A program made the position numbers and the translations under genes. The notes under the pieces are model-generated. The model worked only from the letters and a program-made list of their open reading frames with translations, ran no database searches and was not told the origin of the DNA. A DNA stretch of 64,000 bases from Mesostigma viride (lineage: Eukaryota; Streptophyta; Mesostigmatophyceae; Mesostigmatales; Mesostigmataceae). Positions 1 through 64,000 of the stretch are shown one piece after another; position 1 is the first letter of the stretch, and every line of letters starts with the position of its first letter. Location: assembly GCA_009746045.1 (NCBI GenBank), contig RPFO01000154.1:6457538-6521537 (forward strand), in the 5' to 3' direction.

Positions 1-3000
1 CGCCACCATCGCCCAAGCCGGCTGCCAGGCAGGTGATCATCCAGCCGGTCACGACCAAGAAGCCGGAGAGCCCGACAGCCAGCAAGCCGGCCTTCACCAT
101 TCCTTCCTTATCGTTGCCGGCGCCCGCCAAGGAGCCTGCGAGCCCCACGCCCACGAGCAAGCCTGCCACCCCCATGTTCTCCATCCCTTCCTTCTCCAAA
201 CCAGCCCCCGCAAAGGAGCCCGAGGTCCCCAAGCCGTCGTCACCCTTTGGCATCCCATCACTCCCCGGGATGTCCTCCAAGCCGGCCACCCCCAAGGCCG
301 CCAAGCCTGCGGGTCGCGTATCCGCCGCCGATCTGATCAAGCCGCCGCCCTCCAAGGCCAAGGCGGCCGCAGCGGCAGCCAAGCCCGAGCCGCCCAAGGA
401 ATCTCCCAAGAAGGCGGCTCCCGAGTCCAAGGCGGCCGGCTCTTCGAGCCCGCTCTCGCTCCCCCTCGACGTGACCAAGCTTCCAGGGATGAAGGCGGCC
501 GAGCCCAAGCCGGACCCTGTCAGGGACTCCCTGGAGGCCGCCAAGCAGATGGTGGAGCGGATCCCCGACATCACCGAGCTGCCGGCGGCGGTGCTGGCGA
601 GGAAGGACAAGCAGGCGGCGTCCGGGTCGGGGATCAAGAAGGCGCTGGACGGGGCCAAGTCGGTGCTCAAGCTGCCTGGCGGGGGCAAGGGCAAGGAGGA
701 GAGTGAAGTGATGAAGAGCATCAAGGGCGCGATTATCAGCGTGATTGACGTGGTACGTCGGTGTGCGAGAAGGGAAGAGTCAGGCACATCCTCCCATTCC
801 CCTTGTGGGGGTGCGAACCAATCGAATCATCGTGGAACCTGGGGGTGTCGCCACCAGCAACCCCTGCAAAGCATCAAGTGCAGCACCACACGCTAGTGCA
901 GAGCTTAGTGGTTCGCTGTGGTTGTTGGTGGTCGGTGGTTGCTGTTGGGGGTGGTTGAAGGAGCAGTTCTGGGCAAAGGCAAGGGGTGTGGGTGGTGGGG
1001 GTGGGGGAAGTACGTCGGCAGGGGGTGTTGGTGTATATTCAATGGAATAAGCGATGTGGGGAGTGTTGTGAAAAGGTGGTCGCCTAAATATAGACGGTCG
1101 TAATGTGTAGTGATCATTTACACACGGTGAAGGATGTGCTAAGGGCAGTCTTGGGAAGTTTTGGAATGTGGGTGGGCTGGGGGGAAGTAAATCACCATGT
1201 TTCGGTGATGTTACTGCCAAGCATTCAATGCATATGATGTTACCTCATACATGCCCTTTCCCCCTTCCCTTTCCCCCTTCCCTTTCCCCCTTCCCTTTCC
1301 CCCTTCCCTTTCCCCCTTCCCTTTCCCCCTTCCCTTTCCCCTTCCCTTTCCCCCTTCCCTTTTTCCCTTCCCTTTCCCCCTTCCCTTTCCCCCTTCCCTT
1401 TCCCCCTTCCCTTTCCCCTTCCCTTTCCCCCTTCCCTTTCCCCCTTCCCTTTCCCCCTTCCCTTTCCCCTTCCCTTTCCCCTTCCCTTTCCCCTTCCCTT
1501 TCCCCTTCCCTTGCCCCCTTCCCTTGCCCCTTCCCTTTCCCCCTTCCCTTTCCCCTTCCCTTTCCCCCTTCCCTTTCCCCTTCCCTTTCCCCCTTCCCTT
1601 GCCCCCTTCCCTTGCCCCCTTCCCTTGCCCCCTTCCCTTGCCCCCTTCCCTTGCCCCTTCCCTTGCCCCCTTCCCTTGCCCCCTTCCCTTGCCCCTTCCC
1701 TTGCCCCTTCCCTTGCCCCCTTCCCTTGCCCCCTTCCCTTTCCCCTTCCCTTGCCCCCTTCCCTTGCCCCCTTCCCTTGCCCCTTCCCTTGCCCCCTTCC
1801 CTTGCCCCTTCCCTTGCCCCTTCCCTTGCCCCTTCCCTTGCCCCCTTCCCTTGCCCCTTCCCTTGCCCCCTTCCCTTGCCCCCTTCCCTTGCCCCCTTCC
1901 CTTGCCCCCTTCCCTTGCCCCCTTCCCTGGCCCCCTTCCCTCGCCCCTTCCCTCGCCCCTTCCCTCGCCCCTTCCCTTGCCCCTTCCCTTTGCCCCTTCC
2001 CTGGCCCCCTTCCCTTTCCCCTTCCCTTCCCCTTCCCTTCCCCGCTTTCCTTCCCCGCTTCCCTTCCCCGCTTCCCTTCCCCGCTTCCCTTCCCCCCTTC
2101 CCTTCCCCCCTTCCCTTCCCCCTTCCCATGCCCCCTTCCCATGCCCCTTCCCTTCCCCCTTCCCTGGCCCCTTCCCATGCCCCCTTCCCTGGCCCCTTCC
2201 CTGGCCCCCTTCCCTTGCCCCCTTCCCTTGCCCATTCCCTTGCCCCCTTCCCTTGCCCCCTTCCCTTTCCCCCTTCCCTTACCCTAGCATGCGCAAGGCC
2301 TCCCAACATCGAGATGAATCATCAATCCTCCCAGGCATTGTAATTTCCAATTTCTTTCCGTACTAACTCCCCCTCCCCCTCCACTCCTCTGCCACCCCTC
2401 CCCCTCCCCTCCTCTGCCACCCCTCCCCCTACCCTCTTCCGCCATCCCTCCCCCTCCCCTCCTCTGCGACCCCTCTTCTGCCACCCCCGCCCCCCACACC
2501 GCCGCCCCCGCCCCCTACCTGCCACCTTCTCCGCCCTTTGCCCCCCAGGTGGAGGACAGCGACGACAAGGCGGCACTGGCCCTGAACGTGTTTGCGGCCG
2601 TCCTGAGCCTGCTGCTGCTGCGCGCCATCGTGTCGGTGCGTTTGGAACGACGCGGTCGCGTAGATACGGTACCCCATACATAGCTAGCATAGATAGGGTC
2701 CTGTGGTGTGTGGTATTCCACGGTCATGGGGTGTGTGGTACCCCATATCATGTCCGGTGTTGTGTATGGTTTGTATGTTTTTGTCCATCCTCAGTTTGCT
2801 GATGTGCGCCATCTCTTGGCATGTCGTACTATAATGACAAATTAGTTAGGTAGGTTAGTTAGGTACGGTGGAGGACAATGTAGGTACGGTGGATCACAAA
2901 TGTACTAGATAGTGCTACCACTTGAAGCTTAACCAGGCCACATGCCACGAAACGGTTACATGTCCGGTTAGGCAGTCAGCTCTACCTCGGAATGGCCAAA

Positions 3001-6000
3001 CGTTGTCGCAGGCCTTAGCAGCCCTGTAAATGAGGGGTGGTTGCCTTGGGATGCTATAGCCCTAGGTAAAACAGATAGGGGAGGCAGGTAGAAGCGCATC
3101 TTTAGATACGTGTTGGCACACATCCATACCAAGCCTACGGCTTCGCAAAGTGGGATGGATTGTGAAAATGTTGGCAGTTGGTAGACATTTTTCATGTCAT
3201 GGTTGTCTCACGTACATTCCATGCCATATCTCGTGGTCACCGTACCAAGCGGCACATATCATGTACCAATCGCCGTATCTTGTTAGGCATGATGCATGGG
3301 CAGCGGCAGTTTTTTTTAGTTAATGCTTTGTATATCCTTTTAATGGGCAGCGGCAGCTTCCTGGGAAGCCAAGAGCGCCGCAGGTTATGGCAAATGGGGT
3401 AAGAGGGATAGCCCACATCAGGCATTGGACCGCCAATGCATGTCTCGACCCAAGGATGCCATTCCCGACTCATCTAGCAGCTAGGGGTTGGTCTCCGTAC
3501 GTGTTGAAGCATCCCCCGCTGCAGTGCTCGCAGCTCGCGTACATCTGCTGGCCCTAGCACACTGCTTGCGCACACACTTGCTTGTACACGCGCTGACTAG
3601 ACTACTTTTCTTGTTGTCCCTTGTCTTGCCCTTTGTGCCTTTTTTCTGTCGCCCCTTGGTATTTTGTGCTTCCCCCCCCCCTTGGAATACGACTGTCTCC
3701 GTCCATCCCCGCTTCCTTGCGACCGGCGCCTCTTGACAATCATCGCCGCTCACATTGTCTCCCAATCCTTGCCCAAATCATCACACGCACGCTGCATGGC
3801 TCGTACTCGATGGGGCCAAAATAATGGTCCTTCCACCCGGCACGTAACGGTCCTCCCTCCCGCCGCAAATTACCTCGCACATCGTCGCCCAACCCATCGC
3901 CACCAGACCATCGACAGCTTCCCTGTGCTGCCACTGGCCTTCCAGCTGTTCGGTCTGGGCTACGCTGGGGTACGTGACCGCCAGATTATTCCTGTTTAGC
4001 CATATCACTCATCACCTTCGCAAGCAGAGAGCATGCCTTCCAGCTGTCTGGTCTGGGGGAAGTTGTGGGGGGGTGCATGTCTACCAGGACTCCAGGACTC
4101 CAGCACCAGTAATTTGGTAGTATTTTTTGAATGTAGGAATTTATATCGATCCAGACAGCCAGTACAGCCCTGTCGTTCCGTAAGAGCTTGGCTTTGGGAG
4201 GGCAGCCCCTAGAGTCTGCCAAGCCCATGTGATGGATTTGGAGTGGTGCTCTCATCATTTCTTGCCGGTGGACCTGCTTCAGGCACCCAGGCGCGCTAGT
4301 GAAGAGGGCACATGTTATTTTTTGGGGGGGGGCATTAAAGTAGCCACCAGGCGCGCTAGTTGTATCAGGGTTTAGAGCCATCATTTGGGCCATGCGTTAA
4401 CTATAGCTAGGTGTGACTCTAATAAAGGCTTCCAATTAGCTGCTGGGTTGGCTCGAACCTTGTTGTATGTTCTTGATGACCTCAGCACGTCTTCAATGCG
4501 GTGCGTAGCTTTGTCGATCCTCCTGACAACTGTCACTCACCCATTTCGTTCATGTACCTGCATTCGTCCCTGTGCCTTCTGGCTCTTCTTCCCTTGACCA
4601 TCATGCCATCCATTCATATGTGCCCGTTCATCCACCCATATATGCCCCTATCTATCCTATGCCTCTATCTATCCTCCAAAAATCCTATGCCCCTATCTAT
4701 CCTCCAAATATGGTGCCACTGATCTGCGCCCGGGCACCATGTCGCTGATCCATCCCTCCATCAACCACTGTCGAACGCACACCGTCCATCCTCCACCCAC
4801 CAAACATCGCTGATACCGTGACTTCCGTCCAAGCAGTACTTCTCGTACCAGAACCTGGTGTTCGAGAAGGACCGGTACGTGCAAGCTATTATGTATGTTA
4901 GTATGTTACCATGTTAGTATGCTGGTATGCTAGTATGCTGGTATGCTGGTATGCTAGTATGCTAGTATGCTAGTATGCTAGTATGCTAGTATGCTAGTAT
5001 GCTAGTATGCTAGTATGCTAGTATGCTAGTATGCTAGTATGCTAGTATGCTAGTATGCTAGTATGCTAGTATGCTAGTATGCTAGTATGCTAGTATGCTA
5101 GTATGCTAGTATGCTAGTATGCTAGTATGCTAGTATGCTAGTATGCTAGTATGCTAGTATGCTAGTATGCTAGTATGCTAGTATGCTAGTATGCTAGTAT
5201 GCTAGTATGCTAGTATGCTAGTATGCTAGTATGCTAGTATGCTAGTATGCTAGTATGCTAGTATGCTAGTATGCTAGTATGCTAGTATGCTAGTATGCTA
5301 GTATGCTAGTATGCTAGTATGCTAGTATGCTAGTATGCTAGTATGCTAGTATGCTAGTATGCTAGTATGCTAGTATGCTAGTATGCTAGTATGCTAGTAT
5401 GCTAGTATGCTAGTATGCTAGTATGCTAGTATGCTAGTATGCTAGTATGCTAGTATGCTAGTATGCTAGTATGCTAGTATGTTAGGATATGTGATGTCAG
5501 TATGTTAGCATGTTGATTGTGTTTACGATATCTAGCGGTGGACCTTTTGCGCTGGAACCTGGTGTTCGAGAAGGACCGGTGCATGGGACCCGGTAGACCT
5601 TATATGCTCCACAGTATGTGTATGATGACTAAACGGGAATCAGATTGGGCGGTGGTAGTGGGTGGGTTGACCGGGTGGGGTGGGGTGGGGTGGGGTGGGG
5701 TAGAAGGTGGGCGTAGAGATTATGGGGCGGGTGCGGGTGTAGGTGCGGGAGCGGGGGGGGGGGGGGGGGGGGGAAGGGAGGGGAAGGCGTGTGCGTGCTT
5801 GTGTGTCTTTATCAAGGGAAGGGGGGGTTCTTGATCAATGGGTCCAACACGGGTGGGGCGCAGGAAAATGCTTACGCTCGCTGCTGGTTCCCTGCTGCAA
5901 CCGGTATTGTTTGTGCTACCTCCTGCAAAACGCCCCCCCCTGCAACATGCTAACCCGGGCTGCTGGCTCCTGCTGCTGCTGCAAAATTTTGTTGATGTCC

Positions 6001-6100
6001 CTTGCTACCCTCTTGCAGCAAGGAGCTGTTTGAGAACGCGGAGGAGTTCAAGGATGCCTTTCTGGGCAAGAAGAAGGTGGAGGTCGAGGAGAAGAAGTGA
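1..6100 (+). CDS. CURT1: CURT1-like thylakoid curvature protein (5' partial)
   Basis: Multi-exon gene entering from the left edge. Exons read by hand: <3-752, 2549-2635, 3907-3969, 4837-4874 and 6019-6100 (stop TGA). All junctions are GT-AG and keep one frame, giving 339 visible residues. The first exon encodes a long Pro/Ala/Lys-rich region, then ISVIDVV. Later exons encode the CURT1/CAAD core: VEDSDDKAALALNVFAAV and LLLLRAIVS (membrane segment 1), DSFPVLPLAFQLFGLGYAG, YFSYQNLVFEKDR (segment 2 and its exit), and RKELFENAEEFKDAFLGKKK (amphipathic tail). Spacing matches plant CURT1 (…LVGLGYTGWFVYRYLLF…RKEL) residue for residue across the last two junctions. The family oligomerises at grana margins and bends thylakoid membranes. 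Seen: exons, frame, membrane segments. Known: family role. Inferred: plastid targeting, since the transit peptide would lie upstream of the window. Donors of introns 1, 3 and 4 are GTACGT. The long Pro-rich N-terminus is unusual for CURT1 and may be lineage-specific. Confidence 0.85.
1251..2290 (+). repeat. Polypyrimidine minisatellite in CURT1 intron 1
   Basis: About 1 kb of 11-12 bp units such as ccctttccccctt, drifting to cccttgccccctt and then cccttccccgctt. One strand is almost pure C/T, so it stays open in several frames and gives false ORFs of 258-391 codons. Mirror-symmetric purine/pyrimidine DNA of this kind can form triplex (H-DNA) structures. It lies upstream of the exon-2 acceptor. 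Confidence 0.97.
2364..2548 (+). repeat. C/T-rich repeats leading into CURT1 exon 2
   Basis: Degenerate units of about 24 bp (cctctgccacccctcccc) run into the real polypyrimidine tract and the AG at 2547-2548. They look like iterations of the acceptor region (ctgccaccttctccgccc). Confidence 0.75.
2636..3906 (+). other. CURT1 intron 2
   Basis: 1271-bp intron, GTGCGT donor and CCAG acceptor. It holds a few short direct repeats near the donor (ggtaccccata twice) and no coding signal or mobile element that I recognise. Confidence 0.7.
4035..4057 (+). other. Degraded copy of CURT1 exon-3 end
   Basis: Matches exon 3 at 3937-3959 except for a two-base change (ttcgg to tctgg). It lies 66 bp after the true donor. 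In the copy the GTACGT donor is replaced, so it cannot serve as the same splice site. Confidence 0.85.
4909..5490 (+). repeat. (GCTAGTAT)n octanucleotide array in CURT1 intron 4
   Basis: About 70 copies of an 8-bp unit. The first few vary (gctggtat); from about 4957 to 5480 the array is essentially perfect, implying very recent expansion. It is bracketed by two identical 25-bp copies of the exon-4 end (4851-4875 and 5555-5579). Confidence 0.98.
5555..5579 (+). other. Second copy of CURT1 exon-4 end
   Basis: 25 bp identical to 4851-4875, coding N-L-V-F-E-K-D-R. A GTGCAT follows where the real exon has GTACGT. No phase-0 acceptor precedes it, so it is probably a dead duplicate rather than an alternative exon. 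Confidence 0.85.
5666..5776 (+). repeat. G-rich tract
   Basis: Repeats of ggggt followed by an uninterrupted G run near 5753-5773, within CURT1 intron 4. The exact length may be affected by sequencing. Confidence 0.85.
5886..6018 (+). other. Iterated acceptor-like motifs before CURT1 exon 5
   Basis: Four degenerate motifs of the form cctgctgcaa / cctcctgcaa / ccctgcaaca / gctgctgcaa precede the real acceptor ctcttgcag at 6011-6018. They look like decayed duplicates of the 3' splice region. Confidence 0.55.
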
Positions 6101-7841
6101 GGGGGGGGGGCTTATTTAATAAACTGGGGCTTATTTGTGAGCCATGGCCTGCTCATGAACCAGCAGCGCTCACTGATAAACCGGGCGCTGGCTATGAATA
6201 AGCCAGGCCGCTGGCTATGAATAAGCCAGGCCGCTGGCTATGAATAAGCCAGGCCGCTGGCCATCTCTGGACTGAACGAAACGGGTTTAAAACTGGGGAG
6301 ACGGAACAAGGGAGGGATGTGGGGGATCTCGCCCTGCCGCGAGTTGTTTGATGATGATCATGCTTTTGAGCAGTGGCGGCCCTGCGATTTCCCTTCTCCT
6401 GCCCTGCAATGTGACCTCTCTGGGGCACTTCTAAGTTTCTACGGATATCAAGTTGGCGCTTTGGGAGGGGGGGACGCGTGGACCCCGGTTCAGGCGGGGC
6501 TTACGGTGTGACCCCAGTTGAAACGCGCCAGTTTCAGGATCGTGAATGTTGAGACGACCTGTGTGGTGGACGTTGCCGTGCGCCTCTCTCAGGCCACGGC
6601 GCAGGCTAATGCAATGCAGGGGCTTTGGGCCGTGTGGCGTGTGGTGGGCTCAGGGTGAAAGACTTGCATTGTGGCTTGTGGTTGGAAGGGGAAAAGCTGG
6701 TCGGGTTGATTAGTTGATGGCCAGGCTGATGGCTGGAATATGCAGGCCAAAAGTTGTCCCCAGACCCCTTCGTAGCCTTGCACAACGTGACATGGCGATA
6801 TTCGCTGGGGCCAGGGAGGCAAGGCTGTATATTCTGGGCATTCCCAAGCTGTGCTGCCCCTCTCACGTGCTGCTTTTGAGGACTCTTGCAAATAAGACAT
6901 AAGAGGCAAGGATTGTATGTTGGATGCTTTGAGCTTGCTACTTGGATTTGTAGTCGTGGTGTGCATCGGTTTGCTGGTATTTTCAATAACGGAGTGTCAA
7001 GTGCGTTGCGCCGAAAGAAGGCGGCGTGAGCGGTCGGGACGGCACAGACATCCAATAGTTATCCAATGCAATACCTGCATTGAATGTTCCACTGAATAAT
7101 CTGATGGCTGTGCCCGTATGGGGGCCCCACTGGCTGGCTTTATTTCATAGAGTGAGCTGCCGTCGATCAGGTTTTCAGATAATCTTGCCAGCATGGCAAA
7201 AACACGATCAAATTGTTGGCTTGTGATATTAGGTAGATAGATCTATAGATAGTGTGCGAAGTTCATAATTAAGCTGACCTTTGATGATCAGAAGTGGTGC
7301 TGGTTATAATTGTTCTTGCCTAACATGTAACTGGCATGGTTATAATTGGCTTTCCTGCATGCAATATGGTCTTTGTGTATTGCACGTACTTTCTGATGCA
7401 CGTTCGTTGAGTGGGCCAACGTACTGCATTCTGTCCAGCCTAGCGTGTCTCACGTACAGGGACCAAACTGCATTGTCCTAGTATGCACATCCATCACCAG
7501 CTAGAGAAAAGTGATTGTTGTTAAAATTATTCATCTCGATCATTTCACATGTGGCCTAGGATGACAGCAGCTCGCACTGGATGCAAATACAATCTAAATT
7601 AACCAAACAATTCAAGTATGTCGCAGGCAGGTTACCACCCTCCAGGTACAATCCGCTAAGCACCAAACTAGCATGAAACGCTGGCAGGGTTCAGGCAGGC
7701 GGCCCGTATCGCACAAGCAACAAGGAAGATCGGCCCGAAGCAGATGCGGGAAAGGCCTCCACCACAGTAACCCCACTGCATGAATGGCCCATAGGTAGAA
7801 AGGCAGTTTGTCTTAATCGGCATGTGGCCCCAATGCTTTGC

Positions 7842-8444
7842 TCAGGCGACCCATAATATCAAAACCTTCACTCTGCAAGCCGTCAGCTTTGAAATGAGAC
7901 TTGTGTCAGGATGCAAACACTGCTGCATGCTCCATCCGCCTCGAGAGACATTCCCTCCACAGAACACTGCCCGTTGATATAACCCGGACAGACCAGACGC
8001 AGGATCCACCCGGCTGGAAACGTCTTGATACCCGGTGATGCCGGCAGGCGCACGCGCTGAGCTGACCAATGGAGTGTGCAAACTGCGAACCTCGCCCCCA
8101 CAATCCCCCACCAGTGTGAGATCCACCGTCTGCCAGGGACCAAGGTGCACGCGGCTAAGGGATAGCCGTGATATGTGGCCGTTGTAGGATGGACCCACCC
8201 CGCTATCAGTAAGGCACACAGTAAACGTCGCTATAAAAGAAATGGCAGAACGTCGTGCTGTCGAGCTGTCTACCAAAACCGGGCAGAGGCGATGCTGGGA
8301 AACCGCCTTAGCGAGAGTATCGTTATGAGAGAAGAAGCGCTCGAGCAGAAAAAGGAAAAGGTGCCCCCCCCCCTGGACCAACTGGAGAGCCAGACTACCG
8401 TCAACGGTGACGAGACGTGGCAACTTTGTGGGTGATGGCGACAA
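7842..8444 (-). CDS. Unidentified ORF, 200 codons
   Basis: The longest non-repetitive open frame in this intergenic stretch. It starts MSPSPTKLPRLV and contains no low-complexity run, but I recognise no motif. No splice partner or conserved neighbour supports it. It could be an exon, a pseudogene or chance. Confidence 0.2.
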   Translation of the reverse strand: MSPSPTKLPRLVTVDGSLALQLVQGGGHLFLFLLERFFSHNDTLAKAVSQHRLCPVLVDSSTARRSAISFIATFTVCLTDSGVGPSYNGHISRLSLSRVHLGPWQTVDLTLVGDCGGEVRSLHTPLVSSARAPAGITGYQDVSSRVDPASGLSGLYQRAVFCGGNVSRGGWSMQQCLHPDTSLISKLTACRVKVLILWVA

Positions 8445-10254
8445 GACGTCCTGTCAAGGGGCGCACACGCAAAGCAGTCTTGCCCTGTGGCCATGAAACA
8501 TCCCCCCCGCCACAGAGCCAAAAAGGAGTAAACCGCCCTGCAGAGAGGGCATGCAGGGCATCGTCAGCGAAGTCGTAGGACCTTGGGCCTCCCTCCCCCG
8601 AGCTGCTTGTCTGGCTGCTTTGCGATGCAAGCACTCGTGGAACAAGCAGCCCCCACAGAATGCAGGGGATGCACGGGTCCCCGCCCAGTCCGTGCCGCTC
8701 CGCCCCTCATGCCGATGTATTGCTGTGTGGCCTTGCATCCATAATTGCATCCATGATTGCATCCATGGTTGCATCCACGGCTGCATTCATTACAGCATCC
8801 CTTGAATAGTGCAGATGCCCTGCCACCGTCAGCGGGTCCGTCTCTCTGGGGGGGGGACCAGTTGGGGACAAGCCAGAGCGCCCACGTGTCTCACCCGATG
8901 GCTTCGCATCCATGGCAACCATTCCTCGGCAACAAGTCAATGGCAACCATTCCTCGGATAAAGGTTTTACATCTGGTTCACGTCAATCACAGCCTTCAAG
9001 TTTACATCACTCGCAGCCTTCAGATTTCACCACTCGCGGCGTTCAAGTTTACGTGATTCGCAGCTGCGTGCTAAGACCGCCATGTCGGCTGACCCGTGGC
9101 CTTTCATACTATGCCAGGACGCGCACGTCTGTCGACTGACCACCGTGCATGAAGAGGTGGCCCATGCTTGGAGTGCTCGCTTGGTCAAGTACGGCAGCTA
9201 CCGACAGACAAGCGCGGCTGCTTCCAGCGGCTGAACGTCACAGCAGGTGCCTGCGAATCCACCCGCCCGCACGCAGGCACCCGACAGGCCCACGGCGCCC
9301 ATGGCGCCTTGGAAGCTAGGAATTGTTGTAGCGACCCCTGTGCGAGAATCCTCACAAGACTAGCGCCGAGGCAAGGTGAGATTGATGCTCGTCGGGGAAG
9401 ACGCTCGACGTGGAGAGTGGGGAGTGGAGAGTGGAGAGAGAGCGCAACATGAGGCACCCACGCACATGCGCCCTTGGTAGCAAGGCCGAGCACATGCCCC
9501 CTTCAAGGCCATAAAGGCAATTAAGGCAGCGCGTGTATCAGAAAGTAGGTCCTTGGGGCACGAGGAATAGGGCGCATGTGGAAAAATCTGGCCACCGTCC
9601 CATTTGGACAGCACACCACTTGCTTTCCCACTAGGCCACGTACAAGCAGGTTTACGTCCTATCGGCCCATCGGCACCACGCCCTCTGCACTCTTATTCTA
9701 TTCCCCATCACCGACAGCCATGCTGCCCTATTCCCCCACCCTGCCCTCGTCTGCAAGGACGGATAAAGCCAAGTCCTGGGAAGGGTATTAAAGATATAAT
9801 ATATCGGACATGGGCGTCCAGCCTCCACTGTGCAGGAAACAGAGTGCCTCTCTTCCCCACAGTGATGCGTACGGCCCCACAAAATCGATTCCGCCTTCCA
9901 TGCGCCCCATCCCCCCTGTTCCCCCCCCCCCCCCCCCTGCATGGCCAATGTAGGCCCACCCACCCACTGCACGTTCACTGCCCTTGTAGGCAACCAGAGA
10001 CGCACCGCCTTGCAAAGAAGCTGACAAGAATTCAATGTCTCGTGACCATGCCATGCCTCCGAGACGGGCAGGTCCTCCACCACCACCCAGATACAGTGTA
10101 TCCCATGTGACGACTGACGAGGCGACGCCATCTTCTGCTAGAAACCAGCATCCTCCACTGTTCCACATTGGGGCCACCCTCAAGAAGGGTGAGCCCAAGG
10201 CATCCTCCTGCGCTCCACGAGGATGGCCCCAGTGCGCGTTCGTGTCAGCTTAGG

Positions 10255-10452
10255 CACGGGACATCCGACCCCCCTCCAAAGGGCCATCCGACCCCCCTCC
10301 AAAGGGCCATCCGACCCCCCTTCAAAGGGCCATCGGGCCCCCTTCCAAAGGACCATCCGACCCCCCTCCAAAGGGCCATCCGACCCCCCTTCAAAGGGCC
10401 ATCGGGCCCCCTTCCAAAGGGCCATCGGAGCCCCCTTCAAAGGGCCATCCAC
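10255..10452 (+). repeat. 22-bp minisatellite
   Basis: Eight or nine tandem units of aagggccatccgacccccct type, alternating with a variant reading catcgggcccccttccaaag. It produces open frames on both strands that are not genes. Confidence 0.93.
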
Positions 10453-11608
10453 AGGGGTCATCCTCGAAAAGCCTACGCCGTCTTATTTGGCCGTCTTTGA
10501 GAGTCTCCCACAGCCTCACGCCCAGACGGTGATCCAATCAACCACCCAGCCTCACGCTGCCTCACGGGTACCCATCCATGGCAGCGACGTTGCAAGCCCT
10601 GGATGCTCCTCTGAGCCAACCTCCTGCTGTCACCCCACATCATCATCCCAGGCCAACCACGTACATACCATAGGCGCTGGGCAGGATGTTCCTCCAACAA
10701 GCACGGAAACCATCCCCTTTAAAGACTTGCGGGAGTTGCCTTGCAACGCCGCAGTACGCACCCCATCGCCCATCATCAACAGCTGCTCGAACCCGTGTCC
10801 TCAACAACACCCCCATCCCCATCGCGCGCCGCCGATCCCCAAGTCCTCTCAACCCCACCCCCATCCCTCCATTTCCATCATCGCAGCCCCCACCCTCCCT
10901 CCTCTCGCATCACCGTCAAGGGCGGTGCACCCCAGTGGTAGCAGCACAAAGCCTATTTTGTTCCTCGTTCGCGTCCTCTTGGGGCCCGCATTAGGGATAT
11001 GTCATCCAGACAACCCCGATACATCAACCAGACATACTTGATAGGTCATCAAGACCACCACGCCAACGCGAGCGAGCTGACGTGGCGGCATGCAGTAACC
11101 TCCTCTCTGGTTATGACCACGCCCACGGCATAGGCATTAGCCACCACCCACAAGCGTCGGCGCGGTCGGAGCGCACCAAGCTGGTAATCGGCGGAAAGTG
11201 CATGCCATCCGCATAAACATGCCAGCAGGGCAAACTAACCGCTCAGTCCCTCGGTATAGTGACTTGTGGCACCAATTCCGGCGGCGAGCCGGGCCTCCAT
11301 GGCAGCCCGCCTTCACCATCCTCACAGCAGAGGGTACAAACCCCTGCGCTCGCCAGTGTGTCTCTCAAATCGCCGATCGCGTCACCAGCATCAAAGCGGT
11401 CATCCGCACCGCACGACGTGGTCTTAACGCTACTGCTTGTGCCCCTTTCCCAATCCCCCCCCAACCCCCCAACCCCCCGTCATGAGCAGCCCATCTCCCC
11501 CATGCAAAGCCAGTCCTCCAGGCCCCCATTCCCCCTGTGAACTTGTAATGGGGGCCAACTGTCCATGACCCCTCTCATGACCGGCCAGCCTCACAACCAG
11601 CCGATGAA

Positions 11609-14600
11609 TTAAGACCGGCCCATCTCCACCGTGCGCAGCAGGTCCTCCACTTTGGCAATCACCTCGTGGATGTACGGCCGCCGCGTGCGGTCCGTGTCCA
11701 CCATCCACGTGACCAGGTCATGCATCGCCGCAGGGTACTTCTTGGCCGGGCTGGGCGGCCAGGTGATGTTGCCGTTGATGGCGGCCAGCGCGAGCGAGCC
11801 GCCGGCCTCGCCCAGGGAGAACTCAAAGGGGGACACCATGTACCTGGGGGGGGCCAGGATAGGGAACACAGGATAGGTAACAGTATATAGGGTACAGTCA
11901 TTCACGCCTTAAGTTGGATTGGATTAAGTTGTGTTCAAGCCATAAGTTGGGTCGAATAGGATTTCGGCGTTCTAAGTTCAAAGTAGTTCACAATAGTATG
12001 TTTTCGCATCTCAAGGTCAAATTAGTAGAATTTAGTACAGTCATTCACGCCTTAAGTTGGGTTCACGCCATAAGCTGTGTTGACCCCTCAAAAACCTCGA
12101 ACCCAACTTAAGGCGTGAATGACTGTAACAGGTGGACAGTTCGCATAATGGGGAGAGGGGGACACCAATGCCTGGGGGGGGAAGGATAGGCAACATAGAG
12201 CCGAGTACGTAGAGTAACAGTATGTAGAGTAACAGGTAGCCGACTGTTAGCATAAAGGGGACAGGGAGACACCATGAACCTGGCGGGCAGGGTTGGGGGG
12301 TGAGGGAAGAGAAACAGAGAGATGACATGAGCCATATGCTGTATCAGGACGGGAGGTAACACCTTGCAGCTGGGGGCAAGCTAGGGGGTGGGGACAAGTG
12401 GAAGCTATGTACCTGGTAAGAAAACAAACAGGAAGAAGACATCCATCTGCCTGGGGGGCAAGGATAGGGAGCAGACAGCCAAGAGTTAAGAGTATCAGGT
12501 AGATTAAGGCTTACAGGGGAAGAAAGGGATACCATCATACCAGGGTTTTGGGTTGGGGGCTGGGGGAAGAGAAGAAAAGAGCTGGGAATACATATGTTGA
12601 GTATAGGGTAGAGGAGAAGACATGAAGGGGAAACGGGGCACCGTGTCCCAGGGGTGTATAATAAGGAAAGAGAAACAAAAGCCGCAATCATATTCCATAT
12701 TTAATACGAAAGGGGGGCACCCTGTTCCTGGGGGTTACAAGAAGGAAAGCGAAAAGAAAGCCGCAATCCATATTTCCTATTTGACAAGAAAGGTGGGCAC
12801 GCTGTCCCTGACGGGCAAGAAGCGGGAAGTGAGCCGCGCACTAGTAATGACAGAAAACAAAACACAGAAGACACGTCGCGTGTTTTCAACCATGCACTTA
12901 CTAGCTACAGTGCATGGTCACTTTACACTCACCCTCCCATCATGCACGTGCGCACTTACATCATGGCGTAGAGGGTGCAACCCAGTGCCCAGGTATCTGT
13001 CCGCTCGTCCACCACGCACTCGCTGGGACAGTCCCACAGCTCTGGCGCGCGGTAGGGGGCGGAGCAGTTGCTGCTCGCCCACTCCTGCAGGGGACAAAGG
13101 CATAAAGAATATGACAGGAAGAATACGAGATAACAGGGTAAGGAGTAAGGAGCCAAAGAGCAGCTGCGACACCGCATTAACACCGCATTACCCCCACCCA
13201 GCTGCAGCGCCATTCCATCCATGCGCGACTGTTCAGTTATATCAATGTCCAATGAAGCTCTAGAACACACCGTGCAAACACAGCGCAAACACAGCGCATG
13301 CTACCGCAAACACAGCGCATGCTACCGCAAACACAGCGCATGCTACCGCAAACACAGCGCATGCTACCGCAAACACAGCGCATGCTACCGCAAACACAGC
13401 GCATGCTACCACAAACACAGCGCATGCTACAGCAAACACAGCGCATGCTACCGCAAACACAGCGCATGCTACAGTGACCACTGAGCAAACACAGCGCATG
13501 CTACAGTGACCACTGAGCAAACACAGCGCATGCTACAGCAAACACTGTGCAAACACAGCGCATGCTACAGTGACCACCCCACCCACCTGCAGCGCGATCG
13601 CGTCCATGCGCGACTGCACAATGCGCTTCGCGGGCCCTGCCGATCCAAAGTCCATCAACACGGCAATCGGCTGCTGGTTGGGCGCCGCGCTGATGAGCTC
13701 GCTGATGTCAGCGGGGAGCGGCCGGTTGGAGGGCGCCCCCAGCAGGATGTTGTGGGGTTTGACGTCGTTGTGGCAGTACGGTGGGTCGGACTTGTGCATG
13801 GCCAGCAAGCCACGGGACACCTGGCGACGCGACAGTTGGCGCGTGTAGAAGTGGCAAGTGGGGAGATCAGGTGGGTGGGCACGAGGATGGGTGGGTGGGA
13901 TGAGTACATGGGCAGGAAAGCATGATGTATCAAATGGGTGGGTGGGTGGGTGGGTGGGTGGGTGGGTGGGCGGGCGGGCGGGCGGGCGGGCGAGCGGGCC
14001 GGCGGGTAGGCGGGCGCGGGCGGGCGGGCGGGCGGGCGGGCTAGGGCGGGCTAGGGCGGGCGGGCGGGCGGGCGGGCGGGCGGGCGGGCGGGTGGGCGGG
14101 TGGGTGGGTGGGTGGGTAGGTGGGTGGGTTGGGTTGGGGTGGTGGGGTGGGGTGGTGGGTTGGTAGGGCCGGCAGGCAGGGGGGCTGATGGGCGGGTAGG
14201 CATGTGGGTGGGCAGGCAGGTACGTGTCGGTATGTGGGTTTATGGGATCCTACCTCCTATACCTGCCCCACCTGCATAGTTATACCACATGGTTAGTTGC
14301 ATCTCGTAAGGTCCTTCCCCCTAAACCATGAGCTGCAACCGCTACTGCATTGCAGCAACAGGTCACCCAACCCAAGCAACAGGAGCACCCATCCCACTCA
14401 TTCCAGCAAAACATGCCCGACACAAACCCACGCCCACCTCCAGCAACAAGAGCACGTGTCCTACCCACCTCCAGCAGCAGGAGCACTTGTCCAACCCACC
14501 TCCAGCAACAGGAGCGCCGGTCCTACTCACCTCCAGCAGGATGAGCAGCACCATGGTGGGTGAGAAGCGGTCGCCCGATGCCGCCATCTGCGACAGCGCC

Positions 14601-17151
14601 TCCTGCAGGCGAAGGATCCATTGAGTAAACAAGGGAAGTCGCGACAGTATCAGTAAATAAACACTACTAATTGATTAATTAATACAATTAGGTAGAATAC
14701 ATCATAAACAGATAGAAAAAATCATCTACAACTACCCCGTCATCATTTGGCACAATGGCTCCTATGGGGCGGAAAGCCAACGATTGACAAGTGGCTAGGC
14801 TACGTAGGCTTTGCAAGGGGCAGCAGTCGCCTTAGTTCCATGGTTCCACGAGGACTATGCAGTCTGAGAAGCACACAGGGTATCCACGAGACGTTGCCAG
14901 GATGCTACCTAGCCTGCCACCAACAAGCCCGCCACCAACAAGCCCGCCACCAACAAGCCTGCCACCAACAAGCCTGCCACCAACAAGGCTGCCACCAACG
15001 AGCCTGCCACCAGCGAGCCTGCCACCAACGAGCCTGCCACCAACAAGCCTGCCACCAACAAGCCTGCCACCAACGAGCCTGCCACCAACAAGCCTGACAC
15101 CAACAAGCCCGCCACCAGCGAGCCTGCCACCAGCGAGCCTGCCACCAATGAGCCTGCCACCAACAAGATGGAATCCGGCACCGCGGCGTTCCCTGCCAAC
15201 TTAGCGTGCTCATTACTTCTACCCGCCACAAGACAGACACAGGGCACGGCAGGCACGCGGGCACCAGCAGAAAGCGGGCAGAGTGAAGGTGGACCGCCCG
15301 CGGCAAGGGGTCGCATGCATCCGTTCTAGGGGCACTGTTGACATGCGGGCGCAAGCAAATAGCGGCCACGCGGGGGGCACATCGAAATAAGTGATAGATG
15401 ATAGAATATAAATAACAGTAATAGAGGCCACCGTTGCCAGGGCGCACCTGCAGGGTCCCGTTCCTCATCAGCGGGAAGAGCAGGTAGGCCTCCTCCACTT
15501 TCTCCTGGCCCTGTCGCGGTGGGGAAAGAGCCGTGTGCGTTACCGCGCATGAAAGAAGAAGTCAAGCATGAAAAGCCATGGATGGATAAGCGTGTAAGCA
15601 GGGGGGGCACGGAAAGCACACGGGAGCACGAGGAAACAGCGAGACATATGTGAAGTGAGAGAACTATTATTCTGATTTGGCATGCCGCAAAGGTGAAAAC
15701 CATTTGCGTTCAGTGCCGGTCCGCTATGTGTATATTAAAAATTATGATTATTTACATCAGAGTACAGGCACCTAATTAACCATAAACAAAGCCAACGCTA
15801 ACAAGAGATACCTGTATGTGTATACACTACTTTTTAAACAGTGGAATAATATATTTAGTAGTACAACAACGTACGTATCATTACAATGATGACGTTGTTT
15901 TGTAAATGTAGTATTGTATATTGCATTGTATTGTATTGTATGTATGATACGTGTTACTCTTATGATTGATTCTTGCCGAGACAACGTGGTCCATTAAACA
16001 AGGTGCATCGGATTCAAACAAGAAACTATGATAAATACCATGAGCGCAAATAAAGATTCATCAAGCGGATGATGTCTAACGGCCATCATTAATCACATCG
16101 GTCAAGTTTGCCGTCTGGCTGCATAAGTGTTACTCATGTATACACATTGGAGAAATCTATGTTTAACCATTAATCAAGTTTGCTAACACCTACCAATACA
16201 TGGAAAATCGTACCAATCTCGGAGAGATGCTCGTTTGCTATACAATGCTTGGGGAGGGAAGGCGCCTGGCAACATGGCCTGCAGCTCGCTGGCTGATGTC
16301 ATAGCGAAATGTGCTATCAGCAAGAAATATGGGTACGGTGGCACACAGGGATGACCCTAACAGAGGATGATACGCATGCCCCACTGTCTCACAATGACGA
16401 ATGTGATGGCATTGATGGGCGTCCAACCAACGGACACCTGATGGCTGGACGGTGGGCTGTGCAGTACTGAGAATGGCCTCGACAAAGGGAACAGACGGGA
16501 AAATGGAGGTTTTACGTGTGACATTGTAAGAAGTTCTTTGAGCCTCCCGCTGCCGGTTAGCATGTCAAAGAGGAAGACGCAGATAATTTAGTTAATGCTC
16601 ACTACGAACTTACAGGAGCAGCACCGATAGCATAGTCCAGCAGCGGAAGCAGGTTGGGGTCGCTAAAGCGTTGCATAGCCAGCACTTCTGCCTTGACCTC
16701 CTGCATCTGTTCATGTGATTGGATGGTGATTTTTTTGAGAGCGTACTCCTTTTGCTCTGCAAGACCAAGAGCAAGCCAGGCAGCATATTGCAACTTCCGT
16801 CATATAGAGCCACCGCACTGGCCATTCCTAAGCGTGTGACATAGTAGACCCACTCGAGGCCGGATTACACGACAAAAAGAAATTTTTCCTGACATATGGC
16901 CCCTTGCAGTTAACCAACATATGGCACCTTGCAGTTAACCATGCTGAGCGTGTGTAGGTCTGCACGCGAGCATAACCGCATCACTTACCACCAGGATCCA
17001 CATTGCCGACCTGCTTTACCAAATACACGTAGGAAAAGCCTCCCTCTCCAAGTAACTCCTTCACGACGTATCGTTTCCCACTGATAGTGATCTCTTCGTA
17101 AGGCATCATCGCGCTGACTAGTGACCGCCATATTGACAAACCGCACCCCAT
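11609..17151 (-). CDS. STK16: STK16/MPSK1-like Ser/Thr kinase (NAK family)
   Basis: Seven exons on the minus strand: 17151-16989, 16756-16614, 15510-15448, 14602-14531, 13820-13587, 13084-12960 and 11843-11609. All are GT-AG and sum to 1035 nt (344 aa). Visible motifs: N-terminal MGCGLS, fitting Gly2 myristoylation and Cys3 palmitoylation as in STK16; glycine loop GEGGFSYV (35-42); YALKK with Lys62; Glu78; catalytic loop HNDVKPHN (164-171, Asp166); DFG (204-206); APE (238-240); DERTDTWALGC with Asp255. HND instead of HRD is what I recall for plant homologues. In animals this kinase sits at Golgi membranes through acylation. I chose the start at MGC because the motif fits; an in-frame ATG lies 13 codons upstream (17190). 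The C-terminal LGEAGGSLALA segment also follows the plant type. Substrates cannot be read from sequence. The introns are packed with junction duplicates and minisatellites, annotated separately. Confidence 0.92.
12150..12825 (-). repeat. Eight decayed copies of the STK16 exon-7 acceptor region
   Basis: The true intron-6/exon-7 junction (plus strand 11828-11866, ggacaccatgtacctgggg) recurs at about 12156, 12257, 12392, 12435, 12526, 12626, 12708 and 12789. Each copy keeps a gacacca…cctgggg core. In transcript sense this is …ccccagg + (t)acatggtgtcc, an AG acceptor plus the first codons. Spacing is about 40-110 bp and identity drops with distance from the real exon. Confidence 0.8.
13193..13230 (-). 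other. Copy of STK16 exon-5 end with a dead donor
   Basis: Closely matches the real exon end (13581-13620), coding SRMDGMALQ against SRMDAIALQ. The donor after CTGCAG reads CTGGG instead of GTGGG. It lies at the far side of the minisatellite 13270-13580, so the array is bracketed by the exon end and its copy. Confidence 0.85.
13270..13580 (+). repeat. 20-bp minisatellite in STK16 intron 5
   Basis: About 13 units of gcaaacacagcgcatgctac, some followed by agtgaccactga. The array starts within a few bases of the exon-5 donor. Confidence 0.95.
13935..14165 (+). repeat. (GGGT/GGGC)n tract in STK16 intron 4
   Basis: Tetranucleotide GGGT, shifting to GGGC and back to GGGT. Runs of three G every 4 bp on this strand would support G-quadruplexes on the non-template side of the kinase gene. 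Confidence 0.95.
14434..14523 (-). repeat. Three tandem copies of the STK16 exon-4 end
   Basis: Units of about 30 bp (cccacctccagcaacaggag) directly follow the true exon-4 donor (14525-14545, actcacctccagcaggatga). In transcript sense each unit keeps a CTGGAG+GTGGG donor-like junction, so three cryptic donors lie within 100 bp of the real one. Confidence 0.85.
14917..15175 (+). repeat. 15-bp minisatellite in STK16 intron 3
   Basis: About 16 units of gcctgccaccaacaa with single-base variants (cgagc, ccgcc). Confidence 0.95.
15662..15717 (-). mobile_element. SINE2 3'-end fragment
   Basis: ttctgatttggcatgccgca… is the reverse complement of the 3' end of the element seen whole at 23336-23460. 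It is 5'-truncated and lies in STK16 intron 2. No clear TSD. Confidence 0.7.
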
Positions 17152-19340
17152 GGCGACCAGAATGCAAAGACAATGCCAGTTAACAACCAAATAGGCTTGT
17201 TTTACGCTGCCGCGACGGCCATTATTAACACCAGAAGCAGGTTGATGAAAGCACTCGACTGACTCGAGGCTGGAAAAGAGGTCATTGGGGAGCTGACTAC
17301 AAGCCTGTATGGAATGCCTGGATCATGGATGCCCTGCTGTTAAATCCCGGTGTCTGCGCGGCCGTACCGTATCTAACTTCATGGCCTTCTACTAAAACCT
17401 TCCCACGAACGGCACGAATGAACGCGATCAGGACTCGTCAGTCGGCGCGTCGGAGGCAAAGCGGGGCGTGCCCAACTAGAGGCCGTTCGCGCTGAAACGA
17501 CGGATGCCACTATGCTGCTGTTGACCTGCTAGACGCGTGTCACACAGACAACGTGGAACGTAGGTAGCGTACTGTATGTAGATGGACAGATACTGTATCT
17601 AGTTGGACCGATTTAAAATGGCACCACGTGGTCCTTGAGAGTTGAGCCGGGTTGGCGCAGGTTGGCGCTCGACAGCCCGCTCACACGCACCCAGGTTTTC
17701 GCCCCGGCCGGCCCAGCGCGGCGCGAACCCCGCGCCGACGGCCATTGATAGCAGCTGTGAGTTTCGTCTTCCGGGGAGTTCTGATATGTCGGGAGCAGCG
17801 CATGGAAGAGACGCCGGACGATGTAGGATTATCCGTGTGTTTTCCTCCCCACGCACGGGTTGGGGCGTGCTCAAGTCATGACGGTTGCATGTTGGGCCGA
17901 TGCCAAGGCGCAGTGCAAGATATATGCGGTCGCCCGCGATTGGGTGCTTCGAGGCAGGCGATACATTGGTGACTTGTTAGGCTCAGATGGCTAGTCGAGG
18001 ACTTCAATGCTTCGGACAGTTTGGAAAACGTCGAGAGAGAACGCGAAGGCTTTTTATTTATGGTACGTATCTGCCCGTGCCTTTGTGGATGTCGTTGGTG
18101 GTATTAGGGCGAAGAGCAGTTGTGCCGTTATAGCTAGTGGTATATGTGCATTACACGCACGGTCCTTAAGATCACCTTCCCGAGCTGGAATCCCATCCTG
18201 GGGCGCGCGGCAGGCAGGCTTTGTGCGTCTCTTTTCGAAGAGCGCACAGGGGCTGTTTTGTCCCGCCCCCGTGGACGGGTTGTCTCAATCCTGTGGAAGA
18301 GCATCGAGTCATAACTGTGCCAAAGTAGGGGGCTTAGCCTGGGGTTCTTCCCTCGCTTCTAGCCCAGCAAACCTCGCTAGTGTGCGAGCATTTTCGTCCG
18401 TGTGCTTGTCCTCGCACAACGCACTGCCGTTCTCCAATGCCTCGCCGCCGAGGTTGCATACATCCATAGAAGGCCCTTTTTGAATAGCTTTATCGTCTTT
18501 TTTTCATTTCCCCGGTTAATGTGTTCCACATAGCTTGTACCTGGGGCAGACACTCCTGTCTTCGAGATGTTCTTGTGCACGCTGAGTATGCGTTATAAGT
18601 TTCGGTGGAAGCATTCAGAATGTGTATGCATGTATGGGATTTGACTGCAGCGGCACCCTGTATTAGCATGGGCAGGGTAAGTCAGCTGTATTTGTTACGA
18701 TACCATGCTGTTTGTCCTTTTAATGAACCAGCCGGTCAAGTGGACCTCTGTGAGTGCTGTTCACAGTCCCATGACCCACTTTGTAAAGAATTTTTTTTTC
18801 CTAACCTTGTGCCAGTGCTAGTACCTTTGTTCTCAAATATGGGTCTAGTGGCAAATTTCTTGGGCTGACTGTGCTGTTTCTTTTGCGGTTGTGTTGTCTC
18901 TGCGGTGATCTAGGTTCTGGAGAGATTTTTTTTCCAGAACGTGGAGGAGTCACCCACGGCAAGCAGGCCTGGAAACAGAAGGGAAAACCATGGCTTAGAA
19001 AACCCTGACGGTTATAGGGAGACTTAGCCAGTTGATTAGGGTTAGCACCATTGACGCCACTGTATCAAGGAGACAGCCAACTTTTCTCCGTAGATTGTAT
19101 GGAGAGCTGTGATACATATATTCCCGTTAGACTAGGAGTTTTTGTAAGGTGCAGTGGAAATTTGCCTATGTTGAATAAGACAACTATCAAGGAGATAACT
19201 ATGTTTTCATCAATTAAGTGTGACAACCAAGGATGGACACACTGGCCTAGGCAAAGTTGTCTCACTTAATTTGGTCTCACTTAATTTGGGCAACCAAGGG
19301 CTGGGTTATTTAGAATATAGCGAGACAGCCACAGTGTAAG
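17152..19340. other. Region upstream of STK16; nothing recognised
   Basis: Contains the presumed STK16 promoter. A 158-codon plus-strand ORF (18007-18483) has no recognisable motif and I do not annotate it. No TATA box or repeat stands out. Confidence 0.5.
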
Positions 19341-19344
19341 GATT

Positions 19345-19650
19345 AAAGGAACATAACTCCGTTGGGAGTACATGTAGCACATATCCCTGAGAAGGGGCAT
19401 TAATTAATTAATTAATTAATAGACACGTGAGAAGGGGCATATGGCTTTTAATACATTCTGGGCCACTTCCTGCAAGGGTGGGAATGTAAGCCACCCTTGC
19501 TCTAGGTGCGCCAAGGCACCTGCACCCCCATGATCTATCAAGCTATGCCCAGCTTAAGGGGGAGCCTGTCATGTGGGGTAAGATCACCATGGCTATACAA
19601 GGGCTAGGGCATGGCTTCTCAACAGAGAGAGCATCTCTCTGCATAGGCAT
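19345..19650 (-). mobile_element. LINE 3' UTR, family A
   Basis: Reads actccgttgggagt hairpin, then tgtagcacatatccctgagaa, then about 250 bp also found at 26910-27160 (opposite orientation) and 35700-35850. In element sense it ends …ctcccaacggagt. It is interrupted by the insertion at 19401-19428. Confidence 0.75.
19401..19428 (-). mobile_element. 28-bp tail-only LINE insertion (family C)
   Basis: A (TAAT)n tail plus agacacgt, the last 8 bases of the family seen at 61247-62788. It is flanked by the perfect 12-bp TSD gagaaggggcat (19389-19400 and 19429-19440). Removing it restores the family-A 3' UTR sequence found elsewhere. Confidence 0.85.
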
Positions 19651-20637
19651 AGCATCAAGGAGACAACCAGTGCAGGCCAGAAATCGGGAGAATCCGGACC
19701 GTGGTAGCTCGAGCCTGCCGTTATCTTGTCCGCGTGTTCGAGTCGTTCAGGATGATGAAGATGAATGGCACCTGATGGAAATGTGTGTCCGTGTGCATTG
19801 AAATTATGGCTGGCTTACGTGTAGAGCGACTAGATGACCTAGACAGTGGGGCCGGAAACAGCATGCTTGATCAGGGCGTGTGTTTCGAGCCTAACTGGCC
19901 GGAAGTGTCTAGTGGTGAGCACCATTGCTGCGATCGCTCTCCCACCATTTACGAGGAAATACCCGCAAATGGAAAACCACTGAAAAGGTCTAGCTAGTCA
20001 GTCATCACGTTAGCCATGCCATGATTCCAAACGCCCAAGAACTGCACACGGTGCAAAGGCAAAAAGCCGGACGACAGCACTTTCAAATGTGCGGCGGAAA
20101 CCAATAGCCCGCGTATGCCAGAAAACATCGTGTTGCTGCAGCGACGCGACGATGTGGACAACGAATCCAGTGCCAAGCTCGGAATGGCCGCAAAGGAGAT
20201 CTGGCATCACAGGGTTCAGATGTGCGGAGATACCGTGTGCAGTTCTTGGACGTTTGGAATCATGGCATGGCTAACGTGATGACTGACTAGCTAGACCTTT
20301 TCAGTGGTTTTCCATTTGCGGGTATTTCCTCGTAAATGGTGGGAGAGCGATCGCAGCAATTGATGGTGCTCACCACTAGACACTCCCGGCCAGTTAGGCT
20401 CGAAACACACGCCCTGATCAAGCATGCTGTTTCCGGCCCCACCGTCTAGGTCATCTAGTCGCTCCACACGTAAGCCAGCCATAATTTCAATGCACACGGA
20501 CACACATTTCCATCACCATTCATCTTCATCATCCTGAACGACTCGAAAACGCGGAAAAGATAACGGCAGGCTCGAGCTACCATGGTCCGGATTCTCCCGA
20601 TTTCTGGCCTGCGCTGGTTGTCTCTTTGATACTATGC
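19649..20637. repeat. Head-to-head SINE1 pair, inverted repeat of about 400 bp
   Basis: Left arm 19649-20052 and right arm 20232-20637 are near-identical in opposite orientation, with a unique spacer of about 180 bp. Each arm is a SINE1 copy (gagacaaccagcgcaggcc… on one strand) plus about 55 bp of extra shared sequence ending at gcacacggt. Transcription through it would give a long hairpin RNA. Confidence 0.9.
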
Positions 20638-21034
20638 GATCCAGCCGGTCCACGACCTGTTTGTAGAGCTTGTGCCAAGGGGCAGCACCGAACAAATGTG
20701 GGTGATCGACGTTGCAAAAAACACCGGACTTGACGGAGCATAATGTCTCGGTCATAGTCTTTGACCAACAAAGGATGCAAGAGTTCAACAAGAGTCGTGA
20801 TGAAATCGACACGATAAGAACAAAGACGAGAAAAACGATGTAACTGACTAAGAACAACTCCATATTTTGCTGTGTGGGAAAGGAGACTGTGAATATCGGG
20901 GTAACGAATGAAAGGAATTTGCATGGCTAAATTCTTAATGCAACATCCATGGGAGGTCCCATTATAGGCATGGCTTGGCTAAATTCTGAAGGCATCATCC
21001 ATGGGGGCCATTATGGGCGCACATGCGCGTGGGC

Positions 21035-23150
21035 GGCCCAGTGCATCGCGGATGCCAAGGCCTGCCAGGCTCGCAACCTGGGCAAGGACATGTGGTACCA
21101 CCTCGACCGGCTCGGCGGCCGGCGGCAGCGCACCCCGGTGGAGCACACGGGGGACTGCACGGCGCCGGTCAGCCTTGACCGCTGGTTGGCCCACAATGTT
21201 TCCTTGACCGGTGGGGCTCGCGCCCCCCCCCCGCCGCTTCACCCCGAGACGGCCGCCCGCCTCGGGGTCGCCGGACCCCCGCCGCCGCCAGCGCCCCCCT
21301 CCTCGGCCGCGGACTACCAAGCCCCCGCCTTGCAGGAGGGCTGCCTTGCCACTGACGACGTCGTCCACCCCTTCACTTTGAAGGAATTGGACGGCGCCCT
21401 TGCTCGCCTGCGGTACGATGCGGCGGTCGGTGCCGACCACCTTTCTGCTGAGCTGCTGAAGACCCCTGATCTGGCGGTTAAGGATCTTCTGCTGGCGTTC
21501 TGCAACCGTGTCCTGCTCTCTGACGAGCCTCCGCCTGCTGAGTGGCAGACGGCCATCCGCGTCATGCTGTACAAGAAGGGCTCTGCTGCTGACCCCGGTA
21601 ACTATCGGGGTGTCTGCCTCCAGAGCGCCGCGCTGAAGGTCTTCATGCGCATGATGCTGCACAGGCTCCGCGCCGCGCTGGACCCACACCTGGGTGACTA
21701 GTCTCAGATGGGTTTCCGTCGTGGTCGTAACACTGTCATGGCTGTGTTTGTCGCGCGCCGATTGATGGAGGAGGTGCGTCGCCTTCCCCCTGACAGTTTG
21801 CCGCTGGTCTTCATTTTTGTTGACTATATCAAAGCCTTTGACACGGTTCTCTGGGAGGCTCTTTGGGGGCATCCTAGCTCTGGATCGGGCACCTGCCACC
21901 TGCGTTTATTGCTGCCATTCGCCGACTGTATGAGGGCTCACAGGCAGTAGTGCGGACTGCGGAAGGCACCACCCCACCATTCCCCCTTCACCACGGGGTG
22001 TGGCAAGGTTGTGTCCTGTCCCCATACCTGTTCATTATTGTCGTGGATCACGTCATGCGCCGGGCACGTGCGCGCTTTACTGCTCTTAAGGGGTTCGAGC
22101 CAGGCTTGGACATCCTTAACGTGAAAGAGCACGGCGGGGTTAGACCTGGTTACCGCCTTGCCGATTTATGCGGATGATACCACCCTCATCGAGAGTCCCG
22201 AGCACATTCAGACCTGGCTGGACTGCCTGGGCCTGGAGGCGCGGGCGGTGGGGTTGGAGATTAGTGTCAAAACCGAGGCGATGGTGATTGGGGCCTCCAG
22301 TAAACCACCGCTGCCGCGCCTGCTCGACGGGACGGAGGTCCCGTTCCGCGACCGCTTCAAGCTGTTGGGGAGCTGGCTTCCTGACACCGCCGACGATGTG
22401 GACACCCGCATCGGCCTTGCCTGGGCCAAGCTCCGTTCGCTCACACCCTAAGGGCCTGGGCGGGCACCGCAAGCGCATGCTCTTCAAGGTCCTCGTCCTC
22501 ACGGTGCTCACGTATGGCGCCGAGGCGTGGACCCTCCCACCCAAGCTGGCAGCTCGGCTACTGAGACGGCACGGTTTACAGGATGCTCCGCCAGGTCCTT
22601 AACGTAGGTTTTTCCGAGCGTCCGTCATCAGAATCTTTGTATCATGGCATGCCTCGTGTTTCGGACGAGATTAGGCAGCGTAGGATAGCATTTGTAGGAC
22701 ACCTTGCCCGCACCAGCCAGGTCGACACCACCCTCGGTCTGGCCGGCCCCCAGCGGCTTGGCCAGCCAGGGCGGCACATTCTGACCTGGCCTGGCCCAGA
22801 GGACATTCCCAAACGGGTAGGGAAACCTGTCACGAACTACGTTCAGATGTTGCTGGACGACCTAGTGGTCCCAGCCCAGTTTGAGCACCGCATCCACTCT
22901 CTCTCCCGTCTTTGGACTGTCAGACAAGACGCGGTGGAAGAAGATTGTCAAGGCGCACACGCCCGACCCTGTGGGCAAGCCACCTCCCCCCAAGCGGAGG
23001 CGGCGTTTTGATATGAGTAGTGTAGTTAGGTTTTTCTAGATAGCTTAGAGTTAGTATAGTTCGATCACGCGGCTTCCTCCACCCCATCCATCATGGAATA
23101 TGTGCTACATGTCCTCCCCACGGCGGCATGTTATAATTTAATTTAATTTA
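21035..23150 (+). mobile_element. 5'-truncated non-LTR retrotransposon (reverse transcriptase), copy 1
   Basis: 2116 bp bounded by the 12-bp TSD atgcgcgtgggc (21023-21034 and 23151-23162). It encodes the C-terminal part of a LINE ORF2. Visible: ADHLSAELLK, NYRGVCLQSAALKV, GFRRGRNTV, catalytic box FVDYIKAFDTV, GVWQGCVLSPYLFIIVVDH, YADDTTLIE, LTYGAEAWTL, and the C-terminal RRIAFVGHLARTSQV typical of LINE ORF2 tails. It is defective: an in-frame TAG after HLGD (about 21700), and frameshifts near 21870, 22140, 22450 and 22590. No endonuclease domain remains. The 3' end is a UTR (gtgctacatgtcctcccca) followed by an ATTTA-type tail. Known: such elements integrate by target-primed reverse transcription. 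Confidence 0.92.
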
Positions 23151-23210
23151 ATGCGCGTGGGCCACATGCTCGGCCAAACCTGACTAATCTACACTACTGG
23201 TATATATTCC

Positions 23211-24270
23211 CTAGTCTGAGGTGGCAGGAGGTGCCTGCCAGGGCTTGTGGTCAACGTGGATGACCGCCCCCCTCCAGTATACCGGCTTCCCCCCTGCGCT
23301 CTGCCGGAGCTGAAGGTAGGTCGGCCATAGCTCGCCAGTCAGAGTAGAGGTCCCCAGTTCGATTCCGGTCGGATTCATTTGCAGATCGCGTTTTCCGCGT
23401 TTTCCGCGGACCGGCACTGAACGCAAATGGTTTTCACCTTTGCGGCGTGCCAAATCAGAATAGCTCGCGTCGCCGCTGTTGCTGGGCCAGGGTCAAGTCG
23501 TCGTCCAGCGTGAAGCGAGTCTCCGAGAGCTTCTTGCGGCGCACTTAAGGAACGCCAGCTTAATTGTCCGCCATGTACTTAAAGGTGAGGAGCACGGGTG
23601 CCGGGCCAGCCTTACCCCGCGCGCGGGGGAGGCGGACAGCCGACATCCGCAGCTCACCAGTGAGTTGCATGGGGGCAAGAATGTCGCGCTTAAATGCCGT
23701 GAGAAGGCTCGTCGAGGTCTCACCTGCCGGCTGGTCGAAGTGCTTGACGATGACATTGTGGCTGCCCTGAGTGATGTCGGCCTCCTCGCGAAGGTCGAGG
23801 GCTTGTTGCTTGAGTTGTGCCCCGATGGTGGAGGTGGTGGAGGTGGTGTGATGCTTATTAAGGCCTTAAGCAAGTCCGCTCAGGTGGAGGGAGCATCACC
23901 GGCCGGGCCAGCAGATGCCGGCTGGGCAGCGATGTCCTTCACCGCCTGGGCGGTGAGGCCGGCGGAGTCATGCAAGCACTCAAGGGCGGTGGCGGTGGCT
24001 TGAAGGCGCTGGTTGAGGTCGAGGAGCTGGGCTTTGATGTCGGCAGTGGAGGCGGAAATGGCAGTGGAGGTGGAGGCGGCGGTGGTGGAAAGGTGAGGAA
24101 TTAAGTTCAGTAGCCAGCGTGCCGCCCATTGCTGCCACATTGGCGACAAGTGTAAGGATGTTCTCTCTTAATGAGATGGACGGCCAAAAATGTTGACCAC
24201 CAATCTTTGAAATCCTGCCTCGCCAGCTGATGCATTCGCAGCCAGCATCATCCATACTAGTCATACACAA
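23211..24270 (-). pseudogene. LINE ORF1-like remnant
   Basis: Minus-strand pieces of an ORF1 protein related to the one at 25308-26672: coiled-coil-like DIKAQLLDLNQRLQATATAL (about 24000-24080), FTLDDDLTLAQQQRRRE (about 23460-23510), and LWPTYLQLRQ…KPVYWRGAVIHVDHKPW (23220-23335). The last two blocks are separated by the 125-bp SINE2 at 23336-23460. Several frameshifts are present. Confidence 0.7.
23336..23460 (+). mobile_element. SINE2 with pol III B-box, inserted in ORF1 remnant
   Basis: 125-bp insertion with TSD tagctcgc (23328-23335 and 23461-23468), splitting RRRE from LWPTYL of the host ORF1. It contains agttcgattcc at 23356-23366, a good B-box match (GGTTCGANTCC), then cgcgttttccgcgttttccg, and ends atcagaa with no A tail. 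Related copies: 41972-42621, 24942-24984 and 15662-15717. A convincing A box was not found, so the copy may lack its 5' end. Confidence 0.8.
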
Positions 24271-24299
24271 GTAGTAGTAGACAGCTTTGCGACTGACTA

Positions 24300-24670
24300 G
24301 TCTAATTGTTGTCTAGCGCATTTTTGCCTGGATTATTTACTGTAATGTGCCCCTAAAACCCCCCCGGCTTTGGGAGAAGCCTTTGTATTCTCCTGGGCTA
24401 TCGGGGGTTAGCATGCAACCTACTCCCACACCCGTCATCATGGCCCAGTGTACAATTGTCTTGGATAGTCCCGATGACACGGAGTTGCTATCTGCGACTC
24501 CAGACCTGGGTGAGTGAGCCGCGCCTCTTGCCTTAATTTGCGGGGGAAGTATCCGTGTAGAAAAGTACCTCATTGGGTACTCCACGGCATGCCTTCAGTG
24601 CAAGTGAGACAACTATTCATGGACGCATGACGATCTAAATTAGCCGTGGTCAGTGCATCAGGTTCACGCA
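24300..24670. other. No feature recognised
   Basis: About 370 bp between the ORF1 remnant and the SINE1 cluster. The only recognisable piece is gtgagacaactattcatgga near 24605, resembling LINE 3'-UTR debris at 35217 and 46690. Confidence 0.5.
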
Positions 24671-24671
24671 C

Positions 24672-24929
24672 TACCAAGGAGACAACCAGCGCAGGCCAGA
24701 AATCGGGAGAATCCGGACCATGGTAGCTCGAGCATGCCGTTATCTTGTCCACGTTGTTGAGTCGTGGATGATGAATATCAAGGAGACAATTACCAGCGCA
24801 GGCCAGAAATCGGGAGAATCCGGACCATGGTAGCTCGAGCCTGCATGATGAATATGAATGGAGATGGAAATGTGTGGGGCCTTGTGCATTGAAATTATGG
24901 CTGGCTTACGTGTAGAGCGACTAGACTTA
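24672..24929 (-). mobile_element. SINE1 copy with a SINE1 fragment nested in it
   Basis: Host SINE1 copy, truncated at the right. Within it, 24779-24844 (66 bp) is a second SINE1 piece flanked by the 11-bp repeat atgatgaatat (24768-24778 and 24845-24855). Removing it restores the SINE1 sequence seen at 60640-60660. Only the gagacaaccagcgc end is present in the nested piece, so that end is probably the RNA 3' end. Confidence 0.8.
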
Positions 24930-24941
24930 TATCAAGGAGAC

Positions 24942-24984
24942 GGAACGCAAACGGTTTTCACCTTTGCGGAGTGCCTGATCAGAA
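24942..24984 (+). mobile_element. 43-bp SINE2 3' end with 12-bp TSD
   Basis: ggaacgcaaacggttttcac… to gatcagaa, flanked by tatcaaggagac at 24930-24941 and 24985-24996. It matches the 3' end of the 23336-23460 and 42-kb copies, a strongly 5'-truncated insertion. Confidence 0.85.
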
Positions 24985-25075
24985 TATCAAGGAGACAGCC
25001 AGCTCCACCAGGAGACTCGGCTATACTTACTTACTTACTGTCTCACTTCATAATTTACTTACTGCCCCCAGGTGA

Positions 25076-25119
25076 CTTTTCAGTGATCCTCCGCGGTATC
25101 GCTGCGCCAAGTACCGCCT
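25076..25119 (+). pseudogene. LINE ORF2 copy 2, segment 1
   Basis: Short open segment SDPPRYRCAKYR whose frame continues exactly at 27186 (LAARTLPSLPP…) once the ORF1-only element and one TSD copy are removed. It is the left piece of a LINE now split into three. The true 5' limit is not visible. Confidence 0.7.
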
Positions 25120-27174
25120 ATATAATATACGGCAACGAAAATGGCTGACGGCGGTATGGCTGACGGCGGAGTTCAGATCTTTTGCATCTGAGCCCCAAAT
25201 TCGGTCAGACCACTCGCATTCGATGCGCTTTTTTGAGACGCACCCGCCAGTATAATCGGTTACGGCTGAAACGCAGTATTGCGGAAGTTATCACGTGACA
25301 GGCAGCTATGACGACCTCTAAAGCAAAACGGGGTTTGGAAAAGGAGCTTACCGGCTCCCAGCCCAACCCGCTCGCCATCGTTCTTGCCCAGCCGCCTGGG
25401 CTCGCCAACCCACCGCCAGCAGCCCCATCGCCCAGCGCCTCGCCTGAGCCCAAGAAACCCTGCCACGCTCGCAACTGGAGCAAGTTCCTCCCCGGCGACC
25501 GACGCTTCGGCTGGACCGTGTGGCAAGAATTGTCGCCGCAGGAATGCATTGAGGTTCTCCAGTTCCTCGAACAGGAGCGGAAGCTCTTCGTGCCCAAGGG
25601 GGGGGCGGCTATCGACTACAATGGAGACATGTCCTGGCTCTATGCTTTGGACGAAGTACAACAACGCCTGATTATCTTGACCAGCCAATTCCAGAGCCAC
25701 CTCTCCGACCTCACCCGCACGCTCCGCACCCCAGCCCCCGCACAGCCGGCAGCCCCATCGGCTTCCTCCCTCTGCAAGGATGACCTCCGCGCAGTGCTGG
25801 AGGAGCACGTGACCTGGCCGCTGGCCGAGCAGCTGACATCGCTGAACACCACGCTCAACAAGGTCGAGGCCCGGGTCTCCAACGTGGAAACCAAGGTCGT
25901 CCACAAGCTCCAACCCCAGTTCACGGCTCTACACACCGCGGAGCAGGCTTCGGAAAAGCATGCTACACTTGTCTCTCGCCTTAACCAGGTGGAGGGAAAG
26001 TGTGGCGTGCTCCTGAAGAAGCTTGAGGCCATCACCGCCCACACCGAGGCCCTGGCCACACAGGTCCCCAAGATAGCGGAGCAGACGGCCACCATTGCAT
26101 CCCAGCCACCCCGGCAGGATGCTGGCGACCTCCCGCCGCTCTCCTACGCGGACCTGCTGCGGTCAGCGACCGCCTCCACCACCGACGCCATCGCCACAAA
26201 GCTCCAGGAGCTGGAGAACCACCGCCAGGCCCAGCAACGGGAGGTCACCGACCGCGCTCGCCGCGAGTGCCGAGTGGTGCTACGTCGCTTCCCCCAGAAG
26301 CCAGGTGAGACGTCAACCTCTCTTGCTGACGAGCTCAAGAACCAGCTTCTTACCCTCATGGGCCTGGTAGGTGAGGTAGCACTGAGCGGGTGCCACCGCC
26401 TTCCCCACTCACGGGACAAGGCGGCTCCCCCACCAGTCCTCCTCACCTTCCCCTCCCCTGAGGATAAGCAGCGGTTCCTCTCTCGTCGCAAGCGGTTGCA
26501 CGACCTCACCTGGACGCTGGATGACGACCTCACCCCCGCTCAGCAACAGCAGCGACGCGACCTGTGGCCGGAATACCTCCGCCATAAGCAGGACCCCCAG
26601 AAGCCCAAGGTGTACTGGAGGGGCGGGGACCTGATGATCAACCACAAGATGTGGACGCCCCCAGCGGGCTAGAATAGCAATAGCCCTAGATTGTAACCCT
26701 TGGCGTCACTGCCGCTAAGGCAGCCATGCCTAGACTATTTGCCTAGCTGTGCCAACACACCTAGTCACGTGCCGCCAACGCACGGTCCACCACCAGCCAT
26801 AGCCTAGTACAGCCATGCTACGCCCTGGCTATGTTTAGCCAAGCCATGCCTATAATGGGACCCCCCCATGGATGTTGCATTAAGAATTTAGCCATGCTAT
26901 GCCATGCAGAGAGATGCTCTCTGTCGAGCAGCCATGTCCTAGCTCTTGTATAGCCATGCTGATCTTCCTCCCTCACAGGCATGCTCCCCCCCTTACCCGG
27001 GCATAGCGTGATAGACCATGAGGGTGCAGGTGCCCTGGTGCACCTAGAGCAAGGGTAGCTTACATTCCCACCCTTGCATGAAGTAGCCTAGGATGTATTA
27101 AAAGCCATATGCCCCTTCTCAGGGATATGCGCTACATTGACTCCCAACGGAGCGATGTTGATAATTAATTAATT
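25120..27174 (+). mobile_element. ORF1-only ('half-LINE') retroelement, copy 1
   Basis: 2055 bp flanked by the 11-bp TSD aagtaccgcct (25109-25119 and 27175-27185). Order: 5' UTR with aaaatggctgacggcgg, intact ORF1 (25308-26672), 3' UTR of about 500 bp, family-A hairpin region ctcccaacggag (27151-27162), tail taattaattaatt. There is no reverse transcriptase. A second full copy with its own TSD lies at 47491-49483, which argues that the structure is natural and not a deletion of one copy. It interrupts LINE ORF2 copy 2 in frame. Confidence 0.88.
25308..26672 (+). CDS. LINE ORF1 protein, intact, 454 aa
   Basis: Uninterrupted frame from ATG. N-terminus basic (KAKRGLEKE) then Pro-rich (about 17-55). 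Middle: heptad-rich coiled coil (about 180-265: VEARVSNVETKV, VSRLNQVEGKCGVLLKKLEA). Then an RRM-like fold from about 318 (CRVVLRRFPQ … LADELKNQLL … LLTFPSPEDKQRFLSRRKRL), and a C-terminal domain TLDDDLTPAQQQQRRDLWPE … KVYWRGGDLMINHKMW. This order (coiled coil, RRM, C-terminal domain) is that of L1-type ORF1 proteins, which trimerise and coat retroelement RNA. No Cys-His knuckle is seen. The role is inferred from architecture. Being intact, this copy is young or selected. The copy at 47685 is broken by frameshifts. Confidence 0.85.
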   Translation: MTTSKAKRGLEKELTGSQPNPLAIVLAQPPGLANPPPAAPSPSASPEPKKPCHARNWSKFLPGDRRFGWTVWQELSPQECIEVLQFLEQERKLFVPKGGAAIDYNGDMSWLYALDEVQQRLIILTSQFQSHLSDLTRTLRTPAPAQPAAPSASSLCKDDLRAVLEEHVTWPLAEQLTSLNTTLNKVEARVSNVETKVVHKLQPQFTALHTAEQASEKHATLVSRLNQVEGKCGVLLKKLEAITAHTEALATQVPKIAEQTATIASQPPRQDAGDLPPLSYADLLRSATASTTDAIATKLQELENHRQAQQREVTDRARRECRVVLRRFPQKPGETSTSLADELKNQLLTLMGLVGEVALSGCHRLPHSRDKAAPPPVLLTFPSPEDKQRFLSRRKRLHDLTWTLDDDLTPAQQQQRRDLWPEYLRHKQDPQKPKVYWRGGDLMINHKMWTPPAG

Positions 27175-27185
27175 AAGTACCGCCT

Positions 27186-28826
27186 GGCTGCTCGCACCCT
27201 TCCCTCCTTGCCTCCGCGCCGACAGCTTGCTGTCCACCGCCAAGCACCGACAGTGGTCGCCGCTAGGCAGATGCTCCGCCGCAACAGGGACCCGACCGCC
27301 AAGCGTCGGCTGCAAGCAGCTCTGCGGGTTGCCTACGAGCAAGCTAAGGCCGATGCTCAGCAGATGGTCAAGGAACTGCGCACCTGCCAGCAGAAGAACG
27401 ATGGCAAGGGGGCCTGGTTCTGGTGACAAGCGCCGCGGACACCCGGACGGCCTCGGCCGGCCCCACCGCCACGATGTTCCCGGAGCACCAGCCTAGCGGC
27501 TCCGTACCTGGGCCGCTGCCACTGCAGAGGTACGTCTTGGGGACATGCAGCTGCGCCGCCCCCGCCCCTGCTACCAGCCGCCGCCGCCCGCCCGGCCGCC
27601 CTGGCAGGCGGCCCAGCCGGGCCCCCGGCCCCGCCCAGGTCAGCGGCGGACTACCTAGTCCCCCCGCTGGCTGGCCCGCTCGGCGACCCGTCAGACATGC
27701 CTCCTTTCACCTCCCACGAGGTCACGGAGGCGGTCCAGCGCGCCTGCGTTATGCGGCCGCCACAGTGGGCGCAGACGAGATTCCGGCCGCGGTCGTGAAA
27801 CTCGCCGCCAAGATTGAGGACACTGGACTGTCATGCTGCACTTCCGGGATATCTGCAACCGCATTCTGCTGTCGTTGCAACCGCCCCCTGGCCAGCGGCC
27901 TGGCAACACAGTTTTCGCACGATGCTGTACAAGAACAATTGGGGTCGCCCGCCGGCGACCGGCCCGGCAACTATAGAGGGGTGTGCATCCAAAGTGCCCC
28001 CCTCAAGCTTCTCATGCGGCTCATCCTGAACCGCCTGCGCACGGCCCTGGACGGCCACCTCAGCGAGACTCAGCACGGCTTCCGTCCAGGCCGCAAAACA
28101 GTACAGGCGCTCTTCGCTACTCGCCACCTTGTGGAAGAACTGCAACGCCTTCAGCCTGGTGAGTCCCCTCTGCACCGGTGTGCTGGTGGACTTCATCAAA
28201 GCCTTCGATTCGGTTTTCTGGCCTGCGCTGTGGGACATCCTCGCTCTGTTCCGGATCCCCCGCCCCCTTATTGCTGTCACCCGCAACCTGTATGAAGGGT
28301 CCCGACCACTTCGGTGCGCACCTCCTACAGGACCACGCCACCATGCTCTTTACAGAAGGGTGTGTGGCAGGGCTGCGTGCTCTCGCCCTACCTGTTCATT
28401 ATTGTGGTCGAATACGTAATGATTCAGGCGCGCAAGCTGTTTGCGCGTATTGTGTGGGTAGGGCCGGAATCAGGGGTGCAGCTGGTCGACAACCGTTTCT
28501 GGCATGGCGGGGCGAACACGGAGCCGGATTCGGCTGCATGGCGGACATCATCTATGCGGCAGACGACATTCACGTACCACCCAGGCTCTTCGAGGGCACT
28601 GAGCACGTGCAGACGTGGCTTGACTGCCTGGCAATCGAGGCCCGTGTGGTGGGGCTTGAGGTCATCAAGAAGACTGCTCAGGCTCTGTTGATAGGGCTAA
28701 CTCAGCCACCCGGCCCGCGCGACCTCTTTCTCCTTGACGGCTCTCGAGTCCTGTATCTCGTCAGGTTGCTGGGTAGCTTACTCCCCACTGAGCTGCGATG
28801 CCGATGTGAACCAACGTATCTCCCTC
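27186..28826 (+). pseudogene. LINE ORF2 copy 2, segment 2 (reverse transcriptase)
   Basis: Continues segment 1. Visible: AKRRLQAALRVAYEQAKADA, NYRGVCIQSAPLKLLMRLIL, SETQHGFRPGRKTV, VDFIKAFDSV, GVWQGCVLSPYLFIIVVEYVM, YAADDIHV, and DADVNQRISL ending at 28826. The second catalytic box reads YAADD instead of YADD (one extra Ala codon), which should inactivate it. Frameshifts occur near 27420, 28165 and 28300. The frame resumes at 38771 after the CACTA-like insertion. Confidence 0.85.
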
Positions 28827-28841
28827 CACTAGGAGTTAATT

Positions 28842-29260
28842 TTACGGGGCGTAAACGCCCCGGTTGAGGTTACCGGGGCGGTTACTGGCCAGTAACCATG
28901 TACGTTTAAGGTTACCGGCCAGGTTACCGGCCGGTAACCCGGAATGCAACAGACTAAATACCGGCCGGTAATGGTTACCGGGCGGTAATAGTTACCGGAA
29001 CGTTTACTGGGCGGTATCTTTTACCGGAGCCGTAACCATGCCCGTAACCTATCTGGGTTACGGTCATGGTTACGGCCCAAGTAGAAGTTACCGGGCGGTA
29101 AACTGGCATGGTTACGGGACCAGTTCTGATAACCGGGCCTGGCTACTGGCCTGGTTACGGGTCCGTCAACCGTCCCGTAACCTGCAGTAGTTACGGCCCA
29201 GTAGTTGACCCTGGCTACTGCGGTGGTTACGGGGCCGGTTATGCCCCAGTAATAATAGTA
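28842..29260. repeat. Left subterminal GTTACCGG repeat array
   Basis: Dozens of gttaccgg, ggttac and ccggtaac motifs in both orientations, many as self-complementary pairs (gttaccggccggtaac). The same motif family occurs at the right end. Confidence 0.85.
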
Positions 29261-29339
29261 ACCCATGCCTACAACGCAGCCTGTCCGGGTTATGGCCCCG
29301 AATTCTAAAATGCATTGACCCCGGCTATGGTGAGTGGCT

Positions 29340-30029
29340 TGCATGATATGGTGCTTTTCAAGATGCATTTTTGAATTAGGCATTTCATTAAAATGTTTAA
29401 GAAGTCATTAATAATCAATTGCACGAATCACTTCCATCCGATGTTGTCAACGTGGGCTTCATGATGAAATCGTGGAGATGACGCACATGAAGTTCACGGA
29501 ACATCTTAGGTAATAAATTAAGCCGTTACGGCAGTAGAACCTTGGCCGATGAGGGTGGCGTCTTGAAGCTGTTGTCACCCTCAAGTCCGCTCGGCCAGGG
29601 GTAATCGCCCTTGTTGATTTGAAAGGTACCGCCGTCCATATGGCGGCTCCGCTTTTGTGCGAGTTGACCAACTTCCCGTCTTAATCATTCCGGATTGCCT
29701 GCAGTTCATTCCGCCTTTGTCCAAGTAAGACAGCAACTGTCACGCACTCATAGAAAACGCGAAATGCCCCGAATGCAGTTACGGCCATACGGTAGCGAGG
29801 AATAGCAGTTGAAATTTCTAGTACACAGGCAACTAGTAAGAAAAGGGACGATGCGTGCACCACCACCAATACGTACGTGCATCCCTCTCTTGAAAATGAC
29901 AGCATCTTCCATGCCGTCCAAGAAAAACGCAACGTATTTAACATGAACCCGAATGCAGTTACGGTCGTAGACTAGTGAGGACTGGCAGCTGAAAGTTCTA
30001 GTTGATGGGCTGAGAATAAGGAAAAAAAT
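29340..30029. other. No feature recognised
   Basis: Spacer inside the CACTA-like element. A pair of related about 60-bp blocks (cgaatgcagttacgg with …gaggaatagcagttgaaa) at 29770-29830 and 29950-30005 suggests an old duplication. No coding signal. Confidence 0.5.
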
Positions 30030-31300
30030 GATGCGTGCACTCACCTACCCTATTACGTCCCTCCCATGGCAAGGAACCAGCAAAACCACCCACATACCCT
30101 GTTGTGTCCCTCCCTTGACAAGGAACAAGCACGTGCACATGCCCCACCCCACATGCATGCCTCCCTTGACAAGAATCGAACGGGCACGTGCACCCACCTA
30201 CCCTATGTGCACCCCTCCTTTGACAAGGAACAAGCACGTGCACATGCCTACCCCACATGCATGCCTCCCTTGACAAGAATCGAACGAGCACGTGCACCCA
30301 CCCACCCTGTGTGCACCCCTCCTTTGACAAGGAACAAGCACATGAACTCACCTACACTACGCGCGTCCCTCCCTTGACAAGGAATAGGCACGTGCACATG
30401 CCTACCCCACATCCATGCCTCCCCTGACCAGTAACAAGCACGTGCACCCACCTACCCTACGTGCATCCCTCCTGTGACATGGAACAAGCATGTGCACATG
30501 CCTACCCCACATGCGTCCCTCCTTTGACATCGAACAAGCACGTGCACCCACCAACCCTATGTCCGCCCCTCCCTTGATAAGGTACAAGCATGCCCACCCA
30601 CCTACCCTACCTGCATCCCTCCCTTGACATGGAACAACCATGTGCACATTCCTACTCCACATGCCCCCCTCCTTTGACAAGGAACAAGCATGTGCACTCA
30701 TCTACCGTACGTGCATCCCTCCCTTGACAAGGAACAAGCAAGCCCACCCACCTACCCTACCTGCATCCCTCCCTTGACATGAAACAAGCACGTGCACATG
30801 CCTACCCCACATGCATGCCTCCCTTGACAAGGAACGAGCACGTGCACCCACCCACCCTATGTGCACCCCTCCTTTGACAAGGAACAAGCACATGAACTCA
30901 CCTACACTACGTGCGTCCCTCCCTTGACAAGAATCGAACGAGCACGTGCACCCACCCACCCTGTGTGCACCCCTCCTTTGACAAGGAACAAGCACATGAA
31001 CTCACCTACACTACGTGCGTCCCTCCCTTGACAAGGAATAAGCACGTGCACATGCCTACCCCACATCCATGCCTCCCCTGACCAGGAACAAGCACGTGCA
31101 CTCACCTACCCTACGTATGTGCCTCTTGACAAGGACCAAGCTCGTGCACCCACCTACCATACGTGAATCCCTCCCTTGACAAGGTACACGCATGCCCACC
31201 CACCTACCCTACGTGGGCCCCTCCCTTGATAAGGTACAAGCATGACCAGCCACCTACCCCGCGAGCCTCCCTACTTTGACAAGGAACAAGCACGTGGGCC
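30030..31300 (+). repeat. 50-bp satellite array
   Basis: About 25 head-to-tail units of roughly 50 bp built on ccctcccttgacaaggaaca, agcacgtgcac, ccacctaccctacgtgcat. Variants alternate (cctaccccacatgcatg), indicating a higher-order dimer of about 100 bp. Each unit carries an E-box-like CACGTG palindrome. Confidence 0.93.
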
Positions 31301-32320
31301 CGCTAGCATGGCAGCAAGGAAGACATTACACTAACATGGCATGGCCAAAGCAAAAGAGACAGAGAAGTCAATGGAGAGAGAGCTCCTAAGAACTCCTAGT
31401 AAAATTGGCAACCATGGAGGGCAAAAAACGTTCAACAACTTACGAAGGGCATCGGCACATACAGAGAAGCCCAGGTGTGCCAGGTGTAAAATAAGCGAGA
31501 TTGAAGTGTCGCCTACCTCGTGGGAGACTTTTGGTATCTGGTAAACAATGAAAGCGAGTGGAAAGATGGACAACGTGAAAATAACATACAATCGACTGCA
31601 ATGCATGCAAAGAGGACAGAATCAGTAATAAAGCGCGCTGCATTCAGGCAGCGCTGAGCAATTGAACGGTGAACAATTTAATCCGGAACGCATTGTCTAC
31701 GCGACTCGATGCGACTAAACGTGGCATGCATACGCGGTCGCTGACTGAAGACATTGTGTACCTGGCTCAGCAAGGTGCGCTTGCAGCCGCTTTCTTAAAT
31801 ATGCCGCAGGCGCACGATGTAACGAATTGAAGTTTGCATGTAGTAACAAAGGCAAGAAAAGCGGTGTAGCTGGCTACCGACTACGCCATAGTAAGCTGTA
31901 TCGGAGTTGGCGCTGCCGATGGCTGGAAACGGATGACCGAATCATGCTAAACTGGGGCTCCAAAAGGGCTTGTCATGCATCCTAGTGCGCCTCTTGCTTT
32001 TTTTTCTTCAAGCATCGTGAGCATGCGGGTTTAGGGGGGCGCTTATTCTTTCACCACTATCAGTCGGCTGGACTGCAATCGGCATAGCCAGCGCAAGGTG
32101 ATGCAAGGGCAGGCAAACTTTACCAGCTCGTTCAAGGCTCGTTGATGAAATTCAAACATCTAGGCGGCGCGTCTGCAACGGCTCATCGCAATTCGAATTC
32201 GCAAGCAGAACCCTCGTTACACGTGGCGCATGCAGAGATCTGCTTCGGGCGGCTTGGCGTATCTCACTGCGTCGTGACTCGAGTACATAGTCAGCCTAAG
32301 TACTCTGGGGGCCTCGAGTT
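31301..32320. other. No gene recognised
   Basis: Unique-looking DNA inside the CACTA-like element. Small ORFs (31341-31544, 32142-32387) have no motif. Confidence 0.5.
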
Positions 32321-32766
32321 CGGCAGTCCCCTATTCGGAAATCCCGGATCATATGTACTCCGGACTATGTACTCTTGGAGTACATAGTGTGCCACCCTAT
32401 GTACTCTTGGAGTACATAGTGTGGAGTACATAGTCACTCCTTCCTATGTAATACGGGCGTGTCTCACCGCGTCGGCAGTCCCCTATTCGGAAATCCCGGA
32501 TCATATGTACTCCGGACTATGTACTCTTGGAGTACATAGTGTGCCACCCTATGTACTCTTGGAGTACATAGTGTGGAGTCCATAGTCACTCCTTATGTAA
32601 TACGGGCGTGTCTCACCGCGTCGGCACTCGGCAGTCCCCTATTCGGAAATCCCGGATCATATGTACTCCGGACTATGTACTCTTGGAGTACATAGTGTGC
32701 CACCCTATGTACTCTTGGAGTACATAGGGTGGAGTACATAGTCACACCTTCCTATGTAATACGGGG
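32321..32766 (+). repeat. Three 150-bp repeats carrying perfect hairpins
   Basis: Units start cggcagtcccctattcgga at 32321, 32473 and 32629. Each holds two copies of ctatgtactc-ttg-gagtacatag, a 10-bp perfect stem with a 3-bp loop, plus a partial third. Related gagtacatag motifs lie just upstream (32280). Confidence 0.92.
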
Positions 32767-32915
32767 GTGTAATCATATGTAATCATGTGTAATCATCGGT
32801 AAAAATCGGTAATCATTTGTCCTTTTTTGGTAATCATGTACGTGTAATCATGTGTAATCATGTGTAATCATCGGTAAAAATCGGTAATCATTTGTCCTTT
32901 TTTGGTAATCATTTC
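32767..32915 (+). repeat. Two tandem repeats of about 70 bp
   Basis: gtaatcatcggtaaaaatcg … catttgtccttttttggtaa occurs twice, directly after the hairpin repeats. Confidence 0.85.
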
Positions 32916-33058
32916 GGTCAGGGTCACGTGTGCTTGTCTGCATGATCGATCGTCCAGACAAGCTGCACTGCCCCCAAGACCCTAAGTTACACAAGATGAT
33001 GTTGTTGGGTGTTGAAATGGAACAACGAAGGTCGAAAGCCTGCGCTTAATGTAAATTA

Positions 33059-34108
33059 TTAATTAATGCGCTTACCCGGGGTCTCGAATTGCTTAGTCTC
33101 CTGGACGATGGTGCTGTTCCACACCGCGCTCCTCGCCTTCAGTTGAGCCGGCGTGTAGTCCTCGTCGAGGCTGAAGTCGCCGGGCTGGAGCAGACGACGT
33201 GCTCCCAGCACGAGGCGTTTGTCGTGCATGGAGGCCATGGTGACGACGACCAGGCCCGGAGGGCCTGGCAGCCGAATGGCTCGTTCAATGACAACACGGT
33301 TCTGGAGCTGCATCTTCCCCAGAAACGCTGGGCCGCGCAGCTCCTCGGCAAGTGAGTGTGCTGTCTCATGTGCTGCCGCGCCTGTCTGGAAGCCTTTGAT
33401 TACCATATTGCGCTGGCGTTGCTGCACTGCATTCTGGGTGACCGCAGCGGTAGCTGCAGACTTGGCCGCCTGTTGAACGATGGTGGTCAACTGCTTGCCG
33501 GTGACGTCGGCAAACGTGGTAGTTTTGGCGGGGGCTGCCATGGCTTTCTTCAGCTCCAGCAATTGTGCCGTCGCAGCTGCAGACGCCTCCGTCAGGACCT
33601 TAATGTCGCCCTGCACGGTCGTAAAAGACTGTGCGACGTCCTGCAGCTGCACGTTAACATCGGTCGCGGGGGCTGGCCTGGCGATGGTCGTCGCCGGCAG
33701 CTCGACAAGTTCAGGGCAGCACGAAATAAGACAGGCAAGCCGACGCTGGCGCTCATCCCAATGAGGCCATTCATCCGAAGCAGCCTCCATAACCTGGCCG
33801 CTCTTAGGGTGGCGAATCGGGGCGTCGTTGTCGTTGCGGAGCTTCAGCACGCTTGTCACAGCGGCGTCATTGTAGGCGAGTAAGGTATCGATGTCTGCCA
33901 GGCTCAAACGCTGGCCTGACATGTAGAATGAGGAAGAAATGGCGTCCGGCAAGGAGGTTTCAGCAGCTATCGGAGTTGCTTCCGAAGTCTTGGATCGCTT
34001 GTTAGCGGCGTTCTTGGCGACGACAATGTCGTGGGCGATTTTGTTTGCAGCAATCTGGGCATCAATAGAATCGGCGGCAAGAGCTGAAGACGATGCGGGG
34101 ACCTCCAT
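33059..34108 (-). CDS. LINE ORF1-like protein, 349 aa
   Basis: Open frame inside the CACTA-like element. I chose the ATG at 34108; the frame runs a little further upstream. N-terminus Ala/Ser-rich. Central AATAQLLELKKAMAAPAK and VQQAAKSAATAAVTQNAVQ look helical. RRM-like RNMVIKGFQTGAAAHETAHS…LAEEL…VVIERAIRLP…VVVTMASMHDKRLVLGARR, then DFSLDEDYTPAQLKARSAVW, parallel to the ORF1 at 25308 (LADEL…VLLTFPSPEDKQRFLSRRKR…TLDDDLTPAQ). It lacks the C-terminal KVYWRG block and ends at KRIN next to an attaattaat tail (33057-33067), so the protein is shortened. A different ORF1 subfamily, no adjacent RT. Confidence 0.7.
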   Translation of the reverse strand: MEVPASSSALAADSIDAQIAANKIAHDIVVAKNAANKRSKTSEATPIAAETSLPDAISSSFYMSGQRLSLADIDTLLAYNDAAVTSVLKLRNDNDAPIRHPKSGQVMEAASDEWPHWDERQRRLACLISCCPELVELPATTIARPAPATDVNVQLQDVAQSFTTVQGDIKVLTEASAAATAQLLELKKAMAAPAKTTTFADVTGKQLTTIVQQAAKSAATAAVTQNAVQQRQRNMVIKGFQTGAAAHETAHSLAEELRGPAFLGKMQLQNRVVIERAIRLPGPPGLVVVTMASMHDKRLVLGARRLLQPGDFSLDEDYTPAQLKARSAVWNSTIVQETKQFETPGKRIN

Positions 34109-34322
34109 AGCTACGTTTAATAGCACCTAGACGAGGGCAGGGGGCGCAGGCACACTGATCACGTGCGTGGTGCCGCCATAATGTGCAGAAAAATAGCGAG
34201 ATCTGCTGGGCAGGCCGCTGGCGATAACTTGCGAAATCCTGGGCGATGGCTGCCAAAAATTAGATCGGCGTGTTCGTCATCAAAAGGCGAGTCTATTGCA
34301 ATTTACCCGACCAAATTTCATC

Positions 34323-35100
34323 ATGGATGGATGGAGGGAGGGAGGGAGGGAGGGAGGGAGGGAGGGAGGGAGGAGGGAGGGAGGGAGGGAGGGAGGGAGG
34401 GAGGGAGGGAGGGAGGGAGGGAGGGAGGGAGGGAGGAGGAGGGAGGGAGGGAGGGAGGGAGGAGGGAGGGAGGGAGGGAGGGAGGGAGGGAGGGAGGGAG
34501 GGAGGGAGGGAGGGAGGGAGGGAGGGAGGGAGGGAGGGAGGAGGGAGGGAGGGAGGGAGGGAGGAGGGAGGGAGGGAGGGAGGGAGGGAGGAGGGAGGGA
34601 GGGAGGGAGGGAGGGAGGGAGGAGGAGGGAGGAGGAGGGAGGGAGGGAGGGAGGGAGGGAGGGAGGGAGGGAGGGAGGGAGGGAGGAGGGAGGGAGGGAG
34701 GGAGGGAGGGAGGGAGGAGGGAGGAGGAGGAGGGAGGGAGGGAGGGAGGGGAGGAGGGAGGGAGGGAGGGAGGGAGGGAGGAGGGAGGGAGGGAGGGAGG
34801 GAGGAGGGAGGGAGGGAGGGAGGGAGGGAGGGAGGGAGGGAGGGAGGGAGGAGGGAGGGAGGGAGGGAGGGGAGGGAGGAGGGAGGGAGGGAGGGAGGGA
34901 GGGAGGGAGGGAGGGAGGGAGGGAGGGAGGGAGGGAGGGAGGGAGGGAGGGAGGGAGGGAGGGAGGGAGGGAGGGAGGAGGGAGGAGGAGGGAGGGAGGG
35001 AGGGAGGAGGGAGGGAGGGAGGGAGGAGGGAGGGGAGGGGAGGGAGGGAGGGAGGGAGGAGGGAGGGAGGGAGGGAGGGAGGGAGGGAGGGAGGGAGGGA
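34323..35100 (+). repeat. (GGGA)n tract, about 780 bp
   Basis: Nearly pure GGGA with occasional GGA slips, all purine on one strand. It should form G-quadruplexes and triplex DNA. It translates as REGG repeats in all three frames, giving spurious ORFs of about 300 codons. Confidence 0.98.
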
Positions 35101-35168
35101 GGGATGGATGGATGGATGGATGGATGGATGGATGGATGGATGGATGGATGGATGGATGGATGGATGTT
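35101..35168 (+). repeat. (GATG)n tract
   Basis: About 16 GATG/GGAT units directly after the GGGA tract. A few gatg units also start that tract (34323-34332), so the GGGA array has grown inside a GATG array. Confidence 0.97.
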
Positions 35169-35850
35169 CTTAATTAATTAATTAATTAATGGTCAAATTA
35201 AAGGCAATCATGGTACATGAAGCGAGACAAATCATGCCTGGACGCATGGCGATGTAAGAGCCCCCCCTCCCCCATGCCAGGAGGAAGGGGTGCGTGACTG
35301 AGTAGAGTAGTTAGGATTTTGTATTAAGAGAGACAACTTTGTATATTATCAAGGAGACAACTTGTATATAAGATTAGAGTGAGATCAGCTAGTCTTCGCG
35401 GCTCAGTTCTAATGCACCCACCCCCATCAGTCCATGGAATACGTGCTCCTGCTCCAGATCCTTAATTAAGGCCAAAATGAGTCCCTTCCAAACAACGTTT
35501 GCACTTAGATAGTTAGACGAATTATGCCCGACGAAGCTGGAACTTAACAGCCACAATGAATTACGGTTGTTCAGACCTTGTACAACGCCTCAGGGCATTT
35601 GGAGCCCTGAATGGTAACAAATGCTAACAAGGTAGTGTTGCTATCAATAATGATTTTAAAAATTAATATGATGTCATTAATTAATTAATTAGTTATCAAC
35701 ATCACTCCGTTGGGAGTAAATGTAGCACATATCCCTGAGAAGGGGCATATGGCTTTTAATACATTCTAGGCTACTTCATGCAAGGGTGGGAATGTAAGCT
35801 ACCCCTGCTCTAGGTGCACCAGGGCACCTGCACCACCATGTCATATTACA
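35169..35850. mobile_element. LINE 3'-UTR debris
   Basis: 35169-35190 is an (AATT)n tail. 35264-35475 resembles the LINE 3' UTR at 45890-46010 (gactgagtagagtagttagg). 35675-35850 is a family-A 3' end on the minus strand (attaattaattagttatcaa, then the actccgttgggagt hairpin). The pieces overlap several insertion events that I cannot separate. Confidence 0.65.
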
Positions 35851-36120
35851 ACCAAAACTGGTCGTCATCATGCAAGCATCTGAAGCATGGTCGCAAAACT
35901 TCGTGTGCAAAATCTCATGTCATAAGGAGCCCAACATTATGACAATTGCCAGGCTTTGTAAAGATTTTTGATTTAACGATGACTACAGCACAAACAGTGA
36001 GCGAAACCCTGGTGCATGTGAATGCCTGAGTGGCGACTGTTCCTAACAGAATGCAAGATGTAAGGTAGACATTGCGAGTATGCCACAAATGTGTGATGTG
36101 CAGTGCACATGCATGTGAGC

Positions 36121-36175
36121 TACCATGGTCCGGATTCTCCCGATTTCTGGCCTGCGCTGGTTGTCTCCTTGATGT
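36121..36175 (+). mobile_element. SINE1 3'-end fragment, 55 bp
   Basis: taccatggtccggattctcc … tggttgtctccttgat, one end of SINE1 only, in the orientation expected of a 5'-truncated insertion. No clear TSD. Confidence 0.75.
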
Positions 36176-36389
36176 ATACCCCATGACACCATACTTCTAA
36201 ACTACTTAAGAACCTTGGCACATTGCAAAATGGGAAAGAAAGCTGAACAATACATGCAACATCACTCACTAACACAGCCATGTGATTGCTACCAACACGT
36301 ACCATGTACGTCCTGTGTGAAATTATTGGCAACGACACGCCAAGCAAACGCCAAGGTATAGTATAACTGCGACAGGCTGGCACATGTCA

Positions 36390-37257
36390 CCTGGCATCCA
36401 CGTATGCTCACCCCAAGGCATTGGCATATCCCCATGTCTATATCCGTTGCCCTTTGTGCGTACCGAGTCACCCATGCAGTCACCCACCCATGCATCCACC
36501 TGGCCCACCCACACAAGTACTCATACACTTGCGCACCTGAGTACCCAGCCACCCACTGGTCCACCCACCCGGTGACCCAGCCAGCCAGCCACGCACCTAC
36601 TAAACCAACCTATCTAACCACTCGTGCACCCAGGCACCCAGCCACATACCCACCCACTGGGACATCCACCCACCCAGCTAGCCACATATGCAATCTACCC
36701 ACCTAGGCAATAAGGAGGCATTCACCCATCCTTTTATCCAGGCACCCATTACTAAAACCACGCAGCCACCTAACCACCCAGCCAGCTGGCCCCATGTGTG
36801 CCCACCGGGCCGCCCACCCCTGACCCACCCACGCCCCTTCCCACTCGACCACTCTTTCCCCCCATACCCTTATACCCACCGACCTGCACCCACTCACCCT
36901 CACACATCCACATCCTCTCAGCCAGTCACCCACCCATCTCACCCCTAACATGCACAGCCCTCCACCCGCGATAGGTGAGTCGATCCCAACTACAAAACCA
37001 CCCACCCACCCATATCCGTGCACCCACCCACCCATCTACCTTCCCCATCGCTCACCCCACCCACTTCTAATCACAGCTACACATCCACCCGCCACAAACC
37101 AACGGTGCAAATCCTCCAGCCCATGAAACAGTTTCACTCAGGCATCCAACAATGCACCCACCTAGGAGTTCCCAAACCCCGTCGATCCCCCAGCCACCTG
37201 GCGATTCACTTATAAGCAACCACCCTTGCACCCATCCACCCACCATAACCACCCACC
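36390..37257 (+). repeat. CCACCC-rich low-complexity DNA
   Basis: Irregular cacccacc/ccagccac repeats. No coding support; open frames here are compositional. Confidence 0.7.
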
Positions 37258-37390
37258 CACCCTCCCTCCCTCCCTCCCTCCCTCCCTCCCTCCCTCCCTC
37301 CCTCCCTCCCTCCCTCCCTCCCTCCCTCCCTCCCTCCCTCCCTCCCTCCCTCCCTCCCTCCCTCCCTCCCTCCCTCCCTCCCTCCCTCCC
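37258..37390 (+). repeat. (CCCT)n tract
   Basis: About 33 CCCT units, the complement of the GGGA motif at 34323. Confidence 0.98.
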
Positions 37391-37399
37391 GCCACCCCA

Positions 37400-38220
37400 C
37401 CCACCCACCCTCTCCAACTGCATGTGGACTGCCTCTCCCAGCGACTCGGCCAGCCGTTTGAGTGTGTTTGGGACCATATGCTGATGCCCATGGATATTAC
37501 GCGCGCCATCAACCAGGCAACACCAGTGACACTTGAGCTCCTTGTTATCCTTCTCATCGGATGTACTGACGACACCCTGCACAATTACAGCTCACAAGGC
37601 AACTAACATGCTGGAGGAACGCATCCGCCGCAGTGGACGTCAGTAACGGATGTTGCAATGTTGCTGGAGGGAGGTCAATCGACCGCACCCGTACATACAA
37701 GGGGCAATTATTGATGCGTCATACCCAAAACAGGAAGAAAATGTGGCACAAATAACCTTGCCATCAACATGGATGGACGGAGTTGGAGACCAACTGCAGC
37801 GCGGCATTCGCAAGGGCACAGGCTGTGTTGTTCAGCAGGTCCACCGCTGGACTGCCCGATGCCGAGTCCAGGTTCTTCCTTACACAAACTCTCCACAAGC
37901 GTGATTGTCGCGTCCTTGGCTGCCAACTGCGGAAAGGAGGCCAGTGCTCGCTTCAGCAGGAACTCGGCAATTGCAATCACGGTGGGCCCTGGCACGATTT
38001 GCAGGCCTACACATGCTTGCCCCGCATGTGCCTCCCCCACGTGTGCATCCACCGCAGTTGACGTGCTTGCTCGCAGCTCCCACTACCGCTGGCTTCGTTG
38101 CCATGTTCCTCCACCCGTTGCCTCTTGCATCTTAGCTGTTCCTCGCGCTTCTCCGCAGCCTCTCTTTCCCTCTCTTCCTCTCTCTTTTCTGCTGCCGTTC
38201 ATGCCTTGCTCCAGATATAG
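37400..38220 (-). CDS. Candidate exons of an unidentified gene inside the CACTA-like element
   Basis: Three minus-strand blocks look coding. About 38195-38070: charged coiled coil (AAEKREEEREREAAEKREEQ). About 38040-37888: VPGPTVIAIAEFLLKRALAS…TITLVESL followed by a GTAAGG donor. About 37566-37410: a CAG acceptor, then VVSTSDEKDNKELKCHWCCL…NIHGHQHMVPNTLKRLAESLG and a GTGGGT donor. The last has a CxxC…HxHxH arrangement that could bind zinc. The reading frame between blocks is not proved. It may be transposase-related or a captured host gene; I recognise no family. Confidence 0.3.
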
Positions 38221-38429
38221 ATGTGGCTGCATAGGCGTTCAATCTGCATCACAGAATTGGACGATATGCACGTCAAAGGAAAGCCAACCAAGCAGCAACA
38301 TTACCAACAACGTAGCGGGAGGGTCAGTGCAGAGGCCAGCAACATAACTGCCTTAGTCTTGTACTCACTCTTCGTCAATTAACGCGTCTTCTACGTCTTC
38401 CACAGTGTGCATGCGTAGCTAGCCAGCTA

Positions 38430-38752
38430 TGTCGCGGTTTACGATCCAGTTAACGATAACGGCTCCGTAACCACCCCAGTACCTAATATTGGGGCAGCTA
38501 TGGCGCCGTAACCACTACCTGACCCGTCCCGTATACCCCAACGTAACCTGAACCGAAGCCGTTCACGCCCCCGTAAACATAACCGGCTCAGTTACTGGGC
38601 CGTACCGAATCTCGGGGCCAATATTCCGAATGGTACCGTAACCGGTCCGGTAACCCAAACCGCCAACGAATACGGACCCGTAACCTGGCCCGTCGAAGTT
38701 ACCGGGCAGGTTACGGGGGCGTCGAAGTTACCGGACAGGTTACGGGGGCTTC
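38430..38752. repeat. Right subterminal GTTACCGG repeat array
   Basis: Motifs gtaaccggtccggtaac, gttaccggacaggttacg and aagttaccgggcaggttac in both orientations, mirroring the left array of the element. Confidence 0.85.
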
Positions 38753-38768
38753 AAATTAACTCCTAGTG

Positions 38769-39530
38769 TCGCGGCTGGCACGCTTTACACCAATACGTAC
38801 CGGGCCATGTGGCGCAAGCTAGCCCTTGGGCAAGATAGAGAGACAGGTCCTGCATGGCTGGTCCTCCCTGTTCTCACGTACGGGGCCGAGACGTGGACCC
38901 TCACTGCGGATCTTGCCAGAAAGCTGGACGGCGCGGTCACGAACATGCTGCAATCCATTTTTCGTCAGTGTAGGATACACTGCTCATGTTCGCAGTGAGG
39001 ACTTGTACCTCGGCATGCCATATATCACCAGCGGCGCCTAGCTGCAGCTAGTAGGGCACTTAGCTCGCACCAACCAGGTAGACACATCACGTGGCCCCCC
39101 GGCCTGCGGGACTGCGCCCAGCTCAGCCTGGCCGGCATGCACCTCCTTACGTGGCCGAGCCGGGCCCGCAATGCTAGACGCCGCAAGGCCCACATTAATT
39201 TTCAAGGAACAGCTAGTAGAGGACATGGGGGGGCTAGGCCTCCTCTCCGTGATTTGGAACATGCAAGATGATGGATCGACAAGGCCAAGTGGGCCCAGAT
39301 CATAGAGGACAACGAACCCCCTCCCGCGTGTCTGCAAACACGGGAAGCACGCTAGACAGGACCCCTAGGGTACAGGAGCTTAGATATAATAGAGTTGGCT
39401 TGATGTTGTAGACAGATTAGACCGGTAGGTTTGCATGTCCCCATCCATCCATCTGTCCATCCATCCATCGGAGTTTATGCTCCATGACTCCCCAACGGGA
39501 GCACGAGTTTAATTAATTAAATAGTTAATT
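38769..39530 (+). pseudogene. LINE ORF2 copy 2, segment 3 and 3' end
   Basis: AAGTLYTNTYRAMWRKLAL, LPVLTYGAETWTLTADLARK, then frameshifted LVGHLARTNQVDTSRGPP. Followed by a 3' UTR (ggacccctagggta), the family-B hairpin tccatgactccccaacggga (39482-39501) and an AATTAA tail. The 3' end matches 46895-47058. Confidence 0.85.
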
Positions 39531-39589
39531 TACTTACTGTAATAGAATCGATGAGACAACCAGCACAGGCCAGAAATCTGATGTACACA

Positions 39590-39790
39590 CTTAGTACAAC
39601 CAGCGCAACGCCCTACATTAGAGTCTTTGTATCGATCAGGGTATGCCTCGCATTTCGGACGAGATTCGGCAGCGTAGGATAGTGACAATTATAGCATTCG
39701 TAGGACATCTTACTCGCACCAGTCAGGTAAACACCGCCCTCGGTCTGGCCGGCCCCCAGCGGCTTGGCCAACCAGGGCGGCATACACATC
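39590..39790 (+). pseudogene. LINE ORF2 C-terminal fragment
   Basis: SDEIRQRRI…IAFVGHLTRTSQVNTALGLA and GPQRLGQPGRH match copy 1 at 22650-22780 with a short insertion (gtgacaatta) in the middle. No tail is visible. Confidence 0.75.
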
Positions 39791-40076
39791 ACCTAAAAAC
39801 GGCCTTTTTTGTTACATGGGGTCATATCTCCCACACATATAGTCAGATCGGGGTGCCATTCTGGACTTAAGGTCCCCCTAGGACCCTGTTCACATCACAT
39901 AAATTGGGGGGCCAACTGACCTATTTTTAGCATCAAACCGTGACGTGGAAAAGTGCAAAAAACGATGTTTTCCAGGCATAAGGAGGCATAGCAGCCACAC
40001 ACAAGTAGTAAATGCAGTCCAATTCAGCTGGAAATGGTCATGCTTATTAATTTATATCCAAAGACAAAAACCGCCC
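39791..40076. other. No feature recognised
   Basis: About 290 bp of sequence without repeats or coding signal. It ends at the TTAA target of the next element. Confidence 0.5.
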
Positions 40077-40080
40077 TTAA

Positions 40081-41779
40081 CCCCTAAATGGGCAGAAATA
40101 CTGCCGATGCATCGGCTGTAACTTCACAATTTTGCAAACCAAATGCCATCCAACCCACCCATATCCAATGGCTGTCCTTGGGGGCCAAGCATGTCCATGA
40201 GTTGCCCTTCGGGTTGGTATATCACAACCTTACATATATGCAGGTTAGGCCATGTATAACTGCCGTCAAAGTCAGGGGGGTCAAGACGAGCGTTTTCATT
40301 TTTGGTAGAATGTGCATTTTGAATTATGTTGTAAGAGCTAGGCACCTACCACTTCAGGGATGATAAAAAATTAGTTGCTGAACAGTTTGAGCCATTGGGG
40401 TCATCATTTGGGTGGGTATACCAGCAGTTACACCCAGTACAGCCCATAGGGGTACCGTTGGTAAAAAGCAACCAAGGGGGTAGGAGTGGGCATACTACCT
40501 ACTAATACCTACTAATATGGCCCCCAACCATGCCACACAATACATTTCCCTTCCACAATGATGGGGAAACATAACTGCATCATCACACTGCCCTTACATG
40601 GCACCTATGTGCAGGTGCCACCTTGTCCATGCACGTAGGTAACGTGGTACGGATACCCTACGCAAGGCATGCATTCTAGGAGGCAGCCACCAACAAACTA
40701 GTGATTTTAAGCCTATTTCAGCTTGCCCTAGCAAGGATAAACTAGGCCTAAGCTGCTATAGCTTGCCAGGTGATGGCCAGCACACCTGGTGGCACATGCT
40801 GACAATGGGAAGCTTCTACTCACCGGTTACATGCTTGATGATGCCACAGAGACCAGCCAACTGCCTCACACTCATGCAATATGTGTGTGGGAAATGTATA
40901 ACAAACATATATGGAGGTATTCAAACCCATACAGCCTCTAAAACTTATCACCATCACCCTGTGGCAGGTCAACTGACTGATGGAAGCATCTAAGAAGGGT
41001 GTTTTAGAAAGGGGCCAGGCCAGGGTCAAGAAAGAGCATGAATAATGCAAAAAGAATGTGCTACACAAGCTAGAACGTATATATAAACGTCAAACATCGA
41101 TAGGAAAACGATGCTTAAGCTTTACCAGGCATGGATGGCGTTACCTTGGCCCAGGCGGTGGCCGCAAAATGGGGCATTTCGGCACACCAAAGTTGTGCAG
41201 CATGGTCGCTGGATTCGGCGATTTCTGGCCACCCTTGCACGTTTACGACTACTATGTATCATAAAAAGTACAAAGAAACCAATATATCCTTTAAAATACG
41301 CCGTAAAGGTATTGCTGTCAACGTTTCTATCGTCCGGCCTGATCGCAGTTTTTTCCAGCAAGAACGCTGCCGAAACCTATCAAATGGCATTCCCGCGAAC
41401 CAAAAATTGGCCTGTATCATCTTTAGGACGTATAAAATCAATATCTTAAGTTTGGCCAGAAAATTCGAACGCAAACGTAAATGCCATGCGTGGGCGCAAG
41501 CCGCCATGGCCAGGTCGTCGTTTTCCGGAATGCACGTTGTACGCGAAAAAGTACCCTGACCCCTTGTACTTTGACCGACCAGAACACCTCTATAACTTTG
41601 TCAGAAGTATGCAAACCCTAGTACCATGCTGTGAGGAAAATTATAAACTTTCGATCTTCTCAGCTAAACTTTTCCTAATTCTCAATAGTTTTCGCGGCAT
41701 TTGGTCCCCCGAGAAGGGGCCGACGTGTCGGCTGTAACTCAGTTTTAGGCGGAAAATCGGCAGCCAGACCATTTAGGGG
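40081..41779. mobile_element. piggyBac-like non-autonomous element, copy 1
   Basis: 1699 bp between TTAA sites (40077-40080 and 41780-41783) with inverted termini CCCCTAAATGG. TTAA duplication and C-rich termini are piggyBac traits. Next to each terminus is a small palindrome followed by tgtaact (gccgatgcatcggc left, gccgacgtgtcggc right). No transposase motif; the longest ORF is 142 codons. The copy starting at 62843 is nearly identical beyond the first 150 bp, so activity was recent. Confidence 0.75.
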
Positions 41780-41971
41780 TTAAGTATGCAATGTAGGACC
41801 AAACTATGTGCTATAATTCTGGCATACATGAGCCAAAACACCGTTTTAGTGCATTATTTTCAAACTTATGAAGCCCCTGCCAGCACATATGCGGCCCAAT
41901 CATGCCAGAATTCGTCACATTAATAGCACAATACTTGAATTTACACTAGAACACAAGTTGGACATATTAGG

Positions 41972-42621
41972 AGTGATTTATCTAGTACCAAATCCGAAAG
42001 GCTTGCATCACTCCCCGGACAGGAGAACTTTTGCGGATGACTGTAGGTGTAAGTTGGCGATGCCATGGTAACCGGAGACGTCCGTCCTATAGTCAGCAAA
42101 ATTGGTGCGAGAGGTCCCCAGTTCGATTCCGGTCGGATTCATTTGCAGATCGCGTTTTCCGCGTTTTCCGCGGCCTGGCACTGAACGCAAAGGTTTTCAC
42201 CTTTGCGGAGTGTCTGATCAGAATATACGCTTGGCTGATTTCGATAGTACCGGCTACGCCCCCTTCTACTAACAAGAAGGATTCAGCCGTGTTCAGCCCG
42301 TCTCACGGTGCGAGACTGAACAAGTCTCGCGTGCAGACACGTGTGTAGTACTCCTACACACAGATCTCGAGTGATTTATCTAGTACCAAATCCGAAAGGC
42401 TTGCATCACTCCCCGGACAGGAGAACTTTTGCGGATGACTGTAGGTGTAAGTTGGCGATGCCATGGTAACCGGAGACGTCCGTCCTATAGTCAGCAAAAT
42501 TGGTGCGAGAGGTCCCCAGTTCGATTCCGGTCGGATTCATTTGCAGATCGCGTTTTCCGCGTTTTCCGCGGCCTGGCACTGAACGCAAAGGTTTTCACCT
42601 TTGCGGAGTGTCTGATCAGAA
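41972..42621 (+). mobile_element. SINE2 dimer (two 250-bp repeats around a 145-bp spacer)
   Basis: Two direct copies (41972-42226 and 42370-42624) nearly identical, each with B-box agttcgattcc and the SINE2 3' end gatcagaa. The whole is flanked by tattagg (41965-41971 and 42622-42628). The spacer holds a strong hairpin (gttcagcccgtctc…gagactgaac). It could be read as a miniature LTR element, but the shared 3' end with SINE2 and the TSD position favour a dimeric SINE. Confidence 0.75.
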
Positions 42622-42628
42622 TATTAGG

Positions 42629-45535
42629 ACCACTGCAGGCCCACTAAAAGTGACGGATGCAAGCAGAAATAGAGCGATTTTTGCAAAAATACTCCATATT
42701 CTGCGCCATTGTCTTGGAAACCTTTGCATTCTTCACTCAATTATCGTCATGGCTGTCATGGGATTCATATACATGCCACTGGGGCTGGATACATTAGCCA
42801 ACACAGACTAAAAAAGCGATCATCAAGGGACAAAATCACCATCAATCACAGTAGATGCTGGCATTCGGAACAAGCACCATAGTGCCTACAAGCCTCAAGA
42901 AGGGGAGCTTGGCTGACCAGTCGTGCCTGTCGGCTGACCAGTCTCTTTTCTAAACGGGCCCCGCTCGGCAGCACACACAATCTCCTTTGCAGTACTTGGC
43001 CCACTCTGCTGGGCACCCCTGCTGTGCGTGTCTTATAGCAGCTAATCCAAATATATATCTGCCAGGTGCCTCTCTGCTACATGGAAATACAAAGCGCAAT
43101 CAAGGACAGCAGTGGCTTGGGCTGCTATTCAATTGAGCTCAGCACCTAGCTGCTGTACAACATAATTCTGCATCAGTGCCTGTCCTAATTGCGCCCCCCC
43201 GCCCCCTTGCCATCATCGTCATGCTCATCATAGTCTTTGGAACGTGCACTGAACTCCAACCCTTGGACAGTCCATAGGTCATTAAGAATCTGTGCATGTA
43301 ATGCTAGCTCTTCTCAGTTGAACTCATCTACCACCCTCTCATGGTCGTGTCATCTCTCATGTAATCCACCTAGGTTTATCGTGGCCACTGATCTTTCAGC
43401 CCCTCCTGACATCAAAATCTGGGCAAACACACTGTTGACATCGCCCTTCCGTTTTAGCCTGCATGGCTCCTCATGTTTACCCTTATCTCATCCCTCAACA
43501 CACCTAGAACTGTCTATTCATCCCCCTTGCATAGGCGGTGCATAACTGCGGCATGATGGGGGATTGCCAAAAATAGGTGTAAAATGCATGGGATGGCACG
43601 GGGAGGCTCACACTCATCGGTTTACAATCACACTCATGTGCTAACAATGTCCCTCTCTGCTTTTGACACTGCATGCACATGCATTTCCTACCGGCTATAT
43701 CAAGCCTTTAGTGTGGTTTGGTGCATCAAGAGAAATGGCAGGTCAGCTGAGTGCATCAGACCACATTTGTGTTAAGTGTACGCTTGCAACGCTGTTTGCC
43801 CACCGCATGGAGCTCCCCTTTCGGACAGTGGCGCAAGTAGCACTTACACCTTACTCCCAGCCGCTCACCCTGCCCATGCTAGCAACAAGAACAAATGCAT
43901 GGTCCCCATCCCAACGTAAGGTGCATCACATGGATGGCCCTGCCATCACCTAGCAGTGTGCCACCCCTCTCCACCTCAACCTACTCTGAAATGCCAGGGC
44001 CCCAACAAACCTTTCAAGACATGGCACTCCTCAAAGAAGGCAACCCCTCAAAGAAGGCGAGGCAGTTTAGGTCTAGGGGGGCTTTGGGTAAGTTAAAAGA
44101 TGATAGAGTTCACTAACACAGGCCACGGCAACGACAACCTGCCTCACCCGCTGCATCCATACATCACAAGCCATAAACTGCACAGCCTGGCATGATTGCC
44201 TAAGGGTCACGTGATCCAAGGTGCCCTTCAGGCTCACCCCAGCACACCGGCCCATCCTCACCACCCCACTGGTCATAGTCATCTACAGTGGCATCAAACT
44301 CCTCTAGGACAGAGTGCAGTAAAGGCAACATAGACGTCCTGACACAATTGAATAAGAACGTGGCTGCTACCTACTGCCCTTAATAAAAAATGTCCATGGC
44401 TTGCACAAATACGCATTCAATTCTTCAAGCAAGCATGCTAACACCTTCACAGCACATCCCAAGGTTTATATCCATCGAGCTTTGTCAACAAGCATGACTT
44501 CCTGATGCAAACTTAGCTGTCAAGCTAGGAGGAGGAAAGCTAGGTAAAGAGGTGAGATAGACCCCCCCACAGCACCTTCCTGCACCAAAACCATGACAAT
44601 ATCATCCAGAGCTTGCTAAATACGTACAGCTAACCGGTAGCGGGCGACCTTGCAGTCCAGGTTCAGCGCGAACATCTCGTGTCAGCACCCGGCGGAGATG
44701 GCGGACGCGAACCCACAATGCTATAAAAGCGAGTCATAAGACTATTTCGGGGAGCGGTGAACGGCTTGGAACACCGAAGGTATGCCGCGACAAAAGCCTG
44801 AAGTTTTTCTCGGAAATACACGCCTGGATGTGGATTAGGGCACCGTTGTCGTGCTTGTGCTTGCGTTGCGAGCAGGCAACCAGTGTTTCTTGCAGTGTCG
44901 AGCAGTAACAGATGGTGGCGCGAGAGCAATATGTGACTTTTAAATCATGGCTACACAGCTTACACCTCCGCAGGCATGTTGGAACAAGCCCCGCCATGCC
45001 GTGAGCCGAAAAAAAGGAAGAAACGCATCAAGCAAGGACGGTCGTAAACGTCACTGAAAACAGCAAAATCTGACCTGCCGGCAGGTAATGCGACAGCCTG
45101 GAAAATGTGATTCGTTTCTCGAAAAACTGATTAGCGCTCGTGAAAGTAGACTTGAAGCCCATTCGGATTCCACCTTTTGGGAATTGTGAGCTTCCAACAA
45201 AAAAGTTTCCCCCACAATTAATAAACATGCATTTTCGCTGCCAATTCCAGATCTGGCCGACACAAAAAATCAGCGTCTCAGTTTGCGAATTATTTTGACG
45301 CATGAACATACGCGAATAATATCTACCATGCATCATCGCAAAGCAGGAGAGTTTACGCGTCGTTTGCATCCATCGCAGCGACTTAATATGCATAATTGAC
45401 TTTTGACTGATATTCCGGCGGACATAGGGTCGACAGCCATGCGAGGTGGAATTTTTCTGGTCCCGTCGTCCTCAACGCGACGCGTTCGCGCCAAAATTCC
45501 CAGGATCTCATGTAACCGGACGGACCGATTTTAGG
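42629..45535. other. No gene or repeat recognised
   Basis: 2.9 kb. Short ORFs only (up to 121 codons, 45028-45393 minus), none with a motif. A small ctcaaagaaggc duplication lies at about 44030-44055. Confidence 0.5.
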
Positions 45536-45711
45536 TGATGTGTATCCTGACCTGGCCTGGCCCCAAGGACCGTTCTAGCTAGATTAAGCTGCATGGGTAC
45601 TGATCGAAACCTGCCATGCATGAACTACACACAGCAGTTGCTGGCCGACCTAGTGGTCCCAGCTAAGTTTGAACACCGCATTCACTCCCTCTCTCTTGCT
45701 GGGACTGCTAT

Positions 45712-45784
45712 TAATTAAGTTAAATTAAATTAATTTATAACACATCCATGTGACTCCGGTTGGGAGATCATCATGTAGCATGTG
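45712..45784 (-). mobile_element. 73-bp tail-only LINE insertion
   Basis: AT-rich tail plus about 45 bp of LINE 3' end (gactccggttgggagatcat) on the minus strand, flanked by the 12-bp TSD tgggactgctat (45700-45711 and 45785-45796). Confidence 0.88.
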
Positions 45785-46013
45785 TGGGACTGCTATGCAG
45801 AACAAGAAGATGAGCCGTGGAAGACGATTGTCCAGGTCCACACGCCAGCCCCAGCTGTGGGCAAGCCCCCTCACCCCAGGAGGAAGGGGCGCTTTGCTGA
45901 GTAGAGTAGTTAGGGTTTTCTAGATTAGCTTAGAGTTAGCTTAGTTCGGTTTTCGCGGCTTCGCCCACCTCCATCCATCCATGCAGGCAGCGAGGGAATA
46001 CGTGCTACATTAT

Positions 46014-46046
46014 CAAGGAGACAACCAGCGCAGGCCAGAAATCGGG
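46014..46046 (-). mobile_element. 33-bp SINE1 fragment in a LINE 3' UTR
   Basis: aaggagacaaccagcgcagg … atcggga between two copies of tacattatc (46005-46013 and 46047-46055). It is one of the smallest insertions in the window. Confidence 0.75.
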
Positions 46047-46287
46047 ATACATTATCTCCCAACGGAGTCATGTTAAAAATTAATTTGATTTAATTTAGTT
46101 TACTTTACTTTACTTTACTTTAATTTAATTTAAGTACTCGCCGTACTGTGTATTACTCGAATGTTCAGAGAGTAGAAAACTAAATGCAGCACACTAGAAA
46201 GTCAGACACTTACTGCGCACATTGGCCCCCCAGAAATATGAATGAATTAAGTTCCTCCCAACTAATGCACTGCAAAAACTGAAAACT

Positions 46288-46655
46288 ATCAAGGAGACAA
46301 CCAGCGCAGGCCAGAAATCGGGAGAATCCGGACCATGGTAGCTCAAGCCTGCCGTTATCTCAGTGTCCGCGTTTTCGAGTCGTTCAGGATGATGAATATG
46401 AATGGAGATGGAAATGTGTAGCTACTAAGCCTCAAGTGTGCATTGAAATTATGGCTGGCTTACGTGTAGAGCGACTAGATGACCTAGACGGTGGGGCCGG
46501 AAACAGCTTGCTTGATCAGGGCGTGTGTTTCGAGCCTAACTGGCCGGGAGTGTCTAGTGGTGAGCACCATGCATGGCTGCGATCGCTCTCCCACCATTTA
46601 CGAGGAAATACCCGCAAATGGAAAACCACTGAAAAGGTCTAGCTAGTCAGTCATG
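46288..46655 (-). mobile_element. SINE1, near full length
   Basis: About 365 bp, from tcaaggagacaaccagcgca to ctagctagtcagtcat. It matches 60549-60913 throughout. No TSD found. Confidence 0.85.
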
Positions 46656-46882
46656 CTGGCCCGGACGTATATTGATCGGTTAATGAAGTGAGACAACTAG
46701 CTATGCCTGCTGGACGCAAGGCGATCCAATGCCATGGATGGACTAGGGTATATGAAGTGAGACAACTATGCCTCAGATAGTCAGTGTCTGAGAGGGAAGA
46801 CGCGAAGGCCGCGAGAGCCGGCGTGGCTATATCTGTAGGCTTCACCTGCATGGAGGGAGACAGAGGGTAACAAGTAAGGTTT
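46656..46882. other. LINE 3'-UTR-like debris
   Basis: Contains atgaagtgagacaactatgcc-type motifs twice, also seen near 24605 and 35217. No coding signal. Confidence 0.5.
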
Positions 46883-46894
46883 ATAGGGAAAACA

Positions 46895-47058
46895 GCACGC
46901 TAGACAGGACCCCTAGGGTAGATAGCTTAGAATAGAGTTGGCTTGATGTTGTAGATAGATTAGACCGGCCGGTAGCATTGTGTGTCCCCATGATTCCATC
47001 CATCGGGGTTAATGCTCCGTGACTCCCCAACGGGAGCACGAGTCTAATTTATTAATGA
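46895..47058 (+). mobile_element. 164-bp 5'-truncated LINE (family B) with 12-bp TSD
   Basis: Begins gcacgctagacaggacccct and ends with the hairpin gctccgtgactccccaacgg and an AATTTATTAA tail. TSD atagggaaaaca at 46883-46894 and 47059-47070. Same 3' end as 39340-39530. Confidence 0.9.
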
Positions 47059-47070
47059 ATAGGGAAAACA

Positions 47071-47159
47071 CACACGTGCATACACACACAACAAAAACAA
47101 CAAAAACGAAAACAACCAAAACTAAGAAGGAAAAGAGGGAACGCATACACACATACAAG
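47071..47159 (+). repeat. A-rich simple sequence
   Basis: acacacaacaaaaacaacaa-type low-complexity DNA beside the 47059 TSD. Confidence 0.7.
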
Positions 47160-47436
47160 CTGTTTCCGGCCCCACCGTCTATGTCATCTAGTCGCTCTAC
47201 ACGTAAAAAGAAAAAATGAAATGAAATGAATTATAACATGACTCCGTTGGGAGATCATGTAGCACACGTCTACACGTAAGCCAGCCATAATGTCAATGCA
47301 CAAGGCTACACATTTGCATCTCCATTCATATTCATCATCCTGAACGACTCGAACACGTGGACAAGATAACGACAGGCTTGAGCTACCATGGTCCGGATTC
47401 TCCCGATTACTGGCCCGCGCTGGTTGTCTCCTTGAT
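47160..47436 (+). mobile_element. SINE1 copy, interrupted
   Basis: Starts tgtttccggccccaccgtct and ends gcgctggttgtctccttgat. Interrupted at 47207-47268 by a LINE tail insertion. Confidence 0.85.
47207..47268 (-). mobile_element. 62-bp tail-only LINE insertion in SINE1
   Basis: An A/T-rich tail (aaatgaaatgaaatgaatta) then catgactccgttgggagatc. TSD tctacacgtaa at 47196-47206 and 47269-47279. Removing it restores SINE1. Confidence 0.88.
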
Positions 47437-47490
47437 ACACGATGGGGCTAAAAGAAGGGGCGTTCTATATCAATACTCCAAGGCCCAGTC

Positions 47491-49483
47491 TGCCACGGAA
47501 ACGAAAATGGCTGACGGCGGTATATGGCTGACGGCGGAGTTCAGATCTTTTGCGTCTGAGCCCCAAATTCGGTCAGACCACTTGCATGCATTCGATGCGC
47601 CTTTTTAAGACGCACTTGCCAGTATAAACGGCTACGCCGGCTGACAGTGACGCAGTATCGACAAAGTTACGCACGTGACAAGCTATGACGACTCCCAAAG
47701 CAAAGCGAGGGCTGGAAAAGGAGCTGGCACAGCTTCCCAGCGCCCAGCCCAACCCTAGCTCGCCCTCGCAACTGTCCATCCGCCAGGCTTACCCGCCAAA
47801 CCCTCGCCAAGCGCCTCGCCTGAGCCCAAGAAACCATGCCACGAGCACCAATTGCAAAAGTACCTACCAGATTACGACCGCTTTTCTTTCAGCGACTGGC
47901 TGCAGCTTACCACAGAAGAATGTGCCGAAATAGTGCGTTTCTTAGCACAGGAACGCAAGCTCCACGGGGCCACAGGGCCCATCCCCGCCGACAACCAGGA
48001 GGCGTTCCATACCAGGCCAGAGCTCCAGCAACGCCTCGCTATCCTGTGCAGCTTCATCCAGCTACCTATGGACAAAATCGCCGCCAAGATCCGCGCCCCA
48101 GCCCAGCCTGCGCGGCCGACAGCCACATCGCCTTCCTCCCTCTGCAAGGATGACCTCCGAGCAGTGCTGGAGGAGCACGTGACCTGCATGGCCGTTGGCC
48201 GATCGAGAAGCTGACCTCGCTGAACACGACGCGCTCAACACGGTGGAGGCCCGGGTCTCCAATGTGGAAACCAAGGTCGTCCACAAGCTCCAGTTCCCCA
48301 GTTCACGACGCTGCACACCGCGGCGCAGGCATCTGAGACGCACGCTGCACTTGTCTCTCGCCTAAACCAGGCGGAGGGCAAGTGCGGCGCGCTCACGAAG
48401 AAGCTTGAAGCCATCACCGCCCACACCGAGGCCCTGGCCTCACAGGTCCCAAAGATAGCGGAGCAGACGGCCACCGGCATCGCATCCCAGCCACCCCGGC
48501 TGGATGCTGGAGAAATCCCGCCCCTCTCCTATGCGGACTTGCTGCGGACAGCGACCGCCTCCACCACCGACGCCATCGCTACGAAACTCCAGGAGCTTGA
48601 AGACCTTCGCCAGGCTCAACAACGGGAGGCCACCGACCGCGCCCGCCGCGACTGCCGGGTGGTGCTGCGTCATTTCCCCCAGAAGCCAGGTGAGATGTCA
48701 ACCTCCCTTGCAGACGAGCTCTTAAGGACCAGCTCCTTACCCTCATGGGCCTGGTAGGTGACGGTACAACTGCGTGGGTGCCACCGCCTTCCCCACTCAC
48801 GGGACAAGGGGGCTCCCCCACCAGTCCTGCTCACCTTCCCCTCCCGCGAGGACAAGCAGCGGTTGCTCTCTCGCCGCAAGCGGTTGCACGACCTCACCTC
48901 ATGGACGCTGGACGACGACCTGACCCCCGCTCAGCAGCAGCAGCGACGTGACCTGTGGCCTGAATACCTCCGCCACAAGCAGGACCCCCAGAAGCCCAAG
49001 GTGTACTGGAGGGGCGGGGACCTGATGATCAACCACAAGATGTGGACGCCCCCAGCGGGCTAGAATAGCTTGTAGCCCTAGCTTGTACCCACTGGTAGTC
49101 ACTGCCGCTGTGGCAGCCATGCCTAGAATGTTTGCCTAGCTGTGCCATCATATACCTAGTCACGTGCACCGCTAACGCACGGTACACAACCAGCCATAGC
49201 CTTAGCTTAGTCCTTGTACAGCCATGCTACGTCCTGGCTACGATCAGATTACTTGCCCACGCTCCTTGTTATGCCATGCTCATGCACATGGGTCTTATTG
49301 CACCCACAGATTGCCGGATCGTTAGCGTGTCCGTTTAGCTAGTGTGCCCGAATGCAGCTGTGGCATGCCTTCGGCATGAAGGAGACTGGGGGTCTCTGCC
49401 CTTTCTCCTGTTGTGCACACACAGGGATTAAAAGCACTTCGGTGCTCCGTGACTCCCCAACGGGAGCACGTAATTAATTAATT
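47491..49483 (+). mobile_element. ORF1-only ('half-LINE') retroelement, copy 2
   Basis: 1993 bp bounded by the 11-bp TSD aaggcccagtc (47480-47490 and 49484-49494). Same order as copy 1: 5' UTR with aaaatggctgacggcgg, ORF1, 3' UTR, family-B hairpin gctccgtgactccccaacgg (49443-49462), tail taattaattaatt. No RT. Copy 1 has the family-A hairpin, so two 3'-end types carry the same ORF1 body. Confidence 0.9.
47685..49063 (+). pseudogene. Frameshifted ORF1 of the half-LINE copy 2
   Basis: Collinear with 25308-26672. It starts MTTPKAKRGLEKELAQ and ends KVYWRGGDLMINHKMWTPPAG (split as KVYWRGGDLM and INHKMWTPPAG). Frame changes near 47845, 48200, 48295 and 48720-48760 break it into at least five pieces. 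Confidence 0.88.
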
Positions 49484-49494
49484 AAGGCCCAGTC

Positions 49495-50200
49495 CTAGTT
49501 GTCTGAACTTGTCTCCTTGATAGTTGTTGCTGTATCCAGACAGGAGGCACGCGCCTAGCTTTCACGAGCTTATTTATTATTAGTCAGGATAAAGAGTTGT
49601 GTGACTAGTTCATTAGTTGACATGCAAGTAACAAAACCCTGAGAAACATGCACAGCTGGCTCTTCCTAATAAAAATACGCAGGGACCCATACTAATAAAA
49701 TTATTCTCATATGTCCACACCGAAAGGAAGCATCAGCAGTCACTTGAACGAGGTTAGAGGTAATATCCTTGCCTTCCTGCATGCTCAGCTGTGCCCATGA
49801 ATCTATTATCATCGGCCCACACTGGGAGCCTGCCTGGCTTAGTAACAGATACGATGAATGCCAGCCAGAGCGTGCCTAGTCCGCAAATGCACAGTAGCTT
49901 CCTTGCACGTAGGGACCGGTAACTAAGCAGCTTCTTTCCTTCTTCTGTGTACATCTGAAGAGGAGAATGGGAGACTAGAGATATCCGGTGCCCCAAACAA
50001 GTGCCAAGTTATTGGATCAGGGCATCATTATTGCGCCAGCAAATTGGCGACTTGTGACGTCGCGCTGGAATACAGAGGTTGGGCCTCGGTCAATGCGGTA
50101 ACCACCCAGTACGTGGGTTGCGCTAGCAGGCAGCCAGCCCGCAGCTCCGTAAAAAAAGAAGCAGTACACAAGCCCGTGGCTTCATGAAGAAAGAAGCCGT
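49495..50200. other. No gene recognised; downstream of CAX
   Basis: About 700 bp after the CAX stop. A short cttgtctccttgatagttg near 49508-49526 resembles the SINE1 3' terminus. Confidence 0.5.
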
Positions 50201-53200
50201 CTAGTTGGGCCCTGGCCACTCCACGTGGTACACGCCCAGGGAGGCGTCCTTGTGCACGAAGAAGCTCGCGCTCACGACCACGTACGCGAACACAAACATA
50301 AGGCCCTTGAGCCAGTTGGACAAGCCGTCCTGCACACACATCAAGGGGAGGGGGAAACAGTCGGTGCAGACGATAGTCAGAATAAGGGGCTGAGAGACCG
50401 GGAAAAAATACCAGAGAAGGCCAAGAGAAAGGATTTGTGGCAGTACTGCCCAGGTCACCTTGATGGAATGGGCCATGCCTCCAGCAGCCTGCCTGCAGCC
50501 ATGCGGCGGTGGCCAGCTAGACGGGTCGAGTCCTTTCGTCAGTACATAAAGAACTATGACAGGCCTGTGCCAGTTGTCCCATTGATAACTCTTTAGGGAC
50601 AAAAAGTGCCTGCATGTCGCAGCTAGCTACAGGGTTTTGATGCCTAGGCACATGTCAGTGCCTACCTGCACGTGTGCATGTGGCTAGTTCTCACCTGCAG
50701 CAGCCGAGCCCAAGTGAACACAACATTTTCACTAGCCACCCTTCTTTGTTCTTTTTTTTCTTTTTATTTCCTCGCGAAGGCCTAGCATGGTCGGCGAAGC
50801 CGTAGCAAGGTCTGCAACAGGTGCGAATGGGGGCCCTATCCTCGCTACTCCCGCCCGTCCTATCGCACGCGCTCACCTGCAGCAGCACGGCCACGGTGAG
50901 CACCGAGGTGAACATGGTCGCGGTCTCGAACAGGTGGAAGTTGAGGTCCAGCGGACGGCCCCACGCCCACGCGAGCACGACGCAGAACGGGATCTGTATG
51001 ATGGCAGGGTACAGTGGAACAGGGTAGGAAGGGTAAGAGGGGAAAGAGGGGTGAGAGGAACACATGTGTGTGCGGTGGGCAACCAAGCACGGCGCAGATC
51101 GGGATGTGTGGGGTGGCAGAGTACAGGGGGGGAGTCGGTGCAGGGCACAGGGGCAAGAGACGAATGGACACTTTCGCAACACAGCACCAAGAGAACCAGT
51201 GCCCCAGCTCAATTAAACACGTGTTCTACACGGCAGAAAACCAAAAACAACCACACCTGCATTATTCTGTCATAAACCTGCACAAGGTAGCCTCTGCCAG
51301 GGGCGACATGACAGAGTACGAGCACTACGGTTTCTTTTGCAGGGCAACGATGTTGCAACGAGTGGTCAACACCATCGCCCCGGGACCGCACTCACCACCA
51401 GCAGGGAGATCTGCGTAGCAGAGCCGACGGCCACACCGATGGAGATGTCCTGTGGTGGCAACAGAGATGAAGAAGAATCCAGGCATGAGAACAAAATCAT
51501 GATACCAAAATGTCAGCGTCAGACAACATCTTCACATTACTAATGTCAACAGGCAAAGTCAACCATTCCAAAAAAGGAAACAGTACAGAGGAAATCAAAT
51601 AATCAACCCTCCCTTCTCCTCCACAAACCCCCCGTCTCCTGCCTCAGCCACCACACCCCCTCACATATCAACCACTACTACATATCAACCACTACTTCCC
51701 CTAGACAACCCCTCCTCATCCCCTCCTTTTGGCACACACCAGCACGTTGCACACGGCGACTGTTTTAGGCCACCCACCCCAAAGAAAAACCCATCCCTTG
51801 TCCTGTCCCAACCACGAAATCCTACATCCAGCGCTCTTCTCCGCCCCCTTCCACCTAGCAACTCATTGAGCACGTCCTACACCCCACCCCACCCCACCCC
51901 ACCCCACCCCACCCCACCCCACCCCACCCCACCCCACCCCACCCCACCCCACCCCACCCCACCCCACCCCACCCCACCCCACCCACCCCACCCCACCCCA
52001 CCCCACCCCACCCCACCCCACCCCACCCCACCCCACCCCAATCACTTGGCCCCCCCCCGCATCTACTGTCAACAACGAATACCCCTCACGAATGCTAGTC
52101 TCCCACCCACCAGCTTGTTGCGTACAGCAAGACCATGCCACCCCCCCCGCCACCCTCCTACCGACTGACAACATTCCCCCCGATGACCCACCAGCTTGTT
52201 GCGCACGGCGAACATGATCGCGCTGGCGTGCTCGGCGGCATTGCCCACGATGGGCAGGATGATGACGGAGATGAAGGAGACCGGCACGTTCCAGGTGGAG
52301 GACGCGCCCTCGATCGCGTCCACCAGGTACTCGGACAGCACGCTGATGAAGATGGTGAACACGCCCAGCCACGCGACCGCGCCCCAAAAGCCCAGCACGG
52401 GGTCCTCGTCATCGCCCTCATCATTGTCCTCCTCTTGCTGATGGTGGTGGTGTTGGGGGGGGGGGGGGGACATTGGGCATCGATTTACGAGCATAGAGGT
52501 GATCAGATGTCCGCCGTCGTCCTCCTCTTGCAGGTGTTGGGGGGTTGGGGGGATACGGGGCAAACACAACGGAAGAGCACAAACGCGCAAGTTTGATGGG
52601 ATTGGCAAGCCGTTGTCCTCCTCTTGCTGGAGTGGCAAAGCGTGGGAGGGGGCCAAGGGCACAAACACGCGAAATAAAGGCATGGATAGGTTGACTCACT
52701 GTCGTCCTCTTCCATTGTTGTGCTGTGCTGTGCTGTGCTGTGCTGTGCTGTGCTGTGTTGTGCTGTGCTGTGCTGTGCTGTGCTGTGCTGTGCTGTGCTG
52801 TGCTGTGCTGTGCTGTGCTGTGCTGTGCTGTGCTGTGCTGTGCTGTGCTGTGCTGTGCTGTGCTGTGCTGTGCTGTGCTGTGCTGTGCTGCGCTGCGCTG
52901 CGCTGCGCGGTGCAGTGCAGTGCAGTGCCGTGCAGTGCAGTGTCGTGTGATGGTGTGGCGTGGCGTGACGCGCATGAATGCGCCCGACGAGAGACATGAA
53001 CAAACAAGATGTGTTGATAAAAGCCCGTGAAGGGGGGAGGGGGGGGGGGGGGGGGGAAAGGACTATGGTGGCGAGGCGACGCGACCCCAACCCTCCCAAC
53101 GTACACATTCGTAGAGGTCCTTGTGGCTCATCAGCTGGAAGTAGAGGTAGCAGATGTACGCGAGCAGCATGATGCACGAGGAGAAGCGGGAGAGCGCCAG

Positions 53201-56200
53201 CTCGGACGCCCCGTCGTGCAGCTCCGTGTGCGTCGTGTGCAGCACCGCGGGGAGCAGGAGCGCCATCACCGCCAGGAGGAGCAGGCCCGCGTTCGTCATC
53301 CCGGCCGTCTGGGGTCGTTTGATAGGCACGGTAGAGAGAGGCGAGGATCGAGGGGAAGCACACACCGTGGATGGTCAGGTGGACAATGAGGCATGAAGAC
53401 GGTGGTACCCGGATCCAAAGACATGTGTGCACCCAAAAGACATGGATATGGAATGTATCGCCACCATGGATAGTAATGGAGGGAGTAACACTGGATGGAG
53501 CCCAGCACCCAAACGCACAAGGGTGGACGTTGGAAGGAGCAAAAAGAGCGACGGTAAAAGGGAGGCGGGGGGGGGGGAAGGGGGGGGGGGAGAGATGCAA
53601 CATGTGAAACCTGTATTACTAGCACATACCACATGCCTGCCAGGGGTGGCAGGGGGCACCAAAAGGGGCAATCGGTGAGCATCCTTGCTACCGACCAGGC
53701 CTTCTTGTTTCTCCATTTCAGCCTACCCTGCAGGACAGTACCTCTGCTACTATCGTTGCTGACAGCCCCACCTAGTATTCTAATTGACTGCTGGAAGCTT
53801 CCAATGAGATTACTAATGAATATTCCCAGCCGCACCCGGATTGTTGAGCAACCTTGTGTCAACTTCCTGCCTCAGGCACACGACGTTGCTGTCCATTACT
53901 GGCCGCAGCCACCTAGTTCAACTTCTGCTCCTCCAAAGAGGAACACTGTCGTGGATTCCCGGCCCCGCCACCCACCTTGTTGAACTTCTGCTCCTTGTGC
54001 TTGAACCCCCCGATGAGGAACGCGCACCCGAGCACAAGCAGCATGTTGGAGAGCACCGAGCCGAGCAGTGAGAGCTGCACCACGCGCAGCAGCTCGGTGC
54101 GTATCGCAAACACGGCGATGATCATCTCGGTCGCATTGCCAAAGGTCGCGTTCAGCAGGCCGCCCACTGTGATTGGTCACACAAGGGAACGACCATACAG
54201 TCATGATCAGGGAGAGGTCAGTGAATGACATAGAATTATCTCAGTAGTGTTGCCACAGATCGCGTTCAGCAGGCCGCAAATTGCTCGCAGGAGGGACATA
54301 ACAAGGTCTAAGGTGAAGAAATAGGAGAGCGATGCGCGAGAGCTTCCAATACCGCCATGGCCAAAAGTCGCGTTCAACAGGCTGCCCACTGGCGATTGGC
54401 TTAATAGACAAGGAGCATATGAACAAACATAGACTAGCAACTAAATCTAGCATAATTAATTTCTCTCACGCAAAGTTCAACCAGACAACAGGTCAATACA
54501 CCACTGTAACAACACCCTACCAGCCCAGGGCGCAGTACAGCTGACCGCCTGATCGGGGAACATTAGTAGACCAATTGTCTGCAACGGATAGAACTTCGTA
54601 ATCAGCTACCGATTACATCCAACTAGCAAATGGCATGTACTTCCCTGCCACTGCGTACAAATACTATCTGTCGATGAGACAACCAGCGCAGGCATGGCAC
54701 TACAATACTATAGTGACCATGGTATCAATCAGACAACCAGCGCAGGCATGGCACTACTATACTGTAGTGACCATGGTATCAATCAGACAACCAGCGCAGG
54801 CATGGCACAACTACACTATAGTGACCATGGTATCCATCAGACAACCAGCGCAGGCCAGAGATCTGTCTTAACTATGAAATATGTCTATGTTATCTACATT
54901 TTATCTAGCCCTTGCACTGCTGCTGTTTTGGGGGAATACCTATGGTGTGAACTTAAACACCCCAACAGAACAAATGGATCGATAATACCAAGCCACCATA
55001 GCTTAGACATATTAGGCGCCCCGGCCATAAACAGTGAGATGTCACGCCCACATCAGGCACGCACCTGTCGCGTTTGTGTAGATTGCCATTTGTCTGCATG
55101 GGGAATCCCCACAACAGAAGCAGCCCACGCACAGCAGCAATCAAGAGAGGGTCAGTAAAGGCACCAGCTTAAGAGGCCTTAGAACAGCACAATCACTCCC
55201 TCTGCTCAGTCTTCGTCCTTGACAGATCACCCTAAAAAGCCTCTCGCACAAAACATCCTCACATTGAATTGCCATCTCCTCACTTAGCCCTAGCCATTTG
55301 CAGCAAGGGCAAGTTAGCCTTTTGCTTCCAAGTCCACGGCTTGCGCAACTCCAAGACTTGAACACATCTCTTAAAAATGTCTTCTTAGTACTCATAACAG
55401 CATCCCCATCTTGTTTCCAGTAGAAGTATCAAAACCCTGACATTTTATCCCTACAGCCATAGTCCCTGAACCCTCCACCAACTTGTATGCAGACTCAACG
55501 CAGCTTGCCATCATCTGCAAGCCAGATGAGAGCACGACATGTCCTTGTGTGTCACAATTGACTCCCCGTTTCAAGTAACATCAATAGAGCCCCCCGTCCT
55601 TGCTTGCAACTCGGTGAAGTATCTGATAAGACATCAACCGCTTCCCAAGATGGCTACTTATGAAATTTTATGTAAATACGATCAGAGCTGAACCCTTCAT
55701 TCTCTCATGCCTCAGGCACTCACTCGGTCACATATCCCAGGCGCTCTGCAAGAGGCGCGATGCCCATCAAACTGAACGTGAAGATCCAGCCCTGCAGGGG
55801 GGAGGGGGAGGGGTGACAGAGAGGTAGATCAAAGCAACGGGGGGGGGGGGGGGGGGGGGGGGGGGCTGTATCAGTCTACCCATTGATGTCAGGAAAGAAA
55901 CACACCACCCCCTGCTATCTCCATCTTATCTCCATAAACCTGAACGAGTCCGCACACAGCTAGCACGGAGGCAGGCTTGATCCTGACTAGACCATGGTAT
56001 GGATTATCATCCTGTCAAGCCCATACTGTGGCTGTCTCATCCATAACAACAATGGTATGATAAGTTTTTCCTGCAGAGATCCCTAAATTGCCCACTCCAT
56101 ACACACTGCAAAGTGTCAATGCCACTAGTTCAAACGCCATGCCAACTTGAAAACTGCGGAACATCTCATCATCTCTTTCAACCTCCCAACAAAGCACAGG

Positions 56201-57128
56201 GCGTGCACAACCAAAGCGAGTGCTTGTTAAAGCACCCGGATCAAGTGACATACTTGAAGAAGGTGCGCAGTGCATGCTGCTGTAACCAGTGTCTGCCAAA
56301 TGTCGTTGTAAACTAACTCAACAATGAAGGATTTCATGACGACCAAGGAAGCCTTCCATGAAACAAACATGACATATATTGGGGACATGCATTTGCTTGT
56401 GAAATAGGAGCAATGCCCAAGTTAGAACCATCGTACACCCCTGAACATGATCTAACCACTTTCGAAACACCTGCCATGCAGTGGGAACTATTTCGAAAAG
56501 GACTAGGCTTCACAATAGCCACCCCTCAAGGGTCAGTTGGCCCAGACCCAGGAGACTATACCCGAACAGGACGATGGAATCTAGATTGTCGCCAGATCAG
56601 AAAGCTACAAACGTGAAAACCCTAGCGGCCTAAATCTGAGATTCCGCGGAACACAGGAAGTAAGAGAGCCCAGAAGCTACCAGCAATCGCAAGCATCTAC
56701 AGCACAAATAAAACCATCATCCTCCCATGCAAATAGGCATACCTGCACTACAGGAGAAAACATCGAACCACCACGCATGCATGCATTTGCATGGGAGGAG
56801 GCCTACTAAGCCGGCCTAACAAAGCAGGAGGCCTAGGGCGCCGTGACTAAGGCCAGGCGCTTTTTGGCATCGAGCGAAACGTTATTTCCTATAACAATGA
56901 GCACCAGATAATTACCTCGCTCCAGTTCAGCGCATTCGCGGCTATAGCGGCCGGAATGCAGGGTAGCAAAAGGTTGAGCTTAGTACTGAAGAAGAGCTCC
57001 CGAAGACTGCTTTCCCAGTATGCTCCCCATCCGTTCTCCAGAACACTCTTAATCCGAGATGACTTCTTAGAGTCCATTTCATCATCCCCCATTTCAATCC
57101 CGAACGACGCGCTCGTTTTCACCTCCAT
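50201..57128 (-). CDS. CAX: CAX-type vacuolar Ca2+/H+ exchanger
   Basis: Nine coding exons: 57128-56916, 55792-55725, 55093-55065, 54166-53976, 53308-53105, 52437-52192, 51449-51396, 50993-50877 and 50329-50201. Total 1251 nt, 416 aa, all GT-AG and in frame. Landmarks: [38 protein letters not shown], repeat c-1 [13 protein letters not shown] (105-117), [36 protein letters not shown], acidic loop [11 protein letters not shown] (237-247), [12 protein letters not shown], repeat c-2 [32 protein letters not shown], and C-terminal [18 protein letters not shown]. These follow plant CAX2/yeast VCX1 closely. The family moves Ca2+ (often Mn2+) into the vacuole against H+; the c-1 and c-2 Glu/Asn residues line the pathway. 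The start at 57128 is the first ATG of the exon; an upstream leader exon cannot be excluded. The N-terminus ([20 protein letters not shown]) may be the autoinhibitory region seen in plant CAX. Confidence 0.94.
50688..50722 (-). other. Copy of CAX exon-8 end
   Basis: ctcacctgcagcagccgag… aagtgaacac against the real exon end ctcacctgcagcagcacgg … cggtgagcac at 50872-50910. Donor GTGAG preserved. Confidence 0.8.
51082..51130 (-). other. Copy of CAX exon-8 start and its acceptor
   Basis: aagcacggcgcagatcggga … ggtggcagagtacag mirrors agcacgacgcagaacgggat … gatggcagggtacag at 50974-51013, about 80% identical over 44 bp. Confidence 0.8.
51878..52040 (+). repeat. (CCCCA)n array in CAX intron 6
   Basis: About 32 perfect CCCCA units with one slip (cccaccc) near 51980. 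Telomere-like in composition but not a known algal telomere unit. Confidence 0.97.
52101..52139 (-). other. Copy of CAX exon-6 end
   Basis: cccaccagcttgttgcgtac against cccaccagcttgttgcgcac at 52187-52206. The GTGGGT donor is intact in the copy. The CCCCA array lies just beyond it. Confidence 0.88.
52511..52720 (-). repeat. Three copies of CAX exon-6 start
   Basis: gtcctcctcttgc (transcript sense gcaagaggaggac) at 52519-52531, 52615-52627 and, weaker, 52704-52716. The true acceptor/exon start is at 52426-52440. Copies keep the QEED coding, giving QEEDDGG, QEEDNG and MEEDDS in short frames. Confidence 0.8.
52716..52970 (+). repeat. (GCTGT)n array in CAX intron 5
   Basis: About 35 GCTGT units, drifting to GCTGC, GCAGT and GTCGT at the right edge. 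It directly abuts the last exon-6-start copy. The reverse reads STAQH repeats. Confidence 0.97.
53909..53938 (-). other. Copy of CAX exon-4 end
   Basis: ccacctagttcaacttctgc … tcc against ccaccttgttgaacttctgc … tcc at 53972-54000. Donor GT changed to CT in the copy. Confidence 0.85.
54241..54405 (-). other. Two copies of CAX exon-4 start
   Basis: Transcript-sense reading gives [17 protein letters not shown] (about 54241-54290) and [14 protein letters not shown] (about 54355-54395) against the real [17 protein letters not shown]. The second copy keeps its CAG acceptor. Both carry changes in the conserved GNATE motif, so they cannot replace the exon. Confidence 0.88.
54670..54866 (+). repeat. 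Tandem SINE1-end repeats in CAX intron 3
   Basis: gagacaaccagcgcaggc starts four times (about 54677, 54732, 54788, 54840) at 54-56-bp intervals, separated by atggcactac…tatagtgaccatggta. A SINE1 terminus that became a short tandem repeat. Confidence 0.85.
55065..55093 (-). other. CAX: 29-nt microexon of CAX
   Basis: Between TGCAG and GTGCGTGCC. It supplies the end of Glu94, then QMAIYTNAT, then the first base of Val104. Without it, exons 3 and 4 do not join in frame and the conserved TEQ(L/M)A..T..TVGG stretch is missing. Automated predictors often miss exons this short. Confidence 0.93.
55838..55866 (+). repeat. Poly-G run
   Basis: About 27 consecutive G in CAX intron 2. The length is unreliable in any assembly. 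Confidence 0.85.
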
Positions 57129-57545
57129 TCCGTGTGTCGTAAACTGCACAGCATGGGAGGCGAAGTAAAACCAAAGCCAACGTCATTTCTTACAGAGAAC
57201 TTGAGTACTTCGGTTAGTGAATGCGCCGGTACCACGTCGGCTCTTACGAACTATGCGCATCTTCGTATAAGTGATTGCTAAAATGACATGATTAGAAAAC
57301 ACACAGGCACCTGTCGAGAGGGCTCCACCAGACGCTTCTTCTCTGCCTGACGAGGCGGCATCGCGCATGAACTAATACCCGCCTTCCGGCCGCTCAGGTA
57401 CACGCTTCCAATCCGGTACCCGTGTCGACCTGCCCGACGCCGGAAACAACCAACATGTATAGCCTAGCTCACGATGCGCAAGCCCTAGCACCGTGCAGGC
57501 TATGCCAACCGTGTATTGCCACCACCGACCTAGCTCCGAGCCTGC
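57129..57545. promoter_or_regulatory. Presumed divergent promoter region, CAX and unidentified gene
   Basis: 417 bp between the CAX start (minus) and a possible plus-strand start at 57546. No core element stands out. Inferred from gene orientation only. Confidence 0.3.
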
Positions 57546-60500
57546 ATGTTCCGGTTACTGGCCAAGTCTTTTGTCGAGCGTTCCAACCACACCCGGTGCG
57601 TGCACAGCGCATTGCAGGCCCGGCCATGGCCCCAGCTCGCGCGCTCGCTGCCCGCGTGGGCCAGCACCATTGGCAGAACGGACGCGAGGCTAAGGGGAGG
57701 CCGGGCCGCTTGGCGCGGCGGGTACGAATCCTCAGCCACTATAGATTCTCTGCTGCCCATGTGCGGCGTGGGACACAACAACAACAACAACGAATCCTCG
57801 TACGAACGGTTACGGGGTCGTACTGCTAGGTGGCATGATTTCAGGGGGGGAGGCTAGGTGGGCCGCGCGTGCGCTGGTGGCTGATGAAACTTCGATCGAG
57901 GTTAGAGAAACTGATGACGGACGGACGTATAAACCGTACGAAACTGCCCTGCCGGTCCAATGCCGCATCTGGATACTATGTTACACACAATCAGAAGCAA
58001 AATCATGCAATGCCACGGGTGCATGTATCACTGCCAACGGTTTGCCGGTTCAGGTCTCGCGTACGGTTTATATTTTTCCGTTTGCACGCTTTGGCGGGCA
58101 AAATGCTGTTGTCATGCAGGGTTGTCATGATTTCGGTGCAACGTTGGCGGTGTACAGAAAGAAGTCTTGCTGACACTTAAACACGTTTAGAACCCGACAT
58201 GCCAAAGGCATTTTTGGGTGTGTGACACAAAATCCTGTACCCTGTGCACTGCAGACGCAAAACGGGCAGATACCGACGACCGCAAAAATTGCCGGGTAAC
58301 AACAACTTATTTGTCACACGCTTGTTTGCGTTCGGCCATAAGAGGAGTGCAGAAGATCCTCATTGAAAGACATTAATGGTTCCCTCACTTCCCTGCCAGG
58401 CAGGATTAGTGTAGTTGGCATGGCCAAATACCACAGACCAACGATCAAATAGTCCGACGCGATCACTCCAAACCAGTTGGCGGTTTTGGTATTCAAAAGA
58501 ATGCACTGACGTGTGTAAATGTAACGAGTATGCTAAGGTCTTGCCATCGTAACACCTGCGGCGGCGTCTCAGGGCTTGAACACCTCAGTAGTGGCCATGT
58601 CGGCACCGACAAATGCCCTTCCATTCGATCCACCGGAGTGACTTGGAGGATATCGACGACGTACAACTTAAGACAGTGGTTCGCTCGCCACTAGATAACA
58701 AGCTGAATAGATTTATGTCGACCGCCGGCAATGCTGATCAGCTCTCCAAGCCCAGATGGCCATGGAATATTGGATGAATAAGTGGTATTTGGACGGCGAA
58801 GGGATATTATCCAGCGTGGACATGAAGGGTGCTGCGATGGAGCATGCCAAGCTTCAAAGGGATAATAGGAACCGTGGGGGTTGGATCGTGGCTCTTATCG
58901 TTCTCACAGTGTGTTGTGGCGGGGTCATCCTGAGAGCCAGCATTTGGGCAAGTGCGATTTCAAAGGATTTTAAGTTCGGATCAGGCGAGGATCTGGGCGG
59001 CTACACCATGAGAAAGAGAGGCGGCTCGGTGGCGGTGAAGACAACCACTGCATTGTCCGTCACCTTCCAGTTAATTTACTGCAGAGCCGTTCAAGGATTC
59101 GGCCGATTATGTGAGGGCACAGGCTGCGGGTGCAGAGTGTGGCATCCCCTTCATATTGCCTCATATGGGTACCATTTACCCAATGTGGGTTCGACCAATT
59201 ATAGAATATGTGTTTCCTTGATGGGCCATGTCATAGTGTGTGCATGCAGCGCATGTTATCCCCCGGACTATGCCCCGTTGGTATCCAAAATAGGTACCAT
59301 CGAGTATAATGCTATATTTGGACGTGGGGTTCATTGATGGGCCGACTATTGGGTGTGGGTTTCTTTGATGGGCGGTGTTATCTCACGCGCATGCAGAGTT
59401 TAGCATCCCATGCGCATTGCCCAACCAGCACATCTACCTTCACCATCTTCTACTACACCGTGTGCCCCCGAGCAGAGCTTCGCATGCCTCCTTTCAATAT
59501 ATCGTTATAGGGTCCCATAGATACAACCTGTTGTGTATAAAAACGATGTGGGCCATGGTATCGCTTGGAATTTATATCACTTGCGTGATAGCATTATGTT
59601 TCTTTGCGAATGATAAATTACGGAGGTGAGAATGACGTTTCTTTGCGCGCAGAGATAGACATCCCACGCACGTTGCCTCGCCATCACACCCACCTGAATT
59701 CAGGTAGGCATCCCACGGAATGATTCCCATGTGATCATGCCCACCCCCGTGCAGTGTTGGGCACCCCCCGCATCGCGTTTGAACGATTGCAATGTCACTA
59801 GAGCTGGCGCATGCATCGCTTTCCTGTGTGTTCCTCTCCTTAGTGTATTGTGATGCAAGTCCATGCTTGGGGCGCAAGGTAGTAGTGGCGAAATCGGTGT
59901 GTGTGTGTTTTAGTTTGACATCCCCTACATCCGTTACCAGCTCCCCTTTGACGAGCTGTCCATTGTACGATCTGCGCCACCATAACATCCGCGCCATCGT
60001 CTACCTGTGCGAGGGCCGAGGACGCGCTCCTCAAAACGTCCGTCTCAGGCTTCCGCTGGACAGGCATGCGCACCCGCAACATCACCTTCATGCATGAGCC
60101 CCCGCCGGGATCGCCTGGCCGTGAAGTGGCCGGCAAGCACGTCGTGCGGATCGCGATCCAGCACTGGGGTCCCAGGGACACCCAGCCGTTTGTCCTGCAT
60201 ACGGGGCCACCGAGCCGGACTTGCTCAGCCTCCAGTTCACAAGTGCGTCCATCGAGGCGGTCTTGGCCCAGGGCTTCCCATGGAGATGGTTGATAACTTC
60301 GTGGCGACAAACCATGCGTGGATGGAGCCAATACCGCACAGTCGGGGGCTACCGTCGGAATGCGTGGGCGCTTGGCTGTCATTTGATGACGACGGGGATG
60401 TGAAAGCGCTGCGGGGGGGGCGTGCTCGGTCGCGGTGTTTTCCACGTCAAGAGAATCGGGGATCGGGGAGGCTTCGTTACGTCCCCAGCATTATGATGGC

Positions 60501-61072
60501 ACTCAGATGACAAAAGAGGCGGCGGCAGATCTCATGGGATATCAATGAGACAACCAGCGCAGGCCAGAAATCGGGAGAATCCGGACCATGGTAGCTCGAG
60601 CCTGCCGTTATCTTGTCCGCGTTTTCGAGTCGTTCAGGATGATGAATATGAATGGAGATGGAAATGTGTAGCCTTGTGCATTGAAATTATGGCTGGCTTA
60701 CGTGTAGAGCGACTAGATGACCTAGACGGTGGGGGCGGAAACAGCTTGCTTGATCAGGGCGTGTGTTTCGAGCCTAACTTCCCGGGAGTGTCTAGTGGTG
60801 AGCACCATGGCTGCGATCGCTCTCCCACCATTTACGATGAAATACCCGCAAATGGAAAACCACTGAAAAGGTCTAGCTAGTCAGTCATTGTAACAAAAGC
60901 GTAAACGTTAGCCAGATCTCATGGGATATCAATGATACAAATCATGGGTCATATACTGGTGCTCGTCAAAGGGCGACTTGTTGTTTATTGCGGAACAGTG
61001 GAGTCAGTCGCATGGTACCGCAAGTGGGTTGAGAGCGTGCTGCGGGCAAAGTATGGTGACCACTGGAGCTGA
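57546..61072 (+). CDS. Unidentified multi-exon gene or pseudogene
   Basis: Scattered coding-like blocks. 57546-57721: MFRLLAKSFVERSNHTRCVH, rich in Arg/Ser/Ala and resembling a mitochondrial presequence, followed by a GTACGA donor. About 58640-58750: DLEDIDDVQLKTVVRSPLDN and NADQLSKPRW. 58757-58980: MAMEYWMNKWYLDGEGILSS, then a membrane segment GGWIVALIVLTVCCGGVIL. 59909-59956: FDIPYIRYQLPFDELSI, then GTACGA. About 60020-60260: GFRWTGMRTRNITFMHEPPP, HVVRIAIQHWGPRDTQPF and TEPDLLSLQFTSASIEAVLA. 60400-60525: GVFHVKRIGDRGGFV. 60950-61072: ILVLVKGRLVVYCGTVESVA … RAKYGDHWS and a stop. A full frame could not be assembled; SINE1 sits at 60549-60913. I recognise no family. A decayed gene is possible. 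Confidence 0.35.
59080..59908 (+). repeat. Degraded acceptor-exon repeats before the FDIPYIRYQ exon
   Basis: Motif (t)gcag…gcatccca/gacatccc recurs near 59120, 59245, 59390, 59475, 59648, 59702 and 59750, each after gtgtgggtttctttgatggg-like sequence, before ttttagtttgacatccccta at 59900. Same behaviour as the STK16 exon-7 copies. Confidence 0.55.
60549..60913 (-). mobile_element. SINE1, full copy with 22-bp TSD
   Basis: 365 bp between two perfect 22-bp direct repeats (60527-60548 and 60914-60935; begins agatctcatggg, ends atatcaatga). In the orientation suggested by truncated copies, the RNA 3' end is …ctggttgtc, and the target reads tcattgata, close to the consensus element end tccttgata. 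No strong tRNA-like boxes were found. This is the best-defined SINE1 copy. Confidence 0.92.
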
Positions 61073-61246
61073 TGAATGGATGATTCGACGATGCAGGGCA
61101 ATGTCAGAGCCACGCACGGCTGAGGAGTGAGGATCAGGAGATGTAACAGTGGCTAGTATCCTAGACATCAGCTAGCTCTTGTAAAGTAATTTATTTATTT
61201 ATTAACACGTGATTGCATCACGTGGGTTCCCATACAGAGTAATTCA
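61073..61246. other. Short spacer with a related hairpin
   Basis: Contains cacgtgattgcatcacgtg near 61206-61224 after a TTATTTATTA stretch, an older relative of the family-C 3' end. Confidence 0.6.
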
Positions 61247-62788
61247 TGAATTAATTAATAGACACGTGACTGCGTCACGTGAGCAGAAGTCCTCAGTGGG
61301 AGGGGAACATGGGATGGAATGGATGGTGTAAGCTATCTAGGTCCTAGTTACAGGGTTGCGGGCACCACGGCCCGAATCACTATGAATACCATACGCGGTC
61401 ACACGCGGAGCCCCCACAGACTTGGGGGTGGTCTCCTTCATCACTACGTGCCATCTATCCTTGCGTACCATCTGCCTCCATTAATTAATTAATTAATAGA
61501 CACGTGACTGCGTCACGTGAGCATAAGTCCTCAGTGGGAGGGGAACATTGGATGGAATGGATGGTATAAGCTATCTAGGTCCTAGTTACAGGGGTGTGGG
61601 CACCGCGGCCCGAATCGCTATGAATGCCATACGCGGTCACACGCGGAGCCCCCACAGGCTTGGGGGTGGTCTCCTTCATCACTACTTGCCATCTATCCTT
61701 GCGCACCATCTGCCTTCATATTACAGACAAACCAGGAGGCTGCCCGGGTGTGAGCCCGTCACGTCTAGGGTAGCACATGTCCATGCCGAGTCTATCACGA
61801 AAAGTCCACGGGTGGCGGCCCTGCCACGCGCGGCCTGGGGCACGCCAGGTGAGGACATATCACCCAGGCTGGGCGGGCTTGGTGCCCGCTAGTCTATCTG
61901 ATGTGTCTACCTGATCTTGTGCGGGCCAGGTGCCCGGCTAGGCCCAGGCTCCTGTGCCTAATAATGTGGGAAACATAGGGCAAATCAGTACGTGTACAAA
62001 TCCTCATTACTAATGTGCAAACCAAAGGGGATGTTAAGGGCCTTGCGCAGCATCTGGGTGACGGCGCCGTCGAGTCGTTAATTGCTCCAGCTCCTGCGTA
62101 AGTGTCCCTAGCTCATTATACAGAGTAAAGGAACCTTAAACCCCTATTCACAACGGCAAGGAGGGAGGGCGCCCTGGCTTCTCTCACTGCCACAAGTGGG
62201 CAGGCCACAGAGCGCTCTCTCCACAGCATGGTGCCGGGGCGCAACACTGTGGGTGCAATACAACCATGCTAGCTCCTCAAGACGTCGGCTAAGACGCAAG
62301 CTAAAGCTACTAAATTAATGGCCACAAGCTAGGAGCCAGAGCTGATATATATTCATTGAGAATGATAGATTACGGAGGTGAGATTGGCGTGCAACATAAG
62401 GAGAACCCCGAAAAGAAGAAGAACCCTGAAGAATTAATTAATTAATTAATAGACACGTGACTGCGTCACGTGAGCATAAGTCCTCAGTGGGAGGGGAACA
62501 TGGGATGGAATGGATGGTATAAGCTATCTAGGTCCTAGTTACAGGGGTGTGGGCATCGCGGCCCGAATCGCTATGAATGCCAGACTTGGTCACACGCGGA
62601 GCCCCCACAGGCTTGGGGGTGGTCGCCTTCATCACTACTTGCCATCTATCCTTAATTGCGCACCATCTGCTGCCATAGTACAGACAAACCAGGAGGCTGC
62701 CCGGGGGTAAGCCCGTCACGTCTAGTGTAGCACATGTCCATGCCGAGTCTATCACGAAAAGTCCACAGGTGGCGCCCTGGCCGGGGGC
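61247..62788 (-). mobile_element. Three LINE 3' ends, family C
   Basis: Copies begin at about 61247, 61483 and 62431 (plus coordinates of their 3' ends). Each has an (ATTA)n tail, then cacgtgactgcgtcacgtg (7-bp stem, 5-base loop), then gcataagtcctcagtgggag. Copies 1 and 2 abut. Copy 3 (62431-62788) is flanked by accctgaa on both sides, a possible 8-bp TSD. The region between copies 2 and 3 (about 61950-62430) shows nothing else recognisable. No ORF with LINE motifs is present, so all are 5'-truncated or non-autonomous. Confidence 0.78.
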
Positions 62789-62842
62789 ACCCTGAATAGT
62801 AATTTGACACGGACATCCAAGGATCACGCCAGCTGCACTTAA

Positions 62843-64000
62843 CCCCTAAATGGGCGGAAATGCTGCCGATAAATCGGCAGTAACTCACCTATTTTGTAAA
62901 CCAGCCCCTGTACAACCTAGCAATATCCAATGGCTGTCCTTGGGGGGCAAGCATGTCCATGAGTTGCCCTAAGCCATGATATATCACAACCTCACATATA
63001 TTCATCGTAGGCCATGTATAACTGCCGTCAAAGTCAGGGGGGTCAAGACGAGCGTTTTCATTTTTGGTAGAATGTGCATTTTGAATTATGTTGTAAGAGC
63101 TAGGCACCTACCACTTCAGGGATGATAAACAATTAGTTGCTGAACAGTTTGAGCCATTGGGGTCATCATTTGGTTGGGTATACCAGCAGTTACACCCAGT
63201 ACAGCCCATAGGGGTACCGTTGGTAAAAAGCAACCAAGGGGGTAGGAGTGGGCATACTACCTACTAATACCTACTAATATGGCCCCCAACCATGCCAAAC
63301 AATACATTTCCCTTCCACAATGATGGGGAAACATAACTGCATCATCACACTGCCCTTACATGGCACCTATGTGCAGGTGCTACCTTGTCCATGCACGTAG
63401 GTAACGTGGTACGGATACCCTACGCAAGGCATGCATTCTAGGAGGCAGCCACCAACAAACTAGTGATTTTAAGCCTATTTCAGCCTGCCCTAGCAAGGAT
63501 AAACTAGGCCTAAGCTGCTATAGCTTTCCAGGTGATGGCCAGCACACCTGGTGGCACATGCTGACAATGGGAAGCTTCTACTCACCGGTTACATGCTTGA
63601 TGATGCCATAGAGACCAGCCAACTGCCTCACACTCATGCAATATGTGTGTGGGAAATGTATAACAAACACATATGGAGGTATTCAAACCCATACAGCCTC
63701 TAAAACTTATCACCATCACCCTGTGGCAGGTCAACTGACTGAGGGAAGCATCTAAGAAGGGTGTTTTAGAAAGGGGCCAGGCCAGGGTCAAGAAAGAGCA
63801 TGAATAATGCAAAAAGAATGTGCTACACAAGCTAGAACGTATATATAAACGTCAAACATCGATAGGAAAACGATGCTTAAGCTTTACCAGGCATGGATGG
63901 CGTTACCTTGGCCCAGGCGGTGGCCGCAAAATGGCGCATTTCGGCACACCAAAGTTGTGCAGCATGGTCGCTGGATTCGGCGATTTCTGGCCACCCTTGC
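62843..64000. mobile_element. piggyBac-like element, copy 2 (right end outside window)
   Basis: Starts after TTAA (62839-62842) with CCCCTAAATGGGC. It matches copy 1 (40081 onward), diverged in the first 150 bp and then nearly identical to the window end. By analogy about 540 bp should lie beyond 64000. Confidence 0.8.

Follow-up and report, generated by a model that had tools for sequence, protein, structure and literature searches.

Direct copies of splice-junction edges within adjoining introns of three Mesostigma viride genes

Edges of exons recur as direct copies within the introns that they border in three genes of Mesostigma viride, and these duplicated junction edges exceed chance. 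Almost one in three exon edges of these genes is affected, which suggests that the introns grow here by local copying that favors splice junctions. Mesostigma is described as being among the earliest-diverging streptophyte lineages, and the accessible part of its genome paper describes introns of 1141.9 bp on average, attributes 30.1% of intron space to repetitive elements, and ties the long introns to such elements, with junction copies not mentioned in that part (PMC6947507). Small local duplications would be a second process of intron growth beside repetitive elements, archived by the conserved exon edges.

Results

The window, a stretch of 64,000 nucleotides, includes three genes whose exons were modeled with in-frame GT-AG introns as a requirement, i.e., CURT1, an STK16-like kinase gene at 11609..17151 (called STK16 after a first-pass annotation of this DNA), and CAX (Table 1). 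The sample thus consists of 18 introns and 36 junctions from a single assembly. CAX is the only one of the three with an independent gene model; our version (416 residues) is identical to the public Mesostigma viride model P0001 (482 aa) at 100% of positions with 100% query coverage. The public model has two more 5′ exons, both of which were located in the window, and the corresponding two introns have copies at none of their 4 junctions, for an overall count of 11/40.

Table 1. Gene models and junction copies in the window
Feature	Position	Strand	Details
CURT1 (CAAD domain), 5 exons	1..6100	+	In-frame GT-AG model; Pfam CAAD 3.7e-19
CURT1 exons	1-752, 2549-2635, 3907-3969, 4837-4874, 6019-6100	+	5′ end outside window
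CURT1 exon 3 donor-edge copy	4035..4068	+	27/34; 65 bp inside intron 3
CURT1 exon 4 donor copy	5555..5585	+	29/31; GT kept; past (GTATGCTA)n array (TRF)
STK16-like kinase, 7 exons	11609..17151	-	In-frame GT-AG model; Pfam Pkinase 3.4e-29
STK16-like kinase exons	17151-16989, 16756-16614, 15510-15448, 14602-14531, 13820-13587, 13084-12960, 11843-11609	-
STK16 exon 4 donor, 31-bp tandem array, 3.4 copies	14433..14538	-	TRF
STK16 exon 5 donor copy	13192..13231	-	35/40; GT decayed to CT; past 21/32-bp minisatellite (TRF)
STK16 exon 7 acceptor, 9 decayed copies in series	12156..12815	-	Low-threshold search, score at least 20
STK16 exon 7 acceptor, four strong copies	12195-12156, 12297-12263, 12473-12438, 12734-12709	-
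CAX (Ca2+/H+ antiporter), 9 exons	50201..57128	-	In-frame GT-AG model; Pfam Na_Ca_ex 6.2e-46
CAX exons 1-5	57128-56916, 55791-55724, 55093-55065, 54166-53976, 53308-53105	-
CAX exons 6-9	52437-52192, 51449-51396, 50993-50877, 50329-50201	-
CAX exon 4 acceptor copy	54356..54399	-	38/44; AG kept
CAX exon 4 5′ edge, second copy	54238..54277	-	34/40; splice position not placed
CAX exon 4 donor copy	53895..53932	-	33/41; GT kept; 63-bp tandem unit
CAX exon 6 acceptor-edge copy	52519..52552	-	30/35; AG decayed to TG; 92-bp tandem unit
CAX exon 6 acceptor, second copy	52613..52652	-	31/41; AG kept
CAX exon 6 acceptor edge, third copy	52696..52726	-	25/33; AG decayed to TG
CAX exon 6 donor copy	52105..52137	-	28/33; GT kept
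CAX exon 6 donor, second copy	51734..51759	-	22/26; GT kept
CAX exon 8 acceptor copy	51086..51129	-	36/44; AG decayed to AC
CAX exon 8 donor copy	50690..50721	-	25/32; GT kept

Each junction was represented by a 40-bp query (30 exon and 10 intron bases) aligned to its own intron, and alignments with a score of at least 34 were considered strong. A strong direct copy was found in the own intron for 11/36 junctions, compared to none in 72 control comparisons with the same introns reversed (36) or reverse complemented (36), for which the highest scores were 26 and 21, respectively. When the query was instead aligned to the intron at the opposite end of its exon or to the remaining introns of the same gene, 0/30 and 0/166 comparisons reached this score, and a single one in each set reached at least 28. 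Pooling all three kinds of controls gives 0/268 comparisons against 11/36 on the own side, in agreement with the claim of the first-pass annotation that the repeats go beyond chance microhomology. Evaluated junction by junction, 16/36 junctions reached a P value of at most 0.05 against shuffles and 14/36 did so against other introns. Chance microhomology was ruled out by the reversed, reverse-complement, shuffle, and other-intron controls taken together.

A search for all copies at a cutoff score of at least 30, with a control set twice as large, returned 19 copies at 12 junctions and none in the controls. One of them, an exon-internal match with a score of 30 on the acceptor side of STK16 exon 5, was excluded. 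The other 18 copies belong to 11 junctions, of which 7 are donors and 4 are acceptors, namely, the donors of CURT1 exons 3 and 4, the donors of STK16 exons 4 and 5, the acceptor of STK16 exon 7, and both ends of CAX exons 4, 6, and 8. These correspond to 11 of the 12 junctions named in the first-pass annotation; the twelfth, at CURT1 exon 5, dropped out with an own score of 17 versus 17.1 for shuffles, its only duplicate being an intron-only one that ends 42 bp upstream. In STK16 intron 6, the exon 7 acceptor was represented by 9 copies once the threshold was lowered to a score of at least 20, versus 0 in each of two controls. The wider statement that every gene of the window is affected holds for CURT1, STK16, and CAX and is no more than suggestive for a further putative gene, whose acceptor at 59914 scored 26 versus 20 for the reversed sequence. 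In that region, 3 of 4 direct matches lie within 59126-59695, and the reversed control gave 6 matches there (both triangles counted); the two ORFs of this putative gene had no Pfam match, and its exons are our own proposal.

After arrays were masked, self-BLAST of the 18 intron segments yielded 24 direct matches and 1 inverted match, compared to 5 in the reversed control (halved count). Fifteen of the direct matches reach an exon edge and nine are confined to the intron, six of the latter being in STK16 intron 6. As for inverted junction copies, no strong match occurred among the 36 reverse-complement comparisons. Local inverted matches were seen in 11/1239 intron windows.

All 18 copies are in direct orientation, in the same gene and on the same side as the junction that they resemble. 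Their exon portion spans 12 to 40 bp, as found with a query held to at most 45 exon bases; unrestricted banded alignment gave a longer portion at just two exons, namely, CAX exon 4 (43 bp) and CURT1 exon 3, the latter with a weak 46/67 stretch across the whole 63-bp exon. Intron homology extends alongside the exon part in several copies, e.g., over 36/55 intron positions at the CAX exon 8 acceptor, and anchored extension past the copy core reached a P value of at most 0.05 in 3/14 pairs, all within STK16 intron 6. Identity is 83% for the pooled copies and 76 to 94% for single ones, with only the CURT1 exon 4 donor copy (1/18) above 90%, so the notion of an ongoing process is weakly supported. 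Identity was also said to fall with distance, for which the 18 copies give no indication (Spearman +0.32, P = 0.20).

The splice position could be placed in 17/18 copies, and the GT or AG dinucleotide is kept in 12 of these 17, compared to a neutral expectation of 0.69 calculated from 83% identity. Since the dinucleotide survives at the neutral rate, the copies appear to be neither retained nor eliminated as splice sites. The cryptic splice sites with which the first-pass annotation saw introns littered are, at the sequence level, candidate sites by inheritance and not by selection.

Contiguous tandem arrays were found at 3/11 junctions, i.e., STK16 exon 4 (31 bp), the CAX exon 4 donor (63 bp), and the CAX exon 6 acceptor (about 93 bp). 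The STK16 array is plainly tandem, overlaps the final 8 bp of exon 4, and includes its donor. At 8/11 junctions, the nearest copy lies beyond at least 20 bp of nonarray, nonhomologous sequence, and for two of these eight, an expanded array fills most of the interval; it is an (GTATGCTA)n repeat for CURT1 (intron 4) and a minisatellite for STK16 (intron 5). Nearest copies are 31 to 182 bp away at 8/11 junctions and 328, 385, and 704 bp away at the remaining three. Arrays constitute 27% of the intron sequence of the three genes. Positive (11) and negative (25) junctions did not differ in GC content, G/C runs, intron length, intron GC, or exon length, the smallest P value being 0.12. Slippage driven by G/C runs was likewise not supported (4.18 runs at positive versus 2.64 at negative junctions; P = 0.31).

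Because conserved exons make old junction copies easier to spot than intron-only ones, we simulated uniform duplication. The base simulation combined uniform tandem duplications, frozen exons, drifting introns, and length-balancing deletions, with parameters of our own choosing, and its variants covered unit lengths, rates, old bursts, small indels, and 30 to 50% foreign intron sequence, for a total of 768 runs (288 base, 224 with small indels and a quiet period, and 256 with 30 to 50% foreign intron sequence). The real values to be matched were 11/36 junctions and 20/160 junction windows (.125), together with local direct duplicates in 69 of about 1239 intron windows (.056; score of at least 36; 0 in reversed controls and 11 inverted) and in 9/313 exon windows (.029). 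Some of the 69 duplicated intron windows are junction copies themselves. At least 11 positive junctions combined with an intron-window fraction of at most.056 were obtained in 1/768 uniform runs, and a three-way match that includes the exon fraction, as checked for the foreign-sequence set, was obtained in 0/256. Taken singly, the quantities can be reached under the uniform model, with at least 11 junctions in some settings and a junction/intron ratio above 2 in others. Uniform settings near the real junction count produce too many long exon copies, the exon fraction averaging about.06 to.19 versus the real.029.

We also simulated a 3- to 6-fold excess of duplication at junctions with the exon part capped at 45 bp, both the cap and the range having been picked after the data were seen. 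With hot=3, r=0.012, and no quiet period, the runs averaged 7.7 junctions and window fractions of.119 (junction),.059 (intron), and.030 (exon); with hot=6, the averages were 13.9 junctions and fractions of.193,.079, and.037, respectively. The combination of junction count and low intron-window fraction described above occurred in 14/192 runs with junction excess, and 0/96 no-excess runs of this set attained 11 junctions. Under these models, the junctions thus show a statistical excess of copies, and a 3- to 6-fold excess loosely fits the data better than uniform duplication does, the factor being a rough guide. The first-pass description of the duplications as junction anchored is accordingly supported within a sample of 36 junctions, in that 767/768 uniform runs fall short of the joint values, whereas the fit of the excess model, at 14/192, is loose. 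In the tandem simulations, 26 to 37% of the nearest copies had spacers of at least 20 bp, versus 8/11 in the real data (about 0.02 by a hand binomial estimate). Given this surplus of spaced copies, part of the copying seems to be other than simple head-to-tail duplication.

Discussion

The explanation toward which we lean, with slightly more confidence than doubt, is that neutral local direct duplications, arising from slippage or break repair, are several-fold more common at splice junctions than in intron interiors. Replication slippage or duplication at repaired breaks would generate short, direct, local copies. Where a duplication extends across a donor or an acceptor, the original outer junction would stay in use, and the copy would end up within the intron, free to decay, while the intron lengthens. 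With the exon side of the original conserved, a junction copy would be recognizable for longer than intron-only duplicates. We infer both the origin in slippage or repair and the reading of the excess as a higher duplication rate at junctions. Such a preference over interiors may possibly stem from breaks at exon edges that are linked to transcription, splicing, or the borders of nucleosomes or from RNA-templated repair. The bolder proposal that junctions are true hot spots of transcription- or splicing-linked duplication, at which patches of 25 to 100 bp were repeatedly thrown into the adjacent intron and came to make up a sizeable share of the long introns of this alga, is one that we put forward tentatively and regard as rather unlikely; exon-edge R-loop breaks, nucleosome borders, and RNA-templated repair from nascent pre-mRNA can be named as examples of what it might involve.

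The most serious rival is neutral tandem duplication spread evenly along introns, in which junction copies are merely the ones that remain visible through their conserved exon side. Arrays that fill 27% of the intron sequence and local direct duplicates in intron interiors (69 of about 1239 windows versus 0 reversed) are what such a process would leave, and an old burst, with or without 30 to 50% inserted sequence, can yield a junction/intron ratio above 2. We nevertheless consider it rather unlikely, since only 1/768 simulations combines the junction count with a low intron-window fraction and the settings near that count overpredict long exon copies (about.06 to.19 versus.029). Spacing of the nearest copies at 8/11 junctions would also be expected if splice-site-protected fragments of nascent pre-mRNA were copied back into the same gene during break repair, as would direct orientation on the same side in 18/18 copies, a splice position in 17/18, and 12 to 40 exon bases. 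However, RNA is unnecessary for the three plainly tandem junctions and the footprint idea is our own conjecture, which leaves this RNA-templated reinsertion improbable.

Selection for decoy or alternative splice sites is scarcely to be expected either: GT or AG is kept in 12/17 copies, yet this equals the neutral expectation (0.69), and the public CAX protein is consistent with the outer junctions at all eight modeled CAX introns. Insertion of introners or transposable elements would account for intronic repeats on the coding strand, but the copies resemble the adjoining exon edge only, with 0/166 strong matches (score of at least 34) in other introns of the same gene, and we give this origin very little credence. 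Least plausible of all is an assembly artifact; the region abounds in simple repeats, but the copies are 76 to 94% identical, each junction having its own sequence, whereas misassembly should yield near-identical copies.

Should junctions prove to be hot spots, a single mutational source may underlie the growth of introns, their gain, and cryptic splice sites. If the excess reflects survivorship only, copies of exon edges still clock an intron turnover that is otherwise invisible.

A partial literature search retrieved no description of serial junction copies within introns, which is a weak negative. Introners, as covered in the part of the source consulted (PMC9860276), also place repeats in introns, but they form one family across many introns, whereas each copy in Mesostigma derives from its own exon edge; the same element was not found in many introns here (0/166 other-intron comparisons at a score of at least 34 and 1 at a score of at least 28). 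Direct repeats at intron borders, with a mean of 11.4 bp, are read as insertion scars in the available text of Rogers and Bendich (2025, PMC11782384), where they pair the two intron ends, whereas each Mesostigma copy reproduces a single junction in the interior of the intron that it borders. Tandem duplication at splice-site-like sequence is likewise the basis of intron gain by AGGT tandem genomic duplication, a route that the excerpts consulted present as proposed and documented (PMC3443670; Drosophila cases in PMC2891723). There, the two copies bound a new intron (PMC3443670), whereas the Mesostigma copies lie inside an existing one, the donor copies starting 43 to 680 bp from their own donor and not at the acceptor. 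Nor are these tandem duplications of whole exons, given exon parts of 12 to 40 bp, or 43 bp for CAX exon 4 in the banded alignment, along with a weak 46/67 stretch for CURT1 exon 3.

Two described processes come closer, and the claim of the first-pass annotation that no described mechanism has exactly this signature was too strong. In rice, repaired breaks show duplications that are fully or partly tandem, as well as inserts taken from less than 200 bp away (Vaughn and Bennetzen 2014, as summarized in part of a review, PMC7407515). The Mesostigma copies are similarly short and tandem or local, with 8/11 nearest copies within 200 bp; a junction preference is not mentioned in that part of the review, whereas a junction excess is seen here. 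In human paralogs, minisatellites with units averaging 30 bp can occupy the border between exon and intron and make introns longer, according to the portion seen of De Grassi and Ciccarelli (2009, PMC2812944). Boundary minisatellites are therefore known, and it is the serial, widespread form that was not found described in the partial search. As presented there, the human arrays are recent and variable and belong to duplicated genes, whereas the Mesostigma copies are mostly decayed and spaced and affect 11/36 junctions in three genes. Of the boundary-minisatellite traits, inclusion of the exon edge and the splice position is seen (17/18 copies, with the site intact in 12), and the copies are contiguous at 3/11 junctions and spaced by at least 20 bp at 8/11. 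The STK16 exon 4 array resembles the human ones.

Repeats and retrotransposon-like fragments

Of the five long simple arrays, three are found inside introns whose junctions carry decayed direct copies of their own exon edge: (GTATGCTA)n, (CACCC)n, and (TGTGC)n. In the putative plus-strand gene, decayed repeats spaced roughly 150 to 260 bp apart precede the candidate acceptor, and a Pfam search of this gene returned no match.

The four retrotransposon-like fragments look like non-LTR elements from their sequence. A weak Pfam match to reverse transcriptase (RVT_1, E 2.1e-05, under the family cut-off) was found at 21878-22174; apart from this match, naming was by eye; the Pfam search of the 25299-26669 fragment gave no match. 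Among the dispersed repeats, copies 19654-20005 and 60541-60888 share 95-96% identity. The 265-bp pair is perhaps a recent duplication or the two ends of an element.

Coordinates of repeats, arrays, and putative coding features
Feature	Position	Strand	Remarks
238-bp unit, tandem pair	61242-61719		94% identity
238-bp unit, third copy	62433-62670		89%; about 950 bp farther along
265-bp direct repeat	41962-42226, 42360-42624		98% identity; 398 bp apart
Dispersed repeat, 115-350 bp	19654-20005, 24673-24787, 46288-46650, 60541-60888		families D14 and D16
Long simple arrays (five)	1254-2284, 4893-5485, 34325-35164, 51880-52040, 52719-52942		
Putative gene	58738-60290	+	candidate acceptor at 59914
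Non-LTR retrotransposon-like fragments	20931-22448, 25299-26669, 27169-28864, 48224-49060		named mostly by eye
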